Shown: piece after piece, positions 1-64,000 of the stretch
Layout: every line of letters begins with the position of its first letter
Numbering within the stretch: the first letter of the stretch is position 1
From: Streptomyces capillispiralis
Lineage (GTDB): Bacteria; Actinomycetota; Actinomycetes; Streptomycetales; Streptomycetaceae
DNA length: 64,000 bases
Assembly (NCBI RefSeq): GCF_007829875.1
Contig: NZ_VIWV01000001.1
Coordinates: forward strand, 744,001 to 808,000
Direction: 5' to 3'
Notes under the pieces: model-generated
Database searches by the model: none
Told to the model about the DNA's origin: nothing
What the model saw: only the letters and a program-made list of their open reading frames with translations
Position numbers and translations under genes: made by a program

Positions 1-483
1 ATGGCGGCGGTGGCCGTGGGCTGCGACCCGGTGGTGGCCGTCGACCCGGTCGGCTCCCGCCGTGCCCTGGCCACCGCACTCGGCGCTCGGGCGGCCCTGC
101 CGCCCGGGGACGGCCTGGTGGCGGCGCTGCGCGACCTCACCGGCGGTGGTGCGCACCATGTCGTCGAGACCACCGGCCGTCCGGAGATGGCCCGCCGAGG
201 TGTCGGCGCGCTGCGCCCGCGCGGTGACCTCGCCCTCCTGGGACTGGGGGGCGAGGTGACGTTCGACGTGATGGGCCTGCTCGCCAAGGGGGTCCGCGTC
301 CACGGGGTGATCGAGGGGGACTCCGTTCCCGGCCGGTTCCTGCCCGAGCTGATCGGCCTGTACGGGCGTGGGCTCTTCCCGCTCGACCGGCTGGTCACCA
401 CGTTCCCGTTCGAGGACATCGGCGCGGCCGTGGCGGCCATGGCGGACGGCGGCGTCGTCAAGCCGGTCCTCACCTTCCCCTGA
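1..483 (+). CDS. Zinc-type alcohol dehydrogenase, C-terminal part (cut by window start)
   Basis: The 160 visible residues are the C-terminal cofactor-domain portion of a medium-chain dehydrogenase/reductase. They show the VVETTGRPEMARRGVGALRP stretch with a following GLGG loop, and the family's usual end, in which the last strands finish in VVKPVLTFP. The catalytic zinc ligands and the GxGxxG loop lie upstream of the window, so the metal site and the real start cannot be judged. Aryl- or short-chain-alcohol oxidation with NAD(P) is the family role; the substrate is unknown. It reads towards the tandem-HTH TetR gene 103 bases downstream, which might be functionally linked. The family assignment is fairly sure, the substrate is not. 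Confidence 0.75.
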   Translation: MAAVAVGCDPVVAVDPVGSRRALATALGARAALPPGDGLVAALRDLTGGGAHHVVETTGRPEMARRGVGALRPRGDLALLGLGGEVTFDVMGLLAKGVRVHGVIEGDSVPGRFLPELIGLYGRGLFPLDRLVTTFPFEDIGAAVAAMADGGVVKPVLTFP

Positions 484-586
484 CCGTCCGCTCCGGCACC
501 GGGAACGGCGGTGCGCCGCGGAAGTCAGGGGCCCGCGCGGGTCCGTGCCGAGACAGTCCGGCGTCCTGACGGCCTGTGGTTGACTG

Positions 587-1789
587 ATGCGCATGGCCCC
601 CGCCTCCCCGTCCGCCCGTCCGGCCGCGACCACCGGGCCGGCCGCGGCCACGCGACCGCGCAACCGCAAGCAGCTCATCGTCGAGGCGGCCGGGCGGGTC
701 TTCAGCGAGCGCGGCTACCACAAGGCGTCGATGGAGGAGGTCGCGGCCGGCGTGGGCATCACCGCGGCCGCCCTGTACCGGCACTTCCCGAACAAGTACG
801 CGCTGTTCGCCGAGTGCGCCCACGTCATGGTGGACGGGCTGGTCGCCGCGCTGGACGAGGTGCCGTCCGGGGCGTCCCTGACGGACGTCCTCGCCGCCGT
901 CACCCGGGTCACCACCGCCCATCGCGCGGCGGGCGGCGTGTACCGGTGGGAGGCCCGGTACCTCGACCGCGAGGACCGCCGGCGTCTCGGGGTGAAGTTC
1001 GCCCGCCTGGTGGGGCGGGTCGACGAGGCGGTGCAGCGCGAGCACCCGCTGCCCGACGAGCGTCTGCGGGCCATGGCGGCCCTCGGTGCGATCGGGTCCA
1101 TCACGATGCACCACACCTCCATCGCCCAGCGGCGGGCGGAGGACCTGCTGCTGGCGTCCGCCCTGCGCGTGGCCGCGACCGATCCCGCGGCGGGGCGGCC
1201 GGCCGCGCACCCCGTCGAGCTGCCCGCCCACCCGGTGCCGCGCACCCGGCGCGCGGAGATCCTCGCGGCCGCCATCCCGCTGTTCGCCCGGGACGGGTTC
1301 GCCAACGTCACGAACGGGCAGATCGCGGAGGCGGTGGGGCTGACCCCGTCCGCCCTCTACCGCCACTACCCCGGCAAGATCGACATCCTGGCGGCGGCGT
1401 GTTTGCAGGCGGCGGGGTTGCTGGCGCAGGGGGTGGAGCGGAGTCTGCACGGGGTGTCCGGCCCGCACGACGCCCTCGTGGCGCTGGCGGCGACGCATGT
1501 GGCGTACAGCTTCGAGTACACCGAGCTCACCGGCGTCGCCGAGGCCGAGCTGGCCGGTCTTCCGCCCGGTCTGCGGCGTCCCGTGGTGCTCGCGCAGCGG
1601 GAGTACATCGCCGTCTGGGAGCAGCAGTTGCGGCTGGCCCGTCCGGAGCTGGACCCGCGACAGGTGCGGGTGCTGGTGCACGCGGGGTTCGGTGTGGTGG
1701 TCGAGGCGGGACGCCGGCTGCGGTGGCAGGACCGTCCCGGCCATCGTGAGGCCGTGACCGCGCTGGTCGTGGGTGCCCTGGGGCTGTGA
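587..1789 (+). CDS. TetR-family regulator with two HTH domains in tandem
   Basis: This 400-residue protein carries two separate TetR-type helix-turn-helix domains, at residues about 28-74 (ITAAALYRHFPNKYALF) and 219-268 (LTPSALYRHYPGKIDIL), each followed by an all-alpha ligand-type region. Ordinary TetR proteins are about 200 residues with one HTH, so this looks like an internal duplication or fusion, and it could bind DNA as a pseudo-dimer within one chain. ATG at 587 is used because the upstream sequence has no better start; there is no clear ribosome binding site, so a leaderless message is possible. It follows the truncated dehydrogenase on the same strand. The ligand and targets cannot be read from the sequence. 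Confidence 0.85.
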   Translation: MRMAPASPSARPAATTGPAAATRPRNRKQLIVEAAGRVFSERGYHKASMEEVAAGVGITAAALYRHFPNKYALFAECAHVMVDGLVAALDEVPSGASLTDVLAAVTRVTTAHRAAGGVYRWEARYLDREDRRRLGVKFARLVGRVDEAVQREHPLPDERLRAMAALGAIGSITMHHTSIAQRRAEDLLLASALRVAATDPAAGRPAAHPVELPAHPVPRTRRAEILAAAIPLFARDGFANVTNGQIAEAVGLTPSALYRHYPGKIDILAAACLQAAGLLAQGVERSLHGVSGPHDALVALAATHVAYSFEYTELTGVAEAELAGLPPGLRRPVVLAQREYIAVWEQQLRLARPELDPRQVRVLVHAGFGVVVEAGRRLRWQDRPGHREAVTALVVGALGL

Positions 1790-1894
1790 CGGGCGGGCCC
1801 CGGCCCTCGTGGGGTTCGGGTGCGCGGGTCCCCCCTGGCGCCCGCCCCTCGGACCGTCTGCCGCGGGGCGGGCGAGCGGGAGCGGGGCGACGGC

Positions 1895-3094
1895 TCAGGC
1901 CGGCCTGTTGCCGGTGGGGATCGTGATGGGGGTGGTGGTCCCGGAGGAACCCTTGTTGAGGAACAGCATGGCCAGGGCGCGCACGAACTGGTCGACCATG
2001 TAGAAGGTGCCGGGCATGACGGGTGACAGTCCCTCGCGGAACAGGATGTAGGCCGGCCATGCGGTGCGGACCAGGGCCGCCGCCGCGTAGTCGCGCTTCA
2101 GTCCCAGCCAGTCGCCGACCTCGTCGCTGAGCACGTAGCGCACGAACTCGTTGAGGAACCCGCGCGTGACGCCGAGGTCGATCTGCGCGGTCAGGCCGAG
2201 CAGTTCCTCGGCCAGGGCGATGCCCTCGGTCGACGGGCTGAGGACCGGGGTGAGCAGCTGCTCGGACTGCTTCTCGGCGGCCGCCCAGGTGCGGGGGATG
2301 TGCTCGTACGGCACACCGAGCAGGTGGACGGCGACCTGCCAGGAGTGCAGGAACGCCTCCTGGTCCGCGGCCGGGTACGGGATCCTCCAGTCGAGCAGCC
2401 TGCGGTGCACGTAGGTGCCCAGGCTGTGGAAGGTGACGAGGATGTCGGCGGCGCTGATCGGGATGGTCTCGTCGGCGACCGCCCGCCAGTGCGGGGACCG
2501 CGGCAGCAGGTGACGTACCGCGGCGTGCACCACGCGGGTCTTGTTGGCGGTGACGACGAACTGTCCCGACGGCTCGAAGGCGCCCAGCTCGGACAGGTCG
2601 TAGCCGAAGGTGAAGGTCTTGGCCGCGCGGTCCTGCATGTCGGCGCCGCCCGCGGACCAGTAGACGCTCTTGGCCTCGCGCGGGATCACGGTGCTCATGA
2701 TGCCGCTGCCGAGGCCGTACAGCATGAAGAGGTAGGTGTCCCTGCGCCGGTTGAAGTCGGCGGCGCGGGTCAGCTTGGCGGGGTCGGCCCAGGAGGGCAG
2801 CCGGTTGACCTGCCGCAGGTACGCGGTGAAGTCGGCCGGCAGGCCGCTGGGCAGCGGGTCGTTGTTGTTCACCCACGACGCCCAGGCGGTGTTGATGGCC
2901 GGCACGTGTCCGTTGTCGAGCATGGACGCCATCAGGGGGTCCGCCGCGTCGTCCCAGATCCACTCCGGACCGGTGCCCGCGGCGGCTCCGGTCACCGGTC
3001 CCGTCGACGCCGACGCCATCGCGGGGCTCGTCACGCCCACGAGGCCGAGCGCGACACCCAGTGACAGTGCCTTTCGCCTGCTGAGGTTCTCCAT
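1895..3094 (-). CDS. lcp: Latex-clearing protein (rubber oxygenase), Tat-exported
   Basis: The 399-residue product belongs to the MpaB/DUF2236 oxygenase group and closely matches latex-clearing protein, a heme-b dioxygenase that cleaves cis-1,4-polyisoprene outside the cell. The N-terminus has a twin-arginine signal (SRRKALSLG followed by a hydrophobic stretch to AMA, about residue 27). The family's functional residues are present at a constant offset of 8 from my recollection of the published Lcp-K30 numbering: E140, R156, K159, T160, R187, heme-ligand H190 and R194. The length matches the characterised enzyme (about 400). It is transcribed away from the amino-acid oxidase gene. No partner genes for oligo-isoprenoid uptake are seen here. 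Confidence 0.87.
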   Translation of the reverse strand: MENLSRRKALSLGVALGLVGVTSPAMASASTGPVTGAAAGTGPEWIWDDAADPLMASMLDNGHVPAINTAWASWVNNNDPLPSGLPADFTAYLRQVNRLPSWADPAKLTRAADFNRRRDTYLFMLYGLGSGIMSTVIPREAKSVYWSAGGADMQDRAAKTFTFGYDLSELGAFEPSGQFVVTANKTRVVHAAVRHLLPRSPHWRAVADETIPISAADILVTFHSLGTYVHRRLLDWRIPYPAADQEAFLHSWQVAVHLLGVPYEHIPRTWAAAEKQSEQLLTPVLSPSTEGIALAEELLGLTAQIDLGVTRGFLNEFVRYVLSDEVGDWLGLKRDYAAAALVRTAWPAYILFREGLSPVMPGTFYMVDQFVRALAMLFLNKGSSGTTTPITIPTGNRPA

Positions 3095-3406
3095 TGACTT
3101 ACCTGCTTCCCTGATGGGTCAGAGGGGTTTCAGATGCCTTCGCAGACTTGCCAGTTGCGCGACCGATGGGTGCTGGATCCCGTCGCACAGATGTGATTTT
3201 CGATTAACATAGCGAGGTGCGTTGCTGTCGGCAATGGTGGTGACGGAGCGCTCGTCGCCCGCGTCGGCGGACGGGCCGTCCGTTCCCCCGGCGGCTGCGC
3301 CTGCCGCATCCGCCGTGACGTCAGGGTTCGTGGCCCCTTAGCTCCTTCGGGTCAACGCCGCGGCGAAGGCGGGCGGCCGGTCACGTCCGCCGGTACAAAG
3401 ACCGCC
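3095..3406. other. Divergent promoter region between lcp and the amino-acid oxidase
   Basis: This gene-free stretch of 312 bases separates two divergently transcribed exported oxidases. The only AT-rich patch lies near 3195-3212 (TTTTCGATTAACATAG) and is the likely promoter zone for lcp on the minus strand. I see no convincing ORF, operator palindrome or terminator. Confidence 0.4.
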
Positions 3407-5410
3407 ATGACTGATGATCACGCAGTGGGGCGCTCGGACGGCGGTTTCTCCCGGCGGAGCTTCGCGGCGGCGGCCGGCACGGCCACGCTGGCGACGGCCC
3501 TGACCGGCGGTGTCGCCGACGCCCTGCCGGCCCCGGCCGCTCCGGCCGCTCCGGCCGACAAACGCGGCACCGACTTCGACCGGTGCCTGGCCGTCGCCCG
3601 CGCCCTCCTCGTCCTGGACGCCGACGACCGTCCCCTCGTCCCGCGGTACCACAGCGTCCTGCGCGAAGGGCTGCCGGCCCAGCGCCGGACCCGGCCCAAG
3701 GACGTCCTGGTGATCGGCGCCGGACCGGCCGGCCTCGTGACCGCCTGGCTGCTGAAGAGGGCGGGCCACCGGGTGACGGTGCTGGAGGCCAACGGCAACC
3801 GGGCGGGCGGACGCATCAAGACCTTCCGCAGCGGTGGCCACGAAGGCGCCGAACAGCCCTTCGCCGATCCCCGCCAGTACGCCGAGGCGGGCGCGATGCG
3901 CATCCCGGGCAGCCACCCCCTGGTGATGGAGCTGATCGACCAGTTCGGGCTGGAGAAGCGGCGCTTCCACTACGTCGACGTCGACGGCGAGGGACGCCCC
4001 GCCAACCGCACCTGGATCCACGTCAACGGTGTCCGCGTGCGGCGCGCCGACTACGCCCGCGCGCCCCGGCGCGTGAACCGGTCGTTCGGTGTCCCCCGGG
4101 CCCACTGGGACACTCCCGCCGGCACCATCCTGCGCTCCGTCCTGGATCCGGTGCGCGACGAGTTCAGTCATGTCGGCCGCGACGGCAAGCGGGTCGAGAA
4201 GCCGCTCCCGGAGCGGCTGAAGGGCTGGGCCCGTGTGGTGCAGCGGTTCGGTGACTGGTCGATGTTCCGCTTCCTGACCGAGCACGCCGGGCTGGACGAA
4301 CGGACCATCGACCTGATCGGCACCCTGGAGAACCTCACCTCACGCCTGCCCCTGTCCTTCATCCACAGCTTCATCGGCTCCTCCCTCATCAGCCCCGACA
4401 CGCCCTTCTACGAGCTGGAGGGCGGCACGGCCGTACTGCCGGACGCACTGCTGGAACGGGTGCGCAAGGAGGTGCGGTTCGACCGCCGTGTCACACGCGT
4501 CGAGTACCACCACCCGGACCGGCCCGCGCCGGACACCGGGCACGTCCGGGGCAAGGGTCCGCACGTGTGGGTGGACACCGTGTCGGAGGGCCGCGGCGGC
4601 CCCGTCGTACGGGAGCAGTTCACCGCCGACGTCGCCGTGGTCACGGTGCCGTTCTCCGGTCTGCGCCACGTGCAGATCGACCCGCCCCTGTCGTACCGCA
4701 AGCGCCGGGCGGTCGCCGAGATGCACTACGACAGCGCGACCAAGGTGCTGCTGGAGTTCAGCCGTCGCTGGTGGGAGTTCGACGAGGCCGACTGGAAGCG
4801 GGAGCTGGGGGCCGTCGACCCGGGTCTGTACGACGCCTACCGCACCGGCCGCGCCGCGGCGGACGGCAGCCTGCTCGGCGCCCACCCCTCCGTGCCCGCC
4901 GGGCACATCACACCGGGCCAGCGCACGCACTATGCCGCCAACCGCCCGAGCGCCCGGGACCAGCCGGAGGCGGTCGACGTCGTGGGCGGCGGCTCGGTGT
5001 CGGACAACGCCAACCGGTTCATGTTCCACCCCTCCCACCGGATTCCGGGCAGCGCGGGAGGTGTGGTCCTGGCCTCCTACAGCTGGGCGGACGACGCCCT
5101 GCGCTGGGACTCCCTGGACGACGACGCGCGGTACCCGCACGCGCTGTGCGGCCTCCAGCAGGTCTACGGCCAGCGCATCGAGGTGTTCTACACCGGCGCG
5201 GGCCGCACCCAGAGCTGGCTGCGCGACCCGTACGCCTACGGGGAGGCGTCCGTGCTCCTGCCCGGGCAGCACACGGAGTTGCTGCCCGCCGTCCCCGTGC
5301 GCGAGGGGCCGTTGCACTTCGCCGGGGACCACACGTCCGTCAAACCGGCGTGGATCGAGGGCGCGGTGGAGTCCGCCGTGCGGGCCGCCCTGGAGATCCA
5401 CACCGCTTGA
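3407..5410 (+). CDS. Exported L-glutamate-oxidase-like flavin amine oxidase
   Basis: The 667-residue protein has a Tat-type signal (RRSFAAAAG, residues 16-24), an ADP-binding loop VIGAGPAG (102-109) followed by the FAD strand [15 protein letters not shown], and a C-terminal FAD-domain end (FAGDH, then [10 protein letters not shown]). Throughout it resembles the secreted L-glutamate oxidase of Streptomyces sp. X-119-6. The Arg/His pair assigned there to substrate carboxylate binding (R305, H312) is conserved as R313 and H320 in [12 protein letters not shown], and the substrate-pocket Trp region AWIEG is also kept. The expected reaction is oxidative deamination of an L-amino acid to the 2-oxo acid, ammonia and H2O2. 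Glutamate is favoured but other L-amino acids remain possible. The gene is monocistronic, followed by 9-bp repeats and a strong terminator. Confidence 0.85.
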
Positions 5411-5427
5411 GCCGCCCGCCCACCCGA

Positions 5428-5490
5428 TCCGCGCGATCCGCATAGTCCGCATGATCCGCGTGGTCCGCATGATCCGCGTGGTCCACTCGG
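5428..5490. repeat. Seven 9-bp tandem repeats after the oxidase gene
   Basis: Seven units of nine bases (TCCGCATGA, TCCGCGTGG and close variants, the last degenerate) follow the oxidase stop codon directly and precede the terminator. They are noncoding. The array could vary in copy number among strains. Confidence 0.75.
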
Positions 5491-5505
5491 CCATGACCTG
5501 GCCGG

Positions 5506-5535
5506 CGGGCCCCGGCGCACCCGCGCCGGGGCCCG
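5506..5535. terminator. Hairpin terminator between convergent genes
   Basis: A perfect 13-bp inverted repeat (left arm CGGGCCCCGGCGC) encloses a 4-base loop between the oxidase gene and the convergent DJ-1/PfpI gene. There is no U-tract, as is usual in high-GC actinomycetes. The position fits a bidirectional terminator. Confidence 0.7.
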
Positions 5536-5594
5536 CAGTTCTCACACCGGCACCCGGCGGGCCCCGTCCCGCTCACGGTGCCGCCGGGCCCCGG

Positions 5595-6326
5595 TCAGCG
5601 GCCGGCCCGCGCCGTCCACACCGTGCCGCGGGCCTCGTACTCGAGCATGGCTTCCAGACCGACCGCGGCGTCCGCGCCTAGCTCCCGGCGCACCAGCCAC
5701 AGGGCGAGGTCCAGCCCGGAGGTCACCCCGCCGGCGGTGACCAGGTCGCCGTCGTCGACCACGCGGGCGTTCTTCAGCACACCGCCCTGCCGTTCCAGGT
5801 CGGCCCGGGCCCGGTGATGGGTGGTGCAGGGGCGTCCGGAGGTCAGCCCGGCGGCGGAGAGCAGCATCACGCCCGTGCACAGGGCGCTGACGGTCAGGCC
5901 GGGGCGGGCCGCGGCGGCCAGCGCGCGCGGCAGGGAGCCCCGCCCGATCTCCGCCCACACCCCGGGGTCCTCGCGGCGCGCGTAGCCCCCGCCGGGGACG
6001 ACGAGGAGGTCCGCCTCCTCCGGGGCCCACTCGTGGTCGACGCGCAGCCTGGTGCCGTAGGCGGCCCTGACGGTGCGGGGGCCGTCGAGGGTGACGTAGC
6101 GGACCTCCACGTCCCGGTCGGTGAAGTAGCCGGAGGCGGCGAACACCTCGTAAGGGGCGGTGTAGTCGAGTTCCTCCACGCCGTCGAAGAGGACGACGTG
6201 CACGTGCAAGGGACGGCCGGGCGCGGGAGCCGCGGTGGGCGCCGCGTCGGCCCGGGTGGCGGTCGCGGCCGTCAGCGTGGCGGCGCCGAGGGCGGTGGTG
6301 GCGTGCAGGAGGGTACGGCGGTTCAT
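5595..6326 (-). CDS. Exported DJ-1/PfpI (class I glutamine-amidotransferase-like) protein
   Basis: The 243-residue protein starts with a signal peptide that may use Tat (NRRTLLHATTALGAATL, processed near ADA-A about residue 29). A DJ-1/PfpI fold follows: FDGVEELDYTAPYEVF at 47-62, VVPGGGYA at 109-116 and the nucleophile elbow SALCTG with C150. Such proteins act as isonitrile hydratases, cysteine-type hydrolases or ligand-sensing domains; the reaction here is not predictable. ATG at 6326 was chosen because it places the signal peptide at the N-terminus. A GlxA-type regulator carrying the same fold lies nearby (7129-8133) and might regulate it. Confidence 0.8.
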   Translation of the reverse strand: MNRRTLLHATTALGAATLTAATATRADAAPTAAPAPGRPLHVHVVLFDGVEELDYTAPYEVFAASGYFTDRDVEVRYVTLDGPRTVRAAYGTRLRVDHEWAPEEADLLVVPGGGYARREDPGVWAEIGRGSLPRALAAAARPGLTVSALCTGVMLLSAAGLTSGRPCTTHHRARADLERQGGVLKNARVVDDGDLVTAGGVTSGLDLALWLVRRELGADAAVGLEAMLEYEARGTVWTARAGR

Positions 6327-6421
6327 CTCGGCCGGTGCTCCACTTCTCGGTCGGTCGTGGGTGGGAGGCGGGCTCGTCCGTGGCGTACGCGGGTGCCGGG
6401 TCGTACGGGCGTCCCGTGGGG

Positions 6422-7075
6422 TCAGTTGCCCCAGCGCGCGGTGTCGGCCATGGTCTCCATCCGGGTCCGGTGCGGCGGCACGGACCTCTCCCGCAGCAGT
6501 TCGGACGCGAGGGAGAAGAGCGGGGCCTTCTCCGGGCGGTGGCGGGCCTGGGCGACGATCTCGTCGGTGAGGGTGGTGGCCATGGACAGCCGGGGATGGG
6601 CGGCGTGGATCGCGGCCCCGGTGGCGTCGTCGACGCAGTCCGTGTCCCAGCCGAAGTCCATGCCGGTCCCCTGGTGCACCAGGGCGCACAGCATGCCGCG
6701 GCGTTCGGCGATGCCCGGCGTGGTGTGCAGGGCGATGGCCTCCCACACGGCGTCGACGTCGGCGGCGGGCAGGCCCTGCGCGGTGAGGAACTCGGCGGCC
6801 GTGTCGGCGCCGTCCACCTCGAAGCGCTGATGGCGGTCGCCCGCCCGCGTCAGGCCGATGTCGTGCAGGACGCAGGCCAGGAACAGCAGTTCCGGGTCGT
6901 AGTCGCGTCCCGCCTCCGCGCCTCGGTGGTCGGCGCGCAGGCGGGCGAACAGGGCGCTGCGGACACTGTGGTTGGCCGTCGCGGTGGACTCCGTCTCGCG
7001 CACCAGGGCCAGCGCGCGGCGCGCGACGGGAGTGTCGGGGAGCGGCGGAACGCCGGTGGTCGTCTCGTCGTTCAT
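6422..7075 (-). CDS. HD-domain phosphohydrolase-like protein
   Basis: The 217-residue soluble protein has an HD metal-dependent phosphohydrolase core: an N-terminal His (NHSVRSALF), the signature HD pair in CVLHDIGL and a downstream IALHTTPG helix. It resembles cyanamide-hydratase/HD-superfamily proteins found beside DJ-1/PfpI proteins in actinomycetes. The substrate is unknown. It lies upstream of and co-directional with the DJ-1/PfpI gene (96 bases apart), and it diverges from the GlxA-type regulator with 53 bases between starts, so regulation by that protein is plausible. The start ATG at 7075 gives the conserved N-terminus; longer in-frame extensions run into the regulator gene. Confidence 0.75.
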   Translation of the reverse strand: MNDETTTGVPPLPDTPVARRALALVRETESTATANHSVRSALFARLRADHRGAEAGRDYDPELLFLACVLHDIGLTRAGDRHQRFEVDGADTAAEFLTAQGLPAADVDAVWEAIALHTTPGIAERRGMLCALVHQGTGMDFGWDTDCVDDATGAAIHAAHPRLSMATTLTDEIVAQARHRPEKAPLFSLASELLRERSVPPHRTRMETMADTARWGN

Positions 7076-7128
7076 GGCATCGATGATCGGCCGCGCCAAC
7101 TGCCGGTGACAGTGGCAGACTTGCCCGT

Positions 7129-8133
7129 ATGCGAGAGGAAGCTGCCATCCCCGCCGCACCGCACCGGGTGGCCGTCCTGGTCCTGGACGACGTGCTGCCC
7201 CTGGACCTGGGCATCCCGGCCCAGGTCTTCATCGCCGTGCCCGGCGGCCCCTACGAGCTGACCCTGTGCGGGCGGACGGCGGGGTCGATCCCGACCGCGG
7301 CGGGGTTCGACGTGACGGTGGCGGCCGGGCTGGAAGCGGTGCGCGACGCGGACACCGTGGTGGTCCCCGGGTACGCACGGCACCTGCGGGAGCTCCCGGG
7401 CGACGTGCTCGCCGCGCTGGCCGGGGCCCACGCCCGGGGCCGGCGGACGGTGTCCATCTGCACGGGCGCGTTCGCGCTGGCGGCAGCCGGAATCCTGGAC
7501 GGCCGTACGGCCACCACCCATTGGCAGTACGCCGGCGAACTGGCGGCACGGTATCCGAGGGTGTCGGTGGACCCGCGCGTGCTCTACGTGGACGAGGGGC
7601 AGGTGCTGACCTCGGCGGGCGTCGCCGCCGGCATCGACCTCTGCCTGCACCTGGTGCGACGCGACCTGGGCTCGCGGACGGCCAACCAGGTGGCGCGCGC
7701 CCTGGTGTCCGCTCCCCACCGCGACGGCGGGCAGGCGCAGTACATCAAACGGCCGCTGGCCCCCGACACCCGTGGTGTCACCCTCGCGCCCACCCGGGCG
7801 TGGGCCCTGGCCCGGCTGCACGAGCCGCTGACGGTTCCCCTGCTCGCCGCGCACGCGCACATGGCGCCGCGGACCTTCGCCCGGCGGTTCGTCGCCGAGA
7901 CCGGCACGACCCCCCTGCGGTGGCTGCTCGCCGCCCGGCTCGACCGCGCCCGGGAGCTGCTGGAGGGCACCGGACTCGCCGTGGACCAGATAGCCGACCG
8001 GTGCGGTCTGGGCAGCCCCTCGAACCTCCGGCTGCACTTCCGGCGCACCCTCGGGACGACACCCACCGCCTATCGCGCGGCGTTCACCCCGACGGCACCG
8101 CCGGGCCCGGCGCGGCCCGCCCGGTCCCGCTAG
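7129..8133 (+). CDS. GlxA-type transcriptional regulator (DJ-1/PfpI domain plus AraC HTH)
   Basis: This 334-residue protein combines an N-terminal DJ-1/PfpI domain (residues about 12-190, with Cys111 in SICTGAFALAAAG) and a C-terminal AraC/XylS double HTH (about 225-325). The second recognition region reads VDQIADRCGLGSPSNLRLHFRR and is followed by the conserved FRRTLGTTPTAYR. GlxA-type proteins usually activate genes for amino-acid or amine catabolism or isonitrile-type detoxification in response to a small molecule. The divergent HD and DJ-1/PfpI genes are the obvious targets. Its last four bases overlap the convergent acetyltransferase gene. Confidence 0.85.
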   Translation: MREEAAIPAAPHRVAVLVLDDVLPLDLGIPAQVFIAVPGGPYELTLCGRTAGSIPTAAGFDVTVAAGLEAVRDADTVVVPGYARHLRELPGDVLAALAGAHARGRRTVSICTGAFALAAAGILDGRTATTHWQYAGELAARYPRVSVDPRVLYVDEGQVLTSAGVAAGIDLCLHLVRRDLGSRTANQVARALVSAPHRDGGQAQYIKRPLAPDTRGVTLAPTRAWALARLHEPLTVPLLAAHAHMAPRTFARRFVAETGTTPLRWLLAARLDRARELLEGTGLAVDQIADRCGLGSPSNLRLHFRRTLGTTPTAYRAAFTPTAPPGPARPARSR

Positions 8134-8672
8134 CCCTTCGATGCGGGCTTCCAGTCCTGGGCGAGCAGTCCGAGCAGCACCTCGTCCAGGAACTCGCCCA
8201 TCACCCAGGCCGAGGAGCGCAGTACGCCCTCGCGGACGAAGCCGTTGCGCTCGGCGGAGCGCAGCATCGCGGAGTTGTCCGCCAGCGTCTCGATCTGCAG
8301 CCGGTGCAGGCCGCGCACGACGAAACCGTAGTGGCACAGCACCGCGACCACGTCGGTGCCGTAGCCCTGGCCGCGCGAGGACGGCAGCAGTCCCAGCCCG
8401 ATGTGCGCGCACCGGTTGTGCGTGTCGATGCCCCACAGCGTCGCGGTGCCGATCAGTGTGCCGCCGGCCAGCTCCACCACGGAGAACGGGACGCGTCCGT
8501 CCGCCTCGTCGTCCACCACGAGCCGTGGGTCCTTGGAGCCCGGTGCGATCGGCCGCCACGGTCCGGCCTCGGCCCGCGCGGAGTTGACGACGTCGTCGTA
8601 GAGCTCGGTTCGCAGGACCGGGATGTCGTCCTCGTGCCGGGCCCTCAGCCCGACCTTGTCGCCCTTCAGCAT
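8130..8672 (-). CDS. GNAT acetyltransferase (RimJ/RimL-like)
   Basis: The 180-residue protein is a GNAT-fold N-acetyltransferase of the RimJ/RimL subgroup. The acetyl-CoA loop appears as LLPSSRGQGYGTDVV (about residues 95-109) and the end of the fold as SAMLRSAERNGFVREGVLR. This subgroup acetylates protein N-termini, antibiotics or small amines; the substrate is unknown. The gene stands alone on the minus strand between two plus-strand-facing neighbours, and its stop overlaps that of the GlxA-type regulator. Confidence 0.8.
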   Translation of the reverse strand: MLKGDKVGLRARHEDDIPVLRTELYDDVVNSARAEAGPWRPIAPGSKDPRLVVDDEADGRVPFSVVELAGGTLIGTATLWGIDTHNRCAHIGLGLLPSSRGQGYGTDVVAVLCHYGFVVRGLHRLQIETLADNSAMLRSAERNGFVREGVLRSSAWVMGEFLDEVLLGLLAQDWKPASKG

Positions 8673-8718
8673 GCACGCTTCCTATCCGAGCGGACCGGAC
8701 CGCGGCAAACGAATTGGG

Positions 8719-9315
8719 TCAGGTGGCGGGGGACCGCTGGAGTCCTCGGAGGAGGAGGGCGATCAGGCGTCGGGGGTCGTAGCGGGGGTCGTCGTCGCGT
8801 CCGATGCAGAGGTTGCCGATGCCGCGCATCAGCTCGTACGGCTGCGTACCGGGCCGGATGTCGCCGGCCTCGACCGCGGCGTCGAGCAGCTGGGCGCAGA
8901 CGGGCAGCAGGCGGTCGAGGAAGTAGGTGTGCAGCGCGGCGAAGCGGTCGTCGTCGGACTGCAGGGCGTCGGCGAGTCCGTGCTTGGTGACGAGGAAGTC
9001 GACGAAGAGGTCGATCCACCGGCTCAGGGCGGCGAACGGGGAGTCGGCGTCGGCCAGCAGCTTCGGGCCGGCTTCGGCGCACGCCTCGATCTGGTGGCGG
9101 TAGACGGCGGTGACGAGGTCCGCCCGGGTCGGGAAGTGGCGGTAGATCGTGGCCATCCCGACGCCCGCCCGGGCCGCGATCTGGCGGATGGGCGCGTCGA
9201 CCCCGGAGGTGACGAACACCTCGGCGGCGGCGGCGAGCACCGTCTGCCGGTTGCGCTGCGCGTCGGCCCGCTTGCCTCGGGACGACGACTGCCCTGCCGT
9301 GCTGTCGGGGGCCAT
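8719..9315 (-). CDS. TetR/AcrR repressor of the divergent hydrolase gene
   Basis: The 198-residue one-domain TetR protein has an HTH at about residues 19-65 (IRQIAARAGVGMATIYRHFPTRADLV) and a C-terminal ligand domain. The start ATG at 9315 has AGGAGG eight bases upstream; an in-frame GTG directly precedes it. The 169-base gap to the divergent alpha/beta-hydrolase gene contains two 15-bp palindromes typical of TetR operators. It therefore most likely represses itself and the hydrolase until an inducer binds. The ligand is unknown. Confidence 0.87.
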   Translation of the reverse strand: MAPDSTAGQSSSRGKRADAQRNRQTVLAAAAEVFVTSGVDAPIRQIAARAGVGMATIYRHFPTRADLVTAVYRHQIEACAEAGPKLLADADSPFAALSRWIDLFVDFLVTKHGLADALQSDDDRFAALHTYFLDRLLPVCAQLLDAAVEAGDIRPGTQPYELMRGIGNLCIGRDDDPRYDPRRLIALLLRGLQRSPAT

Positions 9316-9345
9316 CACGCATTCCTCCTGCGCCGGTTGACAAAA

Positions 9346-9384
9346 CGGAGCAGCGCTCCGGATACTAAATGGAGCAACGCTCCG
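9346..9384. promoter_or_regulatory. Paired TetR operators
   Basis: Two near-identical imperfect palindromes, CGGAGCAGCGCTCCG at 9346-9360 and TGGAGCAACGCTCCG at 9370-9384, lie 24 bases apart centre to centre, just upstream of the TetR start and in the divergent promoter region. The GGAGC/GCTCC arms match the type of site bound by AcrR-like repressors, and the spacing of about two helical turns would allow cooperative binding. Confidence 0.75.
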
Positions 9385-9484
9385 CTTCAGGTTAGTCGAA
9401 GCGGCACACCTCTGACCACCTCGCCCTTCGCCGGTCGCGGGAGACCGGCGGGCAGCAGGTGCCACCGAAAGGGAACCCCTCATC

Positions 9485-10447
9485 ATGAGCACATCCACCA
9501 CCACCGGCGCCGGCCCCCTGGGCGCACCGGCCCCGGTCCTGTCCTACAGCCCCGTGGTCCTCTCCGTACCCGGACGTCCCGTCGACCTCGAGGTGCGGGT
9601 CTCCGCGCCGGCGACCGGAACGGACCTCCCCGTCATCCTCCTCTCCCACGGCCACGGCCCCTCGAACCACCTCTCCTCGCTCCACGGCTACGCACCGCTC
9701 GTCGACGTCTGGGCCGCCCACGGATTCGTGGTCGTCCAGCCGACCCACCTCACCTCCAGGACGCTGAGCCACCTGGTCGCCGACGCCCCCGGAGCGCCGT
9801 TCTTCTGGCGCTCGCGCTCCGAGGACATGTCGCACATCCTCGACCGGCTCGACGTGATCGAGAAGGCCGTGCCGCTGCTCGCCGGGCGGATCGACCACAC
9901 CCGGGTCGCGGTCGCCGGGCACTCGTTCGGCGGCTTCACCTCCAGCCTCCTGCTCGGCGCCCGGGTCACCGACCCCGACGAGGGGGGAACGGTGAGCCTC
10001 CGCGACCCCCGGATCACGGCGGGCGTGCTGCTCGCCGCACCCGGCAGGGGTGACGTCCTGAACGGACCCATGGCCGACTCGCTGCCGATCTTCCGGACCA
10101 TCGACTTCTCCACGATGACCACGCCCGCGCTGGTCGTCGCCGGCGACGAGGACGACTCCCGGCACTTCACGGACAGGGGGCCGGACTGGCACGTCGACCC
10201 CTACACCCTGGCCCCCGGGCCCAAGAGCCTGCTCACCCTGTTCGGCGCGGAGCACGGGCTCGGCGGGATCGCCGGATACGACGCCGCCGAGACCACCGAC
10301 GAGAACCCCGGACGGGTCGCCGCCCTCGCCCGGCTCACGGCGGCCTACCTCCGTACCCGACTCCGTCCCGGCGACCCCACCTGGCAGGCCATGTGCGAGG
10401 CTCTGGCGGCCGACCCCGATCCGGTGGGACGGGTCACCTCCAAGTAG
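9485..10447 (+). CDS. Alpha/beta hydrolase of the chlorophyllase/PAF-acetylhydrolase-like type
   Basis: The 320-residue protein has the alpha/beta-hydrolase core: the oxyanion strand VILLSHGHGPS (50-60), the nucleophile elbow GHSFGG with Ser147, a probable acid in VVAGDEDDSRHF and a late His in LFGAEHGLGG. It lacks a signal peptide and is probably cytoplasmic. The family includes esterases, chlorophyllase-like enzymes and dienelactone hydrolases; the substrate is unknown. It is divergent from, and probably repressed by, the TetR protein at 8719-9315, suggesting induction by a compound the enzyme helps remove. Only six bases separate its stop from the convergent VOC gene. Confidence 0.8.
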   Translation: MSTSTTTGAGPLGAPAPVLSYSPVVLSVPGRPVDLEVRVSAPATGTDLPVILLSHGHGPSNHLSSLHGYAPLVDVWAAHGFVVVQPTHLTSRTLSHLVADAPGAPFFWRSRSEDMSHILDRLDVIEKAVPLLAGRIDHTRVAVAGHSFGGFTSSLLLGARVTDPDEGGTVSLRDPRITAGVLLAAPGRGDVLNGPMADSLPIFRTIDFSTMTTPALVVAGDEDDSRHFTDRGPDWHVDPYTLAPGPKSLLTLFGAEHGLGGIAGYDAAETTDENPGRVAALARLTAAYLRTRLRPGDPTWQAMCEALAADPDPVGRVTSK

Positions 10448-10453
10448 GCCCGC

Positions 10454-10828
10454 TCAGTGGAGGCAGAGGCAGAACGGGTGGCCGGCCGGGTCCGCGTACA
10501 CGCGCCAGTTGGTCCCCGGGCGGATCTGGTCCGTCCGCTCCAGCACGGTCGCGCCGAGGGCGAGCGCCCGCTTCTCCTCGCCGTCGAGATCGTCCACGTC
10601 GAAGTCCAGGTGCAGTTGCTGCGGGCGCTCCTGACCGGGCCATTCGGGCGGTCGGTAGCCGTCCACCCGCTGGCAGGCCAGCGGTGTCCCCTCGAACCCG
10701 TGCACCTCGACCCAGTCGGGATCCTCCGGGTGCGGGACCGCCCGGCCACCGAGCAGATCCGCGTAGAACCGCGCGAGCCGTACCGGATCGGCGCAGTCGA
10801 GCGCGACCGCCTGCATCTTCCGAATCAC
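10454..10828 (-). CDS. VOC (glyoxalase/bleomycin-resistance-like) protein
   Basis: The protein of about 124 residues is a compact two-repeat VOC fold. It has the N-terminal VALDCADPVRLARFYADLLGG and the C-terminal VYADPAGHPFCLC typical of glyoxalase-like proteins of actinomycetes. Such proteins bind or modify small molecules and are often misannotated as glyoxalases; no substrate can be named. GTG at 10828 has AGGAG eight bases upstream. A GTG at 10837 or an ATG at 10816 are alternative starts. It is a single gene. Confidence 0.75.
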   Translation of the reverse strand: MIRKMQAVALDCADPVRLARFYADLLGGRAVPHPEDPDWVEVHGFEGTPLACQRVDGYRPPEWPGQERPQQLHLDFDVDDLDGEEKRALALGATVLERTDQIRPGTNWRVYADPAGHPFCLCLH

Positions 10829-10945
10829 TTCCGCCACTCCTCGCTCTCCGGCCGCTTCCGCGGCCCCCGTACGGGAGGGTCGTACCCGTCGCCGGGGCGG
10901 GCATGCCCGGCGGTGCGCCGGACCGCCGCCGGGACGGGACGCGGA

Positions 10946-11470
10946 TCAGGGCAGCGGTCGTCCGGGGGTGCGGCGCTGTGCCGGTGACAGGGTGTAGAGG
11001 TCGAGGATGTCCGGCAGGGGCGCGATGCCGGGGCCTCCCGCGCGGACCCAGGCGGCGATGTCCTCGGTGGCGTCCGGGTCGTTGACCAGCCCCAGCCACA
11101 CCGGCCGGCCACCGGCGGCACGGCCCTCGGTGGAGGGCTGTACGACGACGACGTTGGCCTGCTCGCAGACGTCGAGGCAGTCGGAGACCCGTACCGGTGC
11201 CGCCTCGCGCAGACGGTCCGTCTGGGCCGTGTGGTCGACGCCGGTCACCTTGGGGCTGCCGCAGCAGCAGTCCCGGCACACGACGATGCGGCACGGCACC
11301 GAACCGGTCGTCACCTCACCGGTGTCCGTGCCGCGGGCCACCGGTCCGCCGGCCAACGGTCCGCCGGCCAACGGTCCGCCGGCCACGGTTCCGTCGGTCA
11401 TCGTTCCGTCGGTCATCGTTCCGTCGGTCATCCGGGCGTCCGGCGTTGCTCCGGGCTGTGGCGCGGGCAT
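10946..11470 (-). CDS. Thioredoxin-fold [2Fe-2S] ferredoxin-like protein under a B12 riboswitch
   Basis: The 174-residue protein has a low-complexity N-terminus (three MTDGT and three LAGGP-type pentapeptides, residues about 14-44) and a thioredoxin-like ferredoxin domain at 58-160. Candidate cluster ligands are C65, C68, C70, C98 and C102 (VVCRDCCCG, VSDCLDVC). It ends in LPDILDLY. These ferredoxins occur in cobalamin and respiratory contexts. A cobalamin riboswitch lies directly upstream, so expression should fall when B12 is plentiful, which suggests a role in corrinoid synthesis, cobalt handling or a B12-independent bypass. ATG at 11470 was chosen because the longer frame runs back through the riboswitch. 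Confidence 0.75.
   Translation of the reverse strand: MPAPQPGATPDARMTDGTMTDGTMTDGTVAGGPLAGGPLAGGPVARGTDTGEVTTGSVPCRIVVCRDCCCGSPKVTGVDHTAQTDRLREAAPVRVSDCLDVCEQANVVVVQPSTEGRAAGGRPVWLGLVNDPDATEDIAAWVRAGGPGIAPLPDILDLYTLSPAQRRTPGRPLP
11339..11432. repeat. Two adjacent 15-bp tandem repeats inside the ferredoxin-like gene
   Basis: Three copies of a 15-bp unit around GGTCCGCCGGCCAAC are followed by three copies of a unit around GGTCATCGTTCCGTC. Both are in frame and encode the AGGPL and MTDGT pentapeptide runs. In-frame expansion or contraction would change only the flexible N-terminus. Confidence 0.85.
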
Positions 11471-11524
11471 GGGGCGCCGCTCCTCTCTCCGGGGAGATCC
11501 GCCCCGGTGGTCCGTCGAGGAGGC

Positions 11525-11735
11525 GACCGCGTGAGTCTCCTGGCTCTCGGGTCGATGCTCGTCCCGGCCTTCCCGCCGGTGCCCCGGGCGGTGGCGCGTC
11601 GGGATCCGCTCGCCGATCACAGTGGCGGGACCGCGCCGGATTCGCACCGGCTTCCTCGTCCGCCGTCGCCCTGTCGCCCGACATCCTCCCATCACGGGCT
11701 CCGGCCGCACCACCGGGCCTCCACCGCGTCGGCGG
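11525..11735 (-). promoter_or_regulatory. Cobalamin riboswitch
   Basis: On the minus strand the conserved core AAGCCGGTGCGAATCCGGC is followed by the B12-box stretch GGTCCCGCCACTGTGATC (together about 11611-11651). Further downstream is the family's 3' hallmark AGCCAGGAGACTC (about 11533-11545). These match the Rfam cobalamin family. The 3' part lies 55-75 bases before the ferredoxin-like start codon. The 5' limit is approximate. Binding of adenosylcobalamin is expected to lower expression. Confidence 0.88.
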
Positions 11736-11737
11736 CG

Positions 11738-11860
11738 TCCGGCGGCCTCGGCGGCCCGTCCCATACGGACGTGGAGCCGGGCGAGTTGGTGCTTCGCCCG
11801 GGTGCCGGACGGGTCGGTGAGGACGGCGTGGTCGAGGAGGGTCACGGCGAAGCGCAGGTA
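11738..11860 (-). pseudogene. Remnant of a TPR-like protein
   Basis: In the frame upstream of the ferredoxin gene, about 41 codons (from YLRFAVTLLDHAVL to MGRAAEAAG) have strong third-position G/C bias and read like one tetratricopeptide repeat. There is no start, and the 5' side is cut by the terminator hairpin at 11861-11890. I interpret it as the tail of a deleted gene. It could also be chance. Confidence 0.35.
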
Positions 11861-11890
11861 GGGGGCGGTTCCCGTGCGGGAACCGCCCCC
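11861..11890 (-). terminator. Terminator of the CitMHS-ALDH-cupin-ABM operon
   Basis: A perfect 13-bp inverted repeat (GGGGGCGGTTCCC) with loop GTGC lies 17 bases beyond the stop codon of the ABM gene. It ends the leftward catabolic operon and separates it from the riboswitch-controlled gene. Confidence 0.8.
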
Positions 11891-11906
11891 CTTCGTGCGT
11901 CTCACC

Positions 11907-12203
11907 TCACGGTGCGAGGACGGAGACGACGTGTTCGACCTGCGGCGGTGCGGCGAAGTGCGGTCCGGCCAGGGCCCGCCAGCGGGCGAAGCCCTCGGAG
12001 GCGCGGAAGGTGACGATGTGGTGCTCGACCGTCTCCCACCGGACCGTCAGCCGGTAGCGGGAGGGGTGTTCGACACTGCGGAGCAGGTCGACCCCGTGGC
12101 AGCCGTCGGCCGCGAGGAAGTGCGGCACCGCCTCGGCGACGGCCCGCTCGAACTCCTCCTCCTGGCCCGGGCGGATCTCGATCCGGGCGATCTCGGTGAT
12201 CAC
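11907..12203 (-). CDS. ABM-family (antibiotic-biosynthesis-monooxygenase-like) small protein
   Basis: The 98-residue protein has the ferredoxin-like ABM/dimeric alpha-beta-barrel pattern: EIARIEIRPGQEEEFERAVAEAVPHF, then LTVRWETVEHHIVTFRAS and a final strand ending VEHVVSVL. Members are cofactorless monooxygenases or small-molecule binders, often attached to catabolic operons. It is the last gene of the operon transporter-ALDH-cupin-ABM and is followed by a terminator. It starts with GTG at 12203. The role is unknown. Confidence 0.75.
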   Translation of the reverse strand: MITEIARIEIRPGQEEEFERAVAEAVPHFLAADGCHGVDLLRSVEHPSRYRLTVRWETVEHHIVTFRASEGFARWRALAGPHFAAPPQVEHVVSVLAP

Positions 12204-12261
12204 GGTGGTGCTGCTCTCCTGCTTCTCGGGGCGTCGGGGCGTCGGGGTGCTGTGGTGCGGT

Positions 12262-12717
12262 TCAGTCGCGGGGCTCGGCCGCGGCCCTGGCGTGCTCGGC
12301 GTCGACGCGCGCGGTGACGCCGGTCTCCACGAGGGTGCGGGTGGCGTCGACGGAGGCGTAGATCCACAGGATCCGCATCGGCTCGGTGGCGGAGGCGTTG
12401 CGGAAGCGGTGGGGCGTGCCGGCGGGGACGTAGGTGGTGTCGAAGCGGGTCACGCGGTGCTCGGTGCCGTCGATCTCGACGATGGCGTCGCCTTCGAGGA
12501 TGGTGACGCTCTCCGGGCAGTTGTGGGTGTGCAGGGCGATGCCGGCGCCGCCCTCGAAGAGGGTCTGGCCGGTGAGGAAGACCTCGGCGCCGACGGCCCG
12601 GGTGACCAGGGGGATGGTGCGGGCGCCGCCGCCCCGGCTGAACGCGGTCAGTTCGGCGGGCCGCAGGACGGCGGGCGGGAAGGAGGCGAAGCAGGGCTCG
12701 TCGGTGGGGCAGTTCAC
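12262..12717 (-). CDS. Cupin-domain protein
   Basis: The 151-residue protein is a single-domain cupin. Motif 1 appears as LHTHNCPESVTILEGDAIVEIDG and motif 2 as VPAGTPHRFRN, giving His and Glu residues for a metal. Small cupins of this type are isomerases, dioxygenases or regulators of sugar-acid metabolism. GTG at 12717 has GGAG eight bases upstream. It lies 26 bases after the aldehyde dehydrogenase and 58 before the ABM gene, on the same transcript. A role in processing the operon's organic acid is inferred from context only. Confidence 0.75.
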   Translation of the reverse strand: MNCPTDEPCFASFPPAVLRPAELTAFSRGGGARTIPLVTRAVGAEVFLTGQTLFEGGAGIALHTHNCPESVTILEGDAIVEIDGTEHRVTRFDTTYVPAGTPHRFRNASATEPMRILWIYASVDATRTLVETGVTARVDAEHARAAAEPRD

Positions 12718-12743
12718 GCTGTGTTCTCCAGGTAGCGGGGTGG

Positions 12744-14114
12744 TCAGGCGGCCGGGCCGATCCAGACGGTCTTGGTGTTGACGAACTCGCGGATGCCCTC
12801 GGCGCCGAGTTCCCGGCCGTAGCCGGACCTCTTGATGCCGCCGAAGGGCAGGCGCGGGTCGGAGGCGACCATGCCGTTGACGAAGACGGCACCGGCGTCG
12901 AGGACGCGGGTGAGCCGGCGGGCCCGGTCGAGGTCGCCGGTCCACAGGGCGGCGCCGAGGCCGTACTCGGTGCGGTTGGCCAGGGCGATCGCCTCGTCGG
13001 CGTCGGCGACGCGGGTGATGGCGGCGACGGGTCCGAAGGTCTCCTCGTCGAAGGCGGCCATGCCGGGGCGGACGTGGTCGAGGACGGTGGGCGGGTAGTG
13101 GCAGCCGGGGCCGTCCGGCACCTCGCCGCCGAGGGCGAGGACGGCACCGGCGTCGACGCTGCGCCGCACCTGGTCGTGCAGCGTGTCGCGGAGGTTCGCG
13201 CGGGCCATGGGGCCGATCGCGGTCTCCGGGTCGGTCGGGTCGCCGGTCCTCAGGGCCGCCGCCGCGGCGGTGAACGCCGCCACGAACCGGTCGGCCACGG
13301 CCTCCTCGACGATGAACCGCTTGGCGTTGACGCAGGACTGTCCGGCGTTGGTGTACCGGGCCCTGACCGCGGTGGCGGCGGCCGCCTCGACGTCGGCGTC
13401 GGCGAGGACGACGAACGGGTCGGAGCCGCCGAGTTCGAGGACCTGCTTCTTCAGTACGGCCGCGGCCTGGGCGGCGACGATCGCGCCGACCTCGGTGGAC
13501 CCGGTGAGGGTGACCGCGGCGACGCGCGGGTCGGCGATGAGGCCGGCCACCTGGTCCACCTCGATCAACAGGGTCCGGCACAGGCCCTCGGGGGCGCCCG
13601 CCGCGCGGACGACCTCCTCGACGGCGAGGGCGCACTGCGGCACGTTGTTGGCGTGCTTGAGCAGGGCGCCGTTGCCGGCGGCCAGGGCGGGGGCGGCGAA
13701 GCGGAAGAACTGCCAGAACGGGTAGTTCCACGGCATCACCGCGAGGACCACGCCCAACGGGTCGTAGACGACGGCGCTTTCGGCGGCGTCGGAGGCGACC
13801 GGCCGGTCGGCGAGCTGCTCCGGAGCGTGTTCGGCGTAGTACTCGCAGGTCAGGGCGCACTTGTCGATCTCGGCACGGGCCTCGGTGATCGGCTTGCCCA
13901 TCTCGGCGGTGATCAGCGCCGCGTAGGTGTCCCGGCCCTCGCGCAGGACGCGCGCCATCTCCCGCAGCAGCGGCGTGCGCTCGGTGATGTCACGCCGGCG
14001 CCAGGCGGCCTGGGCCTCGGCCGCGGCGTCGAGGACGCCGTCGACCTCCTGCGGCGACTGGGGGCTGTAGCGGGCGAGTTCGGTGCCGGTGGCCGGGTCG
14101 GTGGAAAGGATCAT
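12744..14114 (-). CDS. NAD(P)-dependent semialdehyde dehydrogenase
   Basis: The 456-residue enzyme is an aldehyde dehydrogenase closest to succinate-semialdehyde dehydrogenases. It has PWNYPFWQFFRFAAPALAAGN, the GSTEVG cofactor loop, the catalytic Glu in LELGGSDPF and the catalytic Cys in NAGQSCVNAKRF. The ending DPRLPFGGIKRSGYGRELG is also typical. It probably oxidises a C4 semialdehyde (succinate, malonate or tartronate type) to the acid. It follows the CitMHS transporter by 47 bases and precedes the cupin, so it is part of the inducible organic-acid operon controlled from the divergent promoter at about 15.46-15.8 kb. Confidence 0.88.
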   Translation of the reverse strand: MILSTDPATGTELARYSPQSPQEVDGVLDAAAEAQAAWRRRDITERTPLLREMARVLREGRDTYAALITAEMGKPITEARAEIDKCALTCEYYAEHAPEQLADRPVASDAAESAVVYDPLGVVLAVMPWNYPFWQFFRFAAPALAAGNGALLKHANNVPQCALAVEEVVRAAGAPEGLCRTLLIEVDQVAGLIADPRVAAVTLTGSTEVGAIVAAQAAAVLKKQVLELGGSDPFVVLADADVEAAAATAVRARYTNAGQSCVNAKRFIVEEAVADRFVAAFTAAAAALRTGDPTDPETAIGPMARANLRDTLHDQVRRSVDAGAVLALGGEVPDGPGCHYPPTVLDHVRPGMAAFDEETFGPVAAITRVADADEAIALANRTEYGLGAALWTGDLDRARRLTRVLDAGAVFVNGMVASDPRLPFGGIKRSGYGRELGAEGIREFVNTKTVWIGPAA

Positions 14115-14161
14115 GAGGGTGTTTCTCCGGTGTGCTCGGGGTTTCCGTGCGGGGGCGCCGC

Positions 14162-15457
14162 TCAGGTGACGCTGATGGCGCCGGTGACGACGGCGAAGAC
14201 GATGTAGGCGAGGGAGACGGGGACGCCCCAGCGCAGGGCGAGCTTCTGGAAGTCGCCGAGTTCGGCCTTGACCAGTCCGAGCAGGACCCACAGGGGTGCG
14301 CTGGTCGGGCCCATGCTGTGGAGGATCTGGCCGATGGCGCCGGCGCGCGCGACCTGGTTGGCGTCGATGCCGTAGTGGGCGGCGGACTCGGCGAGGACGG
14401 GGACGACGCCGAACCAGTAGGCGTCGTTCGACATGAAGAAGCCGAGCGGGAGGGCGAGGACCGCGGTGAACAGCGGGATGGTGCTGCCCCAGGACTCCGG
14501 GACGATCGCCAGGGCCGCGTCCGCCATCGCCTTGATCATGCCGGAGTCGGTCATGATGCCGGTAAAGACGCCGGCGGCCAGGACGAGGATCATCACCGGG
14601 ACGGCGTTGGCGGCCTGGCGCTTGATGAGGTCCTGCTGGTCGCCGATGGCGCGGATGTTGACGAGCAGCGCGATGACGAAGGCGACCATGAAGAGCACCA
14701 GCAGGTCGGCTACTTCGAGGATGAGCAGCACCATCAGCAGCAGGGTCAGGGCGGCGTTGAACCACAGGCGCCAGTCGGCCTTGACCGGTTCGAACGCCTC
14801 GCCGGAGGCGATCTCCAGCTTGTAGGCGGCGAGCTTCTCCGGGTCGATGGTGCGGCGCTCGCGCAGGCCGAGCCAGTAGGCGACGGCGATGATGGCCAGG
14901 CTGGTGAGGGCCATGGGGCCGATCATGTGGACGAAGTACTCGGTGGCGCTCAGGTGCAGGACGCTGATGCCCCGGGTGGCGGCGCCGCCCCAGGGGGTGG
15001 TGCCGGAGATGGTGCCGAGCGCCATGGTGGCGAGCGTGGCGAGGACGAGGGGGTTCATGCCCAGGCGCCGGTAGATGGGCAGGAACGCGGAGCAGATGAT
15101 CATGTAGCTGGTGGTGCCGTCGCCGTCCAGGGCGACGAGCAGGGCGAGTACGGCGGTGCCTACGACGATCTTGACCGGGTCGCCCTTGGACAGGCGGATG
15201 ATGGCCTGGCAGACCGGCTCGAAGAGCTTGACCTCCATCATCAGGCCGAAGTAGAGGACGGCGAAGAGGAGCAGGGCCGCGGTGGGCGCGACGGTGTCCA
15301 GACCGTTCATGATCATGTCGCCGAGCTTCGCGCCCTTGCCCGCGACGAGGGCGGCGGCGATCGGGGTGAGCATGATGGCGGTGAACGCGGAGAGGTGCTT
15401 CCGCATCACGAGCAGCATGAAGCTGCCCAGGGTGGCGAAGCCGAGGACGGCGAGCAT
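14162..15457 (-). CDS. CitMHS-family organic acid transporter
   Basis: The 431-residue membrane protein has about 11-12 hydrophobic segments and belongs to the CitMHS (citrate-metal:H+ symporter) family. Motifs include LDGDGTTSYMIICSAFLPIYRRLGMNP, GTISGTTPWGGAATRG and MSNDAYWFGVVPVLAE. Family members carry citrate complexed with Mg or Ca, and relatives take other di- or tricarboxylates. It is the first gene of the leftward operon and diverges from a FadR-type regulator. The neighbouring enzymes handle hydroxylated C4 acids, so tartrate-, threonate- or malate-like substrates should be considered as well as citrate. Confidence 0.88.
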   Translation of the reverse strand: MLAVLGFATLGSFMLLVMRKHLSAFTAIMLTPIAAALVAGKGAKLGDMIMNGLDTVAPTAALLLFAVLYFGLMMEVKLFEPVCQAIIRLSKGDPVKIVVGTAVLALLVALDGDGTTSYMIICSAFLPIYRRLGMNPLVLATLATMALGTISGTTPWGGAATRGISVLHLSATEYFVHMIGPMALTSLAIIAVAYWLGLRERRTIDPEKLAAYKLEIASGEAFEPVKADWRLWFNAALTLLLMVLLILEVADLLVLFMVAFVIALLVNIRAIGDQQDLIKRQAANAVPVMILVLAAGVFTGIMTDSGMIKAMADAALAIVPESWGSTIPLFTAVLALPLGFFMSNDAYWFGVVPVLAESAAHYGIDANQVARAGAIGQILHSMGPTSAPLWVLLGLVKAELGDFQKLALRWGVPVSLAYIVFAVVTGAISVT

Positions 15458-15756
15458 CGTTGCTCCTTGGGGCAGGGCTGTCGGCCGCCGGTCGGACGGC
15501 GGCGCGGGACGCGTGGGGATCAGTGCCTGTCGGTTCGGGGGGTGACCGGCAGCGCACGCGTGGCCGTCCCCGGCTCGTGCGTGGGATGGGTCATGGTGCG
15601 TGCGGCTCCTGTACGGCGGTTCGGCGGGCGCACGGTCGCGGCGGGCGGCGGCCCGGTGGGGGCGGTCAGGAGTGCGCCTGACATGGCGGGGAGGTGGCTC
15701 GGTCCTCCGGGACGGCTGCTCCGGGAGGGGGCGGCTCCACCCACCACAGGACCGGA

Positions 15757-15793
15757 CAACCGGTTTACCGGATTGCCGGTAGGTAACTAGAAT
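15757..15793 (+). promoter_or_regulatory. Promoter and operator of the FadR-type regulator
   Basis: A 24-bp element of ACCGG/CCGGT half-sites (15757-15780) overlaps a promoter, TTACCG (15765-15770), 17 bases, TAGAAT (15788-15793). It matches 20 of 24 positions of the element at 17147-17170 upstream of the racemase operon. The shared element at both promoters suggests autoregulation and control of the catabolic operon by the adjacent regulator. Confidence 0.7.
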
Positions 15794-15828
15794 CCAGCCA
15801 TCGCGTCAATACCGAAGTGAGGAATTCG

Positions 15829-16542
15829 ATGGCCGAACTCGCCAGAATCACCGTCGAGCCGCGCGAGCCGCTGGCCTCGGAGGTCTCCCGCCGCCTGATC
15901 GACTACCTGATGTCCGGCGAGGTCCAGCCCGGCGAGCGCATCCCGTCGGAGCGGCGGCTGACCGAGATGCTGGGGGTGAACCGGCCGACCGTGCGCGAGG
16001 CGATCAAGTCGCTCGGCTTCCTCGGCCTGCTGGAGATCCGCCAGTCCAGCGGGACGTACTTCCGCGGCGCGGACTCCGACGTGCTCTACCGCCTGTTCGA
16101 ACTGGGGCTGGTGCTGGGCGAGCAGGGCGCCCGGGACATGGTGCAGGCCCGGGCGGAGCTGGAGGTGATCGTCGCCGGCCTGGCCGCGCAGGCGCGTGAC
16201 GAGGCGGGCGTCGAGCTGCTGCGGGCCCGGCTGACGGCGATGCGGGAGTGCCCGGACGAGGAGTTCCCCGAGGCGGACACCGCCTTCCACGCGGCCCTCG
16301 GCGAACTGGCCGGCAACACGGTGCTGCGGGACATGCTCAAGGGCATGCGGGCGATGATCCAGCGCGGCTGGGTGGAGCGCACCGGCACCGTCCGCTCCCG
16401 CGAGGTGGCCTACGACGACCACGTCCCGGTCTACGAGGCGGTCGCCGCCGGTGACCCCGAGGCCGCCCGGGCGGCGATGGCCCGCCACATGGAGGGCGCG
16501 TCCCGCCGCCTGATGCAGGCCCTGGAACAGCGGGAGGCGTAG
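15829..16542 (+). CDS. FadR-subfamily GntR regulator of the C4-acid locus
   Basis: The 237-residue protein has an N-terminal winged HTH (GERIPSERRLTEMLGVNRPTVREAIKSL, about residues 28-57) and a C-terminal all-helical FCD domain that binds carboxylic acids (EADTAFHAALGELAGN is the usual His-bearing stretch). ATG at 15829 follows GAGGA at proper spacing; a GTG at 15817 is in frame. It sits between the leftward transporter operon and the rightward racemase-OtnK-OtnC operon. An operator-like 24-mer overlaps its own promoter and that of the rightward operon. It is probably a repressor relieved by the organic acid or an intermediate. Confidence 0.87.
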   Translation: MAELARITVEPREPLASEVSRRLIDYLMSGEVQPGERIPSERRLTEMLGVNRPTVREAIKSLGFLGLLEIRQSSGTYFRGADSDVLYRLFELGLVLGEQGARDMVQARAELEVIVAGLAAQARDEAGVELLRARLTAMRECPDEEFPEADTAFHAALGELAGNTVLRDMLKGMRAMIQRGWVERTGTVRSREVAYDDHVPVYEAVAAGDPEAARAAMARHMEGASRRLMQALEQREA

Positions 16543-17146
16543 ACGGGGGGCGGCTGCGGTCGGCCCCTGGGGGCTGTGGGCGGCTGGCGCCTAGGGGCCG
16601 GGGGCGGCTGGCGCCGGGGGCGGCGGGGTGGCGCCTGGGGTGGCGGGGGCGGCCGAGGCGCGGTGAGGCGCCGGGATGCGGCGGAGCGCCGGGGGGCGTT
16701 CGAGGCGCAGTAGGGCGCCGGGCACGGCAGGACATCGGGGGCCCGGGGCTCGGCAGGGCCGCCGGGGTTGGCCGTCGCCGAGGCGCGGCGGGGCGTCGTC
16801 GCCGAGGGAGGCCGAAAGCGAGGCACGGCAGGACACCACGGGCCGGACAAAGCCCGGACGCGGCAGGGCGCCGTAAGGCGGGCCGCCTGCGACGACCGGC
16901 GGCCCCCTTGCGGAAGTCACCCGGCCCCTACGGGAGTCACCGGCGGGCGGTGACCGCCCATGGAAGCCGCCGGACCCCCGGGCCGCCGACGCGGGCCGAT
17001 GGCCGCCTACGGAAGCCGCCGGGCCACCCACCGGGGTCCATGGCCACCTAGGGTGCCCAGCAGGCCGCCCCTGAAGTGCCCGGCGGACCGCCACCTACGG
17101 CGCCCAGCACGCCGCCCCCGCGGCCCCCAGCGCGTCCTCACCAGCA
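16543..17146. other. Repeat-rich noncoding gap
   Basis: These roughly 600 bases hold no supportable gene. The first part is G-rich and made of degenerate copies of GGGGGCGGCTGGCGCC and GGCGCCGGG-type words; the second part has irregular copies of CCCACGGAAGCCGCCGG-like words. Frames through it are short, or have amino-acid composition typical of random high-GC sequence. Confidence 0.5.
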
Positions 17147-17182
17147 CAACCGGTTGACCGGTTGACCGGTCGGGCCTACAGT
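17147..17182 (+). promoter_or_regulatory. Promoter and operator of the racemase-otnK operon
   Basis: The element at 17147-17170 contains three ACCGGT or near-identical words spaced by TTG. It covers the -35 hexamer TTGACC (17154-17159), which is 17 bases from the -10 hexamer TACAGT (17177-17182). The overlap is the geometry expected for repression by the FadR-type protein encoded at 15829-16542. The leader from the predicted start site to the first gene is about 140 bases. Confidence 0.72.
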
Positions 17183-17326
17183 GGCGGCGCGGCAACGCGA
17201 CGAAACGCTGCCGTCCCCCATCCCGGGCCCGTTCCCTGCTGTCATCGAGCGTTCGCACGCCGACCGGAGCGGACCCGCGGTCGGGACCCTTGCCGGTCCC
17301 CTCCTACCGGAAGAGGAAGAAACCCG

Positions 17327-18028
17327 GTGATCGAACCCCATCCCCTGGTCGCCATGATCCACGCCGTGCCCGCCGCGCAGCGCACCGCCGAGGCGGCGTT
17401 CGCGCGGGAGTTCCCGCAGGCCACGGTCTGGAACGTGCTGGACGACCGCCTGCTGGACGACGCCCGCGCGGCCGGCGGTCTCACCGACGCGCTGCGCCGG
17501 CGCATGCTCCGTCTGATCGGGCACGTACTGGACGGCGGTGCCCGGGCCCTGCTGCTGACCTGCTCCTCCTACGGGGAGGTCGTGGACACCGCCCGCGTGC
17601 TGTGGAACGTGCCCGTCCTGAAGTCCGACGAGGCGATGTTCCAGGCCGCCCTGGCCGGCCCGTACCGGCGCATCGCCGTCGTCGCCTCCACCGCGCCCGC
17701 CGTCCCGGCCGCCGTCGCCCAGCTGGAGGCGCTCGTCCCGCAGGTCCGCCCGGACCGTCCGCTGGACATCGTGACCGCCCTCAGCGAGGAGGCGGCCACG
17801 GCCGACGACCCCGACGCGGCCGCCCGCCACCTGGCCGACGCCCTGCGCGCCGCCGGCGGCACCGACGTGGACGCGGTGCTGCTCGCGCAGTACTCGCTCA
17901 CCCCGGCGGGCGACGCCCTCGCCGCCCTGGCGGGGGTGCCGGTGCTGGACGGGGCCGGCGCCGCCGCCCGGGAACTGCGCGGCCTGCTCACCTCCCCCGG
18001 GGGACGCACCGCGGCAGTCGCCCCGTGA
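17327..18028 (+). CDS. Asp/Glu/hydantoin racemase-family protein
   Basis: The 233-residue protein has the aspartate/glutamate racemase fold with the first cysteine loop in LLLTCSSYGEV (about residue 84). The partner loop, where a second Cys is usual, reads LLAQYSLTPAG, so the second catalytic cysteine is not obvious and the activity may differ from a two-base racemase. GTG at 17327 follows GAGGA and overlaps no other gene. It is the first gene of the operon with isomerase, dehydrogenase, OtnK and OtnC, so it may epimerise a hydroxy-acid or prepare an unusual stereoisomer for the pathway. Confidence 0.75.
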   Translation: MIEPHPLVAMIHAVPAAQRTAEAAFAREFPQATVWNVLDDRLLDDARAAGGLTDALRRRMLRLIGHVLDGGARALLLTCSSYGEVVDTARVLWNVPVLKSDEAMFQAALAGPYRRIAVVASTAPAVPAAVAQLEALVPQVRPDRPLDIVTALSEEAATADDPDAAARHLADALRAAGGTDVDAVLLAQYSLTPAGDALAALAGVPVLDGAGAAARELRGLLTSPGGRTAAVAP

Positions 18029-18861
18029 CCGCCGCGCTGCCCTGGCCGCTCGCCTACACCGTCTCCGGCGACGACTGCGCCGCACCCGTGCCGCTCGGCT
18101 ACGCCGCGCCGCTCGCCGAAGCCGTCCGCCACCTGGCCGAGCTGGGCTACCACGGCGTGGAGGTGCAGGTGCGGGAGAGCGGCGCGCACGCCGCCGAGGC
18201 GCTGGCCCGCACCGTCGAGGCGGCCGGTCTGCAGGTCCTGGGCATCGGCACCGGGCCGGTCGCCGCGCAGGACCGCCTGACGCTGACCGACCCGTCGCCG
18301 GACGTGCGCCGGCACGCCCTGTCCCGGCTGTCGGGCGCGGCCCGGCTGGCCGGCGCACTCGGCGTGCCGGTCACCCTCGGGCAGACCCGCGGCACCTTCC
18401 TGCCGGGACTGGAGGACGTCCAGCGCGCGTGGGCCGAGCGTTCCGTGCGGCAGCTGGCCGAGGAGGCGGCCGACCACGGCAGCCGCCTGCTGCTGGAACC
18501 GCAGTCGCGCGCCAACACCTCGCTGTGGCACACCCCGGAGGAAGCCCTCGCCGTCGTCGGCTCGCTCGACGCTCCGGCCGGGCTGGTGCTGGACACCCAC
18601 CACCTGGACGCCGAGGGTGTCGACGCCGTACGGGCCGTCGCGGACCACGCCCGTGTCACCGGCTGCCTGCAACTCGCCGCACCCGGCACCAGGGGCCCGC
18701 TGGCCACGGGCGACCAGCGGCTCCCCGCGCTGCTCACGGCGTTGCGCTCGGGCGGCTTCACCGGCTGGCTGACCCTGGAACACACCCAGGACGGCGACAG
18801 CCGCGCGGCCGCCGCCCGCTCCCGCGCCGCGCTCACCACCGCGGCGGCCGGCCCGACCTGA
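18025..18861 (+). CDS. TIM-barrel sugar-phosphate isomerase/epimerase-like protein (OtnI-like role)
   Basis: The 278-residue protein belongs to the AP-endonuclease-2/xylose-isomerase-like TIM-barrel superfamily. It has LAELGYHGVEVQV near the start, LLLEPQSRAN with a metal-binding Glu, LVLDTHHL and a final LTLEHTQDGD. Its start GTG overlaps the upstream stop as GTGA. In the known D-erythronate and L-threonate pathways a protein of this superfamily (OtnI) isomerises 2-oxo-tetronate to 3-oxo-tetronate, the substrate of OtnK. Because OtnK and OtnC are encoded downstream, the same role is likely. It could alternatively be a hydroxypyruvate-isomerase-like enzyme. Confidence 0.75.
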   Translation: MTAALPWPLAYTVSGDDCAAPVPLGYAAPLAEAVRHLAELGYHGVEVQVRESGAHAAEALARTVEAAGLQVLGIGTGPVAAQDRLTLTDPSPDVRRHALSRLSGAARLAGALGVPVTLGQTRGTFLPGLEDVQRAWAERSVRQLAEEAADHGSRLLLEPQSRANTSLWHTPEEALAVVGSLDAPAGLVLDTHHLDAEGVDAVRAVADHARVTGCLQLAAPGTRGPLATGDQRLPALLTALRSGGFTGWLTLEHTQDGDSRAAAARSRAALTTAAAGPT

Positions 18862-18913
18862 CCCGTCCCCCTCCCCCCGACTCCCCACCCCTGTTCTGAG
18901 AGGAACCCGCACC

Positions 18914-19999
18914 ATGAGCTCCACCACCTACCGCCGCGGCGTCCTCGAGGGCGACGGCATCGGCCCCGAGATCGTCCCGTCCGCCGTCGAGATCGCCACC
19001 GCCGCCGCCCGGACGGCCGGCGTCTCCGTCGACTGGGTGACCCTGCCGCTGTGCGCCACCGCGATCGAGACCCACGGCACCCCGGTCCCCGAGGAGACCA
19101 AGGAAGCCCTGGCCGGCCTGGACGGCTGGTACCTCGGCCCGCACGACTCCGTCAGCTACCCCGAGCCGCACAAGTCCGCCCTCAACCCCTCGGGCACCCT
19201 GCGCAAGCACTTCCGGCTCTTCGCCAACATCCGCCCCGCCAAGAGCTTCCCCGGCGCGAAGGCCGTCTGCGACGACGCCGACCTGGTCATCGTCCGTGAG
19301 AACACCGAGGGCTTCTACGCCGACCGCAACACCTTCGCCGGCACCGGCGAGTTCATGCCCACCCCGGACACCGCGATCATGCTGGGCATCATCACCCGGG
19401 AGGCCACCGAGCGCGTCGCCCGCGTCGCCTTCGACCTGGCCCGCTCGCGCCGCAAGAAGCTGACCATCGTCCACAAGGCCAACGTCCTCAAGCTGACCAC
19501 CGGCCTGTTCCGCACCGTCTGCCAGGAAGTCGCCGCCGACTACCCGGACGTGACGGTGGACGACTTCCACATCGACGCCATGACCGTGCATCTGGTGCGC
19601 CGCGCCCAGGACTTCGACGTCATCGTCACCGAGAACATGTTCGGCGACATCCTCTCCGACCTGGCCGGCGAGATCTCCGGCTCGCTGGGCACCGCCCCGT
19701 CCATCAACGCCTCCGCCACCACCGCCATGGCGCAGGCCTCGCACGGCTCCGCCCCCGACATCGCGGGACGGAACATCGCCAACCCGGTCGCCATGATCCT
19801 CTCGGGCGCGATGCTCTTCGAGTGGCTGGCCGCCCAGCACGGCGACGACGCCCTGGCCACGGTCGCGAAGGTCATCGAGAAGGGCGTGGCGGACGCGATC
19901 GCCTCCGGCACCTCCACCCGCGACCTCGGCGGCTCCGCCACCACCACCGAGTTCACCGCCGCCGTCATCGAGGCCATCGGCACCGGCTCCGGCCGGTAG
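18914..19999 (+). CDS. Isopropylmalate/tartrate dehydrogenase-family enzyme
   Basis: The 361-residue enzyme is a beta-decarboxylating hydroxyacid dehydrogenase with the NAD/substrate motifs of the family: LEGDGIGPE, NPSGTLRKHFRLFANIRP, VIVRENTEGFYA, catalytic KANVLKLT and VTENMFGDILSDLAG. Leucine-pathway enzymes normally sit beside leu genes. This one sits in an OtnK/OtnC operon, so oxidation of tartrate, a threonate-type acid or another 2,3-dihydroxy or malate-like acid is more likely. It may replace the PdxA2 or DenD/LtnD dehydrogenases of known tetronate pathways. Confidence 0.85.
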   Translation: MSSTTYRRGVLEGDGIGPEIVPSAVEIATAAARTAGVSVDWVTLPLCATAIETHGTPVPEETKEALAGLDGWYLGPHDSVSYPEPHKSALNPSGTLRKHFRLFANIRPAKSFPGAKAVCDDADLVIVRENTEGFYADRNTFAGTGEFMPTPDTAIMLGIITREATERVARVAFDLARSRRKKLTIVHKANVLKLTTGLFRTVCQEVAADYPDVTVDDFHIDAMTVHLVRRAQDFDVIVTENMFGDILSDLAGEISGSLGTAPSINASATTAMAQASHGSAPDIAGRNIANPVAMILSGAMLFEWLAAQHGDDALATVAKVIEKGVADAIASGTSTRDLGGSATTTEFTAAVIEAIGTGSGR

Positions 20000-20133
20000 C
20001 ACTCCCCCGGTCGTCCGGGGCGGGCGGCCCCTCCGCGCTCCCGGCTCCACCCGAGCAGGAGGGATCCCCCGATGGCCGCCCGCCCCGGATCCGATGAGCC
20101 GCACCACGCACAGCCCGAGGAGAGACCCCGACC

Positions 20134-21408
20134 ATGACCCTGCGCATCGGCTGCACAGCCGACGACTTCACCGGCGGCACCGATGTCGCCGCCGCCTTCC
20201 GGCGGGCCGGTCTGCGCACCGCCCTGGTCTTCGGCACCCCCGACGACACCACCGCGCTCCCGGCCGACTGCGATGCCGCCGTGGTCGCCCTCAAGTCCCG
20301 GTCCACGCCCGCCGAGGAGGCCGTCGCCGACTCCCTCGCCGCCCAGCGCTGGCTGTGGGCGAAGGGCGCGGCACAGGTCTACTTCAAGTACTGCTCCACC
20401 TTCGACTCCACCCCGCGGGGCAACATCGGGCCGGTCACCGACGCCCTCATGGACGCCGCGGGCGCCACGGTCACCCTGCACTGCCCGGCCTCCCCACCCA
20501 ACGGCCGCACCGTCTACCAAGGTCACCTGTTCGTCCACGACCAGCTGCTGTCCGACTCCCCACTGCGCCACCACCCCCTCACCCCCATGACGGACCCGTC
20601 CCTGGTGCGCCTGCTGTCCGCGCAGACCCGTCACCGGGTGGGCCTGGTCGACTGGACCACCGTGCGCCGTGGGGTCGAGGCCGTGCGCGACGCCGTGACC
20701 GCGCACCAGCAGGACGGTGTCCGGCACGTCGTCGCCGACGCGCTCACCGACGAGGACCTCGCCGTGCTCGGCGCCGCCGCCCTCGAACTGCCGGTCGTTG
20801 CCGGTGCCGCGGGCCTGGCCGAAGGGCTCGGGCACGCCTACCCCGCCACCGGACCGGCCGCCGCCGAGCCGTGGCCGCGCGCGGGCCGCGCCGCCGTCCT
20901 GGCCGGCAGCTGCTCGGCCCGCACCCTGGAGCAGATCGCCCAGTTCTACGCCGCGGGCCTGCCCTGCCTCCACCTCGACGTCCTCGCGGCCACCGCCGGC
21001 CGGGACGTCACCGGCGAGGCGCTGGCCTGGTACGACGAACAGGACCCCGCCCTCCCCGTCCTCGTCTACGCCTCCGCCTCACCGGAGGAACTGGCCGCCG
21101 TCCAGGCACAGTTGGGGGTCGCGGAAGCCGCCGCCCGGGTGGAGGAACTGCTCGGCGCCCTCGCCTCCCACCTGGTGGGACGCGGCGTGCGCAGACTGCT
21201 CGTCGCGGGCGGGGAGACCTCCGGCGCCGTCACCACCGCGCTCGGGATCCGCGCCGTCCTGGTCGGCGAGGAGGCCGACCCCGGCGTGCCCTGGACGTAC
21301 GCCACCACCGGACACGGCGAGCTGGCCCTGATGCTGAAGTCCGGGAACTTCGGCGCCCCCGACCTGTTCACCCGGGCCCTGCGCACCGACACCGAGGAAG
21401 CCAAGTGA
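20134..21408 (+). CDS. otnK: Four-carbon acid sugar kinase (3-oxo-tetronate kinase)
   Basis: The 424-residue protein is a DUF1537-family kinase. It has the N-terminal substrate motif [21 protein letters not shown], the internal [19 protein letters not shown], the ATP-side [17 protein letters not shown] and the late [12 protein letters not shown]. OtnK phosphorylates 3-oxo-tetronate to the 4-phosphate for cleavage by OtnC. It overlaps otnC by four bases (GTGA), so translation is coupled. The upstream isomerase and dehydrogenase complete a plausible route for a C4 sugar acid. Confidence 0.9.
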
Positions 21409-22049
21409 CCTCCTACACCGACGAGTCGGCCGCCCGCACCCTGATCGTGCGCACCGCCCGCTCCCTGTTCGGCCGCGGCCTCACCCACGGCTCCACCGGC
21501 AACCTGTCCGTCCGTCTGGCCGACGGCAGTCTGCTCCTCACCCCGACCGGGTCCAGCCTGGGCACGGTCGAGGAGGCCGAGCTGTCCCGCACCGGCCCGG
21601 ACGGCCGCCACCTGGACGGCCCGCGTCCCACCAAGGAGGCGTTCCTGCACGCCGCCTTCTACCGGTCCCGGCCCGGCGCCCAGGCGGTCGTCCATCTGCA
21701 CTCCACCCACGCCGCCGCCGTCTCCTGCCTCGACGGACTCGACCCCGCCAACGCTCTTCCGCCGCTCACCGCCTACTACGCGATGCGCGTCGGCACCCTG
21801 CCCCTGCTGCCCTACCACGCCCCCGGCGACGACGCGTTGGAGCCGCTCGCCGAGCGGACGGCCCGCTCCCACCACGCCGTCCTCCTCGCCAACCACGGTC
21901 CCGTCGTCGCCGGCGCCTCCCTGGAGCAGGCCGCCGACGCGATCGAGGAACTGGAGGAGACCGCCAGGCTGCACCTCCTCCTGCGGGGACACGCCACACG
22001 TCCCCTCACCCCCGAACAGGCTGCCGCGCTCGCGCCCGCATCCCCCTGA
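21405..22049 (+). CDS. otnC: Class II aldolase: 3-oxo-tetronate-4-phosphate decarboxylase
   Basis: The 214-residue protein is a class II aldolase/adducin-fold enzyme. It has [11 protein letters not shown] for phosphate binding, [11 protein letters not shown] with the catalytic acid region, zinc ligands in [13 protein letters not shown] and a third His in [11 protein letters not shown]. In tetronate pathways OtnC decarboxylates 3-oxo-tetronate 4-phosphate to dihydroxyacetone phosphate. The start GTG overlaps the otnK stop. A fuculose-phosphate-aldolase-like specificity cannot be excluded by sequence alone, but the fixed pairing with OtnK supports OtnC. Confidence 0.87.
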
Positions 22050-22111
22050 CGGCCGGACCAGGGCCGGCGCGGCAGCCCCCGACGAAGGAACCCACAGCGA
22101 AGGAACCCACC

Positions 22112-22603
22112 ATGCCCGAGACCGTCACCCCGGTCCCCACCGCCGACCTCGTCGACCGCTACGGCACCGAACTGCGCGTCTGCGACGTGCAGTTCCGTCA
22201 GTTCGGCGGCCACCGCGGTTTCGCCGGCCGGGTGCGCACGGTGTCCTGCCACGAGGACAACGGCCTGCTCCGTGACCTGCTGCGCACCCCGGGCGACGGC
22301 GCCGTCCTCGTCGTCGACGGCGGCGGCTCCCTGCGCACCGCCCTGGTCGGCGACCTCATCGCGGGCGCCGCCCAGGACAACGGCTGGGCCGGCCTCGTCC
22401 TCCACGGCGCCGTCCGCGACAGCGCCGCCCTCGCGGATCTCCGGCTCGGCGTGAAGGCGCTGGGCACCATCCCGCGCAAGAGCGCCAAGACCGGCACGGG
22501 CTCCGTCGACGCCCCCGTCACCTTCGGCGGCATCACCTTCCACCCCGGCGACATCCTCCACGCCGACGACGACGGCATCGCCCTCCTGCCCACCCCCAGT
22601 TGA
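22112..22603 (+). CDS. RraA-like protein (possible 4-hydroxy-4-methyl-2-oxoglutarate aldolase)
   Basis: The 163-residue protein has the RraA/HMG-aldolase pattern: TADLVDRYG at the start, [41 protein letters not shown] and [15 protein letters not shown], with the late [15 protein letters not shown]. Members either inhibit RNase E or act as metal-dependent oxo-acid aldolases or oxaloacetate decarboxylases. In this catabolic operon an oxo-acid lyase role is more likely. The bases before its start contain a short direct repeat (GAAGGAACCCAC twice), duplicating the ribosome binding site. Confidence 0.8.
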
Positions 22604-22857
22604 CCCCACCGGCACGGAGAGTCCGGGCGCGTTCGCCGCCGACGGGGTCGCGGCGGGCGCCCGGAGCCGCACCACTTCGAGGTCATGGCGGCCCCGGCCC
22701 GTCCTGCCCGCGCGCACTTCGACCGGGCCCTCGCCCCGCCGGAACCCCTGCCGCCGCCCTACGACCGGGCACGGGGGTGGACTTCGCGTACGGGCAGACG
22801 CCGCGGCGCACCCCGAGGGGTGACGCCGGGCGCTGCCCCGGCCCACCCTTCCCCATG

Positions 22858-22880
22858 TTTCCTATCGAATTACTAGGAAA
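22858..22880. promoter_or_regulatory. Operator-like inverted repeat upstream of the sulfur operon
   Basis: TTTCCTA and TAGGAAA form a perfect 7-bp inverted repeat spaced by nine bases, directly upstream of a promoter (TTGACG at 22884-22889, 17 bases, CAGGAT at 22907-22912). TAGGAAA recurs at the promoter of the sulfonate transporter (25604-25610). The Rrf2-family protein encoded at 25052-25510 is the natural candidate to bind both. Confidence 0.65.
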
Positions 22881-22919
22881 GCCTTGACGGGGCGTGGCGG
22901 GGTGCGCAGGATGATGTGC

Positions 22920-23003
22920 ATGTCCCGCACACAGCAGCGACTCGTTCGCCGTCGGCATGTCGACTTCGGTCACGTCGTCAGCGCCGCCTGCTGTCACGCC
23001 TGA
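22920..23003 (+). CDS. Cysteine-ended leader peptide 1
   Basis: This 27-codon ORF ends in RRRHVDFGHVVSAACCHA, with two consecutive Cys codons three codons before the stop. ATG at 22920 lies seven bases after the predicted -10 hexamer, so the message is probably leaderless. It precedes the DNA-binding protein and SfnB-like genes. A second peptide with the same RRHxDxG....AxC pattern precedes the sulfonate transporter. Short peptides of this pattern are widespread upstream of sulfur genes in Streptomyces and probably sense cysteinyl-tRNA supply by attenuation. The attenuator structure itself was not resolved. Confidence 0.75.
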   Translation: MSRTQQRLVRRRHVDFGHVVSAACCHA

Positions 23004-23108
23004 GGCACGCGGTCCACACCTCCGCCCCGCCCCCGCACCTCCCGGTCGCCGGACGCGCCCGCACGCACGGCTCCTGACGGCCCGGCACACTTCCTGAGGG
23101 ACATACTC

Positions 23109-23669
23109 ATGACCACGGCACTTCCTGCCCAGCCCGCCCCGCTCGATCCGCCGTCCGCCGATGCCCGCCACCTCCGTCTGGTGGGCGAGGGGGCGCCGGG
23201 CGACGCCGCCTCCGCGCCGCTCGTCGGCTATCTGCTGCTCGTCCCCGAGGGCACCGACCTCGGGGAGCTCTTCGCCAAGGACCGCCCCCGGCCCCGGATC
23301 AGGCCGGTCCCGCCCGCGACCGCCGCACCGGCTGCCGCACCCGCTGCCGGCCGGCCCGCGGGGGACGACGTCGTACGCATCGATCCCGTACGTCACGTCG
23401 CCGAGGTGGCCGGACGGGAACTCGACCTCACCTACCTGGAGTTCGAGCTGCTCGCGCACCTCGTCCGCCATCCGCACCAGGTGCACTCGCGCGACCGGCT
23501 GGTGACCGCCGTCTGGGGCTACGACCACATCGGCGACGGGCGCACCGTCGACGTCCACATCGCCCGTCTGCGCCGCAAGCTGGGCCGGGCCCACCGGCAG
23601 CGGATCGTCACCGTGCGGCGGGTCGGTTACAAGTACGTGCCCGAAGCCGCGGCCTGCCACCGACCTTGA
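23109..23669 (+). CDS. PhoB/OmpR-type DNA-binding protein without receiver domain
   Basis: The 186-residue protein has a C-terminal winged HTH (about residues 95-178: LTYLEFELLAHLVRHPHQVHSRDRL, VDVHIARLRRKLG, TVRRVGYKYV) but no phosphoacceptor receiver domain. The N-terminal 90 residues contain a short conserved-looking segment, LVGYLLLVPEGTDLGELF, and an Ala/Pro-rich linker. Regulation by phosphorylation is therefore unlikely. It lies between the cysteine leader peptide and the SfnB-like gene and should be induced with them. It may regulate sulfur genes elsewhere. Confidence 0.82.
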   Translation: MTTALPAQPAPLDPPSADARHLRLVGEGAPGDAASAPLVGYLLLVPEGTDLGELFAKDRPRPRIRPVPPATAAPAAAPAAGRPAGDDVVRIDPVRHVAEVAGRELDLTYLEFELLAHLVRHPHQVHSRDRLVTAVWGYDHIGDGRTVDVHIARLRRKLGRAHRQRIVTVRRVGYKYVPEAAACHRP

Positions 23670-23681
23670 GGAGACCCCGCC

Positions 23682-24932
23682 ATGGGCGTTGCCACCGCGC
23701 CGTCCGCTCCCGTCGCGCCGTCCGCTCCCGCCCCGCCGTGCGCACCGTACGGGCCCGGGCGCGCGCACTGGCTGCGCGTGGCCCGCGACGTGGCGGACGA
23801 CCTGGCCACGGACGCGGTGGCCCGGGAGCAGGCGGGCAAGGTCCCCTTCGACGAGGTGGCCCGGCTGCGCGAGGCGGGACTGCTGACGCTCCTGGCACCG
23901 GCCGGTGCCGGGGGCGGCGGCGCGGACTGGCCGACGGCCTACGCCGTGGTGCGCGAGATCGGCGCCGCCGACGGCGCGATCGGCCAACTGCTGGGTGGCC
24001 ACTACTTCCTGTCGTGGAGCGCCGGGTCGCTCGCCGAACCGGCGCTCGCCGCGCCCATGGTGCGGCGGTCCACGGCCGGGCAGTGGTGCTGGGGCGGGGA
24101 TCTCACCGGCCGGGAACCGCTGCCGACGCTCACCGGGACGGCCGGCGGGCAGGTCCTCACCGGACGGCAGGGGTACGCCACCGGAGTGCTCGTCGCCGAC
24201 CGTCTCGCCGTACGGGCGGTGCGGGCCGGTACCGGCGAGGCGGTCGCCGTCGTCGTGGACCCGGCCCGTTCCGGGGTGCGGACCGGCGACGGCCCCGGCA
24301 CCTTCGGCCAGCGGCTCGCGGCGGGCGGCAGCGTGGAGTTCGACGCGGTGACGGTCGCCGACGACGAGGTGCTGGGCACCCTGCCGTCGGACGAGGACGC
24401 GCAGTCGCCCGCCGCCGCCCTGGCGTCCCCGGTCGGCCGGCTCGTCTCCGCGCACCTCCTGCTCGGCATGGCCGAGGGCGTGCTCTCCGAGGCCCGGGAG
24501 TACAGCAGGGCGGGCCACGCGCCCCGGCCCCCCGCCTGGCCGGCCGGCTCACCCCACGACCCGCAGGTCCTGGCCTCCTACGGCGAACTCACCCTCCTCA
24601 CCCGTTCCGCGTCCGCACTCACCGGCCAGGCGCTGGAGGCCCTGCGCGACGGGCTGGGGCGCGGCGAGGCCCTCACCCACGACGAGCACGCGGAGATCTC
24701 CGTCCTCGTCGCCCTCGCGGAGACCGCCGCCTCCAGGGCGGCGCAGGAGTCCACCACCCGCGCCCTCGACATCGTCGGCCCCCGCTCCGCCTCCGTGCCG
24801 CTGGGCCTCGACCGCTTCTGGCGCAACGCCCGCACCCACACCCTGTACGAGCCCGTCACCCACCGGCTCCGTGATGTCGGCGACTACTTCCTCAACGGCG
24901 CGCACCCCCCGTTCGGCCCCTCACCGGCCTGA
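23682..24932 (+). CDS. SfnB/acyl-CoA-dehydrogenase-fold flavin monooxygenase
   Basis: The 416-residue protein has the acyl-CoA dehydrogenase fold of the SfnB/DszC type. It has LREAGLLTLLAPAGAGGGGADW near the N-terminus and IGAADGAIGQLLGGHYF; the central beta domain is QWCWGGDLTGREPL; the C-terminal helical domain ends LDRFWRNARTHTLYEPVTHRLRDVGDYFLNG. Enzymes of this type use reduced flavin and O2 to oxidise organosulfur compounds such as sulfones. It lies 12 bases after the DNA-binding protein and near the Rrf2 regulator and sulfonate transporter, supporting release of sulfur from organic sources during sulfate limitation. Confidence 0.82.
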   Translation: MGVATAPSAPVAPSAPAPPCAPYGPGRAHWLRVARDVADDLATDAVAREQAGKVPFDEVARLREAGLLTLLAPAGAGGGGADWPTAYAVVREIGAADGAIGQLLGGHYFLSWSAGSLAEPALAAPMVRRSTAGQWCWGGDLTGREPLPTLTGTAGGQVLTGRQGYATGVLVADRLAVRAVRAGTGEAVAVVVDPARSGVRTGDGPGTFGQRLAAGGSVEFDAVTVADDEVLGTLPSDEDAQSPAAALASPVGRLVSAHLLLGMAEGVLSEAREYSRAGHAPRPPAWPAGSPHDPQVLASYGELTLLTRSASALTGQALEALRDGLGRGEALTHDEHAEISVLVALAETAASRAAQESTTRALDIVGPRSASVPLGLDRFWRNARTHTLYEPVTHRLRDVGDYFLNGAHPPFGPSPA

Positions 24933-25039
24933 CCCCGGAGCCGGGCCCCGCCCCGCCCCGGCCCGGGCGGTCACCGGGCGCCCGGCCCGGCACACGGCCC
25001 CGGCGGCCGCCCGCGGCGGTGCCGTCCACCGGGTTACGG

Positions 25040-25045
25040 GATAAT
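25040..25045 (+). promoter_or_regulatory. -10 element of a leaderless rrf2 transcript
   Basis: GATAAT ends six bases before the Rrf2 start codon, so the transcript should begin at or next to the ATG. No ribosome binding site is present, consistent with leaderless translation. Confidence 0.6.
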
Positions 25046-25051
25046 GGGCCC

Positions 25052-25510
25052 ATGCGGATCTCAGCCAGGGCGGACTACGCGGTACGTGCCGCGCTGCAAC
25101 TCGCCGCGTCCCGGGACGACGAGCCACTCAAGGCCGAGGCCATCGCCGACGCCCAGGCCATCCCGCACAAGTTCCTGGAGAGCATCCTCAACGACATGCG
25201 CAGGGGCGGTCTCGTCCTCAGCCAGCGCGGCGGCAACGGCGGCTACCGGCTGGCCCGGCCCGCGGACTCCATCAGCATCGCCGACGTCATCCGCGTGGTG
25301 GACGGACCGCTGGTCTCGGTGCGCGGCGTCCGCCCGCCGGAGCTGTCCTACAGCGGGCCCGCCGAGTCGCTGCTCCCGCTGTGGATCGCGCTGCGGTCGA
25401 ATGTGCGCGAGATCCTCGACGGGGTGTCGCTCGCCGACGTCGCGTCCGCCCGGCTGCCCGCCGGGGTGTCCGCGCTGACCGAGGCACCGGACGCCTGGGT
25501 GAACCCCTGA
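25052..25510 (+). CDS. Rrf2-family regulator of sulfur acquisition (CymR-like)
   Basis: The 152-residue protein has an Rrf2 winged HTH: ISARADYAVRAALQLA at the start, then AEAIADAQAIPHKFLESILNDMRRGGLVLSQRGGNGGYRLARP. It contains no cysteine at all, so it cannot hold an Fe-S cluster like IscR or NsrR and resembles CymR-type sulfur regulators that sense through a protein partner or metabolite. It sits between the SfnB-like operon and the sulfonate transporter. TAGGAAA-containing inverted repeats precede both leader peptides, making those promoters its likely targets. Confidence 0.85.
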   Translation: MRISARADYAVRAALQLAASRDDEPLKAEAIADAQAIPHKFLESILNDMRRGGLVLSQRGGNGGYRLARPADSISIADVIRVVDGPLVSVRGVRPPELSYSGPAESLLPLWIALRSNVREILDGVSLADVASARLPAGVSALTEAPDAWVNP

Positions 25511-25585
25511 TCCCGATCCCGAAGGCCGAGACGGCCTCGTCCAGCATCTGAACACCCCCTTGGGGCGGGCGTCTTCTTCTGACAC

Positions 25586-25619
25586 GATCCCTACCATCCA
25601 GGTAGGAAAACTAGGGATC
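25586..25619. promoter_or_regulatory. Operator-like nested inverted repeats upstream of the sulfonate transporter
   Basis: GATCCCTA (25586-25593) and TAGGGATC (25612-25619) form a perfect 8-bp inverted repeat. Inside it CCTAC (25590-25594) and GTAGG (25602-25606) form another, followed by GAAAA. The word TAGGAAA is shared with the operator at 22858-22880. This is probably an Rrf2-type site. Confidence 0.6.
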
Positions 25620-25636
25620 CGGGGGGGGACACGGCC

Positions 25637-25738
25637 ATGCGCACGCTCGACCACGGGATCCGGCCGCTGCCCCCGCTGACCTCGCGCCGCCACATCGACT
25701 ACGGCCGTACGTCCACCGCCCTCTGTCGGGCCGTCTGA
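25637..25738 (+). CDS. Cysteine-ended leader peptide 2
   Basis: The 33-codon ORF ends in RRHIDYGRTSTALCRAV, with Cys four codons before the stop, the same pattern as leader peptide 1. It lies about 190 bases upstream of the sulfonate-binding protein gene. That interval contains a GC-rich stem (GCCGAG at 25829-25834 with CTCGGC at 25851-25856) that might act in attenuation. Ribosome stalling at the late Cys codon when cysteine is scarce would be the expected signal. Confidence 0.75.
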   Translation: MRTLDHGIRPLPPLTSRRHIDYGRTSTALCRAV

Positions 25739-25929
25739 GCACTCGCCGCCGCACCACCCCGCGAGCCGCTGGGATCCGCCCTGCCCCGGCCCGGGAAGCC
25801 TCCGCCCTGCCCCGCCCCGCCACCGACGGCCGAGGCCGCCGGCCGGCCGGCTCGGCACCGGTGCGATCCCACGGGCCGGACGGCCCGTCCGCGTACCTCC
25901 CGACCGTTCATCCCTGAGAGGACACCTCC

Positions 25930-27036
25930 GTGTCTGCCGCACGACCCCGCACCGCCCCGCGCACCCTCGCCGCCCTCGCGGCGCTCCCCCTCCTGCTGAC
26001 CGCCTGCGGATACGGCTCCCAGGCCACCGACGACGACCGGCGGACCGAGGTCGCGGCGGGCGCCGAGAAGCTCTCCGCCGCCGAGGTGAGGATCGGCTAC
26101 TTCCCCAACCTCACCCACGCCACCGCGCTGGTGGGCGTCGAGGAGGGCCTGTTCCAGAAGGAACTCGGCGGCACCACCGTCAAGACCTCCACGTTCAACG
26201 CCGGGCCGTCCGAGATCGAGGCGCTCAACGCCGGTTCCATCGACATCGGCTGGATCGGCCCCTCCCCCGCCATCAACGGCTACACCAAGTCCGGCGGCAG
26301 GAACCTGCGCATCATCGGCGGCTCCGCCTCCGGCGGGGTGAAACTCGTCGTGAACCCGGAGAAGATCCGGTCCCTGAAGGACGTCAAGGGCAAGAAGATC
26401 GCCACGCCGCAGCTCGGCAACACCCAGGACGTCGCGTTCCTCAACTGGATTGCGGACCAGGGCTGGACGGTCGACGCCCAGAGCGGCAAGGGCGACGTCT
26501 CCGTCGTCCGCACCGACAACAAGGTCACCCCGGACGCCTACAGGTCCGGGTCCGTGGACGGCGCCTGGGTGCCGGAGCCGACCGCGTCCAAGCTGGTCGC
26601 CGAGGGCGCGAAGGTGCTGCTCGACGAGTCGGCGCTGTGGCCCGACGACAAGTTCGTCATCACGAACATCATCGTGTCGCAGACGTTCCTCGAGGAACAC
26701 CCGGACGTCGTCGAGGCCGTGCTGCGCGGATCGGTGCGGACCAACCGGTGGATCAACGCCCACCCGGAGAAGGCGAAGGAGTCCGCGAACGCGGCGCTCG
26801 AGGAACTGTCGGGCAAGGCGCTGCCCGCCGAAGTCCTCGACCCCGCCTGGAAGTCCATCACCTTCCTGGACGACCCGCTGGCCGCCACCCTCGGCAGCCA
26901 GGCCGACCACGCGGTCAGGGCGGGCCTGCTGGAGAAGCCCGACCTGAAGGGCATCTACGACCTCGCGCCGCTCAACGAGGTCCTGAGGTCCGAGGGCGGG
27001 AAGCCGGTGGACGACGCCGGACTCGGCGCCGAGTGA
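25930..27036 (+). CDS. ssuA: Sulfonate/organosulfur ABC transporter binding lipoprotein
   Basis: The 368-residue product is a periplasmic-binding-protein-type lipoprotein (lipobox LLTAC, Cys26) of the SsuA/NMT1 group. It has VRIGYFPNLTHATALVGVEEGLFQKEL, the domain-closing IDIGWIGPSPAINGY, and KGKKIATPQLGNTQDVAFLNW. The substrates are alkanesulfonates, taurine-like compounds or sulfate esters. It starts with GTG and is the first structural gene after leader peptide 2. The closely spaced ATPase and permease genes follow. The symbol reflects the family; the precise substrate is not established. Confidence 0.85.
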   Translation: MSAARPRTAPRTLAALAALPLLLTACGYGSQATDDDRRTEVAAGAEKLSAAEVRIGYFPNLTHATALVGVEEGLFQKELGGTTVKTSTFNAGPSEIEALNAGSIDIGWIGPSPAINGYTKSGGRNLRIIGGSASGGVKLVVNPEKIRSLKDVKGKKIATPQLGNTQDVAFLNWIADQGWTVDAQSGKGDVSVVRTDNKVTPDAYRSGSVDGAWVPEPTASKLVAEGAKVLLDESALWPDDKFVITNIIVSQTFLEEHPDVVEAVLRGSVRTNRWINAHPEKAKESANAALEELSGKALPAEVLDPAWKSITFLDDPLAATLGSQADHAVRAGLLEKPDLKGIYDLAPLNEVLRSEGGKPVDDAGLGAE

Positions 27037-27076
27037 CCAGGAACCGGACCCGATGAGTTCCCAGGAGGTGACGACC

Positions 27077-27874
27077 GTGGCCACGACCCTCACCCAGGCC
27101 ACCGAGGACTCCACGGCGGTGACGTACTCCGCCCGTGTCGAGCACGTCTCGAAGTCCTTTCCCGCGCCAGGTGCGCCCGGGGGACGGCAACTGGTGCTGG
27201 ACGACATCACCCTCGATGTCGCGCCCGGCGAGTTCGTCACCCTCCTGGGGGCCTCCGGGTGCGGCAAGTCCACACTGCTCAACCTGGTGGCGGGCCTGGA
27301 CCGGCCGTCGGCCGGCTCGGTCGCCATGGACGGCCGGCCCGCCCTGATGTTCCAGGAGCACGCCCTGTTCCCGTGGCTGACCGCGGGCAGGAACATCGAA
27401 CTCGCCCTGAGACTGCGCGGGGTCGCCAAGCCGGAACGCCGGCAGGAGGCGGAACGGCTGCTGGACCTCGTCCGGCTGCGGGGCGCGCACGGCAAGCGGG
27501 TGCACGAACTGTCCGGCGGCATGCGGCAGCGCGTCGCGCTGGCGCGGGCGCTGGCCCAGGACAGCCGGCTGCTGCTGATGGACGAGCCGTTCGCCGCGCT
27601 CGACGCGATCACCCGCGACGTGCTGCACGACGAACTGGCCCGCATCTGGCAGGAGACGGGGCTGTCGGTGCTGTTCGTGACGCACAACGTGCGCGAGGCG
27701 GTCAAGCTCGCCCAGCGCGTGGTGCTGCTGTCGTCCCGGCCGGGCCGGATCGCCCGGGAGTGGACGGTCGGCATCCCGCAGCCGCGCCGCATCGAGGACG
27801 GCGCGGTGGCGGAACTGTCCGCCGAGATCACCGAGGAACTGCGTGAGGAGATCCGCCGCCATGGCCGGCACTGA
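27077..27874 (+). CDS. ssuB: Sulfonate ABC transporter ATPase
   Basis: The 265-residue ATPase has Walker A GASGCGKSTLL, a Q-loop in LMFQEHALFPWL, signature ELSGGMRQR, Walker B RLLLMDEPFAALD and the switch His in LFVTHNVREA, like SsuB/TauB. GTG at 27077 is preferred because AGGAGG lies eight bases upstream. An in-frame ATG at 27053 would place that sequence inside the gene. It overlaps the permease start by 14 bases. It energises uptake of the substrate captured by the lipoprotein encoded upstream. Confidence 0.88.
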   Translation: MATTLTQATEDSTAVTYSARVEHVSKSFPAPGAPGGRQLVLDDITLDVAPGEFVTLLGASGCGKSTLLNLVAGLDRPSAGSVAMDGRPALMFQEHALFPWLTAGRNIELALRLRGVAKPERRQEAERLLDLVRLRGAHGKRVHELSGGMRQRVALARALAQDSRLLLMDEPFAALDAITRDVLHDELARIWQETGLSVLFVTHNVREAVKLAQRVVLLSSRPGRIAREWTVGIPQPRRIEDGAVAELSAEITEELREEIRRHGRH

Positions 27875-28772
27875 CGACGCCGTCGGCGTCGACGTCGACA
27901 CCAAGAAGGACGGCGCCGAGGATCTCGCGGGGCTGGAGGCCGGGCTCGACGCGCTGGACGCGGTGCGGGCCGTCCGTACGCCGCTGCGCGAGACCCTGGT
28001 CCGCAAGGTGCTGCCGCCGGTCACCGCCGTCGCGCTGGTGCTGGCCGTCTGGCAGCTGCTGGTGTGGGCGGGGGCCGCGCCCGACTACAAGCTGCCCGCG
28101 CCGTCCGCGGTGGCGGACGAGATGCGCGCCGCCTGGTTGCAGGGCACGCTCTTCGACTACATCTGGACCAGCGTCTCCCGCGGCCTGCTCGGGTTCCTGC
28201 TGGCGCTCGTCATCGGCACGCCGCTCGGCCTGCTGGTCGCGCGGGTCCCGTTCGTGCGGGCGGCCCTCGGGCCGATCCTGTCCGGACTGCAGTCCCTGCC
28301 GTCCGTGGCGTGGGTGCCGCCCGCCGTGATCTGGCTGGGTCTGAACGACTCGATGATGTACGCCGTGATCCTGCTCGGCGCGGTGCCGTCGATCGCGAAC
28401 GGCCTGGTCGCGGGCATCGACCAGATCCCGCCGCTGTTCCTGCGGGCCGGCCGGACGCTGGGCGCCACGGGGCTGCGCGGGGCCCGGCACATCGTGATGC
28501 CGGCGGCGCTGCCCGGCTATCTGGCGGGGCTGAAGCAGGGCTGGGCGTTCTCCTGGCGGTCGCTGATGGCCGCCGAGATCATCGCCTCCTCGCCGGATCT
28601 GGGCATCGGGCTGGGGCAGTTGCTGGAGAACGGGCGGAACAACTCGAGCATGTCCCAGGTGTTCCTGGCGATCTTCCTGATCCTGCTCGTGGGCATCGCC
28701 GTCGACCTGCTGGTCTTCAGTCCGCTGGAGCGGTGGGTGCTGCGCGGCCGGGGCCTGCTGGTCACCCGCTGA
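27861..28772 (+). CDS. ssuC: Sulfonate ABC transporter permease
   Basis: The 303-residue inner-membrane permease of the BPD type has about six to seven membrane segments. Its EAA loop region reads LFLRAGRTLGATGLRGARHIVMPAALPGYLAGLKQGWAFSW. The N-terminal about 45 residues are acidic and soluble, an extension common in actinobacterial SsuC. ATG at 27861 follows GAGGAG ten bases upstream and overlaps the ATPase gene. A perfect 23-bp hairpin terminator follows two bases after the stop, closing the operon. Confidence 0.88.
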   Translation: MAGTDDAVGVDVDTKKDGAEDLAGLEAGLDALDAVRAVRTPLRETLVRKVLPPVTAVALVLAVWQLLVWAGAAPDYKLPAPSAVADEMRAAWLQGTLFDYIWTSVSRGLLGFLLALVIGTPLGLLVARVPFVRAALGPILSGLQSLPSVAWVPPAVIWLGLNDSMMYAVILLGAVPSIANGLVAGIDQIPPLFLRAGRTLGATGLRGARHIVMPAALPGYLAGLKQGWAFSWRSLMAAEIIASSPDLGIGLGQLLENGRNNSSMSQVFLAIFLILLVGIAVDLLVFSPLERWVLRGRGLLVTR

Positions 28773-28773
28773 G

Positions 28774-28829
28774 CGAACCCCCGGGTGCACCCGGCCGCAC
28801 CATGTCGGCCGGGTGCACCCGGGGGTTCG
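28774..28829. terminator. Perfect 23-bp hairpin, bidirectional terminator
   Basis: The arms at 28774-28796 and 28807-28829 are exact inverted repeats of 23 bp with a 10-base loop. They sit between the rightward sulfonate operon and the leftward aztD gene, whose stops are within six bases of the structure on both sides. Confidence 0.85.
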
Positions 28830-28834
28830 GTTCG

Positions 28835-30037
28835 TCAGTGGCCCGCGGTGACGCCCGAGAGCTCGTTGCTGCTCTTCGGCAGGGTCACGGACTTCAGCTT
28901 CTCACCGGACTCGATGTCGACGGCGTGCAGCGCCCGCTTGCCCGGCTCGGAGACGTACGCCGTGTGGTCGCGGACGAACAGGGTGGGCCGGGGCTGCTGC
29001 CAGTCCAGGGGCTCCTGCCACTCGCCGACCACGGAGATCTTCTTCTCGATCTTGCCCGTCTCGGGGTCGATGACGTGCAGGACGCCGTTGGTGCCGAGGA
29101 CGAGCGCCTCACCGTGCGGGCCGCGGCCCAGCGAGCGGAACGAGTAGCTGGTGCCCAGGTCGACCAGGCGCAGCTTCGCGGTCCGGGTGTCGATGAGGGA
29201 GATGCGCGTGGGCCGCTCCAGTTCGGCCTCGGGGTCGGTCTTGTAGTCGCCGAGAAGGACCGGGGACTCCTCGCTGCCCGCCTGGTTGCCGATGCGGCCG
29301 TAGTCGTCGGGCGCCTCGACCTTGGTGAACTCGCCGTCCTTGTAGATCAGTACGCCGTCCTCGCAGCCGACGGCGACGGCCTCGCCCTTCGCGGCGGCCT
29401 CGCCGTGGACGCCGGGGCAGTTCTCGGCGCGTTCGATCTCCTTGTTGTCCTTGTCGAGGACGAGGGCGCCGGTGCGCTTCTCCTCGGTGCCCAGGGTGCT
29501 GAGGAGTTCGCCGTTGCTCAGTTCGATGGCGACGCCGTGGTGGGCCTCGGCGGAGGCGTAGGTGCGTCCCTGGGGCTTCTTGCCGCCGGCCAGGTCGTCG
29601 GGGTCGAAGACGTTGACCTCGCCGGTGCCGTCGGTGAACAGGACGGTCTTGCCGGCGTGGCGGACGACGTGGCCGGGCTTGGCGCCGGGGTACTCGACGC
29701 CGGTGAAGGACTGCTCGTCGGCGTTGAGTACGCGGAACCCGGCGTCGGTGGAGACGATGACGTGGGAGGCGTCGCCGGCGGGGTTCACGCGGTTGAAGCC
29801 GGGCAGTTCGATGGTCTTGGCGACCTTCAGGCTCTCGCCGTCCAGGACGTACAGGCCGCCGTCGAAGGTGGCGACCAGCGGGTCCTTCACCGGCACGGCC
29901 TTGGCCGCCGGCGACTTCTCCGGTGCCGCGGTGTCGGCCGGGGAGTCGTCCCCGCCGCCGCAGGCGGTCAGGACGGTGGCGACGGCCAGGGCGAGGGCGG
30001 TGCCGGTGAGGGCTCTGGTGCGGGTCGGCTTGTTCAT
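28835..30037 (-). CDS. aztD: Zinc chaperone AztD
   Basis: The 400-residue exported lipoprotein (lipobox LTAC near residue 26) is a seven-bladed beta-propeller-like protein of the AztD family, with repeated blades such as DPLVATFDGGLYVLDGES and GVLHVIDPETGKIEKKISV. It has conserved His-rich loops, for example SAEAHHGVAIEL and NCPGVHGEA. AztD delivers zinc to the binding protein AztC in the Paracoccus AztABCD system. It is the last gene of the leftward operon aztB, aztD-like, aztC, aztD. The GAGGA before ATG 30037 sets the start. Control by the Zur box at the aztA/aztB promoter is expected. Confidence 0.87.
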   Translation of the reverse strand: MNKPTRTRALTGTALALAVATVLTACGGGDDSPADTAAPEKSPAAKAVPVKDPLVATFDGGLYVLDGESLKVAKTIELPGFNRVNPAGDASHVIVSTDAGFRVLNADEQSFTGVEYPGAKPGHVVRHAGKTVLFTDGTGEVNVFDPDDLAGGKKPQGRTYASAEAHHGVAIELSNGELLSTLGTEEKRTGALVLDKDNKEIERAENCPGVHGEAAAKGEAVAVGCEDGVLIYKDGEFTKVEAPDDYGRIGNQAGSEESPVLLGDYKTDPEAELERPTRISLIDTRTAKLRLVDLGTSYSFRSLGRGPHGEALVLGTNGVLHVIDPETGKIEKKISVVGEWQEPLDWQQPRPTLFVRDHTAYVSEPGKRALHAVDIESGEKLKSVTLPKSSNELSGVTAGH

Positions 30038-30063
30038 GGTGTTCCTCTTTCGTGGTCGGGGTT

Positions 30064-31023
30064 TCAGGCGCCGGTGAGGCCGTCGGTCATGGCCGTGGTG
30101 TTGGCGCGCATCATCTGCAGGTAGGTGGCGGCACCCTTGCCCGGCTCGGTCAGGGACTCGGAGTAGAGCTCGACGACCCGCACCTGGCCGCCCAGTTCCT
30201 TGCGCAGGACCTCGGCCAGCCGCTTGGGCTGGGAGGAGTCGGCGAAGACGGTGCGCACACCGGCCTCCCGCATGGCCTCGGTGAGCGAGCGCAGATCGGA
30301 GGAGCTGGGCGAGGCGAGGGTCGTGCCGCTGGGGATGACCGCGCCGATCACGCGGAAGCCGAAGCGGTCGGCGAGGTAGCCGAAGACGTGGTGGTTGGTG
30401 ACCAGGGCGCGCCGTTCCTCGGGGACGGTGCCGAAGGTGTCCTCCATCCACGTGGTGAGGTCGGCGAGTCGGCGGTCGTAGCGGTCGGCGTTGGCGCGGA
30501 CGGTCTTCTCGTCGACGCCGTCGACGTGTTCGACGACCTGGTCGGCGATCAGGCCGGCGGCCTTGCGCACCCGGTCGGGGTCGGTCCAGAAGTGCGGGTC
30601 GGGCTGTCCGGCCCCGTCCTCGGGGCCGCCGTCGTCGTGCGCCTGGAAGGTGAGGGGGTCCACCGCCTCGCCGGCCCCGAAGGTGGCGACGCCGGACTCC
30701 CGGGCGGCGTCGACGTGGCGCAGCACGTTCTCCTCCAGGCCGAGCCCGTTGTAGACGACGAGGTCGGCCTGTTCGAGTTCGGCGGCCTGCACGGCCGACA
30801 GGCCGAAGGAGTGCGGGTCGGCGTTGGGCTTCATCAGGACGGTGATGTCGGCCTGGTCGCCGACGATCTCGCGGGTGATGTCGCCGAGGATGTTGGTCGT
30901 CACGACCACGCGGGCCTGCTCCTCGCCGCTCGCGCAGGCGGTGGCGGTGGTGAGGGAGGCGAAGGCGACGAGGGTGACGAGCAGGCGGCGCAGGCGCGGC
31001 GTGGTGCGCTTCGGTGTCGTCAT
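30064..31023 (-). CDS. aztC: Zinc-binding lipoprotein AztC of a cluster A-I type ABC importer
   Basis: The 319-residue protein has a signal peptide with a likely lipid-modified Cys30. Metal-site residues H71 (ADPHSF), H144 (DPHFW), H211 or H212 (TNHHVFGYLADRFG) and D262 (FADSSQP) match cluster A-I zinc/manganese receptors. The His/Asp-containing flexible loop is short (FQAHDDGGPEDGAGQPDPHF), as in AztC rather than ZnuA. It captures zinc outside the membrane for the AztB/AztA transporter. Its start overlaps the stop of the upstream AztD-like gene as ATGA. Confidence 0.9.
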   Translation of the reverse strand: MTTPKRTTPRLRRLLVTLVAFASLTTATACASGEEQARVVVTTNILGDITREIVGDQADITVLMKPNADPHSFGLSAVQAAELEQADLVVYNGLGLEENVLRHVDAARESGVATFGAGEAVDPLTFQAHDDGGPEDGAGQPDPHFWTDPDRVRKAAGLIADQVVEHVDGVDEKTVRANADRYDRRLADLTTWMEDTFGTVPEERRALVTNHHVFGYLADRFGFRVIGAVIPSGTTLASPSSSDLRSLTEAMREAGVRTVFADSSQPKRLAEVLRKELGGQVRVVELYSESLTEPGKGAATYLQMMRANTTAMTDGLTGA

Positions 31024-32261
31024 CGTCCGGTCTCCACCATCAGGGCCGGCTCGATGTCCAGGTCGAAGGTGCGGGCGATGCGCAGGTTGTCGTTGTAGTC
31101 GATCTCGTACACGCGTCGGCCCTCGGGGTCGTTGAGGTAGGCGCGGCTGCGGTCGACCTCGATGACCGGGCCGGTCCCGCCCCGCGCGGTGGCGTCCTCC
31201 AGCAGCCGCTCGGTGCGGGTCAGGTGCTTGCCGGTGGCGATGTCGTAGCCGTGCAGGGATCCGTCGGCTTGCAGGACGAGCAGCGGGGAGCCCTCGCCGG
31301 CGGTGTTGGCGGCGACGACGGGCCCGGTGGGCACGCGCGTCCAGGTCCGGTCGGTGACGTCCAGGACCCAGACGGCCCGGTCGCCGGCGGGTGCGGTGAG
31401 GGTGTCGCTGCCGGCGCGGTGGTGGAAGGCGGTGGCGCGTTCCTTCGCGGGGACGTCGTCGTCGTAGGGGATGCGTTCGGCGGTGAACTCGCCGTCGTCC
31501 TCGCGGACGAGCAGGGCGCCGTCGGCGCAGCCGAGGACGACTCCGCGCCGGGTGACGGCGTCGCCGCGCGGGTCCTCGCAGCGGGCGCCGGGGGTGGCGA
31601 CGCGCTTGCCGTCGCGGTCGTACACCGTGAGTTCGGCGGTTCCCTCGCCGTCGTCCGTGAGGGCGAGCAGGTGCTCCGCGTAGGGGACCACGGCCGCCGT
31701 GTGCGTTCCGGGCAGCGTGGTCGGGGAGCCGGTCCGGCCCTTCTCCAGTGCGGTGCGGTCGTAGAGCGCGGTCCGGCCGTCCTCGTCGGTCACCGCGGTC
31801 ACGGCGGCGTCGCTGCGGACCTGTGCGCCGGAGCCGGCCGGAAGATCGCCGACGGTGCGGATCGCCGCGCGGTAGTAGTGCACGTGGTCGCCGTGGTCCA
31901 CCATCCAGGAGCCGGCGTCGAGGACCCGGGTGCCGTCGGCGGTGTGGAGGAAGCCGAACCGGCCGTCCGTGGTGAGGCGTGCGGTGTCCTTCGTGCCGGA
32001 CACCTTGTGCGTCGTGCCGGTGATCAGGTCCAGGACCCGGGTGTCCCCGGTGCCCGGGTCGTTGAGCAGCAGCCGGGACTGCTGCTCGGCGCTCTCCTTG
32101 GCGCCTTCGACGTATCCGTGCGGGGTGGTGGCGGAGGGGCTGCCCGCCGGGGCGAACGCGTCGTCGTCCTGGGCGGAGCAGCCGGTGACGAGCAGGGCGG
32201 CGGCCAGCAGCGCGGCCGGTGTGCGGGCGGTGGCCCGGCGGGCGGGTATGCGGGCAGACAA
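31020..32261 (-). CDS. Second AztD-like lipoprotein
   Basis: The 413-residue exported protein (lipobox LVTGC near residue 28) is a beta-propeller related to AztD. It has blades such as ALTDDGEGTAELTVYDRDGKRV and AVWVLDVTDRTWTRV, and a His-containing strand, MVDHGDHVHYY. It lies between aztB and aztC on one transcript and begins with TTG at 32261 preceded by GAGG. Having two AztD-like proteins in one zinc operon suggests division of labour, for example a different zinc donor or recipient, or a sensor of extracytoplasmic zinc. It is less like AztD than the downstream copy, so the chaperone function is inferred. Confidence 0.75.
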   Translation of the reverse strand: MSARIPARRATARTPAALLAAALLVTGCSAQDDDAFAPAGSPSATTPHGYVEGAKESAEQQSRLLLNDPGTGDTRVLDLITGTTHKVSGTKDTARLTTDGRFGFLHTADGTRVLDAGSWMVDHGDHVHYYRAAIRTVGDLPAGSGAQVRSDAAVTAVTDEDGRTALYDRTALEKGRTGSPTTLPGTHTAAVVPYAEHLLALTDDGEGTAELTVYDRDGKRVATPGARCEDPRGDAVTRRGVVLGCADGALLVREDDGEFTAERIPYDDDVPAKERATAFHHRAGSDTLTAPAGDRAVWVLDVTDRTWTRVPTGPVVAANTAGEGSPLLVLQADGSLHGYDIATGKHLTRTERLLEDATARGGTGPVIEVDRSRAYLNDPEGRRVYEIDYNDNLRIARTFDLDIEPALMVETGR

Positions 32262-32282
32262 GACGATCGCCTCGGATTTCGT

Positions 32283-33140
32283 TCAGTCGGTGGCCGCGGC
32301 GGGGGCGCCGCCGGGGCGGGCACGGCGGCGGTGGCGCAGTCCGGATGCCAGGTGGGAGAGGAAGAACAGGACGACGGCGAGGGCCGAGACGGTCGCGCCG
32401 GCGGCGGTGCCCAGGTGCCAGGACAGCAGCAGTCCGCCGAAGGTCGCGGCGACGCCCAGGACGGTCGCGAGGGCCATGACGCCCCGCACGCTGCGCGCCC
32501 AGGGCAGTGCGGCGGCGGGCGGTGCGATGAGCAGGCCCAGGACCAGCAGCGTGCCCACGATGTGGAAGGAGGCGACGATGGCCAGGGCGAGCAGACCGAG
32601 CAGGACGGCGTGGGCGAGGCGGGGGCGCAGGCCGAGGGTGCGGGCCTTGCGCGGGTCGAACGCCAGGGCGAGGAAGGCGCGGTGGCCGAGAACCGAGACG
32701 GCGAGGGCCAGCAGCAGCGCCACGGCCAGCAGCACCAGGTCCTGTTCCCGGACGGCGAGGACGTCGCCGAAGAGGAAGCCGGTGAGGTCGACCGCGAAGG
32801 ACTGCGACCGCGACACGATGATCACGCCCAGCGACAGCATGCCCACGAACAGCAGGCCGATGCCGGTGTCCTGGGACAGCCTCGGGGTCCGGCCGAGGGC
32901 GGTGACGCCCGCGGTCATGACGGCCGCGCTCAGCAGCGCCCCCACCAGCAGGTTGCCGCCGAACAGCGCGGCGAGCGCGACGCCCGGCAGCAGTCCGTGG
33001 GACATGGCGTCACCGAGGAAGGCCATGCCTCTGAGCACCACCCAGGTGCCGGCCAGGGCACAGATCGCCGACACCAACATTCCGCCCCACAAGGCCCTTT
33101 GCACGAAGGTCACCTCGAAGGGGCCTGTCAACCACTCCAT
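32283..33140 (-). CDS. aztB: Zinc ABC transporter permease
   Basis: The 285-residue protein is an ABC-3 (ZnuB/MntB) family permease with about eight hydrophobic helices. Motifs include GGMLVSAICALAGTWVVLRGMAFLGDAMSHGLLPGVA and FHIVGTLLVLGLLIAPPAAALPWARS. It translocates zinc received from AztC using AztA. It is the first gene of the leftward operon. Its start lies only 24 bases from the divergent aztA start, and TAGTGT on the minus strand ends seven bases before the ATG, suggesting a leaderless transcript starting at the ATG. A Zur box in the same interval should repress it. Confidence 0.88.
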   Translation of the reverse strand: MEWLTGPFEVTFVQRALWGGMLVSAICALAGTWVVLRGMAFLGDAMSHGLLPGVALAALFGGNLLVGALLSAAVMTAGVTALGRTPRLSQDTGIGLLFVGMLSLGVIIVSRSQSFAVDLTGFLFGDVLAVREQDLVLLAVALLLALAVSVLGHRAFLALAFDPRKARTLGLRPRLAHAVLLGLLALAIVASFHIVGTLLVLGLLIAPPAAALPWARSVRGVMALATVLGVAATFGGLLLSWHLGTAAGATVSALAVVLFFLSHLASGLRHRRRARPGGAPAAATD

Positions 33141-33146
33141 GGCGAG

Positions 33147-33171
33147 CACACTACAATGAAAACCATGTTCA
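33147..33171. promoter_or_regulatory. Zur box within overlapping leaderless aztA/aztB promoters
   Basis: The 15-mer TGAAAACCATGTTCA (33157-33171) matches 11 of 15 positions of the best Zur-type site in the window (59019-59033). It spans the aztA start codon at 33165. TACAAT (33152-33157) ends seven bases before that ATG on the plus strand, and TAGTGT (33147-33152 as its complement) ends seven bases before the aztB ATG on the minus strand. One Zur dimer pair would block both transcription starts. Confidence 0.75.
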
Positions 33172-33899
33172 AAACACCGCGCCCCTCCCCCGCCCCCGCG
33201 GAAGAACGGACGCCTCGCATCCGTTTCACCGGTCTGTCCGCCGGCTATCCAGGGCGCCCGGTCCTGCATCAACTGGACGCCGACATACCGGCATTGGCGG
33301 TCACCGCACTCGTCGGCCCGAACGGAAGCGGGAAGTCCACGCTGCTCGGAGTGCTGGCCGGCGTGATCCGCCCCACAGCGGGCGAGGTCCACCACGCCGG
33401 TGACCGGTCCCCGGCGTTCGTCCCGCAGCGCGGCGCCGTCGGGGACGCACTGCCGCTGACGGTCCGGCAGACGGTGGAGATGGGACGCTGGGGCGACCGC
33501 GGACCGTGGCGCCGACTGACCCGCCGGGACCACACCCTGGTGGACACGGCGCTCGAACGGCTGGGCATCGGCCACCTCGCCGCGCGCCAACTGGGCGAAC
33601 TGTCCGGCGGACAGCGGCAGCGGGCGCTCATCGCCCAGGGGCTCACCCAGGAGTCGGACCTGCTGCTCCTGGACGAGCCGACGACCGGGCTCGACCCCGA
33701 GGCGCGGGAGCAGATCGCGGCATTGCTGACGGAGCTGGTCGCCGACGGGGTGACCGTCGTCCAGGCCACCCACGACCTGGGCGCGGCACGCACGGCGGAC
33801 GCGTGCCTCCTCCTCCGCGAGGGACGACTGGCCGCCCGGGGACGCCCGGAGCGGGTGATCACCACCGAGACACTCACCCAGATCTGGCAGCCGGCCTGA
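33165..33899 (+). CDS. aztA: Zinc ABC transporter ATPase
   Basis: The 244-residue ATPase has Walker [10 protein letters not shown] (51-59), a Q-loop in [11 protein letters not shown], signature [16 protein letters not shown], Walker [14 protein letters not shown] and H-loop VQATHDLGA, typical of ZnuC/MntB-type metal importers. ATG at 33165 is preferred: it lies seven bases after a -10 hexamer with no ribosome binding site. An ATG at 33156 is also in frame. It works with AztB, AztC and AztD, encoded divergently. Confidence 0.88.
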
Positions 33900-33908
33900 G
33901 ACGGACCG

Positions 33909-34005
33909 GACGCCCCGCCGGAAACGGGCCGGACAACCGCCCGCAAACGGGCCGGACGGCCCACCGGAATCGGACCGGCCGCCCCGCCGGAAACGACCGG
34001 ACGGC
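33909..34005. repeat. Imperfect direct repeats downstream of aztA
   Basis: About four degenerate copies of a unit of 22-28 bases built on CCGCCGGAAACGGGCCGGAC follow the aztA stop. The copies contain short inverted words and may serve in termination or RNA stability. No coding frame is credible. Confidence 0.55.
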
Positions 34006-34076
34006 CGCCCGGGGTCCGGATCCGGCCACGACCGGCGCACCACGCCACGCCCCCGCGACCTCCCGGCTACCGCAAA

Positions 34077-34091
34077 TGAAAACCGTTGTCT
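34077..34091. promoter_or_regulatory. Zur box upstream of the L32-COG0523-zur genes
   Basis: TGAAAACCGTTGTCT matches 10 of 15 positions of the site at 59019-59033. TTGTCTTATGCTGG follows and may form the promoter. It lies 130 bases upstream of the zinc-free L32 gene, and L32/COG0523 genes are classic Zur targets. Confidence 0.7.
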
Positions 34092-34220
34092 TATGCTGGC
34101 CGGACGGACGCGAGGCCCGCACCCGCGCGGCACCTCCGCCGCGCTCCCGTACGGGCTCCCCGGCCTCACCGGCCGCACGCCCCGCTACGACCGTTCCCCC
34201 CTTTCCGGAAGGAAGCCGCC

Positions 34221-34391
34221 ATGGCCGTACCCAAGCGCAAGATGTCCCGCAGCAACACCCGCCACCGCCGCGCGCAGTGGAAGGCGAGCACGCCGAACCT
34301 GGTCCCCGTCACCGTGGACGGCGTCACCTACCGCGTCCCGCAGCACCTCGTGCGCGCCTACCAGCGCGGCCTGCTGCGCCCCGAGGGCTGA
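34221..34391 (+). CDS. rpmF: Zinc-independent ribosomal protein L32 paralogue
   Basis: The 56-residue protein starts [20 protein letters not shown], identical in style to L32, but has no cysteine. The zinc-ribbon CxxC pairs of normal L32 are replaced by [20 protein letters not shown]. Such C-minus paralogues are made under zinc limitation and replace the zinc-containing protein in the ribosome, sparing or releasing zinc. A Zur box lies upstream. The ATG at 34221 follows GGAAGG. It is five bases from the COG0523 GTPase gene, so the two are co-transcribed. Confidence 0.92.
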
Positions 34392-34396
34392 CGCGG

Positions 34397-35566
34397 ATGC
34401 CCTCCCGACGGCTGCCCGTCACCGTACTGTCGGGCTTCCTGGGCGCCGGCAAGACCACGCTGCTCAACCACGTCCTCTCCAACCGCGAGGGGCTGCGCGT
34501 GGCGGTGATCGTCAACGACATGAGCGAGGTCAACATCGACGCCGCCCTGGTGCGCGGGGGCGAGGCCGCCCTCGCCCGCACCGAGGAGCGCCTGGTGGAG
34601 ATGACCAACGGCTGCATCTGCTGCACGCTGCGGGACGATCTGCTGGAGGAGGTCGAACGCCTGGCCCTGGAGGGCCGGTTCGACTACCTGCTCATCGAGT
34701 CCAGCGGCATCTCCGAGCCCATGCCGGTCGCCGCGACGTTCGCCTTCGCCCGCGACGACGGCGCCGTCCTGGGTGACGTGGCCCGCCTGGACACCATGGT
34801 GACCGTCGTCGACGCCGCCAACTTCCTCACCGAGCTGGGCACCGGCGACGACCTCGCCGAACGCGGTCTGGCGCCCTACGAGGACGACGAGCGGACCGTC
34901 AGCGACCTGCTGGTCGACCAGGTCGAGTTCGCCGACGTGCTGGTGCTCAACAAGCTGGACCTGGTCGGCGAGGCCGACGCGGACCGGCTGCGCGGGGTGC
35001 TCACCCGGCTCAACCCGACGGCCCGTCTGATTCCCGCCGTACGGGGACGGGTGGAGGCCCGCGCCGTCCTGGAGACCGGACGGTTCGACCTGGAGCGCGC
35101 GCAGCAGGCGCCGGGCTGGGTGCGGGAGCTGAACGGCGACCACGTCCCGGAGACCGAGGAGTACGGCATCTCCTCGCTGGTGTTCCGCTCCCCCGCCGCC
35201 TTCCATCCCGGACGGCTGTGGGACTTCGTCACCGGGGAGCTGGACAGCGGGCGGCACGGACGGGTGCTGCGCTCCAAGGGGTTCTTCACCCTGGCCGGGC
35301 GGGCGGGCGTGACGGGCCTGTGGTCGCAGGCCGGTTCCGTCGGCCGGTTCGAGCCGTCCGGCGTGCGGGACGCCGACGCGCCGCACGCGCAGGAGATCGT
35401 GTTCATCGGGGTCGGGCTGCGCGAGGCGGACCTGCGCGAGGCGCTGTCCCGCTGTCTGATGGCCGAGGGCGAGCCGGTCCCGGCCGACGATCCCTTCCCC
35501 GCCTGGGACACCGGTGACGTCTGCGACCTCGAACACGACCACCGCGGTCCGGCGACGGTCTCCTGA
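34397..35566 (+). CDS. COG0523 GTPase (zinc metallochaperone, ZNG1/YciC type)
   Basis: The 389-residue protein has a G3E GTPase domain: P-loop [11 protein letters not shown] from residue 13, metal motif CICC (C73-C76, preceded by TNG), IESSGISEP and NKLDLV. A C-terminal CobW_C domain ends with the acidic/His tail [13 protein letters not shown]. Zur-regulated members of this family deliver zinc to essential apo-enzymes during starvation. It is co-transcribed with the C-minus L32 and upstream of zur. The specific client protein is not predictable. Confidence 0.9.
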
Positions 35567-35610
35567 GCGGTGTCGTCATGGCGGTCCCCGGGGCGACAGG
35601 AGGCACACTC

Positions 35611-36045
35611 ATGCACGAGAGGACCCGGGCCGAGTGGCGGGCGACCCGGCAGCGGGCCGCCGTCCTGCGGGCCCTGCACGCCTGTGACACCTTCGTCTCG
35701 GCCCAGGCCCTGCACGCCGCGCTGACGGCGGACGGGGTGACGGTGGGTCTGACCACCGTCTACCGCACCCTCCGGCTGCTGGTGGCCGGCGGCCACGTGG
35801 ACGTGGTGCGCGACGGTGACGGTGAGCGCCTGTACCGGCCCCGGCCGGACGACGGTCACCGTCACTACGTCGTCTGCCGGGAGTGCGGTCTGAGCCTGGC
35901 GGTCGACTCGGAGGAGGTCGAACGGTGGGTGGCGAGGATCGCGCGGGACATCGGGTTCCACGCGGTGGACCACACCGTCGAGCTGACGGGGGTGTGCGAG
36001 CGGTGCCGCCCCGACGTCCCCGCGGGCCGGGGCGCGCACCGCTGA
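35611..36045 (+). CDS. zur: Zinc uptake regulator Zur (Fur family)
   Basis: The 144-residue Fur-family repressor has a winged HTH (TRQRAAVLRALHACDTFVSAQALHAAL, TTVYRTLRLLVAGGHV) and a metal-binding dimerisation domain. Structural zinc cysteines C89/C92 and C129/C132 are present, and regulatory-site His residues H83, H85, H117 and H121. Start ATG 35611 has AGGAGG seven bases upstream; an upstream ATG at 35578 is rejected for lack of one. The arrangement with rpmF, COG0523 and aztABCD, and the Zur boxes, identify it as Zur rather than Fur. With zinc bound it should repress the metallophore and importer genes. Confidence 0.88.
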   Translation: MHERTRAEWRATRQRAAVLRALHACDTFVSAQALHAALTADGVTVGLTTVYRTLRLLVAGGHVDVVRDGDGERLYRPRPDDGHRHYVVCRECGLSLAVDSEEVERWVARIARDIGFHAVDHTVELTGVCERCRPDVPAGRGAHR

Positions 36046-36049
36046 CCGC

Positions 36050-37135
36050 TCACGAGAAGCGCAGCTCCGCCGCCCCGTCGGCCGCCAACTCTTGTGTTGT
36101 AGCCGTCGGTTCGAGCACATCGGCGGCGTAGTGCACGCCGGGCGGCAGCTCGCCGCGCAGGGTGCGCAGCGCGGCGGCTGCGGCGAGGAAGCCGCTGAGT
36201 TCGTAGGAGTCGGCGGTGCGCAGGACGAGTCGCGCGGCCGGCGCGCCGTCCGCCGCGCCGGTCCACAGGCGGAACTCCTGCCCGTACCAGGCCCCGTGGC
36301 GGCGTACGTCCTCCTCCGCCGCCGTCACCAGGTCGGCGGTGTCCGTGGTCTCCAGCGCCCACGCCATCGCCAGTTCCTCGGCCAGGCGCTCACCGCCGAA
36401 CACCGTGTACCAGCGCACCTGTTCGAGGCCGGTGGCGCGGGCCAGCCGGACGGCCTCGGTGGACAGGAACGGGAAGGCGTCGACGGCGGCCGGGAAGGCG
36501 TCGACGCGCACGCCCCGGCGGGGCGCGAGCGCCCGTTCCCGCGTCCGGCCGTCCTGCCAGGCCGCCCCCGGCGTGCCGTGTTCCGGCCCCCTGGCGAGCA
36601 GTACGTCACCGGCGGCGGCCGGGGTGAGGGGCGCGACGCCGCCGACGTACGCGTCCAGCGCGGTGGCGCCGGGGGTGCGGGCGGCGAGGGCGCGGGGCAG
36701 CAGCGACGACAGGCCCGGCAGGGCGCCGGCGGAGAGCACCGCCGTGCGGCCGGACGTCACCCAGCGCGCCGAACCGCCGTCCGCGCACAGCAGGTTGTGC
36801 ACGGGGTCGTCGCCGGCCGCGTCGACGTAGTCCACGCCGTGCCGCAGCGCGGCCCGCGCCACCGCGTCCAGGACCCGGTAGGAGGGCCCCGCGCAGTTGA
36901 CGACCAGCCGGCAGCGCGCCACGAACCGGTCCAGGGAGTCGGGGTCGGTCAGGTCGACGGCCGTGCCGTCCACCTGACCCCCTGCGGGGAGCCCGGCGGC
37001 CAGGGCCGCCGCCCGGTCCGGGTCGCGGCCGCCCACCAGCAGCGGGTGCGCGCCCGCCCGGTGGAGCCGCCGTACGACCGCGCTGCCGACGGCCCCGTAA
37101 CCGCCGATCACGCCGATGGCTGCAGTGTGGTGCAC
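36050..37135 (-). CDS. Saccharopine-dehydrogenase-like NAD(P) reductase
   Basis: The 361-residue protein has an N-terminal Rossmann motif, GVIGGYGAVGSAV (8-20), followed by LLVGGRDPDRAAALAAGL and VVNCAGPSYRVLDAVARAALRHGVDYVDAAGD, typical of saccharopine-dehydrogenase-like reductases. It starts with GTG after GAGGAA. It diverges from the thioredoxin-reductase-like gene over a Zur-type site. Synthetases of the yersiniabactin/pyochelin type normally need a thiazolinyl imine reductase (YbtU/PchG), which is absent here. This reductase is the best candidate to fill that step or to make an opine-like unit; this is inference. Confidence 0.7.
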   Translation of the reverse strand: MHHTAAIGVIGGYGAVGSAVVRRLHRAGAHPLLVGGRDPDRAAALAAGLPAGGQVDGTAVDLTDPDSLDRFVARCRLVVNCAGPSYRVLDAVARAALRHGVDYVDAAGDDPVHNLLCADGGSARWVTSGRTAVLSAGALPGLSSLLPRALAARTPGATALDAYVGGVAPLTPAAAGDVLLARGPEHGTPGAAWQDGRTRERALAPRRGVRVDAFPAAVDAFPFLSTEAVRLARATGLEQVRWYTVFGGERLAEELAMAWALETTDTADLVTAAEEDVRRHGAWYGQEFRLWTGAADGAPAARLVLRTADSYELSGFLAAAAALRTLRGELPPGVHYAADVLEPTATTQELAADGAAELRFS

Positions 37136-37168
37136 CAGTGTTCCTCGCTGTTTCCCGTCGAGGGTCTA

Positions 37169-37196
37169 TTGAAAATGATAATTATTATCGTAGCTA
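37169..37196. promoter_or_regulatory. Zur box inside the divergent promoter
   Basis: TGAAAATGATAATTA (37170-37184) continues into TTATC to give the near-perfect palindrome GATAATTATTATC. It lies between TTGAAA (37169-37174) and TAGCTA (37191-37196), spaced 16 bases, reading towards the thioredoxin-reductase-like gene. The same site is 34 bases upstream of the divergent reductase start, so both genes should respond to zinc. Confidence 0.75.
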
Positions 37197-37229
37197 TCCA
37201 GTGACGTGCTACGGAAGAAGTGACTGACG

Positions 37230-38153
37230 ATGTACGACGTGATCGTGGTGGGCGGCGGGCCCGCGGGCCTCAACGCGGCCCTGGTGTCCGGGCGTCAGCG
37301 CCGGCGGGTGCTGCTGCTCGACTCGGGCAGCCCGCGCAACGCGCCCGCCGAGGAGATGCACATGTTCCTCAGCCGCGACGGGTTCCCGCCCGCCGAACTG
37401 CGCCGCATCGGCCGCGAACAGCTCGGCGCCTACCCGAACGTGGAGGTGCGCGAGGCCACCGTCACCGACGCCGCGGCCGAGGCGCCGGGGTTCGCCCTGA
37501 CGCTGGCCGACGGCACGGTGGAGCGGACCCGCAAGCTGGTCCTGGCCACCGGACAGGTCGATCTGCTCGACGAGCGGGTGGAGGGCCTGTCCGCGCTGTT
37601 CGGGCGGGGCGTGTACCACTGCCCGTTCTGCCACGGCTGGGAGACCGGCGGGATGAGCCTGGCCGTCCTCGGTCACGAACTGCCGCAGGTCATGCAGGCG
37701 CTGTACGTGGCCGACCGCTTCAGCGACGACGTGATCGTGTGCACCGACGGCCATCCGGTGCCCGAGCAGGCCGCGGGCCGGCTCGCCGCCGCCGGGATCG
37801 CCGTGGAGGAGACGGCCGTCGACCGCATCGAGGGCGAGGCCGGGGCGCTGCGCCTCGTCCTCGCCGACGGCCGGGTGCTGGAGCGGCAGGCCGTCTACCA
37901 CCGGGCGCCCACCCGTCAGCACTCCGCGCTGGCCGAGGGGCTGGGCTGCCACATCCTGCCGGACGGGTGCGTGCGGGTGGACGAGTTCCAGCGCACCTCC
38001 GTGCCCGGTGTGTACGCGGCCGGCGACACCGCCCGGCTGGAGGCCCTGCCGGACGCCCTCACGTTCGTGGTCACCGGTGCCGCGGACGGCGCCCGGGCCG
38101 CGGTCTGGCTGGACCAGGAACTGTTCCGCGAGGACGCCGGCCTGGGCGGCTGA
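37230..38153 (+). CDS. Thioredoxin-reductase-like flavoprotein (dithiol oxidase type)
   Basis: The 307-residue protein has an FAD loop GGGPAG (8-13), a redox-active CPFC (C131-C134, YHCPFCHGWE) and a C-terminal FAD loop VYAAGDTA. The CPFCHGWE form resembles GliT/HlmI-like dithiol oxidases, which close disulfides in dithiol natural products, as well as low-molecular-weight thioredoxin reductases. The usual NADPH-binding GGGxxA motif appears altered (LAVLGHELPQ), consistent with the oxidase group. It diverges from the reductase over a Zur box, so a role in metallophore maturation or thiol balance under zinc starvation is inferred. Confidence 0.8.
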   Translation: MYDVIVVGGGPAGLNAALVSGRQRRRVLLLDSGSPRNAPAEEMHMFLSRDGFPPAELRRIGREQLGAYPNVEVREATVTDAAAEAPGFALTLADGTVERTRKLVLATGQVDLLDERVEGLSALFGRGVYHCPFCHGWETGGMSLAVLGHELPQVMQALYVADRFSDDVIVCTDGHPVPEQAAGRLAAAGIAVEETAVDRIEGEAGALRLVLADGRVLERQAVYHRAPTRQHSALAEGLGCHILPDGCVRVDEFQRTSVPGVYAAGDTARLEALPDALTFVVTGAADGARAAVWLDQELFREDAGLGG

Positions 38154-38162
38154 GCGGCGCCG

Positions 38163-38195
38163 GTGCGGCGGGGGCGGGATCCGTCCCCGCCGCAC
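38163..38195. terminator. Hairpin terminator between convergent transcripts
   Basis: GTGCGGCGGGG and CCCCGCCGCAC form a perfect 11-bp stem with an 11-base loop. It lies between the stop of the thioredoxin-reductase-like gene and that of the last gene of the synthetase operon. Confidence 0.75.
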
Positions 38196-38200
38196 ACCGC

Positions 38201-40222
38201 TCACTCCCCGGCGGGCGCGCGGAGCGCGGCGGCCAGCCCCGCCACCGTCGGCTGCCGCAGGAAGCGGCGCGGCGTCACCCGGCCGACGCCCTCGCGGGCG
38301 AGGTGGGCGAGCATCCGCACCGCGAGCAGGGAGTCGCCGCCGAGCGCGAAGAAGTCGGCGGTGCGCTCCTCCACCGGACGGTCCAGCAGCGTCTGCCAGT
38401 GCGCGGCGACGGCACGCTCGGTGTCGTCCCGGGGCGGGCCCGGCTCCGCGCCGTCGGCCGCCTTCACCGGGACGGACAGGCGTCCGCCGGGGGCCCGCTC
38501 GTCGGCGCCCGCCTGTTCGGCGTCCACCGCCTCGGGCAGTGCCACCACGGCCGACCAGCCGTCCGGCTCGACCAGCGACTCCACGGTGGCCATCACGTCG
38601 GCGAACATCCGGTCGACGTCCGCGCCCGCGAACAACTCCTCCACCAGCGAGAACACGACGACGAGTTCGCCGCGCAGCTCGAACAGCCGCACCTCCAGGG
38701 CGACCTGGGGCGTGCGCAGCTGCTGGTGGTGGCTCAGCAGGTCGATCTCGCCCAGCGGGCCCGCCTCCTGGGGCACCTCGCTGCCCAGCGCCGCGTCCAC
38801 GCCCAGGGTGGACTGGAAGACGACCGGGGCCACCGGGCGGTGGGTGCCGCGGCGGCGGCCCAGCTCGCGGGAGACCTCCACACCGGTGATCAGGTTGTGC
38901 GCGAGCGCGTCGCCGATGTCCCGCTGGGCGCGCGTGGCGAGGTCCGCGAAGACCGGGGCGGCGGGCAGGTCCACGGGCAGCAGCATGGTGGAGGAGAACG
39001 CGCCCACCAGGCGGGACACGTCGGGGTGGAGCGGCAGCCGGTTCAGCTGGAGGGTGTTGAGCAGGAACCGGCGGTGGCCGCAGGCGCGGGCGACCGCCGC
39101 CGCGAACGCCGCGAACATCGCCGCGGACGGGGTCACCCCGTGCTCGGTGCACAGCCGGCGCAGCGCCTCCCAGCGCGCCGGGTCCAGCACGGCCTGCCGG
39201 GTGCCCATCAGGGTGGGGCGGACCTCCCCGGGGTCGGCCACCAGGGGCAGGGCGGGCGGCAGCGGGAAGCCGTCGAGGCGGTCCCACCACCAGTCGCGGT
39301 CCTGCTGCCACGCCTCGGTGCCGGGCAGGTCGCGCAGGGTCGTGACGTAGTCGCCGTAGTCGATGTCCAGGGGCGCGAGGACGGCGTTGTAGTCGGAGAC
39401 CAGCGCGAACAGGTCGCGGTAGAAGACGCCGGAGGACCAGCCGTCGATGATGAGCAGGCTGGTGGAGGAGTGCAGCCGCGCTCGGTCGCCGGGCATCAGG
39501 GTCAGACGCATGTCCAGGCCGCAGCCCCGGGACGGGTCGGGGCCCTCGGTGCTCATCTCGTGCCGGATCTCCGCGAGCCGTGCGGCGGCCGTCTCCTCGT
39601 CGGCGCCGCGCAGGTCGGTGACCCGCAGCCGCGGTACCGCCTCCGGGTCGTCCAGGGGCAGGATGTGCTGCCGGCCGTCGGGCAGGATGCGGGCCCGCAG
39701 CACGGCCTGGTGCTCGGCCAGGCGCTCCAGGGCGTCCTGGAGGGCTTCGGGGGCCTCGTCGGCGTCGATGTCCTCCAGACCGATGTCCACGTAGTGGTGG
39801 GCGGAGCGGTAGGACAGCTCCCAGGCGTCCTGCTGGCCCACGAAGTAGCCCTGCTGGAGCGGCAGCAGGGGGAACGGCGCGTCCGGGTCGTCCCGCCGGC
39901 GCAGGTCGAGGGGGAGCGGGCGCAGGGCGCCGGAGCCGCCGCCGGTGCTGCGCTCGTGGACGAGGGCGGCGAGCTGTGCCGCGTTCTGCTCGACGCGGAC
40001 GTCCGCGAGGGCCAGCGGGGTGCCGAGCCGCTTGCGGAGCATCGCCGCCATGCGCACGGCCAGCACCGAGTCACCGCCCAGGCTGAGGAAGCTGGCGTCC
40101 GCCGGGACGTGGGCGAGGTCGGTCTCCAGGGCGTCGGCCCAGACGGCGCGGACGGCGTCGACCAGGTCGGCCGGGGCCGTCTGCGCGCCTGCGGTGTCGT
40201 CGGGTGCGGTGGTGGGGGTCAA
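38201..40222 (-). CDS. NRPS subunit PCP-Cy-PCP lacking an adenylation domain
   Basis: Starting at TTG 40222, which overlaps the upstream stop (TTGA), the protein has 673 residues. Domains are a carrier at about 18-90 (LGGDS, Ser52), a condensation/cyclisation domain at about 117-560, and a carrier at about 595-668 (LGGDS, Ser about 631). The Cy core motif DxxxxDxxS reads SLLIIDGWS, with Ser255 in place of the first Asp and D260 and S263 kept. There is no A domain, so cysteine must be loaded in trans by the A domain of the subunit at 54744-58940, as HMWP2 does for HMWP1. It provides the second heterocyclisation step and probably the carrier missing from the PKS subunit. Confidence 0.85.
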   Translation of the reverse strand: MTPTTAPDDTAGAQTAPADLVDAVRAVWADALETDLAHVPADASFLSLGGDSVLAVRMAAMLRKRLGTPLALADVRVEQNAAQLAALVHERSTGGGSGALRPLPLDLRRRDDPDAPFPLLPLQQGYFVGQQDAWELSYRSAHHYVDIGLEDIDADEAPEALQDALERLAEHQAVLRARILPDGRQHILPLDDPEAVPRLRVTDLRGADEETAAARLAEIRHEMSTEGPDPSRGCGLDMRLTLMPGDRARLHSSTSLLIIDGWSSGVFYRDLFALVSDYNAVLAPLDIDYGDYVTTLRDLPGTEAWQQDRDWWWDRLDGFPLPPALPLVADPGEVRPTLMGTRQAVLDPARWEALRRLCTEHGVTPSAAMFAAFAAAVARACGHRRFLLNTLQLNRLPLHPDVSRLVGAFSSTMLLPVDLPAAPVFADLATRAQRDIGDALAHNLITGVEVSRELGRRRGTHRPVAPVVFQSTLGVDAALGSEVPQEAGPLGEIDLLSHHQQLRTPQVALEVRLFELRGELVVVFSLVEELFAGADVDRMFADVMATVESLVEPDGWSAVVALPEAVDAEQAGADERAPGGRLSVPVKAADGAEPGPPRDDTERAVAAHWQTLLDRPVEERTADFFALGGDSLLAVRMLAHLAREGVGRVTPRRFLRQPTVAGLAAALRAPAGE

Positions 40223-41634
40223 CGGGTCGCTCCAGTCGGCGTGTCGGTGCGGATGATGTGGTCCACGGTGTGGATCCGGGGGAGGACGGCGGTGGGCGGC
40301 AGCCGGTCGGCGAGCGCGGCGCGGACCGCCGCCGGGTCGGGCCGGTGGTCGTGGTGGCGGACGCGGCCGGCGATGACGCGCTGGCCGGCGGCCGTGGTGA
40401 GGGGATGCCCGTCGGGCGGCAGGACGGGCAGCGGGTCGAAGCCGGCCGCGTCGAGCTGCCGTGCCCACTCCGCCGCGGTGAGGAAGACCCGGTCCTGGCC
40501 CGCGCGCAGGTCCGTGAACCAGGCCCGCTCGTCGGGTGCGGGCGACATCAGCAGGTACATGGAGGTGAGGGCCTGGTAGTGCTCCCGGCAGGACTCGACC
40601 ACGACCAGCAGCCCGCCGGGTGCGAGGAGTTCGCGCAGGGCGGCCAGGCACCGGCCGGCGTGCCGGGCGTTGTGCAGCACGTTCGCGGCCAGGACGACGT
40701 CCTGGGAGCCCGGCTCCAAGCCCTGCGGGAGCGGGTCCGCCTGGATGTCGAACAGGGCGGTGCGCAGTCCCGGCCGGCCGGTGAAGGCGTCCTTGGCCGC
40801 CCGCAGGAAGAACGGGGAGACGTCGGTGAACAGGTAGTCGACGGGGGTGTCGCCGAGGGCGTCCAGGACGGTGCCGGTGGTGCCGCCCACTCCGGCGCCC
40901 ACCTCCAGCACCCTCAAGCCACCCGCCTCCGCCCGGTGTCGGGCCTCGGTGGCGACCAGGGAGGCGGCGGCGTGGTTGGCCCAGCGGCTGGGCGCGCTGT
41001 CACGGTAGTTGCCGGTCGCGGTGTCCGTCTCCCCGTCGGGGAAGAGCACCTCCTGGAGCGACGCGCGGTCCTGGAGGAGCAGCGGGAGGCGTTCGGCGGC
41101 GGCCCGGAAGAAGCGGGTCATGGCGGGCGGGTAGCCCAGGTCCCGGCAGGGGGCGTCCAGTGCGCGCAGGGCGCGTGCGTGGTCGCGGCGGTCGGGCACC
41201 TCCAGGCAGTGGTGGCGGCCGGTCGCCGGGTCGGTGACGAGGCGGTCCTCGGCGGCGAGGGTGCGCAGCCAGCGGCGGACGATCCAGGCGTGCCGGGGTG
41301 CGACCGCGAGGGCCGCGAGGACGTCGTCGGTGGAGGGGCGGCCGCCGTCGCGGAAGAGGCGGGTGCGGTCCAGGACGCGGGCCATGGTGAGCAGCGCCGT
41401 CTCGTCCAGTTGCCGCATGGCCGCCGGGAGCGCCGCGAGGTCGGTGCCCCGTACGGAGGCGTCGCCCGCGTCCGCGGCCCGGTCCGCGGCGTCGGCGTCC
41501 GCAGCCGGGATCTCCCGCGCCTGCGGGGGTGGTCCGGCGACGAGGAGGGTGTTCCGCGGGTCGCCGGGCAGGAGGTGGTGGTCGGTGACGCCGGGCAGAC
41601 CGGTGAGGGCGGGGTCGGTGCGGGCTCCGGTCAT
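40219..41634 (-). CDS. Free-standing C-methyltransferase of the PKS/NRPS-domain type
   Basis: The 471-residue protein has an N-terminal winged-helix-like region (about 65-145) and a SAM-binding methyltransferase fold (LRVLEVGAGVGGTTGTVL at 240-257, DYLFTDVSPFFL, DVVLAANVLHNAR, LLAPGGLLVVVES). This is the pattern of the embedded C-methyltransferase domains of HMWP1 and iterative PKSs, here as a separate protein. ATG 41634 overlaps the upstream stop (ATGA), and its own stop overlaps the next start. It probably methylates the alpha-carbon of the polyketide extension or a thiazoline ring, replacing the MT domain missing from the PKS subunit. Confidence 0.82.
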   Translation of the reverse strand: MTGARTDPALTGLPGVTDHHLLPGDPRNTLLVAGPPPQAREIPAADADAADRAADAGDASVRGTDLAALPAAMRQLDETALLTMARVLDRTRLFRDGGRPSTDDVLAALAVAPRHAWIVRRWLRTLAAEDRLVTDPATGRHHCLEVPDRRDHARALRALDAPCRDLGYPPAMTRFFRAAAERLPLLLQDRASLQEVLFPDGETDTATGNYRDSAPSRWANHAAASLVATEARHRAEAGGLRVLEVGAGVGGTTGTVLDALGDTPVDYLFTDVSPFFLRAAKDAFTGRPGLRTALFDIQADPLPQGLEPGSQDVVLAANVLHNARHAGRCLAALRELLAPGGLLVVVESCREHYQALTSMYLLMSPAPDERAWFTDLRAGQDRVFLTAAEWARQLDAAGFDPLPVLPPDGHPLTTAAGQRVIAGRVRHHDHRPDPAAVRAALADRLPPTAVLPRIHTVDHIIRTDTPTGATR

Positions 41635-43016
41635 GAGGGGCCGTCCCCGGTGCCGTCCACCACGGTGATCGCCGGGAGCGCGGCGCCCGGGTCGGCCCGG
41701 CGCAGGTGGTCGCGCAGCACCTCGGGCAGGCGGCGCCGCACGAACAGGGGGAACGGCTCGTGGGCGGCCGGGCCGACGGGGTCCGGGGCCTGCTCGGTGG
41801 CGGCGGGCGCGCGGTGCGCCGGGGACACCACGGCCAGCAGGCGCGGGTCGGCCGCGTCGAGCAGCACGGCGGCGTCCGTGCCGTCCAGGGCCTCGCGCAG
41901 GGCGTACGGGGTGACGGCCCCGGGCGCGTCGGCGAGCAGGGCGTTGGGGATGCCGTGGACGACGACGGGGCCGTCGCCGTCGAGGGCCGCGCGCAGCGCC
42001 TCCCGGGTGCCGCTCCCCCGGTGGGCGTCCCACGGGGTGCGGCGCACCCGCGGGGTGTCCGGGGCGGGGGTGTGGGGGCCGACGTGCAGGACGATGTCGT
42101 AGCGGTAGCGGGTGAGTTCGGTGTCCTCGGCCATGGTGCGGGCGTGGACGCTCATGCGGACCGGGCGCGGCTGGCCGACGAGCGCCGTGACGACGGCGGC
42201 GGGCGCGAAGGACAGTTCCTCGTCGGAGGCGGCGGCGGCAGTGGCCCGGGCGGTGACCGTCGCGTCGTCCGCCTCGGGGTCGCGGGCCCGCTCCAGCCGG
42301 GTGAAGTGGTCCAGGACCAGCCCGGAGTGGCGGATGTCCCCGACGATCACGGTGCTGCCGTCGGCGACGGCGGCCAGCGCGCCGTGCAGGACGGCCGTCA
42401 GGTAGGCCAGGTCGGGGAAGCACTGGGTGACGGAGTTGAACAGCACGCAGTCGGGGCGGACTTGCGGCCCGAAGACGTGGTCCATGGCGTCCCGTACGCG
42501 GGGGGCGTCCGTCTCGTGGGCGGCGGCCCGTACGAACGCGGTGCGGGGCAGGCCGGCGGCGGTGAGCCGGTCCACGGCGACCTGGGCGACGTCGGTGCCG
42601 ACGTAGCCGTCCAGGCGCGGGTGCAGGCGGTGGGCGAGCAGGCCGGTGCCGCAGCCCAGTTCGAGCAGGCGCGACGGGCGCTGCGCGAGGACGAGGTCGA
42701 CGGTGCGGTCCACCCAGTCGCGCATGTGGGCCTCGGGCAGCGGCGCCCCGGTGTCGGAGGACCGCCAGCCGGAGAGGTCCAGGTCGTCGGCGTGCCGGCC
42801 CTCCCCCGTCTCGTACACCCACTCGTAGACCTCGGCCCACTGTTCGAGGTGTTCGCGCAGCAGGGGGCCGTGGTCGGGTGCGGCGGCCACGGCGTCCGGG
42901 TGCGGTACGACGTGGAGGCCGCCGTCGGGTGCCGGGCGGGCGCGCGCCACCCAGGGGTGGGCGGCCAGCAACTCCGCCGTGCGGGCGGTCTGTTCAGTCG
43001 TGGTGTGGTCGGACAC
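41631..43016 (-). CDS. Free-standing methyltransferase derived from an interrupted adenylation domain
   Basis: The 461-residue protein is built like the methyltransferase inserts found inside NRPS A domains. It has EQWAEVYEWVYE, then LDLSGWRSSDTGAPLPEAHMRDWVDRTVDLVL, SAM motif LLELGCGTGLL (117-127), VLFNSVTQCFPDLAYL, VGDIRHSGLVLDHF and ELTRYRYDIVLHVG. Its ends still resemble A-domain pieces: AAHPWVARARPAPDGGLHVVP at the start and LFVRRRLPEVLRDHLR near the end, recalling the segment before A10. GTG 43016 follows GGAG and overlaps the ATPase gene by 23 bases. It probably methylates a thiazoline alpha-carbon in trans. N-methylation is the alternative. Confidence 0.83.
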   Translation of the reverse strand: MSDHTTTEQTARTAELLAAHPWVARARPAPDGGLHVVPHPDAVAAAPDHGPLLREHLEQWAEVYEWVYETGEGRHADDLDLSGWRSSDTGAPLPEAHMRDWVDRTVDLVLAQRPSRLLELGCGTGLLAHRLHPRLDGYVGTDVAQVAVDRLTAAGLPRTAFVRAAAHETDAPRVRDAMDHVFGPQVRPDCVLFNSVTQCFPDLAYLTAVLHGALAAVADGSTVIVGDIRHSGLVLDHFTRLERARDPEADDATVTARATAAAASDEELSFAPAAVVTALVGQPRPVRMSVHARTMAEDTELTRYRYDIVLHVGPHTPAPDTPRVRRTPWDAHRGSGTREALRAALDGDGPVVVHGIPNALLADAPGAVTPYALREALDGTDAAVLLDAADPRLLAVVSPAHRAPAATEQAPDPVGPAAHEPFPLFVRRRLPEVLRDHLRRADPGAALPAITVVDGTGDGPS

Positions 43017-44571
43017 CGGTGTGCTCCGTTCGTGGTGCGTGGGGCTGGTCGGTGGGTGCGGTCGCGGGTGGCACCGGGGTGAGGCGGCGGCCGGTCAGGT
43101 GCAGGACGTGGTCGGCCCGGGCGGCCGTGCGGGGGTCGTGGGTGACGGTCAGGACGGCCGTTCCCTCCGCGCGCAGGCGGTCGAGCAGGTCGAGGACGGT
43201 CCGCGCCGACGCGTGGTCCAGGCCCGCGGTGGGCTCGTCCAGGAGCAGCACGTCCGGGCCGGCGGCGAGGGCCCGGGCGAGGACGACCCGGCGGCGCTGG
43301 CCGCCGGAGAGCGCGGGCGGTCTGCGGGACGCCAGTTCGGCCGGGAGCCCGACGGCTGCCAGGAGTTCCTGGACCCGGTCCCGGCGGGCGGCCGCGGTCA
43401 TGCCGTGGAACACCTTCAGCGGGCGGGTGACCGAACGGGCGGCGGTGTGCGCCGGGTTGAGTTCCGTCGCGGTGTCCTGGCCGGCCAGCTGCACGGAGCG
43501 GAGCGTCCGTCGGTCGCGGGCGCGGGTCGCGGCGGGCAGCGGGCGTCCGTGCAGCAGCAGATGGCCGCCGGCCGGGGGGCGGCGGCCGGCCAGGGCGTGC
43601 AGCAGGGTCGTCTTGCCGCTGCCGGACGGTCCGGTGACGGCCAGCCAGCCGCCTGTCGGCAGTTCCAGGTCGCAGGGGTCGAGCAGGGGGGTGCCGTCCG
43701 GGGTGCGGAGGGTGAGGGAACGGGCGGCGAGCGCGGGGGTGGCGGGGTGGTGCGGGCTCTTCCCCGGCGGCGTGGGAGAGGCGGTCGCGCGGCCGGTCCC
43801 GTCCCGCGCCGGCGGAGGCGGGGCGGGGAGGTGCCGGCCGGTGTCGCGGGCGGGAAGGAGCGGGAGCGGTTCCCCGGCGTGCGGGTCCGTGCCCAAGGTC
43901 AGCGTCATGTCGGCCAGTTCGGTGGCGAGGCCGGTGTCGTGAGTGACCAGGACGACGCCCCGGCCGGGGACGCCGCGCCGTGACCGCACCGCGTCGGCGA
44001 CCAGGCCGGCGGCGGCGCGGTCGAGTGCCGAGGTGGGTTCGTCCAGCACGAGGAGTTCGGGGTCGGCGCACAGCGCGCGGGCCAGGGCGACCCGCTGGGC
44101 CTGTCCTCCCGACAGCTCCCCCGCGCGCCGCGCGGCGAGCCCGGGCGGCAGACCCAGCCGTTCCATCAGGTCGCCGACCCGGTGCGCGCGGGCGGCCGGA
44201 TCGCCGGTGAAGCCCTCGCCGATGAGCCGGTCGACCCGCCAGAGCGGGTTGAGCGCGGCGGCGGGGTCCTGTCCCAGCCAGCCGGTGCGGGTGCGCCGCC
44301 AGCGCCGTGCCGCCCGGCCCGGCGGCACCGCCGTACCGCGCCGGCGCACGGTGCCCGCCGAGCGGTCCAGCCCGTCCGGGAGGACGTCGAGCAGGGCGCG
44401 CAGCAGCGTGGACTTGCCCGCGCCGGACGGGCCGGTGACGGCGAGGACCTGGCCGTCACCGACGCTCAGGTCGACCGGCGGCAGCACGGTGACGCCGTCG
44501 AGGGTGCGGTGGACGGCCAGTCCTTCGGCGGCGAGCAGGGGCACGGAGCGGGGCGGGGCGGGGGTCGTCAT
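42994..44571 (-). CDS. Fused double ATPase of an Opp/Nik/Cnt-type ABC importer
   Basis: The 525-residue protein contains two complete ABC ATPase domains. The first has Walker A GPSGAGKST (47-55), signature ELSGGQAQR and Walker B LLVLDEPTSALD. The second has Walker A GPSGSGKTT, signature ALSGGQRRR and Walker B VLLLDEPTAGLD. In most oligopeptide/nickel-type importers these are separate (DppD/DppF, CntD/CntF). It follows the permease genes with an ATGA overlap and is embedded in the biosynthetic operon. It should energise import of the metal-metallophore complex captured by the lipoprotein at 46384-47949. Export has not been excluded, but a binding lipoprotein argues for import. Confidence 0.85.
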   Translation of the reverse strand: MTTPAPPRSVPLLAAEGLAVHRTLDGVTVLPPVDLSVGDGQVLAVTGPSGAGKSTLLRALLDVLPDGLDRSAGTVRRRGTAVPPGRAARRWRRTRTGWLGQDPAAALNPLWRVDRLIGEGFTGDPAARAHRVGDLMERLGLPPGLAARRAGELSGGQAQRVALARALCADPELLVLDEPTSALDRAAAGLVADAVRSRRGVPGRGVVLVTHDTGLATELADMTLTLGTDPHAGEPLPLLPARDTGRHLPAPPPPARDGTGRATASPTPPGKSPHHPATPALAARSLTLRTPDGTPLLDPCDLELPTGGWLAVTGPSGSGKTTLLHALAGRRPPAGGHLLLHGRPLPAATRARDRRTLRSVQLAGQDTATELNPAHTAARSVTRPLKVFHGMTAAARRDRVQELLAAVGLPAELASRRPPALSGGQRRRVVLARALAAGPDVLLLDEPTAGLDHASARTVLDLLDRLRAEGTAVLTVTHDPRTAARADHVLHLTGRRLTPVPPATAPTDQPHAPRTEHTGVRPHHD

Positions 44572-45389
44572 GCCGTCTCCTCCGGGGTGCGGGCGGCGGA
44601 GCGGGCCGCCGCCGCGAACGCCCAGGCGCACAGCGCCAGCGGGACGGCCGGGGCGAGCAGCGCCGACGGGTTGAGCGCGGCGCCGGGCAGGTTCTCGCTG
44701 AGCATCAACGCCCAGTCGGGCGCGGGCGGTCGCGGACCGAGGCCGAGTACGGCCAGCGTCGCCGCGATCTGCAGCGCCGTGACCAGGCGCAGCCCGGCGT
44801 CGGCGGCGACCAGGCGGCGCAGTGCGGGCAGCACCTCGTGGAGGAGGACGGCGGGGGTGCGCTCGCCCCGTTCGACGGCGGCGTGCACGTGTCCGCTGTC
44901 CCGCAGGTGGGCGCACTGGGTGGCGACGACCCGCGCGGTCAGCGGCGCACCGGCGAGCACCGCCGCCACCACGACCGCCGCGCTGCCGGGCAGCGCGGTG
45001 GCCAGCACCAGCGCGAGGACGAGGGCGGGCACCGCGAGCAGCAGGTCGCTCAGGGCGCGTACGGCGCGGGAGGTGCGGCCGCCCGTCCAGCCCGCGGCGA
45101 GACCGAGGGCCGTACCGCAGACGACGGCGGCGGCGGCCGCGAGCAGGGACACGGTGAGCAGCTGGGTCCCGCCGGCGAGGACGCGGGACAGGACGTCGCG
45201 GCCGAGGACGTCGGTGCCCAGCGGGTGCGGTCCGCCGGGCGGCGTCCAGGGTGCGGCGACCGTGCGTTCCGGCGGGTGCGGGGCGGCGTACCGGCCCAGT
45301 GGCACGCACACCAGCAGGGCGGCGGCCAGGGCGGCGGGCGCGGCGCGGCGGACGGTACGGGGCGGGCGGAGGGGCGAGCGGGCCTTCAC
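44568..45389 (-). CDS. ABC importer permease, DppC/NikC/CntC type
   Basis: The 273-residue membrane protein has about six hydrophobic helices and the DppC/NikC N-terminal pattern PLGTDVLGRDVLSRVLAGGTQLL. Its EAA-type cytoplasmic loop reads ERGERTPAVLLHEVLPALRRLVAADAGLRLVTALQIAATLAVLGLG. GTG 45389 overlaps the stop of the partner permease (GTGA). It pairs with the upstream permease to form the channel of the metallophore-complex importer. The sequence is unusually Ala/Val-rich even for this genome. Confidence 0.85.
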   Translation of the reverse strand: MKARSPLRPPRTVRRAAPAALAAALLVCVPLGRYAAPHPPERTVAAPWTPPGGPHPLGTDVLGRDVLSRVLAGGTQLLTVSLLAAAAAVVCGTALGLAAGWTGGRTSRAVRALSDLLLAVPALVLALVLATALPGSAAVVVAAVLAGAPLTARVVATQCAHLRDSGHVHAAVERGERTPAVLLHEVLPALRRLVAADAGLRLVTALQIAATLAVLGLGPRPPAPDWALMLSENLPGAALNPSALLAPAVPLALCAWAFAAAARSAARTPEETA

Positions 45390-46387
45390 ACGGGCCTCCC
45401 GGTGAGGCCGGGGGCGGCGTCCCGAGCCTGGTCCGGGGCCGTGGTGCGGCGGGCCGCCAGGTCGGCCAGGAGCATGCCCAGCAGCAGGACGGCGGCCGGG
45501 AGGAGCGCCGCGGCCTGGATGACGGGGACGTCCCGCACCGCGACGGCGGACACCAGCAGCTGCCCGGTGCCGGGATAGCCGAACAGGGTCTCCGCCAGGG
45601 CGGTTCCGGCGACGAGTCCGCCCGCCAGCAGGGCCGTGACCTGGAGCGCGGGCGCGTACAGGAAGGGCAGGACGTGCCGGTGCAGCACCAGCGGCGCCGG
45701 CAGGCCGCGCAGCCGCGCGTCCGTCACGTGCGGCCGGCGCAGGGCGTCGCCCAGCGCCCCGCGCAGCAGGGCCGTGGCGAACGCGGCCGAGGGCAGGGCC
45801 AGGGTGAGGGCGGGCAGCACCAGGACGCGCGGATCGGCCAGGGGCGAACCGCCGGGCGGGAGCAGGGAGACGGCGGGCAGCCAGCCGAGCAGGCCGGCCA
45901 GGACCGCGCCGAGCACCGCCGCGTACACCGGCTGCGGCACGGCGGCCAGGCCGGTGGCGGCCGAACCGCCCCGGCCGCCCCGCAGACCGGTGACGGCCAG
46001 GGCGGTCACGGTCAGCAGCACGGTGCCGGCCAGGGCCACCGCGACCAGGACGGCGGTGGCGGGCAGCCGTTCCGTGAACAGGTCCGCCACCGGGCGGCCG
46101 CTCACCAGGGAGCGGCCCAGGTCGCCGCGGACCAGGCCGTACAGCCAGTCGGCGTAGCGCACCGCGGCGGGCCGGTCCAGGCCGAGCCGGTCGCGTTCCG
46201 CCGCGATGTCCGCCGCGGAGGCGCGTCCCGCCGTCCTCAGCTCCCCCGCGTCACCGGGGAGCAGTTCGGTGGCCGTGAAGACCACGGCCGTGGCGGCCGC
46301 GGTCAGCGCGGCGGCCCGCCCCACCGGACGCAGCGCCCGGCCGGCGCGGCGCACGCCCCCGCCCCGGCCGGCGGAACGCCCGGTCAC
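45386..46387 (-). CDS. ABC importer permease, DppB/NikB/CntB type
   Basis: From GTG 46387, overlapping the stop of the binding-protein gene (GTGA), the product has 333 residues and about six hydrophobic segments. It shows the family motifs LLPGDAGELRTAGRASAADIAAERDRLGLDRPAAVRYADWLYGLVRGDLGRSLVSGRPVADLF and LAETLFGYPGTGQLL. Longer in-frame starts would run into the binding-protein gene and are rejected. With its partner permease, the fused ATPase and the lipoprotein it makes a complete Opp/Nik-type importer, the same class as the staphylopine-metal importer CntABCDF. Confidence 0.85.
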   Translation of the reverse strand: MTGRSAGRGGGVRRAGRALRPVGRAAALTAAATAVVFTATELLPGDAGELRTAGRASAADIAAERDRLGLDRPAAVRYADWLYGLVRGDLGRSLVSGRPVADLFTERLPATAVLVAVALAGTVLLTVTALAVTGLRGGRGGSAATGLAAVPQPVYAAVLGAVLAGLLGWLPAVSLLPPGGSPLADPRVLVLPALTLALPSAAFATALLRGALGDALRRPHVTDARLRGLPAPLVLHRHVLPFLYAPALQVTALLAGGLVAGTALAETLFGYPGTGQLLVSAVAVRDVPVIQAAALLPAAVLLLGMLLADLAARRTTAPDQARDAAPGLTGRPV

Positions 46388-47949
46388 TTCGCCATCCACA
46401 CCTGGTCGATGAACATGCGCTGGAAACCGGGGCCGTCGGGCAGTCCGCGCACACCGGGCGCGGCGAGGTCCAGGCCGTCGCCGGTGCCCCAGACGACGTA
46501 TCCGCCGTCCTTCCACAGGTCGCGCTGGATGCCGGCGAGCAGGTCCTGGCGGCGCGCCTCGTTCGCGGTGGCCATGGCCTCGGCGAAGCCCTCGTCGAAC
46601 GACCTGCTGCGCCAGGCGGTCTCGTTGGTCGGGGAGTCGGACAGCAGACCGACGCGGGTGAGGTCGGGGAAGGAGATGCCGCCGTAGTAGCCGGTGTAGA
46701 AGGCCTTCTTGGCGTAGACGGCGGTCCAGTAGGTGTCCGCGGGTTCGACCTTCACCTCGGCGTCCACACCGATGTCGGCGAGCTGCTGCGCGTACAGGGT
46801 GGCCGCGGTGTCCATGCCGGGATAGGAGGTGGTGGTGTGCAGGGTGACGGTCAGTCCGTCGGCGTGGCCCGCCTGGGCCAGCAGCCGCTTGGCCTTCTCG
46901 ACGTCGCGGGTGCGCTGCGGCAGGTCCTTCGGGGTGGAGGGGTCGTAGGGGGTGGGGAGGTCGTTGGCGACCTTGCCGTAGCCGAGGAAGACGGTGTCGA
47001 CCAGGGCCTTGCGGTCGGCCGCCAGACGGAAGGCCTCACGGACCCGGGGGTCGTCGAACGGCGCGGTGTCCAGGCGCATGACGAACGGGTACTCGGTGAC
47101 GCCGTCGCGCCGGATCACCTGGGTCCGGGCCGAGGAGCCGGCGCTCTTGACGGCGGCGGGGCTGACGCTGCCGGCGACGTCGGCCTGACCGGAGGCGACG
47201 GCGCTCGCCCGCGCCTGCGGGTCGGCGACGGCCTGGATCTCGATCCGGTCCAGGTGCGGCCGCTCGCCCCACCACTTCTCGTTGCGGGTGAGGACGGCGG
47301 TCTGGGCGCCGGTGCGCTCCACCCGGTACGGGCCCGAGCCGGTGACCGGGCGGGAGAAGTCCTCGCTGCCCTCCGGGACGACGAAGGTGACGGACTCCAG
47401 AGCCCTGGGCGCGTCGGCCATGGGGGCGCGGGTGGCCAGGACGACGGTGTGGGCGTCGGGGGCGGTGGACTTCGCCAGGTCGAAGTCGGCGAGTCGGCCG
47501 TAGTTCTCGGCGGCCTTGCCGGCGATGCGGCGCAGGGAGTACAGCACGTCGGCGGCGCGCACCGGGCGGCCGTCGGTGAAGCGGGCGTCGTCGCGCAGGG
47601 TGAGGGTCCAGCGGTCCATGTCCGCGTCGGGCTTCCACGAAGTGGCGAGCCGGGGGCGGGTCCTGCCGTCCGCTCCCGGGACGGTCAGGACGTCGTAGGT
47701 GAGGGCGAACCGCAGGACGTCGGACTCGTTGCCGAGGCCGCCGTGCGGGTCGCCACTGGCGGTGGCGGGTGAGCCGGCGACGGCGTAGCGCAGGGTGCCG
47801 CCGTCCACGGGGGTGCTGTCGGAGGCCGCCGGGGTGTCCTTGGCGGGCGTGCTGGAGCAGGCGCTCAGCAGGAGGGCGCCGACGGCGGCCAGGGCGGTGG
47901 CGGCGGATCTGCGGGACGGGAGGGAACGGGGGGTCGGGTGCTGGTGCAT
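46384..47949 (-). CDS. Opp/Nik/Cnt-type substrate-binding lipoprotein
   Basis: The 521-residue protein has a lipoprotein signal (LLLSAC, Cys31) and the SBP_bac_5 fold: DGGTLRYAVAGSP, RPRLATSWKPDADMDRWTLTLRDDARFTDGRPVRAADVLYSL, and GSGPYRVERTGAQTAVLTRNEKWWG. Related receptors bind peptides, nickel chelates or metal-staphylopine complexes. Its position, 51 bases downstream of the PKS/NRPS gene and upstream of the permeases, makes it the likely receptor for the metallophore complex. The family is specific for neither metal nor ligand, so the substrate assignment rests on context. Confidence 0.87.
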   Translation of the reverse strand: MHQHPTPRSLPSRRSAATALAAVGALLLSACSSTPAKDTPAASDSTPVDGGTLRYAVAGSPATASGDPHGGLGNESDVLRFALTYDVLTVPGADGRTRPRLATSWKPDADMDRWTLTLRDDARFTDGRPVRAADVLYSLRRIAGKAAENYGRLADFDLAKSTAPDAHTVVLATRAPMADAPRALESVTFVVPEGSEDFSRPVTGSGPYRVERTGAQTAVLTRNEKWWGERPHLDRIEIQAVADPQARASAVASGQADVAGSVSPAAVKSAGSSARTQVIRRDGVTEYPFVMRLDTAPFDDPRVREAFRLAADRKALVDTVFLGYGKVANDLPTPYDPSTPKDLPQRTRDVEKAKRLLAQAGHADGLTVTLHTTTSYPGMDTAATLYAQQLADIGVDAEVKVEPADTYWTAVYAKKAFYTGYYGGISFPDLTRVGLLSDSPTNETAWRSRSFDEGFAEAMATANEARRQDLLAGIQRDLWKDGGYVVWGTGDGLDLAAPGVRGLPDGPGFQRMFIDQVWMAK

Positions 47950-48000
47950 GGTGGCTTTCCGCGAGGTCGGTCGAGGGTCGGGGTGGTGGGGTGCCGGGTG

Positions 48001-51000
48001 TCAGCCGGCGGCGCGCACGGCGGCCAGCGCGCGGTCGACGAGGGCGGCGGTCCGGCGTACGGCGGGGTCGTGCAGCAGGGAGTAGTGGTGGCCGTCGACG
48101 GTGTGGGCGTCGACGGGGCCGCTGACGTGCGGCAGCCAGCCCAGGGCGGGCAGGTCGCCGGCGTCGTCGACGCCCATGCCGACGCCGGCGTTGTGCGGCG
48201 AGGGGGTGGAGGCGGCGATGAGCAGCAGCCGGGTGGCCGGGTCGGTGAGGTGTCCGGCCCGGTGGCCGGCGAGCGCCCGCAGATGGCGTTCGAAGACCTC
48301 CAGCCGGGCGTCGGCGGTGTCGCGCGGGCCGAGCAGGCCGGCCGACCGGAGCCGCTCGGTGACGGCGCCGCGCACCGCTTCCGGCGTCGGGGCCTCGCGG
48401 ATCGCCGCCGCGTCCGCGCCCAGTTCCAGGTCGAGGTCGAGGAACGCCTCCAGGGAGCGCAGGTAGCGGACGGCGGCGAACGCGGTGTCCTCGGCGCCGT
48501 CGGCGCCGCCCAGCGCGCGGATGCGGTCGGGGGTGTTGGAGTCGATCATCACCAGGAGGTCGGTGCGTTCACCGCGCCGCTGCAGTTCCACGGCCATCTG
48601 GTGGGCGACCGTGCCGCCCATCGACCAGCCGCCCAGGAGGTAGGGGCCGTGCGGCTGGTGGGTGCGCAGCGCGGCGAGGTAGCGGTCCGTCATCTCGGGG
48701 ATGGTGGACGGGCCGGTGCCGCCGGTCAGGGCGGGGTCGGTGAGGGCCACCACGGGCCGGCCGTCGGTGAGGAGGCGGGCCAGTTCGCCGTAGCACAGGA
48801 CGTCGCCGCCGGAGGGGTGCATCAGGAACAGCGGGCGGTCGTCGGTGCCGTCGCGCAGCAGCATGACGGCGTCGCGGTCGGAGGGGGTGTCCTCCGGCGC
48901 GGGGGCCGGGCGGCTGTCCCGGGCGGCGGGCGCGGGGCGGGGGTCCTCCCGGTCGTCCCACGTGTGGGGCGCCTCGGCCAGCCGGCGCACCCGCGCGGTG
49001 TACGCGGCGAACGCGGCGTCCGCCTCCTCGGCGGGCAGGGCGTTCTCCAGGACGTCCCACTGGAGCAGCAGCGCGCCGTGCTGTTCGATCACCTGGTGGT
49101 CGAGCCAGGTCTGCGGGGTGCTGCTCACGCCGTGGACGGGTGTGCCCGCCCAGTCCAGGTCGTGGCCGCCGCCGAGCGGGCCGGACAGGCCCAGGGCGCT
49201 GGTGAAGACGACGGGCACGGACGCGGTGCGGCCGGTGCGGGAGGACTTCTCGGCGAGCAGGTCGAGCGCGGAGAACTCCCGGTGGTCCAGGTCCTCGAAG
49301 AGGGTGCGCTGGGCGCGGGCGGCGGCGTCGGCGAAGTTGGGCGTGTCGGTGCGGTCCACCTCGTGCAGCATCAGCGAGGTGAAGTCGCCGACCACGGCGT
49401 CCGCTCCGGGGAGGTGGGCGGGCCGGTCGAACAGGGTGAGCGTGACGGCGAACCGGTCCTGCCCCGACCATTCGGCGAGGGCCTCCCCGTAGGCCGCCAG
49501 CAGGACGGCCGTGGGGGTGAGTCCGCGGCGGGCGGCCTCCGCCTTGAGGGCGTCCCAGTGGGGCGGCTCCAGACGGGCGGTGCGGCGGGCGAAGCGCGGG
49601 CGTTCACCGAGGTCCCGGGTGCGTACGGGCAGGGCGGGCGCGCCGGGCAGGTCGTCCAGGCGGGCGCGCCAGTAGGCGGCGGCCCGGGCGTGCTCGGGGC
49701 CCTGGGCGCGTTCCTGGAGCGCGGCCACGCAGTCCGCGAACGTCGTCTCCAGCGGCGGCAGGTGCGCGTCGGGGTTCTGGTAGAGGGTGCGCAGTTCGCG
49801 GTCCCAGACGAGGTAGCTGGCGGTGTCGCACACCAGCACGTCGACGTTGACGAACAGGCGCACGATGTCGCCGGGCAGCCGGGCGGCCCGGATGTCGACC
49901 AGGGGCCAGCGGCCCGGGCGGGGTTCGCGGCGGACCATGCGGTCACGGACGCGGTCCAGCTTGCGGGCGCGCTCGGTGTCGTCGTCCTCGGTCAGGTCCT
50001 GGACGCGGATGCGGTAGTGGGGGACCTTGTCGAGCACCCGGTTGCGGCCCTCCGGGGAGACGACCGCGCGCAGCATGGGGTGGCGGGCGACGACCGCGTT
50101 CCACGCCGCCTCGTAGCGGTCGGTGTCCAGGCCGGCGCAGTCGTACTCCAGGTGGAAGGAGCACGGGACGTCGCCGAGGCGGTAGCCGCCGGATCCGCCG
50201 ACCCAGTAGGCGTGCTGGACACGGGTGAGGGGGAACTCGCGGGGGCCGTCGCCGGCCGGTGCGGCGGTGGTGGTGGTGCCGGCCGGGGCGGGGGCGGGCC
50301 GGGGTTCGCGGGCGGGGAGCAGCGGGGCCAGGGACGCGATGGTGGGCCGGGCCAGCAGGTCCTGCAGCCGCAGGTCGGCGCCGTGGTCGTCGCGCAGCCG
50401 GGCGAGCATCCGCGTCGCCAGCAGGGAGTGGCCGCCGAGCGCGAAGAAGTCGGCGTCGCGGTCGGTGACGGGGAAGCCGAGCAGCTCCGACCACACCCGC
50501 GCCAGTTCGGCCTCCGCGCCACCGCCGGGTGCGTCGCCCGCTTCCGACGACGTGGTGGGAGCGGGGCCCGGTACGGCGGTGGGGGTGCCCGCGGTGCGGG
50601 GCGCGAGGTCGGCCGGGGAGACCGCGACCGAGGCGGGGGCGCGGCCGGCGTCCGCGAGGGCGAGCAGCCGGTCCACGGTGCGCATGCCGTCGTCGAGGCC
50701 GATGGAGTGCCGTGAGGCCACGGTGCGTTCGCTGCGGCCGGGTCCGACGCGCCAGCCGTCCCAGGCGACGCTGAGCCAGCGGGGCGCGCCGTTGGTGCCC
50801 GTGGTGCGCTCGTGTTCGGCGAGCGCGTCCAGGAAGCGGTTGACGGCCGCGTACGGGGCCAGGCCCAGGCCGCCGACGAACGCGGTGGCCGAGGACATCA
50901 GCAGGACGGTGGCCGGGCGGCGGCCCGGCGGCAGGCCGTGCACGGCGGTGCGCAGGGCGAGGGCGGCGGTGACCTTGGCGTGGACGTGTGCGCGTACGGC

Positions 51001-54000
51001 CGGCTCCCCGGTGGCGCGCAGCGGGGCGACGGCGGCGGAGGCGACCACGCCGGCGGCGTGCACGACCAGGTCCAGCGGGCCGTCCCGGTCGGTGAGTTCG
51101 CGCAGCAGTTCCGTGGTGGCGGCGGTGTCCGCGGCGTCCGCGGCACGGACCTCGATGTCGGCGCCGGAGGCGCGCAACTGCCGTACGGTCTCGGCCCGTT
51201 CGGCGTCGCCGCTGCCGGGCTCGGGGTCCGGGTGGAGGCCGGTGCGGCCGGTCACCACGACACGGCGTCCGGAGCGGGCGAGGTGCCCGGCGAGGGCGAG
51301 ACCCACGTCACCGAGCCCGCCGAGCACGACGGCCGTACCGGTACCTGTCGCGCCGTCCGCGGCGTCCGTGCCGGTGGTGCCGGTGGTGCCGGTAGTGCGG
51401 GTGGTGCCGGTGGTGGGTGCGGACGGGCGCCACGGGGTGATGCCGCGCTGCCAGCGGTCCCCGCCGCGCAGGGCGCACTCGGTGCCGTTGGGGCCGCCGG
51501 ACAGCAGGTCGGCGGCCTCCGCGAGCACGGCGTCGAGCGCGACGGCGTCCGGCGGTCCGGCCGGCAGGTCGAGGGCGCGCCAGCGCAGGCCCGGGAACTC
51601 CTGGGCGAGCACGCGCGGTACGGCGAGGGTGGCGGCGGCGTGGGCGGCGGGCCGGTCGGCGCTCTCCACCTGCTGGGCGTGGTGGCTGAGGTGGAGCAGG
51701 CAGGCGCCGTGCGCCCAGGGGGCGGCGGCGCGGGCGACGTCCGCGTACCGCAGGAGCGAGGCGGTGACGGTGCCGGCCGGGTCGGTGTCGTCGCCGGTGC
51801 CGTGGTGCGGGCCGGTGACGACGATGCCGTCGCACGGGGTGTCCGGGTGCCGTGCCGCCTCGTCGAGGGTGACGGTGGTGGCCCCGGCGGCGGTGAGCGC
51901 GGCGCGTACCCGTGCGGGCAGCGGGGAGTCCGGCGGGCCGTCCACGAGCCAGCGGCCCGGCGACGCCGGGCGGTCGGTGTCGAGCGGGGGTGTGCGCCGC
52001 CAGACGGGCAGTTGGAGGGGTTCGGTCTCGTCGGGGGCGGCCCCGGAGGGATGGCCGTCCGCCGCGGCGGTGGGGGCGGGCGGGTCGATCCACAGCCGGC
52101 GCGGGCTCAGCGGCAGCCCCGGCAGGGTGACACGGCGCCGTCCGGGGCGGTGCAGGGCGGCGGCGTCCAACGGCACGCCGTACGTCCACAGTTCACCGGC
52201 CGCCGCGAGCAGCGCGGCGCGCCCGCCGTGCGGCTCGTCCCGGTCGGGGAAGGTCGCGAGGGTGGCGGCGGGCCGCCTGTCCTCCTGCCGTCGGGCGAGT
52301 TGCAGCAGTCCGCTGCCGGGGCCCGCCTGGACCAGCACGGCCGGCCCGTCGCCCAGGGCCGCGGCCAGCGCGTCGGAGAAGCGCACCGTGGAACGCAGGT
52401 GCGCCACCCAGTGGTCGGCGCCGGGAGCGGTGCGCAGCAGTTCGCCGGTGAGCGTGGTGGCGAGCGGGATCCGCGGGACGTCCGGGCGGACGGCCCCGGC
52501 GGCGGCGCGCAGTTCGGGCAGCACCGGGTCGACCAGCCGGGAGTGGGCGGCGGCGTCGAGGGAGAGCCGTACGGTGCGTTCGCCGCGCGCCGCCAGCAGC
52601 CGTTCCAGCGCGGCGACGGCCTCGGCGGGTCCCGAGACGACGCAGGAGCGGGGGCCGTTGACCGCGGCGAGGTCGAGTTCCGGGTGGTCGGCGAGCAGGT
52701 CGAGGGTGTGCCGCTCGGCCAGCGGCACGGTCAGCATCACCCCTCCCCCGGCCGCCCGGGACATGCCGCGCGAGCGGACCGCCACCAGCGTCGCCGCGTC
52801 GGGCAGGGACAGGGCGCCGGAGACGACGGCGGCGACGTACTCGCCGAGGCTGTGGCCCACCACGGCGTCCGGTTCCACGCCCCAGGAGCGCAGGGTGCGC
52901 GCGGCGGCGAGGGAGACGGTGAACAGGGCGGGCAGCCCGTGGGCGGGGTCGCGCAGCAGGCGGCGGGCCCGCTCGTCGGACGGGCCGGCGGTGACGAGCG
53001 CGGTGAGGCCGGGTCCCGTGCCGTCGTCGAACAGCTCGGCGCACTCGCGCACGGTGCGCGCGAACTCCTCCTCCTGGTCGCACAGGTCACGGCCCATGCC
53101 CGCGTACTGGGCGCCGCCGCCCGGGAACGCCAGCACCACGCGGGGCGCGGTGGGTCCGGTGCGGCGCCGGGGCGCGGTGCGCAGCGCGCGGGTGTCGGCC
53201 TCCGCCGCTCCGGTGAGGACGGCGGCGGCCCGGTACGGCAGCGCGGTGCGGCCGGTGTGCAGGGTGTGGGCCGCGTCGGCGGGGTCGAGCGGGGTGGTGG
53301 ACAGGGCGGTCGCGGTGGTCTCGGCGAGGCGGGCGAGCGCGTCGTCGCGGTGCGCGCTGAGCAGGGCGAGCTGGGGCCGCGGGTCGGCGGGCGGGGCCGG
53401 GCGGACGGGTGCGCTGCCGAGGACGACGTGGCAGTTGGTGCCGCCGATGCCGAAGGAGCTGACGCCCGCGTACCGGTGCCCGGCCCAGTCGGTGGCCTCG
53501 TGGACGACGGCGAACGGCGAGCCGTCCAGGCCGAGGTCGGGGTTGAGCGGCAGCGCGTCCAGGGTGGGCGGCAGCACGCCGTGGTGCAGGGCCAGTACGG
53601 TCTTGGCGAAACCGGCGATGCCGGCGGCCGAGTTGGCGTGCCCGATGTTGCTCTTGACCGAGCCCAGGGCGCACCACGACGGACCGGTGTCGCCGAACAC
53701 GCGCCGCAGCGCGGCCACTTCGACGACGTCGCCGAGGCGGGTGGCGGTGCCGTGGGCCTCGACGTAGGTGATGTCGCGCGGCGTGAGTCCGGCCACGGCG
53801 AGCGCCTCGGAGACGGCACGGGCCTGTCCGCGCGGCGAGGGCGCGGTGAAGCCGGTGCGGTCGCCGCCGTCGTTGTTCACGGCGGAGCCGTGCAGCACGG
53901 CCAGTACCGGGTCCCCGTCGGCGAGGGCGTCGCGCAGCCGCCGCAGTACGGCCACGCCGACGCCCTGGGTGTGCACGATGCCGGTGCCGTCGGCGGAGAA

Positions 54001-54747
54001 GGTGCGCACGTGTCCGTCGGCGGAGAAGATCCCGTCGGGGACGTGGAGGTAGCCCCGGCCCTGCGGCACGATCAGGGAGGCGCCGCCGGCGAGGGCGGTG
54101 TCGCACTCCCCCGCCAGCAGCGACTGGGCCGCCAGGTGCACGGCGACCAGGGACGTCGAGCAGGCGGTGCCGACGGCGACGGCGGGCCCGGTCAGCGCGA
54201 GACGGTGCGCGACGTGCAGGGGCAGGTAGTCGGCGACTCCGGCGAGGGCCGCCTGGAGGCTGCCGACGGGGTCGGTGGCGGAGGCGGCGTACCGGTCGGC
54301 GAGGTTGCGGGCGAGGTAGTCGCTGTGGGCGGCGCCGGCGAACACACCGACCGCGCCCGCCCCGGCGCCGCCGCCGTGCCCGGCGCTCTCCAGGGCGCGC
54401 AGGCACGCTTCGAGGAACAGCCGCTGCTGGGGGTCCATCAGGGCCGCTTCGGCGTCCGTCAGCCCGAACGGCTCGGGGTCGAACCGGTCCTGGCCGTCGA
54501 TCACCCCGGCGACGGGTATGTGCGCCGGATTCTCCAACAGCCGTGTAGGGACGCCGCGTTCGGCCAGTTCCTGTGCGCTGGAGCGGGTGAGGCCGCTGCG
54601 TCCGCCGACGAGCAGGTCCCAGTAGGCCGCCGTGTCGGGTGCTCCCGGGAAGCGGCAGTCCAGGGCGGTGACCGCGATCAGGTCGTCGTCCACGGCCGGT
54701 TCGGGGTTGTCCGGCAGGGATCCCCGGGAGGAGGTCGGGTCGGTCAT
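48001..54747 (-). CDS. Hybrid PKS-NRPS subunit KS-AT-KR-ACP-Cy-TE
   Basis: The 2248-residue protein has KS (about 22-445; C196, H332, H370), AT (535-830; GHSLGE, Ser633), KR (about 1135-1340; LGGLGDVGLALA, Y1299/N1303), ACP (about 1412-1475; Ser1441), Cy (about 1504-1930; intact D1636, D1641, S1644) and a thioesterase (about 1960-2248; GGWSMGG, Ser2042). Compared with yersiniabactin HMWP1 (KS-AT-MT-KR-ACP-Cy-MT-PCP-TE), both MT domains and the final PCP are missing; Cy is joined to TE by only about 30 residues. ATG 54747 overlaps the NRPS stop. It should extend the cysteine-derived chain by malonate, reduce it, add a third thiazoline and release the product. Confidence 0.9.
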   Translation of the reverse strand: MTDPTSSRGSLPDNPEPAVDDDLIAVTALDCRFPGAPDTAAYWDLLVGGRSGLTRSSAQELAERGVPTRLLENPAHIPVAGVIDGQDRFDPEPFGLTDAEAALMDPQQRLFLEACLRALESAGHGGGAGAGAVGVFAGAAHSDYLARNLADRYAASATDPVGSLQAALAGVADYLPLHVAHRLALTGPAVAVGTACSTSLVAVHLAAQSLLAGECDTALAGGASLIVPQGRGYLHVPDGIFSADGHVRTFSADGTGIVHTQGVGVAVLRRLRDALADGDPVLAVLHGSAVNNDGGDRTGFTAPSPRGQARAVSEALAVAGLTPRDITYVEAHGTATRLGDVVEVAALRRVFGDTGPSWCALGSVKSNIGHANSAAGIAGFAKTVLALHHGVLPPTLDALPLNPDLGLDGSPFAVVHEATDWAGHRYAGVSSFGIGGTNCHVVLGSAPVRPAPPADPRPQLALLSAHRDDALARLAETTATALSTTPLDPADAAHTLHTGRTALPYRAAAVLTGAAEADTRALRTAPRRRTGPTAPRVVLAFPGGGAQYAGMGRDLCDQEEEFARTVRECAELFDDGTGPGLTALVTAGPSDERARRLLRDPAHGLPALFTVSLAAARTLRSWGVEPDAVVGHSLGEYVAAVVSGALSLPDAATLVAVRSRGMSRAAGGGVMLTVPLAERHTLDLLADHPELDLAAVNGPRSCVVSGPAEAVAALERLLAARGERTVRLSLDAAAHSRLVDPVLPELRAAAGAVRPDVPRIPLATTLTGELLRTAPGADHWVAHLRSTVRFSDALAAALGDGPAVLVQAGPGSGLLQLARRQEDRRPAATLATFPDRDEPHGGRAALLAAAGELWTYGVPLDAAALHRPGRRRVTLPGLPLSPRRLWIDPPAPTAAADGHPSGAAPDETEPLQLPVWRRTPPLDTDRPASPGRWLVDGPPDSPLPARVRAALTAAGATTVTLDEAARHPDTPCDGIVVTGPHHGTGDDTDPAGTVTASLLRYADVARAAAPWAHGACLLHLSHHAQQVESADRPAAHAAATLAVPRVLAQEFPGLRWRALDLPAGPPDAVALDAVLAEAADLLSGGPNGTECALRGGDRWQRGITPWRPSAPTTGTTRTTGTTGTTGTDAADGATGTGTAVVLGGLGDVGLALAGHLARSGRRVVVTGRTGLHPDPEPGSGDAERAETVRQLRASGADIEVRAADAADTAATTELLRELTDRDGPLDLVVHAAGVVASAAVAPLRATGEPAVRAHVHAKVTAALALRTAVHGLPPGRRPATVLLMSSATAFVGGLGLAPYAAVNRFLDALAEHERTTGTNGAPRWLSVAWDGWRVGPGRSERTVASRHSIGLDDGMRTVDRLLALADAGRAPASVAVSPADLAPRTAGTPTAVPGPAPTTSSEAGDAPGGGAEAELARVWSELLGFPVTDRDADFFALGGHSLLATRMLARLRDDHGADLRLQDLLARPTIASLAPLLPAREPRPAPAPAGTTTTAAPAGDGPREFPLTRVQHAYWVGGSGGYRLGDVPCSFHLEYDCAGLDTDRYEAAWNAVVARHPMLRAVVSPEGRNRVLDKVPHYRIRVQDLTEDDDTERARKLDRVRDRMVRREPRPGRWPLVDIRAARLPGDIVRLFVNVDVLVCDTASYLVWDRELRTLYQNPDAHLPPLETTFADCVAALQERAQGPEHARAAAYWRARLDDLPGAPALPVRTRDLGERPRFARRTARLEPPHWDALKAEAARRGLTPTAVLLAAYGEALAEWSGQDRFAVTLTLFDRPAHLPGADAVVGDFTSLMLHEVDRTDTPNFADAAARAQRTLFEDLDHREFSALDLLAEKSSRTGRTASVPVVFTSALGLSGPLGGGHDLDWAGTPVHGVSSTPQTWLDHQVIEQHGALLLQWDVLENALPAEEADAAFAAYTARVRRLAEAPHTWDDREDPRPAPAARDSRPAPAPEDTPSDRDAVMLLRDGTDDRPLFLMHPSGGDVLCYGELARLLTDGRPVVALTDPALTGGTGPSTIPEMTDRYLAALRTHQPHGPYLLGGWSMGGTVAHQMAVELQRRGERTDLLVMIDSNTPDRIRALGGADGAEDTAFAAVRYLRSLEAFLDLDLELGADAAAIREAPTPEAVRGAVTERLRSAGLLGPRDTADARLEVFERHLRALAGHRAGHLTDPATRLLLIAASTPSPHNAGVGMGVDDAGDLPALGWLPHVSGPVDAHTVDGHHYSLLHDPAVRRTAALVDRALAAVRAAG

Positions 54748-57700
54748 CGGGTGGTCTCCTCGGCGAGGGCGCGTGCGGCGAGGCGGGAACTCCTGCGCGC
54801 GGGGCGTTCGGGCTGCGGGGTCGTGGGCGGACGGACGGCTGGGGTCCCGTCGCCTGCGGACGGATCGGCCGGTTCGGCCGTGTCGGTGGCGCGTTGGGCG
54901 GTGATGCGGGCGGCCAGGGCGGCGACGGTGGGGTGCTCGAACATGTCGGCCAGCGCCAGACCGGGCGCGATGCCCTCACGGAGCCTGCGGTGGGTGAGGA
55001 CCAGGGTGAGCGAGGTCGCGCCCAGGGCGGCGAAGGTGCTCTCGGGGGTCACCGGCGAGTCGGTGAAGTCGGCCAGGACGGCGGTCAGCGCCTCCAGTAC
55101 GGCCGGGTCCACGGGGGCGGGCGCGGCGGTCCGGCGGCTGGGGGAGGGCGTACGGCCGTCGGCGTTCCCGTCGGCTCGTGTCACGTCGGACGGGAGCGCC
55201 GAACCGGCGGCCGGGGCGGAGGGTGACGCGGCCTTCGACTCGTCGGAGGGGCAGAGGATTTCCGCGAGTCCGTCCGCCGGCAGGCGAGCCTCGACGGGCG
55301 CGGAACCGGCGGCGCGTGCCACGGTCCGCAGCCAGCGGGCGGATGCCTCCAGCGCCTGGTCGGGCCGCAGCCCGCCCGGCCGGACCACGACGGAAACCTC
55401 CAGGCCCAGGGCGGCCGCCTCGGCGACCGCGGCGGCGGCCCACTGCCCGTCGACGGGGGAACGGCCGACGGAGGCGGCTTCCTCCCCGGCGGCAGCCGGC
55501 CCCGAGTCCGCGCGGGGGCCGTTCCGCTCGCCGGCGACCGCGGCGGCCCCACCGGCGTCCACGGCGGACTCACCGGCGTCCAGGGTCGGAACACCGGTCT
55601 CCGCAGCCGGGACACCGGCATCCGTGGCCGGACGTCCGGCCACGGCGGGCTCGCCCCCGGCCCCGGCGGACGCAAGTCCGGCCCCGGCCGGTGCGGCAGC
55701 CCCCGCCGGTGCCGTCAGTGCCGCGTGGTCGATCTTGCCGTTGGCCGTGACGGGCAGCTGGTCCAGGATCACGAACCGGCTGGGCACCATGTAGTCGGGC
55801 AGCCGTTCGCGCAGGGCGTCGGCGAGTTCCTCGGCCGTCGGCGGCTCGCTCGCCCCTCGCGGGGACAGGTGCGCGACCAGCCGGGGCCGCCCGTCCGGGC
55901 CCCGCACCGACGACACGACGCACTGGCGGACCGCCGGATGGCGGGCGAGCACCGCCTCCACCTCGCCCAGTTCGATCCGGTGCCCGCGGATCTTCACCTG
56001 CCGGTCGACCCGGCCGAGGAACTCGATGGTGCCGTCGGCGGTCCACCGCCCGAGGTCACCGGTGCGGTACAGCCGGCGGCCCAGCACCGGGTGGACGGCG
56101 AATCGTTCCGCCGTCTGCGCGGGATCGCCGGTGTAGCCGCGGGCCAGTCCGTCGCCGCCGATGAACAGCTCGCCCGCCTCGCCGACCGGGCACGGTGCGC
56201 CGTTCTCGTCGAGGACGAAGAAGCTCTGGGCGCGCAGCGCACGGCCGTAGGGGATGCTGCGCCAGCCGGGGTCGGTGTGCTCCACCGGGTGGGTGATGGA
56301 CCAGATGGACGCCTCGGTGGCGCCGCCGAGGCTCATCACCTTCGCCTGCGGGGCGAGCCGGCGCAGCCGGTCGGGCAGGGTCAGGGGGATCCAGTCGCCG
56401 GAGAGCATCACCAGACGCAGGGTGCGCAGGGCCGTGGCGGCCTCCTCCGGTTCCATCTCCGCGTACTCGACGAGCATTTCGAGCAGGGCGGGGGCGGTGT
56501 TCCACACGGTGACGCCGTGCCGGCCGGCCAGTTCCAGCCAGTGCTGCGGGTCGCGCTGCCGGGCGGGCTCGGGCAGGACGAGGCAGCCGCCGGCGCCGAG
56601 GACGCCGTAGATGTCGAACACGGACAGGTCGAAACTGAGCGCGGACAGCGCCAGTACGCGGTCCTCGGGGCCGATGGCGAACCGGTCGACGATGTCGTCG
56701 ATGGTGGTGCGCGCGGCCCGGTGCTGGATCTCGACGCCCTTGGGGCTGCCGGTGGAGCCGGAGGTGAAGATGGTGTAGGCGAGGTCGTCGGGGCGCGGGA
56801 CCGCGAGCGGGGCGACGGGTTCGGCGGGTGCCGCGGCGGCGCGGGCGGGGCGGCCGGCGGCGGTCAGACGGTGCACGGTGACCGTGTCCGGCCACTCGAT
56901 GCGCACACCCCGCCCGGTGAGGGCGTGCCGGACCCCGGCGCGTTCGCAGACGGCGGCGATCCGGGCGGCCGGCCAGGTGGGTTCCACCGGGAGGTAGCCG
57001 GCTCCGCCGAGGCTGACGCCGAGTACGGCGGTGATCTGGGCGGTGCCCTTCTCGCAGGCGACGGCGACCATGTCGCCGGGGCCGACGCCGTGCGCGGCGA
57101 GCAGGCTCGCGGTGGCGGCGGCGTTGTCCGCGAGGCGGGCGTGGCTGACCGTGGCGGTGGCGGTGCGCAGTGCGGGCCGTCGCGGATGCCGGCGGGCCGC
57201 GTCGGCGGCCGGGTCGTGCAGCAGCGGGCCGGCGGTGGGGAAGGGGACGGCGTCGAGGGGTTCCTCGGGGTGGAAGGAGGGGTCCCAGCCCAGGGTGGTG
57301 TCCCGCCAGGCGTCGGCGTCGGTCAGGGTGCGCAACAGGCGGACGTGGGCGTCGAGGAGGGCCTGGATCCAGCCGTCGGGGAAGGCGCCCTCGACGGCGT
57401 CCCAGGCCAACCGGAGCCGTCCGTCCTCGTCCCACACGATGTGGTCGAGCAGGACCTGCGGGGTCTGGGAGATGCCGTGGACCTCCCGGCCGATCCAGGC
57501 GGCCGGGGCCTCGCCGTCGCCCGCGAGGCCCACGCCGCTGGTGAAGACCACGGGATGGCTGGGGGCGCCCACGGTCGGCGGGGTGTGCGTCCGCAGTTCC
57601 CTGAGCACCTCGACGCCGGACACGGAGCGGTGGTCCAGGTCCTCCCAGAAGCGGTGGTTGACGGCGGTGGCGTAGTCGGCGAAGCCCTTCCAGCCGGCGG

Positions 57701-58940
57701 GGTCGAAGGGGGGTGTGCCGACCAGGGCGGTGGTGGTGAAGTCGCCGACCACGCCCTCGGCACCGCCCTCGTCCTCCGGGCGGTCGAACAGGGTGGTGTT
57801 GAGGCAGAGTCGCTCCCCGGCGCCCCACCGGCCGAGGACGACGGCGAACGCGGCGAGCAGGGCGGCGGTCGGGGTGACCGCGTGTTCGGCGCACCGGGCG
57901 CGCAGTGCGGCCCAGGTTTCGGCGTCGAGTTCGGCGGCGGAGCGGACGAAGCGGGGCGGGGTGGTGTCGGCGGGGTCGCGCAGCAGGGGCAGGCGCGGGG
58001 CCGGCGGGAGGCCGGGGGCGCGTTCGGCCCAGTAGGCGCGGTCGCGGGCGCGCCGGGCCGCCCACTCCGGGTCGGTGGCGCGGGCGCGCTGGAGGTCGGC
58101 GAAGCGGGCCCGCGGCTCGGGCAGGCGGTGGGCGGGGTCGTCGACGAGACGGCCCCACTGGCGCATCAGCAGCATCCAGCCGGCGAGGTCGGTCAGCAGC
58201 ACGTCGACGCCGACGTGCAGGCGGGTCCGGCCGTCGGGCAGCAGGGTGGCGTGGAGGTCGAACAGCGGCCAGGAGCCGGTGGGGCGGTTCTGATGGGACC
58301 GCTCCTGCCGCTGCGCCGACAACGTTTCCCGCACCCGGTCCGCACTCTCGTGGCGCACGTCGGTGACGCCGATGCGGTAGGGGCCGGGGGCTTCGAGGAT
58401 GTGCTGGCGGCCGCGGTCGTCCACCGTCATGCGCAGCATCGGGTGGTGGGCGACCAGCCGGTTCCAGGCGGTCTCCAGGCGGGCCACGTCCACGAGCGGG
58501 TCCGTGTCGCCGGGCGTGCGGTCGTACTCGTAGTAGTAGAAGGTGGCCACGCCGCCCAGCGGCAGGCCCTCGGCCCGTCCGGCGAGGTAGGAGGCCTGAA
58601 TGGGCGTCAGCGGGAAGCCGTCCGCGTCGTGTTCCCGCCCTTCCGGGGTCTCGGGGCCGGGTGCGCCGGCGGGCGGGGCGTCCTGCGGGGCCCGGCCGGC
58701 GAGCACCCGGTCCGCCACCGCGCGGACCGTGGCGGAGTCGCCCAGGAAGGCGGTCAACGGCAGGTCCTGGCCGGTGCGTTCGCGGATCCTGCGCCGCAGC
58801 CGTACCGCGGTGAACGACTCCAGCCCCAGGGCCGCGAGGGGAGTCGTCGGCGCGACGTCCCCGGGTGAGGTGCCGAGGACCTCGGCTGTGCAGTCGATGA
58901 CGCGGGCGAGGATGTCGTCGCTCGGCACGGGCTGGTTCAT
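54744..58940 (-). CDS. NRPS loading subunit ArCP-Cy-A(Cys)-PCP
   Basis: From ATG 58940 (GGAGA five bases upstream) the product has 1398 residues. It has a carrier at 8-80 (GLES, Ser42, in the position of an aryl carrier), Cy at about 108-540 (D246xxxxD251, but Gly254 where Ser is usual), A at about 575-1075 (FTSGSTGSPKG at 725-735, A10 Lys1069), and PCP at about 1280-1350 (GATS, Ser1310). Specificity residues read D771, L772, F775, N814, then L, S, L, I, W, i.e. the cysteine code. The A domain is not interrupted, unlike HMWP2 or PchE. A roughly 200-residue Ala/Gly/Pro-rich insert separates A and PCP. It should start the chain and form the first thiazoline. Confidence 0.9.
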   Translation of the reverse strand: MNQPVPSDDILARVIDCTAEVLGTSPGDVAPTTPLAALGLESFTAVRLRRRIRERTGQDLPLTAFLGDSATVRAVADRVLAGRAPQDAPPAGAPGPETPEGREHDADGFPLTPIQASYLAGRAEGLPLGGVATFYYYEYDRTPGDTDPLVDVARLETAWNRLVAHHPMLRMTVDDRGRQHILEAPGPYRIGVTDVRHESADRVRETLSAQRQERSHQNRPTGSWPLFDLHATLLPDGRTRLHVGVDVLLTDLAGWMLLMRQWGRLVDDPAHRLPEPRARFADLQRARATDPEWAARRARDRAYWAERAPGLPPAPRLPLLRDPADTTPPRFVRSAAELDAETWAALRARCAEHAVTPTAALLAAFAVVLGRWGAGERLCLNTTLFDRPEDEGGAEGVVGDFTTTALVGTPPFDPAGWKGFADYATAVNHRFWEDLDHRSVSGVEVLRELRTHTPPTVGAPSHPVVFTSGVGLAGDGEAPAAWIGREVHGISQTPQVLLDHIVWDEDGRLRLAWDAVEGAFPDGWIQALLDAHVRLLRTLTDADAWRDTTLGWDPSFHPEEPLDAVPFPTAGPLLHDPAADAARRHPRRPALRTATATVSHARLADNAAATASLLAAHGVGPGDMVAVACEKGTAQITAVLGVSLGGAGYLPVEPTWPAARIAAVCERAGVRHALTGRGVRIEWPDTVTVHRLTAAGRPARAAAAPAEPVAPLAVPRPDDLAYTIFTSGSTGSPKGVEIQHRAARTTIDDIVDRFAIGPEDRVLALSALSFDLSVFDIYGVLGAGGCLVLPEPARQRDPQHWLELAGRHGVTVWNTAPALLEMLVEYAEMEPEEAATALRTLRLVMLSGDWIPLTLPDRLRRLAPQAKVMSLGGATEASIWSITHPVEHTDPGWRSIPYGRALRAQSFFVLDENGAPCPVGEAGELFIGGDGLARGYTGDPAQTAERFAVHPVLGRRLYRTGDLGRWTADGTIEFLGRVDRQVKIRGHRIELGEVEAVLARHPAVRQCVVSSVRGPDGRPRLVAHLSPRGASEPPTAEELADALRERLPDYMVPSRFVILDQLPVTANGKIDHAALTAPAGAAAPAGAGLASAGAGGEPAVAGRPATDAGVPAAETGVPTLDAGESAVDAGGAAAVAGERNGPRADSGPAAAGEEAASVGRSPVDGQWAAAAVAEAAALGLEVSVVVRPGGLRPDQALEASARWLRTVARAAGSAPVEARLPADGLAEILCPSDESKAASPSAPAAGSALPSDVTRADGNADGRTPSPSRRTAAPAPVDPAVLEALTAVLADFTDSPVTPESTFAALGATSLTLVLTHRRLREGIAPGLALADMFEHPTVAALAARITAQRATDTAEPADPSAGDGTPAVRPPTTPQPERPARRSSRLAARALAEETTR

Positions 58941-58972
58941 CCGGTCTCCGTTGCAGCGCAGGCAGGAAGGCA

Positions 58973-58997
58973 CTCCCCCGGCCGTTCGCCGGGGGAG
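58973..58997 (-). terminator. Hairpin in the leader of the synthetase operon
   Basis: CTCCCCCGGC and GCCGGGGGAG form a perfect 10-bp stem with a 5-base loop, in the roughly 65-base leader between the Zur-controlled promoter and ATG 58940. It can terminate the upstream methyltransferase transcript, but it also lies on the synthetase message and might attenuate it. Confidence 0.55.
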
Positions 58998-59010
58998 CAG
59001 GACACCAGTG

Positions 59011-59039
59011 AACCTAGATGAAAATGATTATCAGATCAA
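59011..59039 (-). promoter_or_regulatory. Zur-controlled promoter of the metallophore operon
   Basis: On the minus strand TTGATC (59034-59039) and TAGGTT (59011-59016) are spaced exactly 17 bases. The intervening 59017-59033 contains the strongest Zur-type site of the window, written on the plus strand as TGAAAATGATTATCA (59019-59033). Zinc-loaded Zur bound there would exclude RNA polymerase. The -35 box overlaps the stop codon of the upstream methyltransferase gene. Confidence 0.8.
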
Positions 59040-59788
59040 CCAATGTGTGATGACGTTGTGTCCGCGCGCTCCAGAACACACAGCCCCAGCGCCGGATCAC
59101 CCGCCCGGCGCAGGGCCAGCCCCGCCTCGGCGGCCTCGGCGGCCAGCGCCTCCTCCGTGGCGACCCACCAGCGGTACTCGACCGACGCCCGGCCCAGCGA
59201 CCGGCCCCGGCGCAGCACGCCGTACTCCATGCGCCAGGTGATCTCGTCCGCGCCCGTGGGGCGCGCGCTCGCCCAGCCCTCGTACTCCATCTCGCCGATG
59301 ACGGCCCCGGCCATCCGCACCCGCTCCACCTCGACGGGCGCGAACGGCGGAGTGATGTTGAACACCAGGGCGCCGCCCGGGGCGAGTTGGTGGGCGGCGC
59401 GGCCCCACAGCGCGCGCCGCTGCCCGGGCGGCAGGTGGCCGACCATGTTCAGGGCCACCACCGCGCGCACCCCGTCGGGCCATTCGGCGCCGGCGCAGTC
59501 GTCGGGAACCACCGTGACCCGCCTGCGCAGTTCCGCGTCCTCATGCACCCGGGCGAGCAGGACGGCGCGCATCGCGGCCGAGGGCTCGACGGCCAGTACC
59601 GGCGCCCCCGGCAGCGCGTCGCGGATCACGCGCACGCCCCGGCCCGATCCCGCCCCGAGGTCCACCACGGTGCCGGTGGTGGCCCGCACCCGGGCCAGGA
59701 CGTCCGCCAGGGCCGGGCCCAGCGCGTCCCACGCCTCGGCGATCAGGATGTCGAGGTACTCCGCGGACCGTTCGTAGGGGTCGCTCAT
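59036..59788 (-). CDS. Class I SAM methyltransferase of the zinc island
   Basis: The 250-residue protein has SAM motif VVDLGAGSGRGVRVI, an acidic loop VLAVEPSAAMRAVL, VRAVVALNMVGHLP and LAPGGALVFNITPPF. ATG 59788 was chosen because the longer frame crosses a probable promoter. A Zur-like palindrome lies about 85 bases upstream and the synthetase promoter begins at its stop codon, so it is probably part of the same response. It may methylate the metallophore or an intermediate (N, O or carboxyl). Sequence alone does not reveal the acceptor. Confidence 0.75.
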   Translation of the reverse strand: MSDPYERSAEYLDILIAEAWDALGPALADVLARVRATTGTVVDLGAGSGRGVRVIRDALPGAPVLAVEPSAAMRAVLLARVHEDAELRRRVTVVPDDCAGAEWPDGVRAVVALNMVGHLPPGQRRALWGRAAHQLAPGGALVFNITPPFAPVEVERVRMAGAVIGEMEYEGWASARPTGADEITWRMEYGVLRRGRSLGRASVEYRWWVATEEALAAEAAEAGLALRRAGDPALGLCVLERADTTSSHIG

Positions 59789-59869
59789 CACCGCTCCAGA
59801 CGCTCGATGCCTCACAGTTCGTCGGGCGGGCGCACGAGCGGACCGCCGACGCCCCGTACAGTAATCGCA

Positions 59870-59882
59870 AATGAATTTCATT
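59870..59882 (-). promoter_or_regulatory. Zur-like box upstream of the methyltransferase gene
   Basis: AATGAATTTCATT is an odd-length perfect palindrome (AATGAA-T-TTCATT) resembling the AATGA/TCATT core of actinobacterial Zur sites. On the minus strand TTGTCG precedes and TTACTGT follows it, giving a plausible promoter for the gene starting at 59788. Confidence 0.55.
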
Positions 59883-59936
59883 ACGACAAGCAGCGGGTGA
59901 ACGGGCGCCGTTGACGGTGCGTGGGGGCGGACAGCA

Positions 59937-59969
59937 CCGCGCCCGCCGGGTCGCACACGGCGGGCGCGG
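59937..59969 (-). terminator. Terminator of the histidine-rich gene
   Basis: CCGCGCCCGCCG and CGGCGGGCGCGG form a perfect 12-bp stem with a 9-base loop, 21 bases beyond the stop codon of the histidine-rich protein gene. Confidence 0.75.
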
Positions 59970-59990
59970 GCGGCTGGGGCGCCGGTGGGG

Positions 59991-60293
59991 TCAGTGGTCG
60001 TCCCAGTGGTCCTCGTGGGCGGCGTGCCGGTGGCCGTCGTGGACGTAGTCGACGTGGTCCCCGTGCGGGACGGCGACGTGCCCGCAGCCCTCCTGGTGGC
60101 GGTGGCCGTGGCCCTCGTGCGGCGCGTGACGTTCGGTGGTGCACTCGTCCACGTGACCGTCGTGGGAGCGGTGGATGTGGCCGTCGTGCACGTAGTCGAC
60201 GTGGTCCCCGTGCGGGACGGCGACGTGCCCGCAGCCCTCGTGGTGCTGGTGGTCGTGGCCCTCGTGGGTGCGGTGCTCGGTGGCGGACGTCAT
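59991..60293 (-). CDS. Histidine-rich, probably zinc-binding protein
   Basis: The 100-residue protein contains 28 histidines and three cysteines and consists essentially of two copies of a roughly 45-residue unit. Each has GCGHVAVPHGDHVDYVHDGH, followed by a variable His/Asp tail (RHAAHEDHWDDH at the C-terminus). There is no signal peptide or membrane segment, so it is probably a cytoplasmic zinc store or chaperone. The two copies are also almost identical at DNA level, pointing to a recent internal duplication. No clear Zur box was found upstream, but its neighbours have them. Confidence 0.8.
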   Translation of the reverse strand: MTSATEHRTHEGHDHQHHEGCGHVAVPHGDHVDYVHDGHIHRSHDGHVDECTTERHAPHEGHGHRHQEGCGHVAVPHGDHVDYVHDGHRHAAHEDHWDDH

Positions 60294-60441
60294 GACGTAC
60301 TCCCGGTGCCGTTCGGACGGGCGGCCGCCCGTCGACGGCCACTGCCGCGTTACCGGTTCACCGTAGAACGGCGCCCGTCCCCCCGCACGCGGAGCGGGGC
60401 CCGCGCGGAGCGGGGCCGCGGGCGGGTGGCAAGCTGCCGGA

Positions 60442-61002
60442 GTGACCACGCATGAGAGAGTGCACGCGCCCGTCATCACGCAGATCAGCCGGCCCGAGGA
60501 CGTCACCGCCGCCCTCGGACGGGAGCTGACCGACTGCTGGGCGGGCGTCATCAACGCCGGCGGGGCGGTCGTCCCGATGGACTGCCCGCTGCCCCCGGTG
60601 AGTCCGTCGACGCTCGGACCGGCGATGGACCGGATCGCCGGACAGCTCTCCCCGCAGCGGCTCAGGCTGCTGATGGCGACCGTGGACGGCACCCTCGCCG
60701 GCTGGATGCTGCTGCGCCGTGAGCAGCACCCGCTCGTGGCGCACTGCGGGGTGGTGAACCATGTGCAGACCCGGGTCGGCTTCCGGGGCCGGGGCGTCGG
60801 CGTCGCGCTGATGCGGCACGCCGCGCGGATCGCGCGCGAGGAGATGGGCCTGGAGCGGCTGCAACTGACCGCGCGGGACGGTCTGGGCCTGGACGCCTTC
60901 TACCGCAAGGCCGGCTGGACCGAGGTGGGCCGGTGGCCGGGCGCGCTGCGGGTGGCACCCGGGGACGACCGGGACGAGATCCTCATGAGCCTGGAGCTGT
61001 GA
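60442..61002 (+). CDS. GNAT-family acetyltransferase
   Basis: The 186-residue protein has the GNAT core VQTRVGFRGRGVGVALMRHAARIAREEMG with the acetyl-CoA pyrophosphate loop, and the C-terminal LTARDGLGLDAFYRKAGWTEVGRWPG typical of small-molecule acetyltransferases. GTG 60442 starts the conserved region. It is the only rightward gene in this part of the island and converges on a methyltransferase gene. No Zur box is evident. It may be unrelated to zinc, or may modify a metallophore intermediate. Confidence 0.75.
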   Translation: MTTHERVHAPVITQISRPEDVTAALGRELTDCWAGVINAGGAVVPMDCPLPPVSPSTLGPAMDRIAGQLSPQRLRLLMATVDGTLAGWMLLRREQHPLVAHCGVVNHVQTRVGFRGRGVGVALMRHAARIAREEMGLERLQLTARDGLGLDAFYRKAGWTEVGRWPGALRVAPGDDRDEILMSLEL

Positions 61003-61023
61003 CGGCGCCGGCCGTCCGCGCGT

Positions 61024-61803
61024 TCACGCGCCGCCGTCCCCCTTGACCGCCACCAGCACGGCGCTGTCGCCGAACTGCCAGACGGAGGTGACGTGCCGGA
61101 AGCCCGCCTGCCGCAGCAGCGCGGCATGGCGGCCCGCCGTCAGCTCCTCGTCGCCCCCGCCGCCCCCGAGGGCGGCCAGGCGCTGCTCGCGCTCCACGAA
61201 CAGGTCGGCCAGCTCCGGGTCCCGGGCGGCCGCGGCCCACCACGACCCCCAGTCCTCGTGGACGTGGCCGCCCGTCCGCTCGGCGCGGCGGCGGCCGACG
61301 TGCGCGGTGAGGTCCGCGCACGGGGCCTCGTCGGGCGGGAAGTGGTCGCCGTTGACGAGGACACCGCCGGGACGCAGCAGGGCCGCGAGCCGCCGGTAGG
61401 TGTCCAGGAGCACCGGCTCCGGGAGGTAGTGCAGGGCCGTCGTGGAGACGGCGGCGTCCAGCGGGCGTCGCAGCCCGAGGGCGTCCGTCCAGCCCTCCTC
61501 GCCGATCACCGCGTCGACGTAGCGTGCGCTGTCGGAGTGGTGGGTGCGGCCCAGCTCCAGCAGCAGCGGGTCCATGTCGACGGCGACGATCTCCGCGTCC
61601 GGCAGCCGGTCGGCGAGCCGGGCGGACAGGGAGCCGGGGCCGCAGCCGAGGTCGAGCAGGAGCGGCCGGGCACGGCCGGCGGTGGCGTGCTCGACGACGT
61701 CCGTGATCACCGTGAACCGCTCCTCGCGGTCCACCGCGTACCGCTGCTGCTGAAGCTCCCAGCGCTCCACCCACGCTTTGGCCGTCTCCATGCTCACGCC
61801 CAT
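61024..61803 (-). CDS. Class I SAM methyltransferase with a Zur-like site upstream
   Basis: The 259-residue protein has an N-terminal helix WVERWELQQQRYAVDREERF, SAM motif LLLDLGCGPGSLSARLADRLP, acidic loop IVAVDMDPLLLELG, VSTTALHYLPEPV and LLRPGGVLVNGDHFPP. It is like small actinobacterial methyltransferases of secondary metabolism. A Zur-like 15-mer lies 62-76 bases upstream of ATG 61803. It is downstream of the SufS-like gene, possibly with its own zinc-regulated promoter. The acceptor is unknown. Confidence 0.75.
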   Translation of the reverse strand: MGVSMETAKAWVERWELQQQRYAVDREERFTVITDVVEHATAGRARPLLLDLGCGPGSLSARLADRLPDAEIVAVDMDPLLLELGRTHHSDSARYVDAVIGEEGWTDALGLRRPLDAAVSTTALHYLPEPVLLDTYRRLAALLRPGGVLVNGDHFPPDEAPCADLTAHVGRRRAERTGGHVHEDWGSWWAAAARDPELADLFVEREQRLAALGGGGGDEELTAGRHAALLRQAGFRHVTSVWQFGDSAVLVAVKGDGGA

Positions 61804-61864
61804 CGCTCGCGCACCTCCACCGTCTGCCGTGCTCGTGTTTCCCGGTCACCTCCGAATCTACAGG

Positions 61865-61879
61865 TGGAAACGGTTATCA
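61865..61879. promoter_or_regulatory. Zur-like box upstream of the methyltransferase gene
   Basis: TGGAAACGGTTATCA matches 12 of 15 positions of the site at 59019-59033. On the minus strand it lies between the SufS-like stop codon and the methyltransferase start, followed by a TGTAGATT stretch that could be the -10 region. Confidence 0.6.
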
Positions 61880-61887
61880 GTTGCCTC

Positions 61888-63108
61888 TCAGTTCAGTGAC
61901 TCGAGTACGCTCAGCAACCGGTCGACCTCCTCCACGGTGTTGTACACATGGAGACTGACCCGCACCGAACCGTCCTTCTCCCCCACTCCGGCCTGGCACA
62001 TGGTGTCGGCGCGCACCATGAAACCGTGGCTGTAGAGGATGAACCCCAGGTCGTCGGAGGGGATGTCGCGGTGCCGGAACGTGACGATGCCGTGCCGACG
62101 CTGGGCCGCCGGCAGCGCGGAGCCGGCGGCCAGACTGACCTGGCAGCCGAGGATCTCGTAGGCGTCGAGGTGGCGCAGCCGGTCGGTCAGCCGGCCGGCG
62201 AGGCCGGTGGTCCAGCGCGCGATCCGGTGCGGTCCGGCCGCGTCCAGCCAGTCCAGTGCGGCCCGCAGCGACACGATGCCCGCCGTGTTGGGTGTCCCCT
62301 GCCAGCCGCCCGGACGGAACACCGGACCGCGCGCGTTGCGCGCCCACACCGCCCCGGTCCCGGGCAGCGCCATCGCCTTGTGCCCGGAGAACACCACGAA
62401 GTCGACGTCCAGCTCGCTGACGTCGACGGGCAGATGGCCGACGCTCTGGGCGGCGTCCAGGCAGATCGGCACGTCCGGGCCGACCGCCTCGCGGATCCGG
62501 TGCACGTTCATGTCGCCGCCGTACACGTGGTGGACGTGCGTGGCGGCCACGAAGCGGGTGCGCGGGCCGACCACCCCGTCCAGGGCGCGGTGGTCGTAGT
62601 CGCCGGAGCCCTCCTGGTACGGCAGTGCCCGCACGCGGATGTCGACGCCGCGCTCGGCCAGCAGCAGCCGCGCCTCGAGCCAGGGGTCGAGGTTGGCCCG
62701 GTGGTCGGCGTGCGGCACCAGGATCTCGTCGCCGTCGGTGAGGTGGGGGACGAGCCAGTCGCGGGCGACGCTGCGCAGGCCCTCGGTGGTGCCGCTGGTG
62801 AAGTGGACGCCGGAGCGGTCCGGTCCGGGGTCGTGCAGGAAGTCCTTGACCCGCTGCCGGGTCGTGTCCACCAGTTCCGTGGTGCGGTTGGCCCAGGGGT
62901 AGGTGCCCCGGCCCGCGTTCGCGTTCGACGTGGTGAGGTAGGTCTGTACGGCGTCCAGCACGGCGCGCGGCTTCTGCGAGGTCGCCGCGCTGTCCAGGTA
63001 CGCCGACTCCGGGTGCGCCGTGACGATCGGGAACTGCTCCCGCAACTCCCGCTGCCACAGCGCGTCTTCATCGTGCTCCGCCCCGGGGAGCCGGCCGGCC
63101 GCGCTCAT
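61888..63108 (-). CDS. SufS/CsdA-like class V PLP enzyme (cysteine desulfurase family)
   Basis: The 406-residue protein has the class V aminotransferase/cysteine-desulfurase fold. It has YLDSAATSQKPRAVLDAVQTYL near the N-terminus, HFTSGTTEGLRSVA, HADHRANLDPW, ICLDAAQSVGHLPVDVSELDVDFVVFSGHK with PLP-lysine K244, and a late Cys371 in RADTMCQ. It lacks the exact RxGHHC desulfurase loop, so it may be a desulfurase-like lyase or transaminase rather than an Fe-S enzyme. ATG 63108 overlaps the stop of the cysteine-synthase-rhodanese gene (ATGA), so the pair probably act on one sulfur amino acid for the metallophore. Confidence 0.8.
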   Translation of the reverse strand: MSAAGRLPGAEHDEDALWQRELREQFPIVTAHPESAYLDSAATSQKPRAVLDAVQTYLTTSNANAGRGTYPWANRTTELVDTTRQRVKDFLHDPGPDRSGVHFTSGTTEGLRSVARDWLVPHLTDGDEILVPHADHRANLDPWLEARLLLAERGVDIRVRALPYQEGSGDYDHRALDGVVGPRTRFVAATHVHHVYGGDMNVHRIREAVGPDVPICLDAAQSVGHLPVDVSELDVDFVVFSGHKAMALPGTGAVWARNARGPVFRPGGWQGTPNTAGIVSLRAALDWLDAAGPHRIARWTTGLAGRLTDRLRHLDAYEILGCQVSLAAGSALPAAQRRHGIVTFRHRDIPSDDLGFILYSHGFMVRADTMCQAGVGEKDGSVRVSLHVYNTVEEVDRLLSVLESLN

Positions 63109-64000
63109 TCGCGCACCAGCGGCGCGCCCGCGTCCCGCCAGGCGACGATGCCGCCGGCCAGGCTGCGCACGTCGGGATGTCCCCTGCGGGTCAGCAGCGC
63201 GGCGTAGCGCAGGGACTTCTCGCCGACGGGACAGGCCAGCAGGACCGGGGTGCGCTTGCTGAACGGGAGGCCGCCGCGGACCAGTTCGTCGAACACCTCG
63301 TCGACGATGTTGACCGAGCCCTCGATGTGCAGGGCCCCGTAGGCGTGCGGGCTGCGCAGATCGACGACGAGCGGGCGGGGATCGCCCTCCGCGGTCCAGC
63401 GGCGGGCGTCGGCGACGGTGATGACCCGGGCCTCCGCCTGCGCCTCGGCGTCGGTGAGGGACGCCGCCGTGTGCCCCCGCTTCGCCTGGCCCAGCAGCTC
63501 GGGGCGGCGCCTGCGCACGTAGCTGAGGTAGCTCTCGGCCCGGTCGCACACGATGAACACGGCCGTGCGGCGCTCCCCCGTGCCGTCCAGTTCGGCGTCC
63601 GCGTCCCGCAGATGGCGTACCGCGCCCTGGTAGGCGGCGCCTCCGGTCGGTCCGGACAGCAGTCCGCAGCGGCGGATCAGGGTGACCATCCCGTCGATGG
63701 CCTCCCCGGAGGTCACCGACTCGATGGTGTCGTACGTCCCCGGGTCGAACAGGCCGACCTGGTGGACCTCGTCGATGGTGCGGATGCCGGGGATGAAGTC
63801 GGACTTGTGGGCGACCAGGCCGAGGACCCGGACGGCCGGGTCGTGTTCGCGCAGGACGCGCGCGACTCCGGTGGACGAACCGGCCGTGCCCACACAGGCG
63901 ATGAACCAGTCCGGCACCCGGCCGTCCAGGTCCTTCACTATCTCGGGCCCGGTGCCCGCCGCGTGCGCCTCGGTGTTGCGCGGGTTGAAGTACTGGTCGG
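63105..64000 (-). CDS. Cysteine synthase-like PLP enzyme fused to a rhodanese domain (5' part outside window)
   Basis: About 298 residues are visible, and the frame stays open to the window edge (DQYFNPRNTEAHAAGTGPEIV). The first part is the C-terminal half of a fold-type-II PLP enzyme of the cysteine synthase group (PDWFIACVGTAGSSTGVARVL, GLLSGPTGGAAYQGAVRHL). The last about 110 residues are a rhodanese domain with VVDLRSPHAYGALHIEGSVNI and catalytic Cys in LLACPVGEKS. The fusion suggests that sulfide or persulfide is handed between sites, either making or trimming cysteine. It is translationally coupled to the SufS-like gene and probably feeds cysteine or sulfur to the thiazoline-forming synthetase. 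Confidence 0.82.
   Translation of the reverse strand, partial: DQYFNPRNTEAHAAGTGPEIVKDLDGRVPDWFIACVGTAGSSTGVARVLREHDPAVRVLGLVAHKSDFIPGIRTIDEVHQVGLFDPGTYDTIESVTSGEAIDGMVTLIRRCGLLSGPTGGAAYQGAVRHLRDADAELDGTGERRTAVFIVCDRAESYLSYVRRRRPELLGQAKRGHTAASLTDAEAQAEARVITVADARRWTAEGDPRPLVVDLRSPHAYGALHIEGSVNIVDEVFDELVRGGLPFSKRTPVLLACPVGEKSLRYAALLTRRGHPDVRSLAGGIVAWRDAGAPLVRE

What the first reader, a model, noticed from the sequence alone, without database searches (positions are those of the whole stretch)
28835..64000. A zinc-starvation island joining a thiazoline metallophore pathway to aztABCD, zinc-sparing proteins and Zur
Seen: Zur-type sites at 33157, 34077, 37170, 59019, 59870 and 61865 flank a zinc importer with AztD, a cysteine-free L32, a COG0523 GTPase, a Fur-family protein with Zur residues, and a synthetase operon with an Opp/Nik-type importer. 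Known: Zur controls L32 paralogues, COG0523 and Znu/Azt importers, and the coelibactin cluster of S. coelicolor is a zinc-linked NRPS precedent; yersiniabactin can bind zinc. Inference: the whole block is one zincophore production and recovery programme. The combination and the synthetase architecture look new to me.
Basis: partly seen in the sequence, partly recalled or inferred. Interest (0 to 1): 0.95.

Follow-up and report, generated by a model that had tools for sequence, protein, structure and literature searches.

The report
Zinc-starvation island with two predicted metallophores
A Streptomyces chromosome carries a roughly 50-kb block of genes dotted with conserved DNA sites of the kind read by the zinc switch Zur; it is predicted to make two unrelated zinc-scavenging molecules, one on an enzyme assembly line and one from a small ribosome-made peptide, and likely to pull them back into the cell with their zinc.

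Summary
Only six places in the 8.43-Mb genome match the Zur box (up to 2 mismatches; reversed control 0): four lie in 46 kb here, two at a znuA-like gene and a Cys-free L33/COG0523 locus. aztABCD, Cys-free L32, a ZigA-like GTPase and a second Zur are real; that Zur has lost M-site ligands. The synthetase is a split yersiniabactin-like line (3 Cy, 1 A domain, 5 carriers, KS-AT-KR, TE, stand-alone methyltransferases) with an Opp/Nik-type importer and no aryl-AMP ligase found. The set recurs in Streptomyces and Salinispora, with a Zur box at its divergent promoter in 14 of 14 loci. Beyond the window lies a second pathway: FecBCDE importer, 37-aa peptide, YcaO/SagB-like maturation genes, ABC transporters and an AztD-like propeller, with boxes in 19 of 20 and 16 of 16 loci. 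It looks like a ribosomal, azoline-type zincophore; my searches found none in print. Of 19 sampled genomes with it, only this one has the synthetase marker, so 'one programme' means shared control of separable modules. Products and zinc binding are untested.

The parts
28835..30037 (-). aztD, zinc metallochaperone family
   Evidence: NCBIfam AztD 488.9 bits, cut-off 400; solved AztD 6cmk, E 2.8e-21
30064..31023 (-). aztC, zinc substrate-binding lipoprotein
   Evidence: NCBIfam AztC 402.1 bits, cut-off 350; Pfam ZnuA
31020..32261 (-). aztD2, second AztD-like protein with a DHGDHVHYY motif
   Evidence: NCBIfam AztD 61.6 bits, below cut-off 400; weak match (E 0.0006) to 6ck1 over its HDHGDH stretch
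32283..33140 (-). aztB, ABC-3 permease (start approximate)
   Evidence: Pfam ABC-3 216.6 bits
33156..33899 (+). aztA, ABC ATPase (start approximate; the Zur box overlaps its first codons)
   Evidence: Pfam ABC_tran E 1.1e-25 (searched from 33186); translation
33157..33171 (.). Zur box of the aztA/aztB divergent promoter, TGAAAACCATGTTCA
   Evidence: one of 6 genome-wide places at up to 2 mismatches; a box also in the one other fetched aztA/aztB interval, L043
34077..34091 (.). weak Zur-like site upstream of L32, TGAAAACCGTTGTCT (3 mismatches)
   Evidence: a near-identical site in G316; 0 of 5 L32 promoters reach 2 mismatches
34221..34391 (+). rpmF2, cysteine-free ribosomal protein L32 (by inspection of the sequence)
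   Evidence: translation, 0 Cys
34397..35566 (+). ZigA-like COG0523 GTPase
   Evidence: NCBIfam ZigA 509.2 bits, cut-off 600
35611..36045 (+). zur2, Zur paralogue: D-site and structural C-site kept, M-site ligands C79/H85/H87 replaced by R/R/Y
   Evidence: same changes in the G316 orthologue
36050..37135 (-). sacDH, saccharopine-dehydrogenase-like NADP oxidoreductase
   Evidence: Pfam Sacchrp_dh_NADP
37170..37190 (.). two overlapping Zur boxes in the sacDH/trxR divergent promoter
   Evidence: box at up to 2 mismatches in 14 of 14 non-redundant loci, own included; most conserved 15 columns of the promoter alignment
37230..38153 (+). thioredoxin-reductase-like FAD oxidoreductase
   Evidence: Pfam Pyr_redox_2; below the TRX_reduct cut-off
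38201..40240 (-). NRPS3, carrier-Cy-carrier
40219..41640 (-). MT_b, stand-alone methyltransferase
   Evidence: Pfam Methyltransf_12
41631..43016 (-). MT_a, stand-alone methyltransferase like those inside interrupted A domains
   Evidence: only PDB match 5wmm, E 8.5e-37
42994..44568 (-). double ABC ATPase of the Opp/Nik-type importer
   Evidence: two ABC_tran stretches
44568..45389 (-). permease B
   Evidence: BPD_transp_1
45386..46390 (-). permease A
   Evidence: BPD_transp_1
46384..47949 (-). SBP5, solute-binding lipoprotein (NikA/OppA/CntA superfamily)
   Evidence: SBP_bac_5 259 bits; NCBIfam hits (nickel, glutathione, oligopeptide, staphylopine binders) all below cut-off
48001..54747 (-). 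PKS/NRPS: KS-AT-KR-ACP-Cy-TE, no carrier found between Cy and TE
54744..58940 (-). NRPS1: carrier-Cy-A-carrier; A-domain code read as Cys-type
   Evidence: code positions recalled
59019..59033 (.). best Zur box of the window, TGAAAATGATTATCA, upstream of the NRPS1 operon
   Evidence: 0 mismatches; one of 6 genome-wide places; box in 5 of 7 NRPS1 promoters, own included, not in G022 and G350
59036..59869 (-). MT_c, methyltransferase next to NRPS1 in 7 of 7 clusters that reach it
   Evidence: Pfam; synteny
59866..59880 (.). weak Zur-like site at the start of MT_c (3 mismatches; only 2 of 7 clusters, own included, reach 3)
59991..60293 (-). His-rich protein (28 His in the 104 residues translated), likely a zinc-binding chaperone or store
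   Evidence: translation and His count; orthologues in G316 and in the TOMM locus of G057
60442..61002 (+). GNAT acetyltransferase
   Evidence: Pfam
61024..61803 (-). MT_d, methyltransferase
   Evidence: Pfam
61865..61879 (.). weak Zur-like site upstream of MT_d (3 mismatches), identical in G316
61888..63105 (-). SufS-like class V PLP enzyme
   Evidence: TIGR01979 242.8 bits, cut-off 475.1
63105..64000 (-). cysteine-synthase-like PALP domain fused to rhodanese; continues to window-equivalent 64472

Best explanation
This is a Streptomyces zinc-starvation island, marked by conserved Zur boxes, that likely makes two separate metallophores, exports them and re-imports them with zinc, next to an AztABCD-family zinc importer and predicted zinc-sparing proteins. 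Shown: the genes, the boxes and their conservation. Inferred: when zinc is short, Zur leaves the boxes and (1) NRPS1, the PKS and NRPS3 with stand-alone methyltransferases build a cysteine-derived thiazoline chelator that the SBP5-permease-ATPase system takes back; (2) the 37-residue peptide at C1:819094-819207 is heterocyclized at its conserved SA[ST]HS stretch by YcaO, leader-binding and SagB-like proteins, trimmed by the S15 hydrolase, moved by the ABC half-transporters and recovered by FecBCDE, with an AztD-like propeller made from the same promoter region; (3) AztABCD takes up free zinc while L32, ZigA and the His-rich protein spare or shuttle it. zur2, with only the D-site, would tune the response.
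Against: No product, expression or zinc-binding data. The metal specificity of SBP5 and FecB is unknown; Fec and Opp families also carry other ligands. No strong starter-loading ligase in 5 of 8 genomes with the NRPS set, this one included, so the assembly line is not fully explained. NRPS1 promoters of G022 and G350 lack a box; 0 of 5 L32 promoters reach 2 mismatches; 2 of 19 prop upstream stretches miss it. The three precursor loci of G527 have no fec genes beside them. NCBIfam TOMM models are hit below their cut-offs. Three of the six reader sites are weak. Profile comparison of the propeller with AztD was not significant. Many compared genomes are related, so loci are not independent.
Confidence: 0.66

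Rival explanations
1. The NRPS/PKS pathway is an ordinary iron siderophore, or a copper or cobalt chelator, that merely lies beside zinc genes.
For: The assembly line resembles yersiniabactin and dihydroaeruginoate synthetases, whose products bind iron (recalled); a coelibactin-like myxobacterial cluster gave a compound called a siderophore, sorangibactin (PMC10127202, start of abstract in listing); importer families do not fix the metal.
Against: A Zur box is conserved at this cluster even where no azt orthologue was seen in the fetched stretch; no iron box in 82 kb while 8 places elsewhere match the recalled iron consensus.
Confidence: 0.15
2. The TOMM peptide is an antibiotic or signal released when zinc is short, and FecBCDE recovers some other zinc chelate.
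For: Azole RiPPs such as goadsporin inhibit bacteria or promote secondary metabolism (PMC4603692, passage); the half-transporters match exporter families.
Against: FecB/FecC/FecE sit beside the precursor in 14 of 15 fetched same-genus loci, and none of the 18 other TOMM-bearing genomes of the sample of 150 has the NRPS marker MT_a above 1e-50, so the importer is not there for the NRPS product. The core is near-invariant, unlike a diversifying antibiotic (inference).
Confidence: 0.22
3. The boxes are Fur-family sites read by zur2 for another signal, such as oxidative stress or another metal, not by the canonical Zur.
For: zur2 lost three M-site ligands and lies inside the island; the genome has 6 Fur-family genes.
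Against: zur2 keeps the D-site and H36, and a cyanobacterial Zur senses zinc through the D-site alone (passage in PMC11077047). The same box stands at the znuA-like gene and the Cys-free L33 locus. zur2 was found only in G316 besides our own among the fetched loci.
Confidence: 0.1
4. The block is a chance pile-up of unrelated clusters in a chromosome arm, with boxes by chance.
For: The modules do occur apart elsewhere.
Against: 4 of 6 genome-wide boxes in about 0.5% of the genome; conserved footprints; the same large block, without azt, recurs in G316.
Confidence: 0.02

Closest known systems
Coelibactin cluster of Streptomyces coelicolor (SCO7676-92)
   Same: Streptomyces NRPS cluster repressed by Zur, called a zincophore (PMC5472717, passages; PMC3430247, search listing).
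   Different: Here a split yersiniabactin-like line with a PKS module, stand-alone methyltransferases and an Opp/Nik-type importer, and no aryl-AMP ligase above 213 bits in the genome. Coelibactin's own ligase and domain order are recalled.
Yersiniabactin synthetase HMWP2/HMWP1
   Same: Same inventory by count: 3 Cy, 1 A domain, 5 carriers, KS-AT-KR, TE (the yersiniabactin inventory is recalled). Cy domains match solved HMWP2 chains.
   Different: Split over three proteins, methyltransferases not embedded, last carrier not next to TE, no salicylate ligase; Zur boxes and no iron box.
AztABCD zinc importer
   Same: AztC and AztD pass NCBIfam cut-offs.
   Different: Two AztD-like proteins in the operon and a third AztD-like propeller, without an evident signal peptide, in the TOMM locus.
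EDDS of Amycolatopsis (recalled; Zur-guided discovery of a cluster is mentioned, without that name, in PMC12161575, passages)
   Same: Actinobacterial chelator found through Zur sites.
   Different: No EDDS genes were sought or identified here; PALP and PLP-decarboxylase genes are relatives by family only.
Methanobactin (copper RiPP, recalled)
   Same: Would be the nearest analogue of a ribosomal metallophore.
   Different: Different maturation enzymes (recalled), precursor here without Cys, Zur boxes instead of copper control.
Azole-containing TOMM peptides such as goadsporin (PMC4603692, passages)
   Same: YcaO, SagB-like dehydrogenase, short precursor.
   Different: Fec importer, AztD-like propeller and Zur boxes; that survey's main text holds none of the whole words zinc, iron, metal or siderophore.

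Membership tests
Zur regulon | Zur box at the promoters | tested here: met
   ChIP motif tGaNNatSatNNtCa from PMC5472717 passages. Weak only at L32, MT_c, MT_d.
Zur regulon | Zinc- and Zur-dependent expression | not testable with these tools
   No expression data.
Canonical Zur (zur2) | Structural C-site Cys4 and regulatory D-site | tested here: met
   C90, C93, C130, C133; H84, H86, E105, H122 kept. H84 and E105 as D-site come; the other numbers are recalled.
Canonical Zur (zur2) | Major regulatory M-site | tested here: not met
   C79 to R, H85 to R, H87 to Y. C79 and H87 as M-site come; H85 is recalled.
AztABCD | AztC and AztD above curated cut-offs, with ABC-3 permease and ATPase | tested here: met
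Coelibactin-type cluster | Aryl-AMP (salicylate/DHB) ligase loading the line | tested here: not met
   TIGR02275 best 213 bits in this genome, cut-off 723.55; none of 8 carriers passes the cut-off, but G022, G330 and G350 reach 549-722 bits and the other five stay at 198-225.
Coelibactin-type cluster | Zur control of a cyclizing NRPS | tested here: met
   By boxes and Cy domains only.
Yersiniabactin-type synthetase | 3 Cy, single A domain, 5 carriers, KS-AT-KR, TE | tested here: met
   by motif and Pfam count; two of three Cy active-site motifs deviate from DxxxxDxxS (motif recalled).
Yersiniabactin-type synthetase | Salicylate starter, embedded methyltransferases | tested here: not met
   No strong aryl ligase; methyltransferases are separate genes.
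TOMM azole RiPP | YcaO cyclodehydratase and a short precursor with heterocyclizable residues | tested here: met
   Pfam YcaO 133.9 bits, cut-off 25.7; conserved SA[ST]HS core in 20 of 20 loci.
TOMM azole RiPP | SagD, SagB and leader-binding NCBIfam models above cut-off | tested here: inconclusive
   199.1 vs 219.25, 49.6 vs 78.4, 23.7 vs 36.9.
AztD (TOMM-locus propeller) | AztD family membership | tested here: inconclusive
   hhalign not significant; AztD is first by VIA-align Z; in Foldseek by E-value AztD is rank 3 behind two other propellers.
Zincophore | Product binds zinc and restores uptake | not testable with these tools
   Needs chemistry.

The most novel reading that the evidence does not exclude
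Streptomyces make a ribosomal zincophore: a Zur-controlled, azoline-bearing peptide with an invariant LAH-x-SA[ST]HSNALVENPF segment, exported and then recovered by its own FecBCDE importer with an AztD-like propeller; some strains couple it in one island to a second, nonribosomal zincophore built on a split yersiniabactin-like assembly line.
Probability: 0.45. Interest if true: 0.93.

Novelty: new variant of a known kind. Interest (0 to 1): 0.8.

Why it matters
Few zinc metallophores are known: opine types, EDDS and coelibactin (recalled, partly from listings). This block gives two new candidates with exact genes, operators and importers. The ribosomal one would be new in kind, and 19 of 150 sampled genomes of the genus, this one included, carry its YcaO gene. 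It makes the question of how soil actinomycetes scavenge zinc directly testable, and the Zur boxes tell the chemist which medium to use.

Tried and rejected
Aryl-capped (salicylate) product: rejected as default, since no strong ligase was found in this genome. Iron control: no iron box in the 82 kb; in a one-strand scan none up to 6 mismatches in the window or 5 in the G022 stretch. The iron consensus is recalled. MT_c and MT_d sites as firm Zur boxes: not supported beyond weak matches. The left flank (citrate-type transporter, dehydrogenases, NMT1-like ABC transporter) has no match to the box and I treat it as outside. AztD homology of the propeller by profile comparison failed; structure was used instead. 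Rfam found only a cobalamin riboswitch at 11534-11656. Literature: 10 searches were run. Those for RiPP with zincophore, Zur with thiazole and RiPP, TOMM/YcaO with metallophore and zinc (20 of 26 listed) and the core sequence (0 papers) listed nothing whose title or abstract start describes this TOMM cluster; of these only the listings were seen, the library lacks most subscription journals, and 'not in print' is no stronger than that. No search was made for the NRPS cluster under the names of its carriers other.

Errors of mine, corrected: the L32 query used was out of frame (true frame; its start was 5 bases off). The fecD query was out of frame (true frame). Alignment A1 had two out-of-frame rows and was not used.


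Full report
OBSERVATION. The window is G000:C1:744001-808000 of an 8.43-Mb genome in 3 contigs. Homologues of its YcaO protein that bear a name are nearly all from Streptomyces among the 120 listed of 379. TGANAATNATTNTCA with up to 3 mismatches gives 7 matches in the window, 0.47 expected. In the whole genome, TGAAAATNATTTTCA with up to 2 mismatches has 6 places and 0 for the reversed control. Four lie at C1:777157, 803019, 819270 and 823352, that is in this block and its continuation. The other two are C1:3661514, at a Cys-free L33-like gene beside a COG0523 gene, and C1:5346670, at the 5' end of a znuA-like gene with the best-scoring Fur-family gene (the canonical zur) about 2 kb away at C1:5343509 (L33 and znuA named by inspection). 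All six places are therefore at zinc genes or in the island. The box agrees with the S. coelicolor ChIP motif tGaNNatSatNNtCa (PMC5472717, passages).

GENES IN THE WINDOW. aztD-aztC-aztD2-aztB read leftwards and aztA rightwards from a shared box. L32 without Cys, a ZigA-like GTPase and zur2 follow. The genome has six Fur-family genes. zur2 is 49% identical to the canonical one over 118 residues and has lost M-site ligands but keeps the D-site, as does the G316 orthologue. A cyanobacterial Zur without an M-site is active through the D-site (PMC11077047, passage). The synthetase operon is NRPS1 (carrier-Cy-A-carrier), PKS (KS-AT-KR-ACP-Cy-TE), importer (SBP5, two permeases, double ATPase), MT_a, MT_b, NRPS3 (carrier-Cy-carrier). 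NRPS1's best solved relatives are a chain called nonribosomal peptide synthetase (6lta), bacillamide synthetase BmdB and dihydroaeruginoic acid synthetase; NRPS3's are EpoB, BmdB, dihydroaeruginoic acid synthetase and HMWP2 Cy chains. MT_a matches only 5wmm, an NRPS chain that I recall as an A domain interrupted by a methyltransferase. I read the A-domain code as DLFNMSLI, Cys-type, from recalled positions.

BEYOND THE WINDOW (L004, C1:806001-826000; genes on the minus strand unless said). Going right from 64000: the rest of PALP-rhodanese (to window-equivalent 64472), a PLP decarboxylase, two ABC half-transporters, a SagB-like dehydrogenase, YcaO, an S15/CocE hydrolase, a leader-binding-like protein, the precursor (C1:819094-819207), fecE, fecD, fecC, fecB and, divergently on the plus strand, a propeller. 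The precursor reads MDNEQVFAPIADPGQLAHDSASHSNALVENPFEDTEE. Across 20 loci LAH-x-SA[ST]HSNALVENPF is kept and there is no Cys. Zur-type boxes lie at the fecE/precursor junction and between fecB and the propeller.

CONSERVATION. The TOMM YcaO is in 19 of 150 sampled genomes of the genus including our own, and in 3 of 396 of the phylum sample including our own, one of them (G527) from another family. I fetched 20-kb stretches for 15 of the other 18 genus genomes; G073, G099 and G126, on short contigs, were left out. The order propeller, fecB, fecC, fecD (or a second FecCD gene), fecE, precursor, leader-binding, S15, YcaO, SagB, half-transporters is kept in 14 of the 15; in L044 the fec genes are missing beside the precursor, as they are in the three G527 copies. 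The best site has up to 2 mismatches in 19 of 20 precursor promoters (the miss is one of the G527 copies) and 16 of 16 fecB/prop intervals; random intervals of the same length in the same loci reach that in 1.3-1.5% of draws, real sites included. Of the 15 loci, 7 also hold azt, L32, ZigA (at least 65% identity, one of them partial) or the His-rich gene. The NRPS marker MT_a has an orthologue (E up to 1e-100) in 8 of 392 genomes of the genus. A scan of 84,980 species gave 14 loci, 12 Streptomyces and 2 Salinispora; 6 of the 14 are the same contigs as unnamed ones by length. After removing those, 14 of 14 trxR promoters have a box at up to 2 mismatches, and 5 of 7 NRPS1 promoters do (G022 and G350 do not). 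In the trxR, precursor, fecB and prop alignments the most conserved 15-column window falls on the box; in the NRPS1 and L32 alignments it does not. Upstream of prop alone, 17 of 19 reach 2 mismatches; upstream of L32, 0 of 5. The SBP5 importer is in 14 of 15 NRPS clusters that span it and missing in G022 / S. blattellae.

MODULARITY. Of the 19 TOMM-bearing genomes in the sample of 150, only our own has an MT_a orthologue; the one other MT_a carrier there, G022, has no TOMM YcaO. G316 (contig as in NBRC 110035) carries the whole block from L32 to the propeller, but without azt beside it. G132 and G027 carry azt next to the TOMM block, followed by the PLP decarboxylase and, in G027, PALP, the SufS-like enzyme and MT_d. 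In Streptomyces sp. 549 the PLP enzymes follow the NRPS cluster, while a YcaO homologue named from sp. 549 lies on a contig of another length. The modules thus share control and company, not a single pathway.

STARTER PROBLEM. A dihydroxybenzoate-AMP ligase model scores 213 bits at best in this genome, against 549-722 in three other carriers; the cut-off, 723.55, is passed by none of the eight. Five of eight carriers lack a strong match, though some are draft genomes. The starter loaded on the first carrier of NRPS1 is unknown; Cys itself, loaded by the one A domain, is a guess.

VERDICT. Zur control of both pathways is well supported by comparative sequence evidence, though related genomes are not independent. 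That the two products are zincophores is the best reading and untested. The NRPS half is a new variant of the coelibactin/yersiniabactin kinds; the TOMM half, if it binds zinc, would be a new kind of zincophore.

Noticed in passing
C1:806001-826000 (L004 4059-18594): TOMM-type locus with FecBCDE importer, 37-aa precursor and two Zur boxes just outside the window; became half of the explanation.
   Followed up: yes
L004:17413-18594: Beta-propeller without an evident signal peptide, AztD as closest solved fold, divergent from fecB wherever fecB is present in the fetched loci.
   Followed up: partly
window 35611-36045: Second Zur with the M-site lost and the D-site kept; a natural test of D-site-only sensing.
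   Followed up: partly
window 59991-60293: His-rich protein with repeated HEGCGHVAVPHGDHVDYVHDGH-like units; an orthologue lies by the TOMM locus of G057.
   Followed up: partly
window 61024-64472 and L004:2436-3932: PLP decarboxylase, PALP-rhodanese, SufS-like enzyme and MT_d form a module seen after the TOMM cluster (G027, G316) or, without MT_d in view, after the NRPS cluster (sp. 549); function unknown.
   Followed up: partly
window 11534-11656: Cobalamin riboswitch (Rfam RF00174, 74.9 bits).
   Followed up: no
G330:C6:24158: A Zur box upstream of another Opp-type importer (27-31% identity to the island's), near the NRPS cluster.
   Followed up: no
G527:C1 and C5: Three YcaO copies, each with a precursor, in a 3.5-Mb genome of another family; one precursor copy lacks the box.
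   Followed up: no
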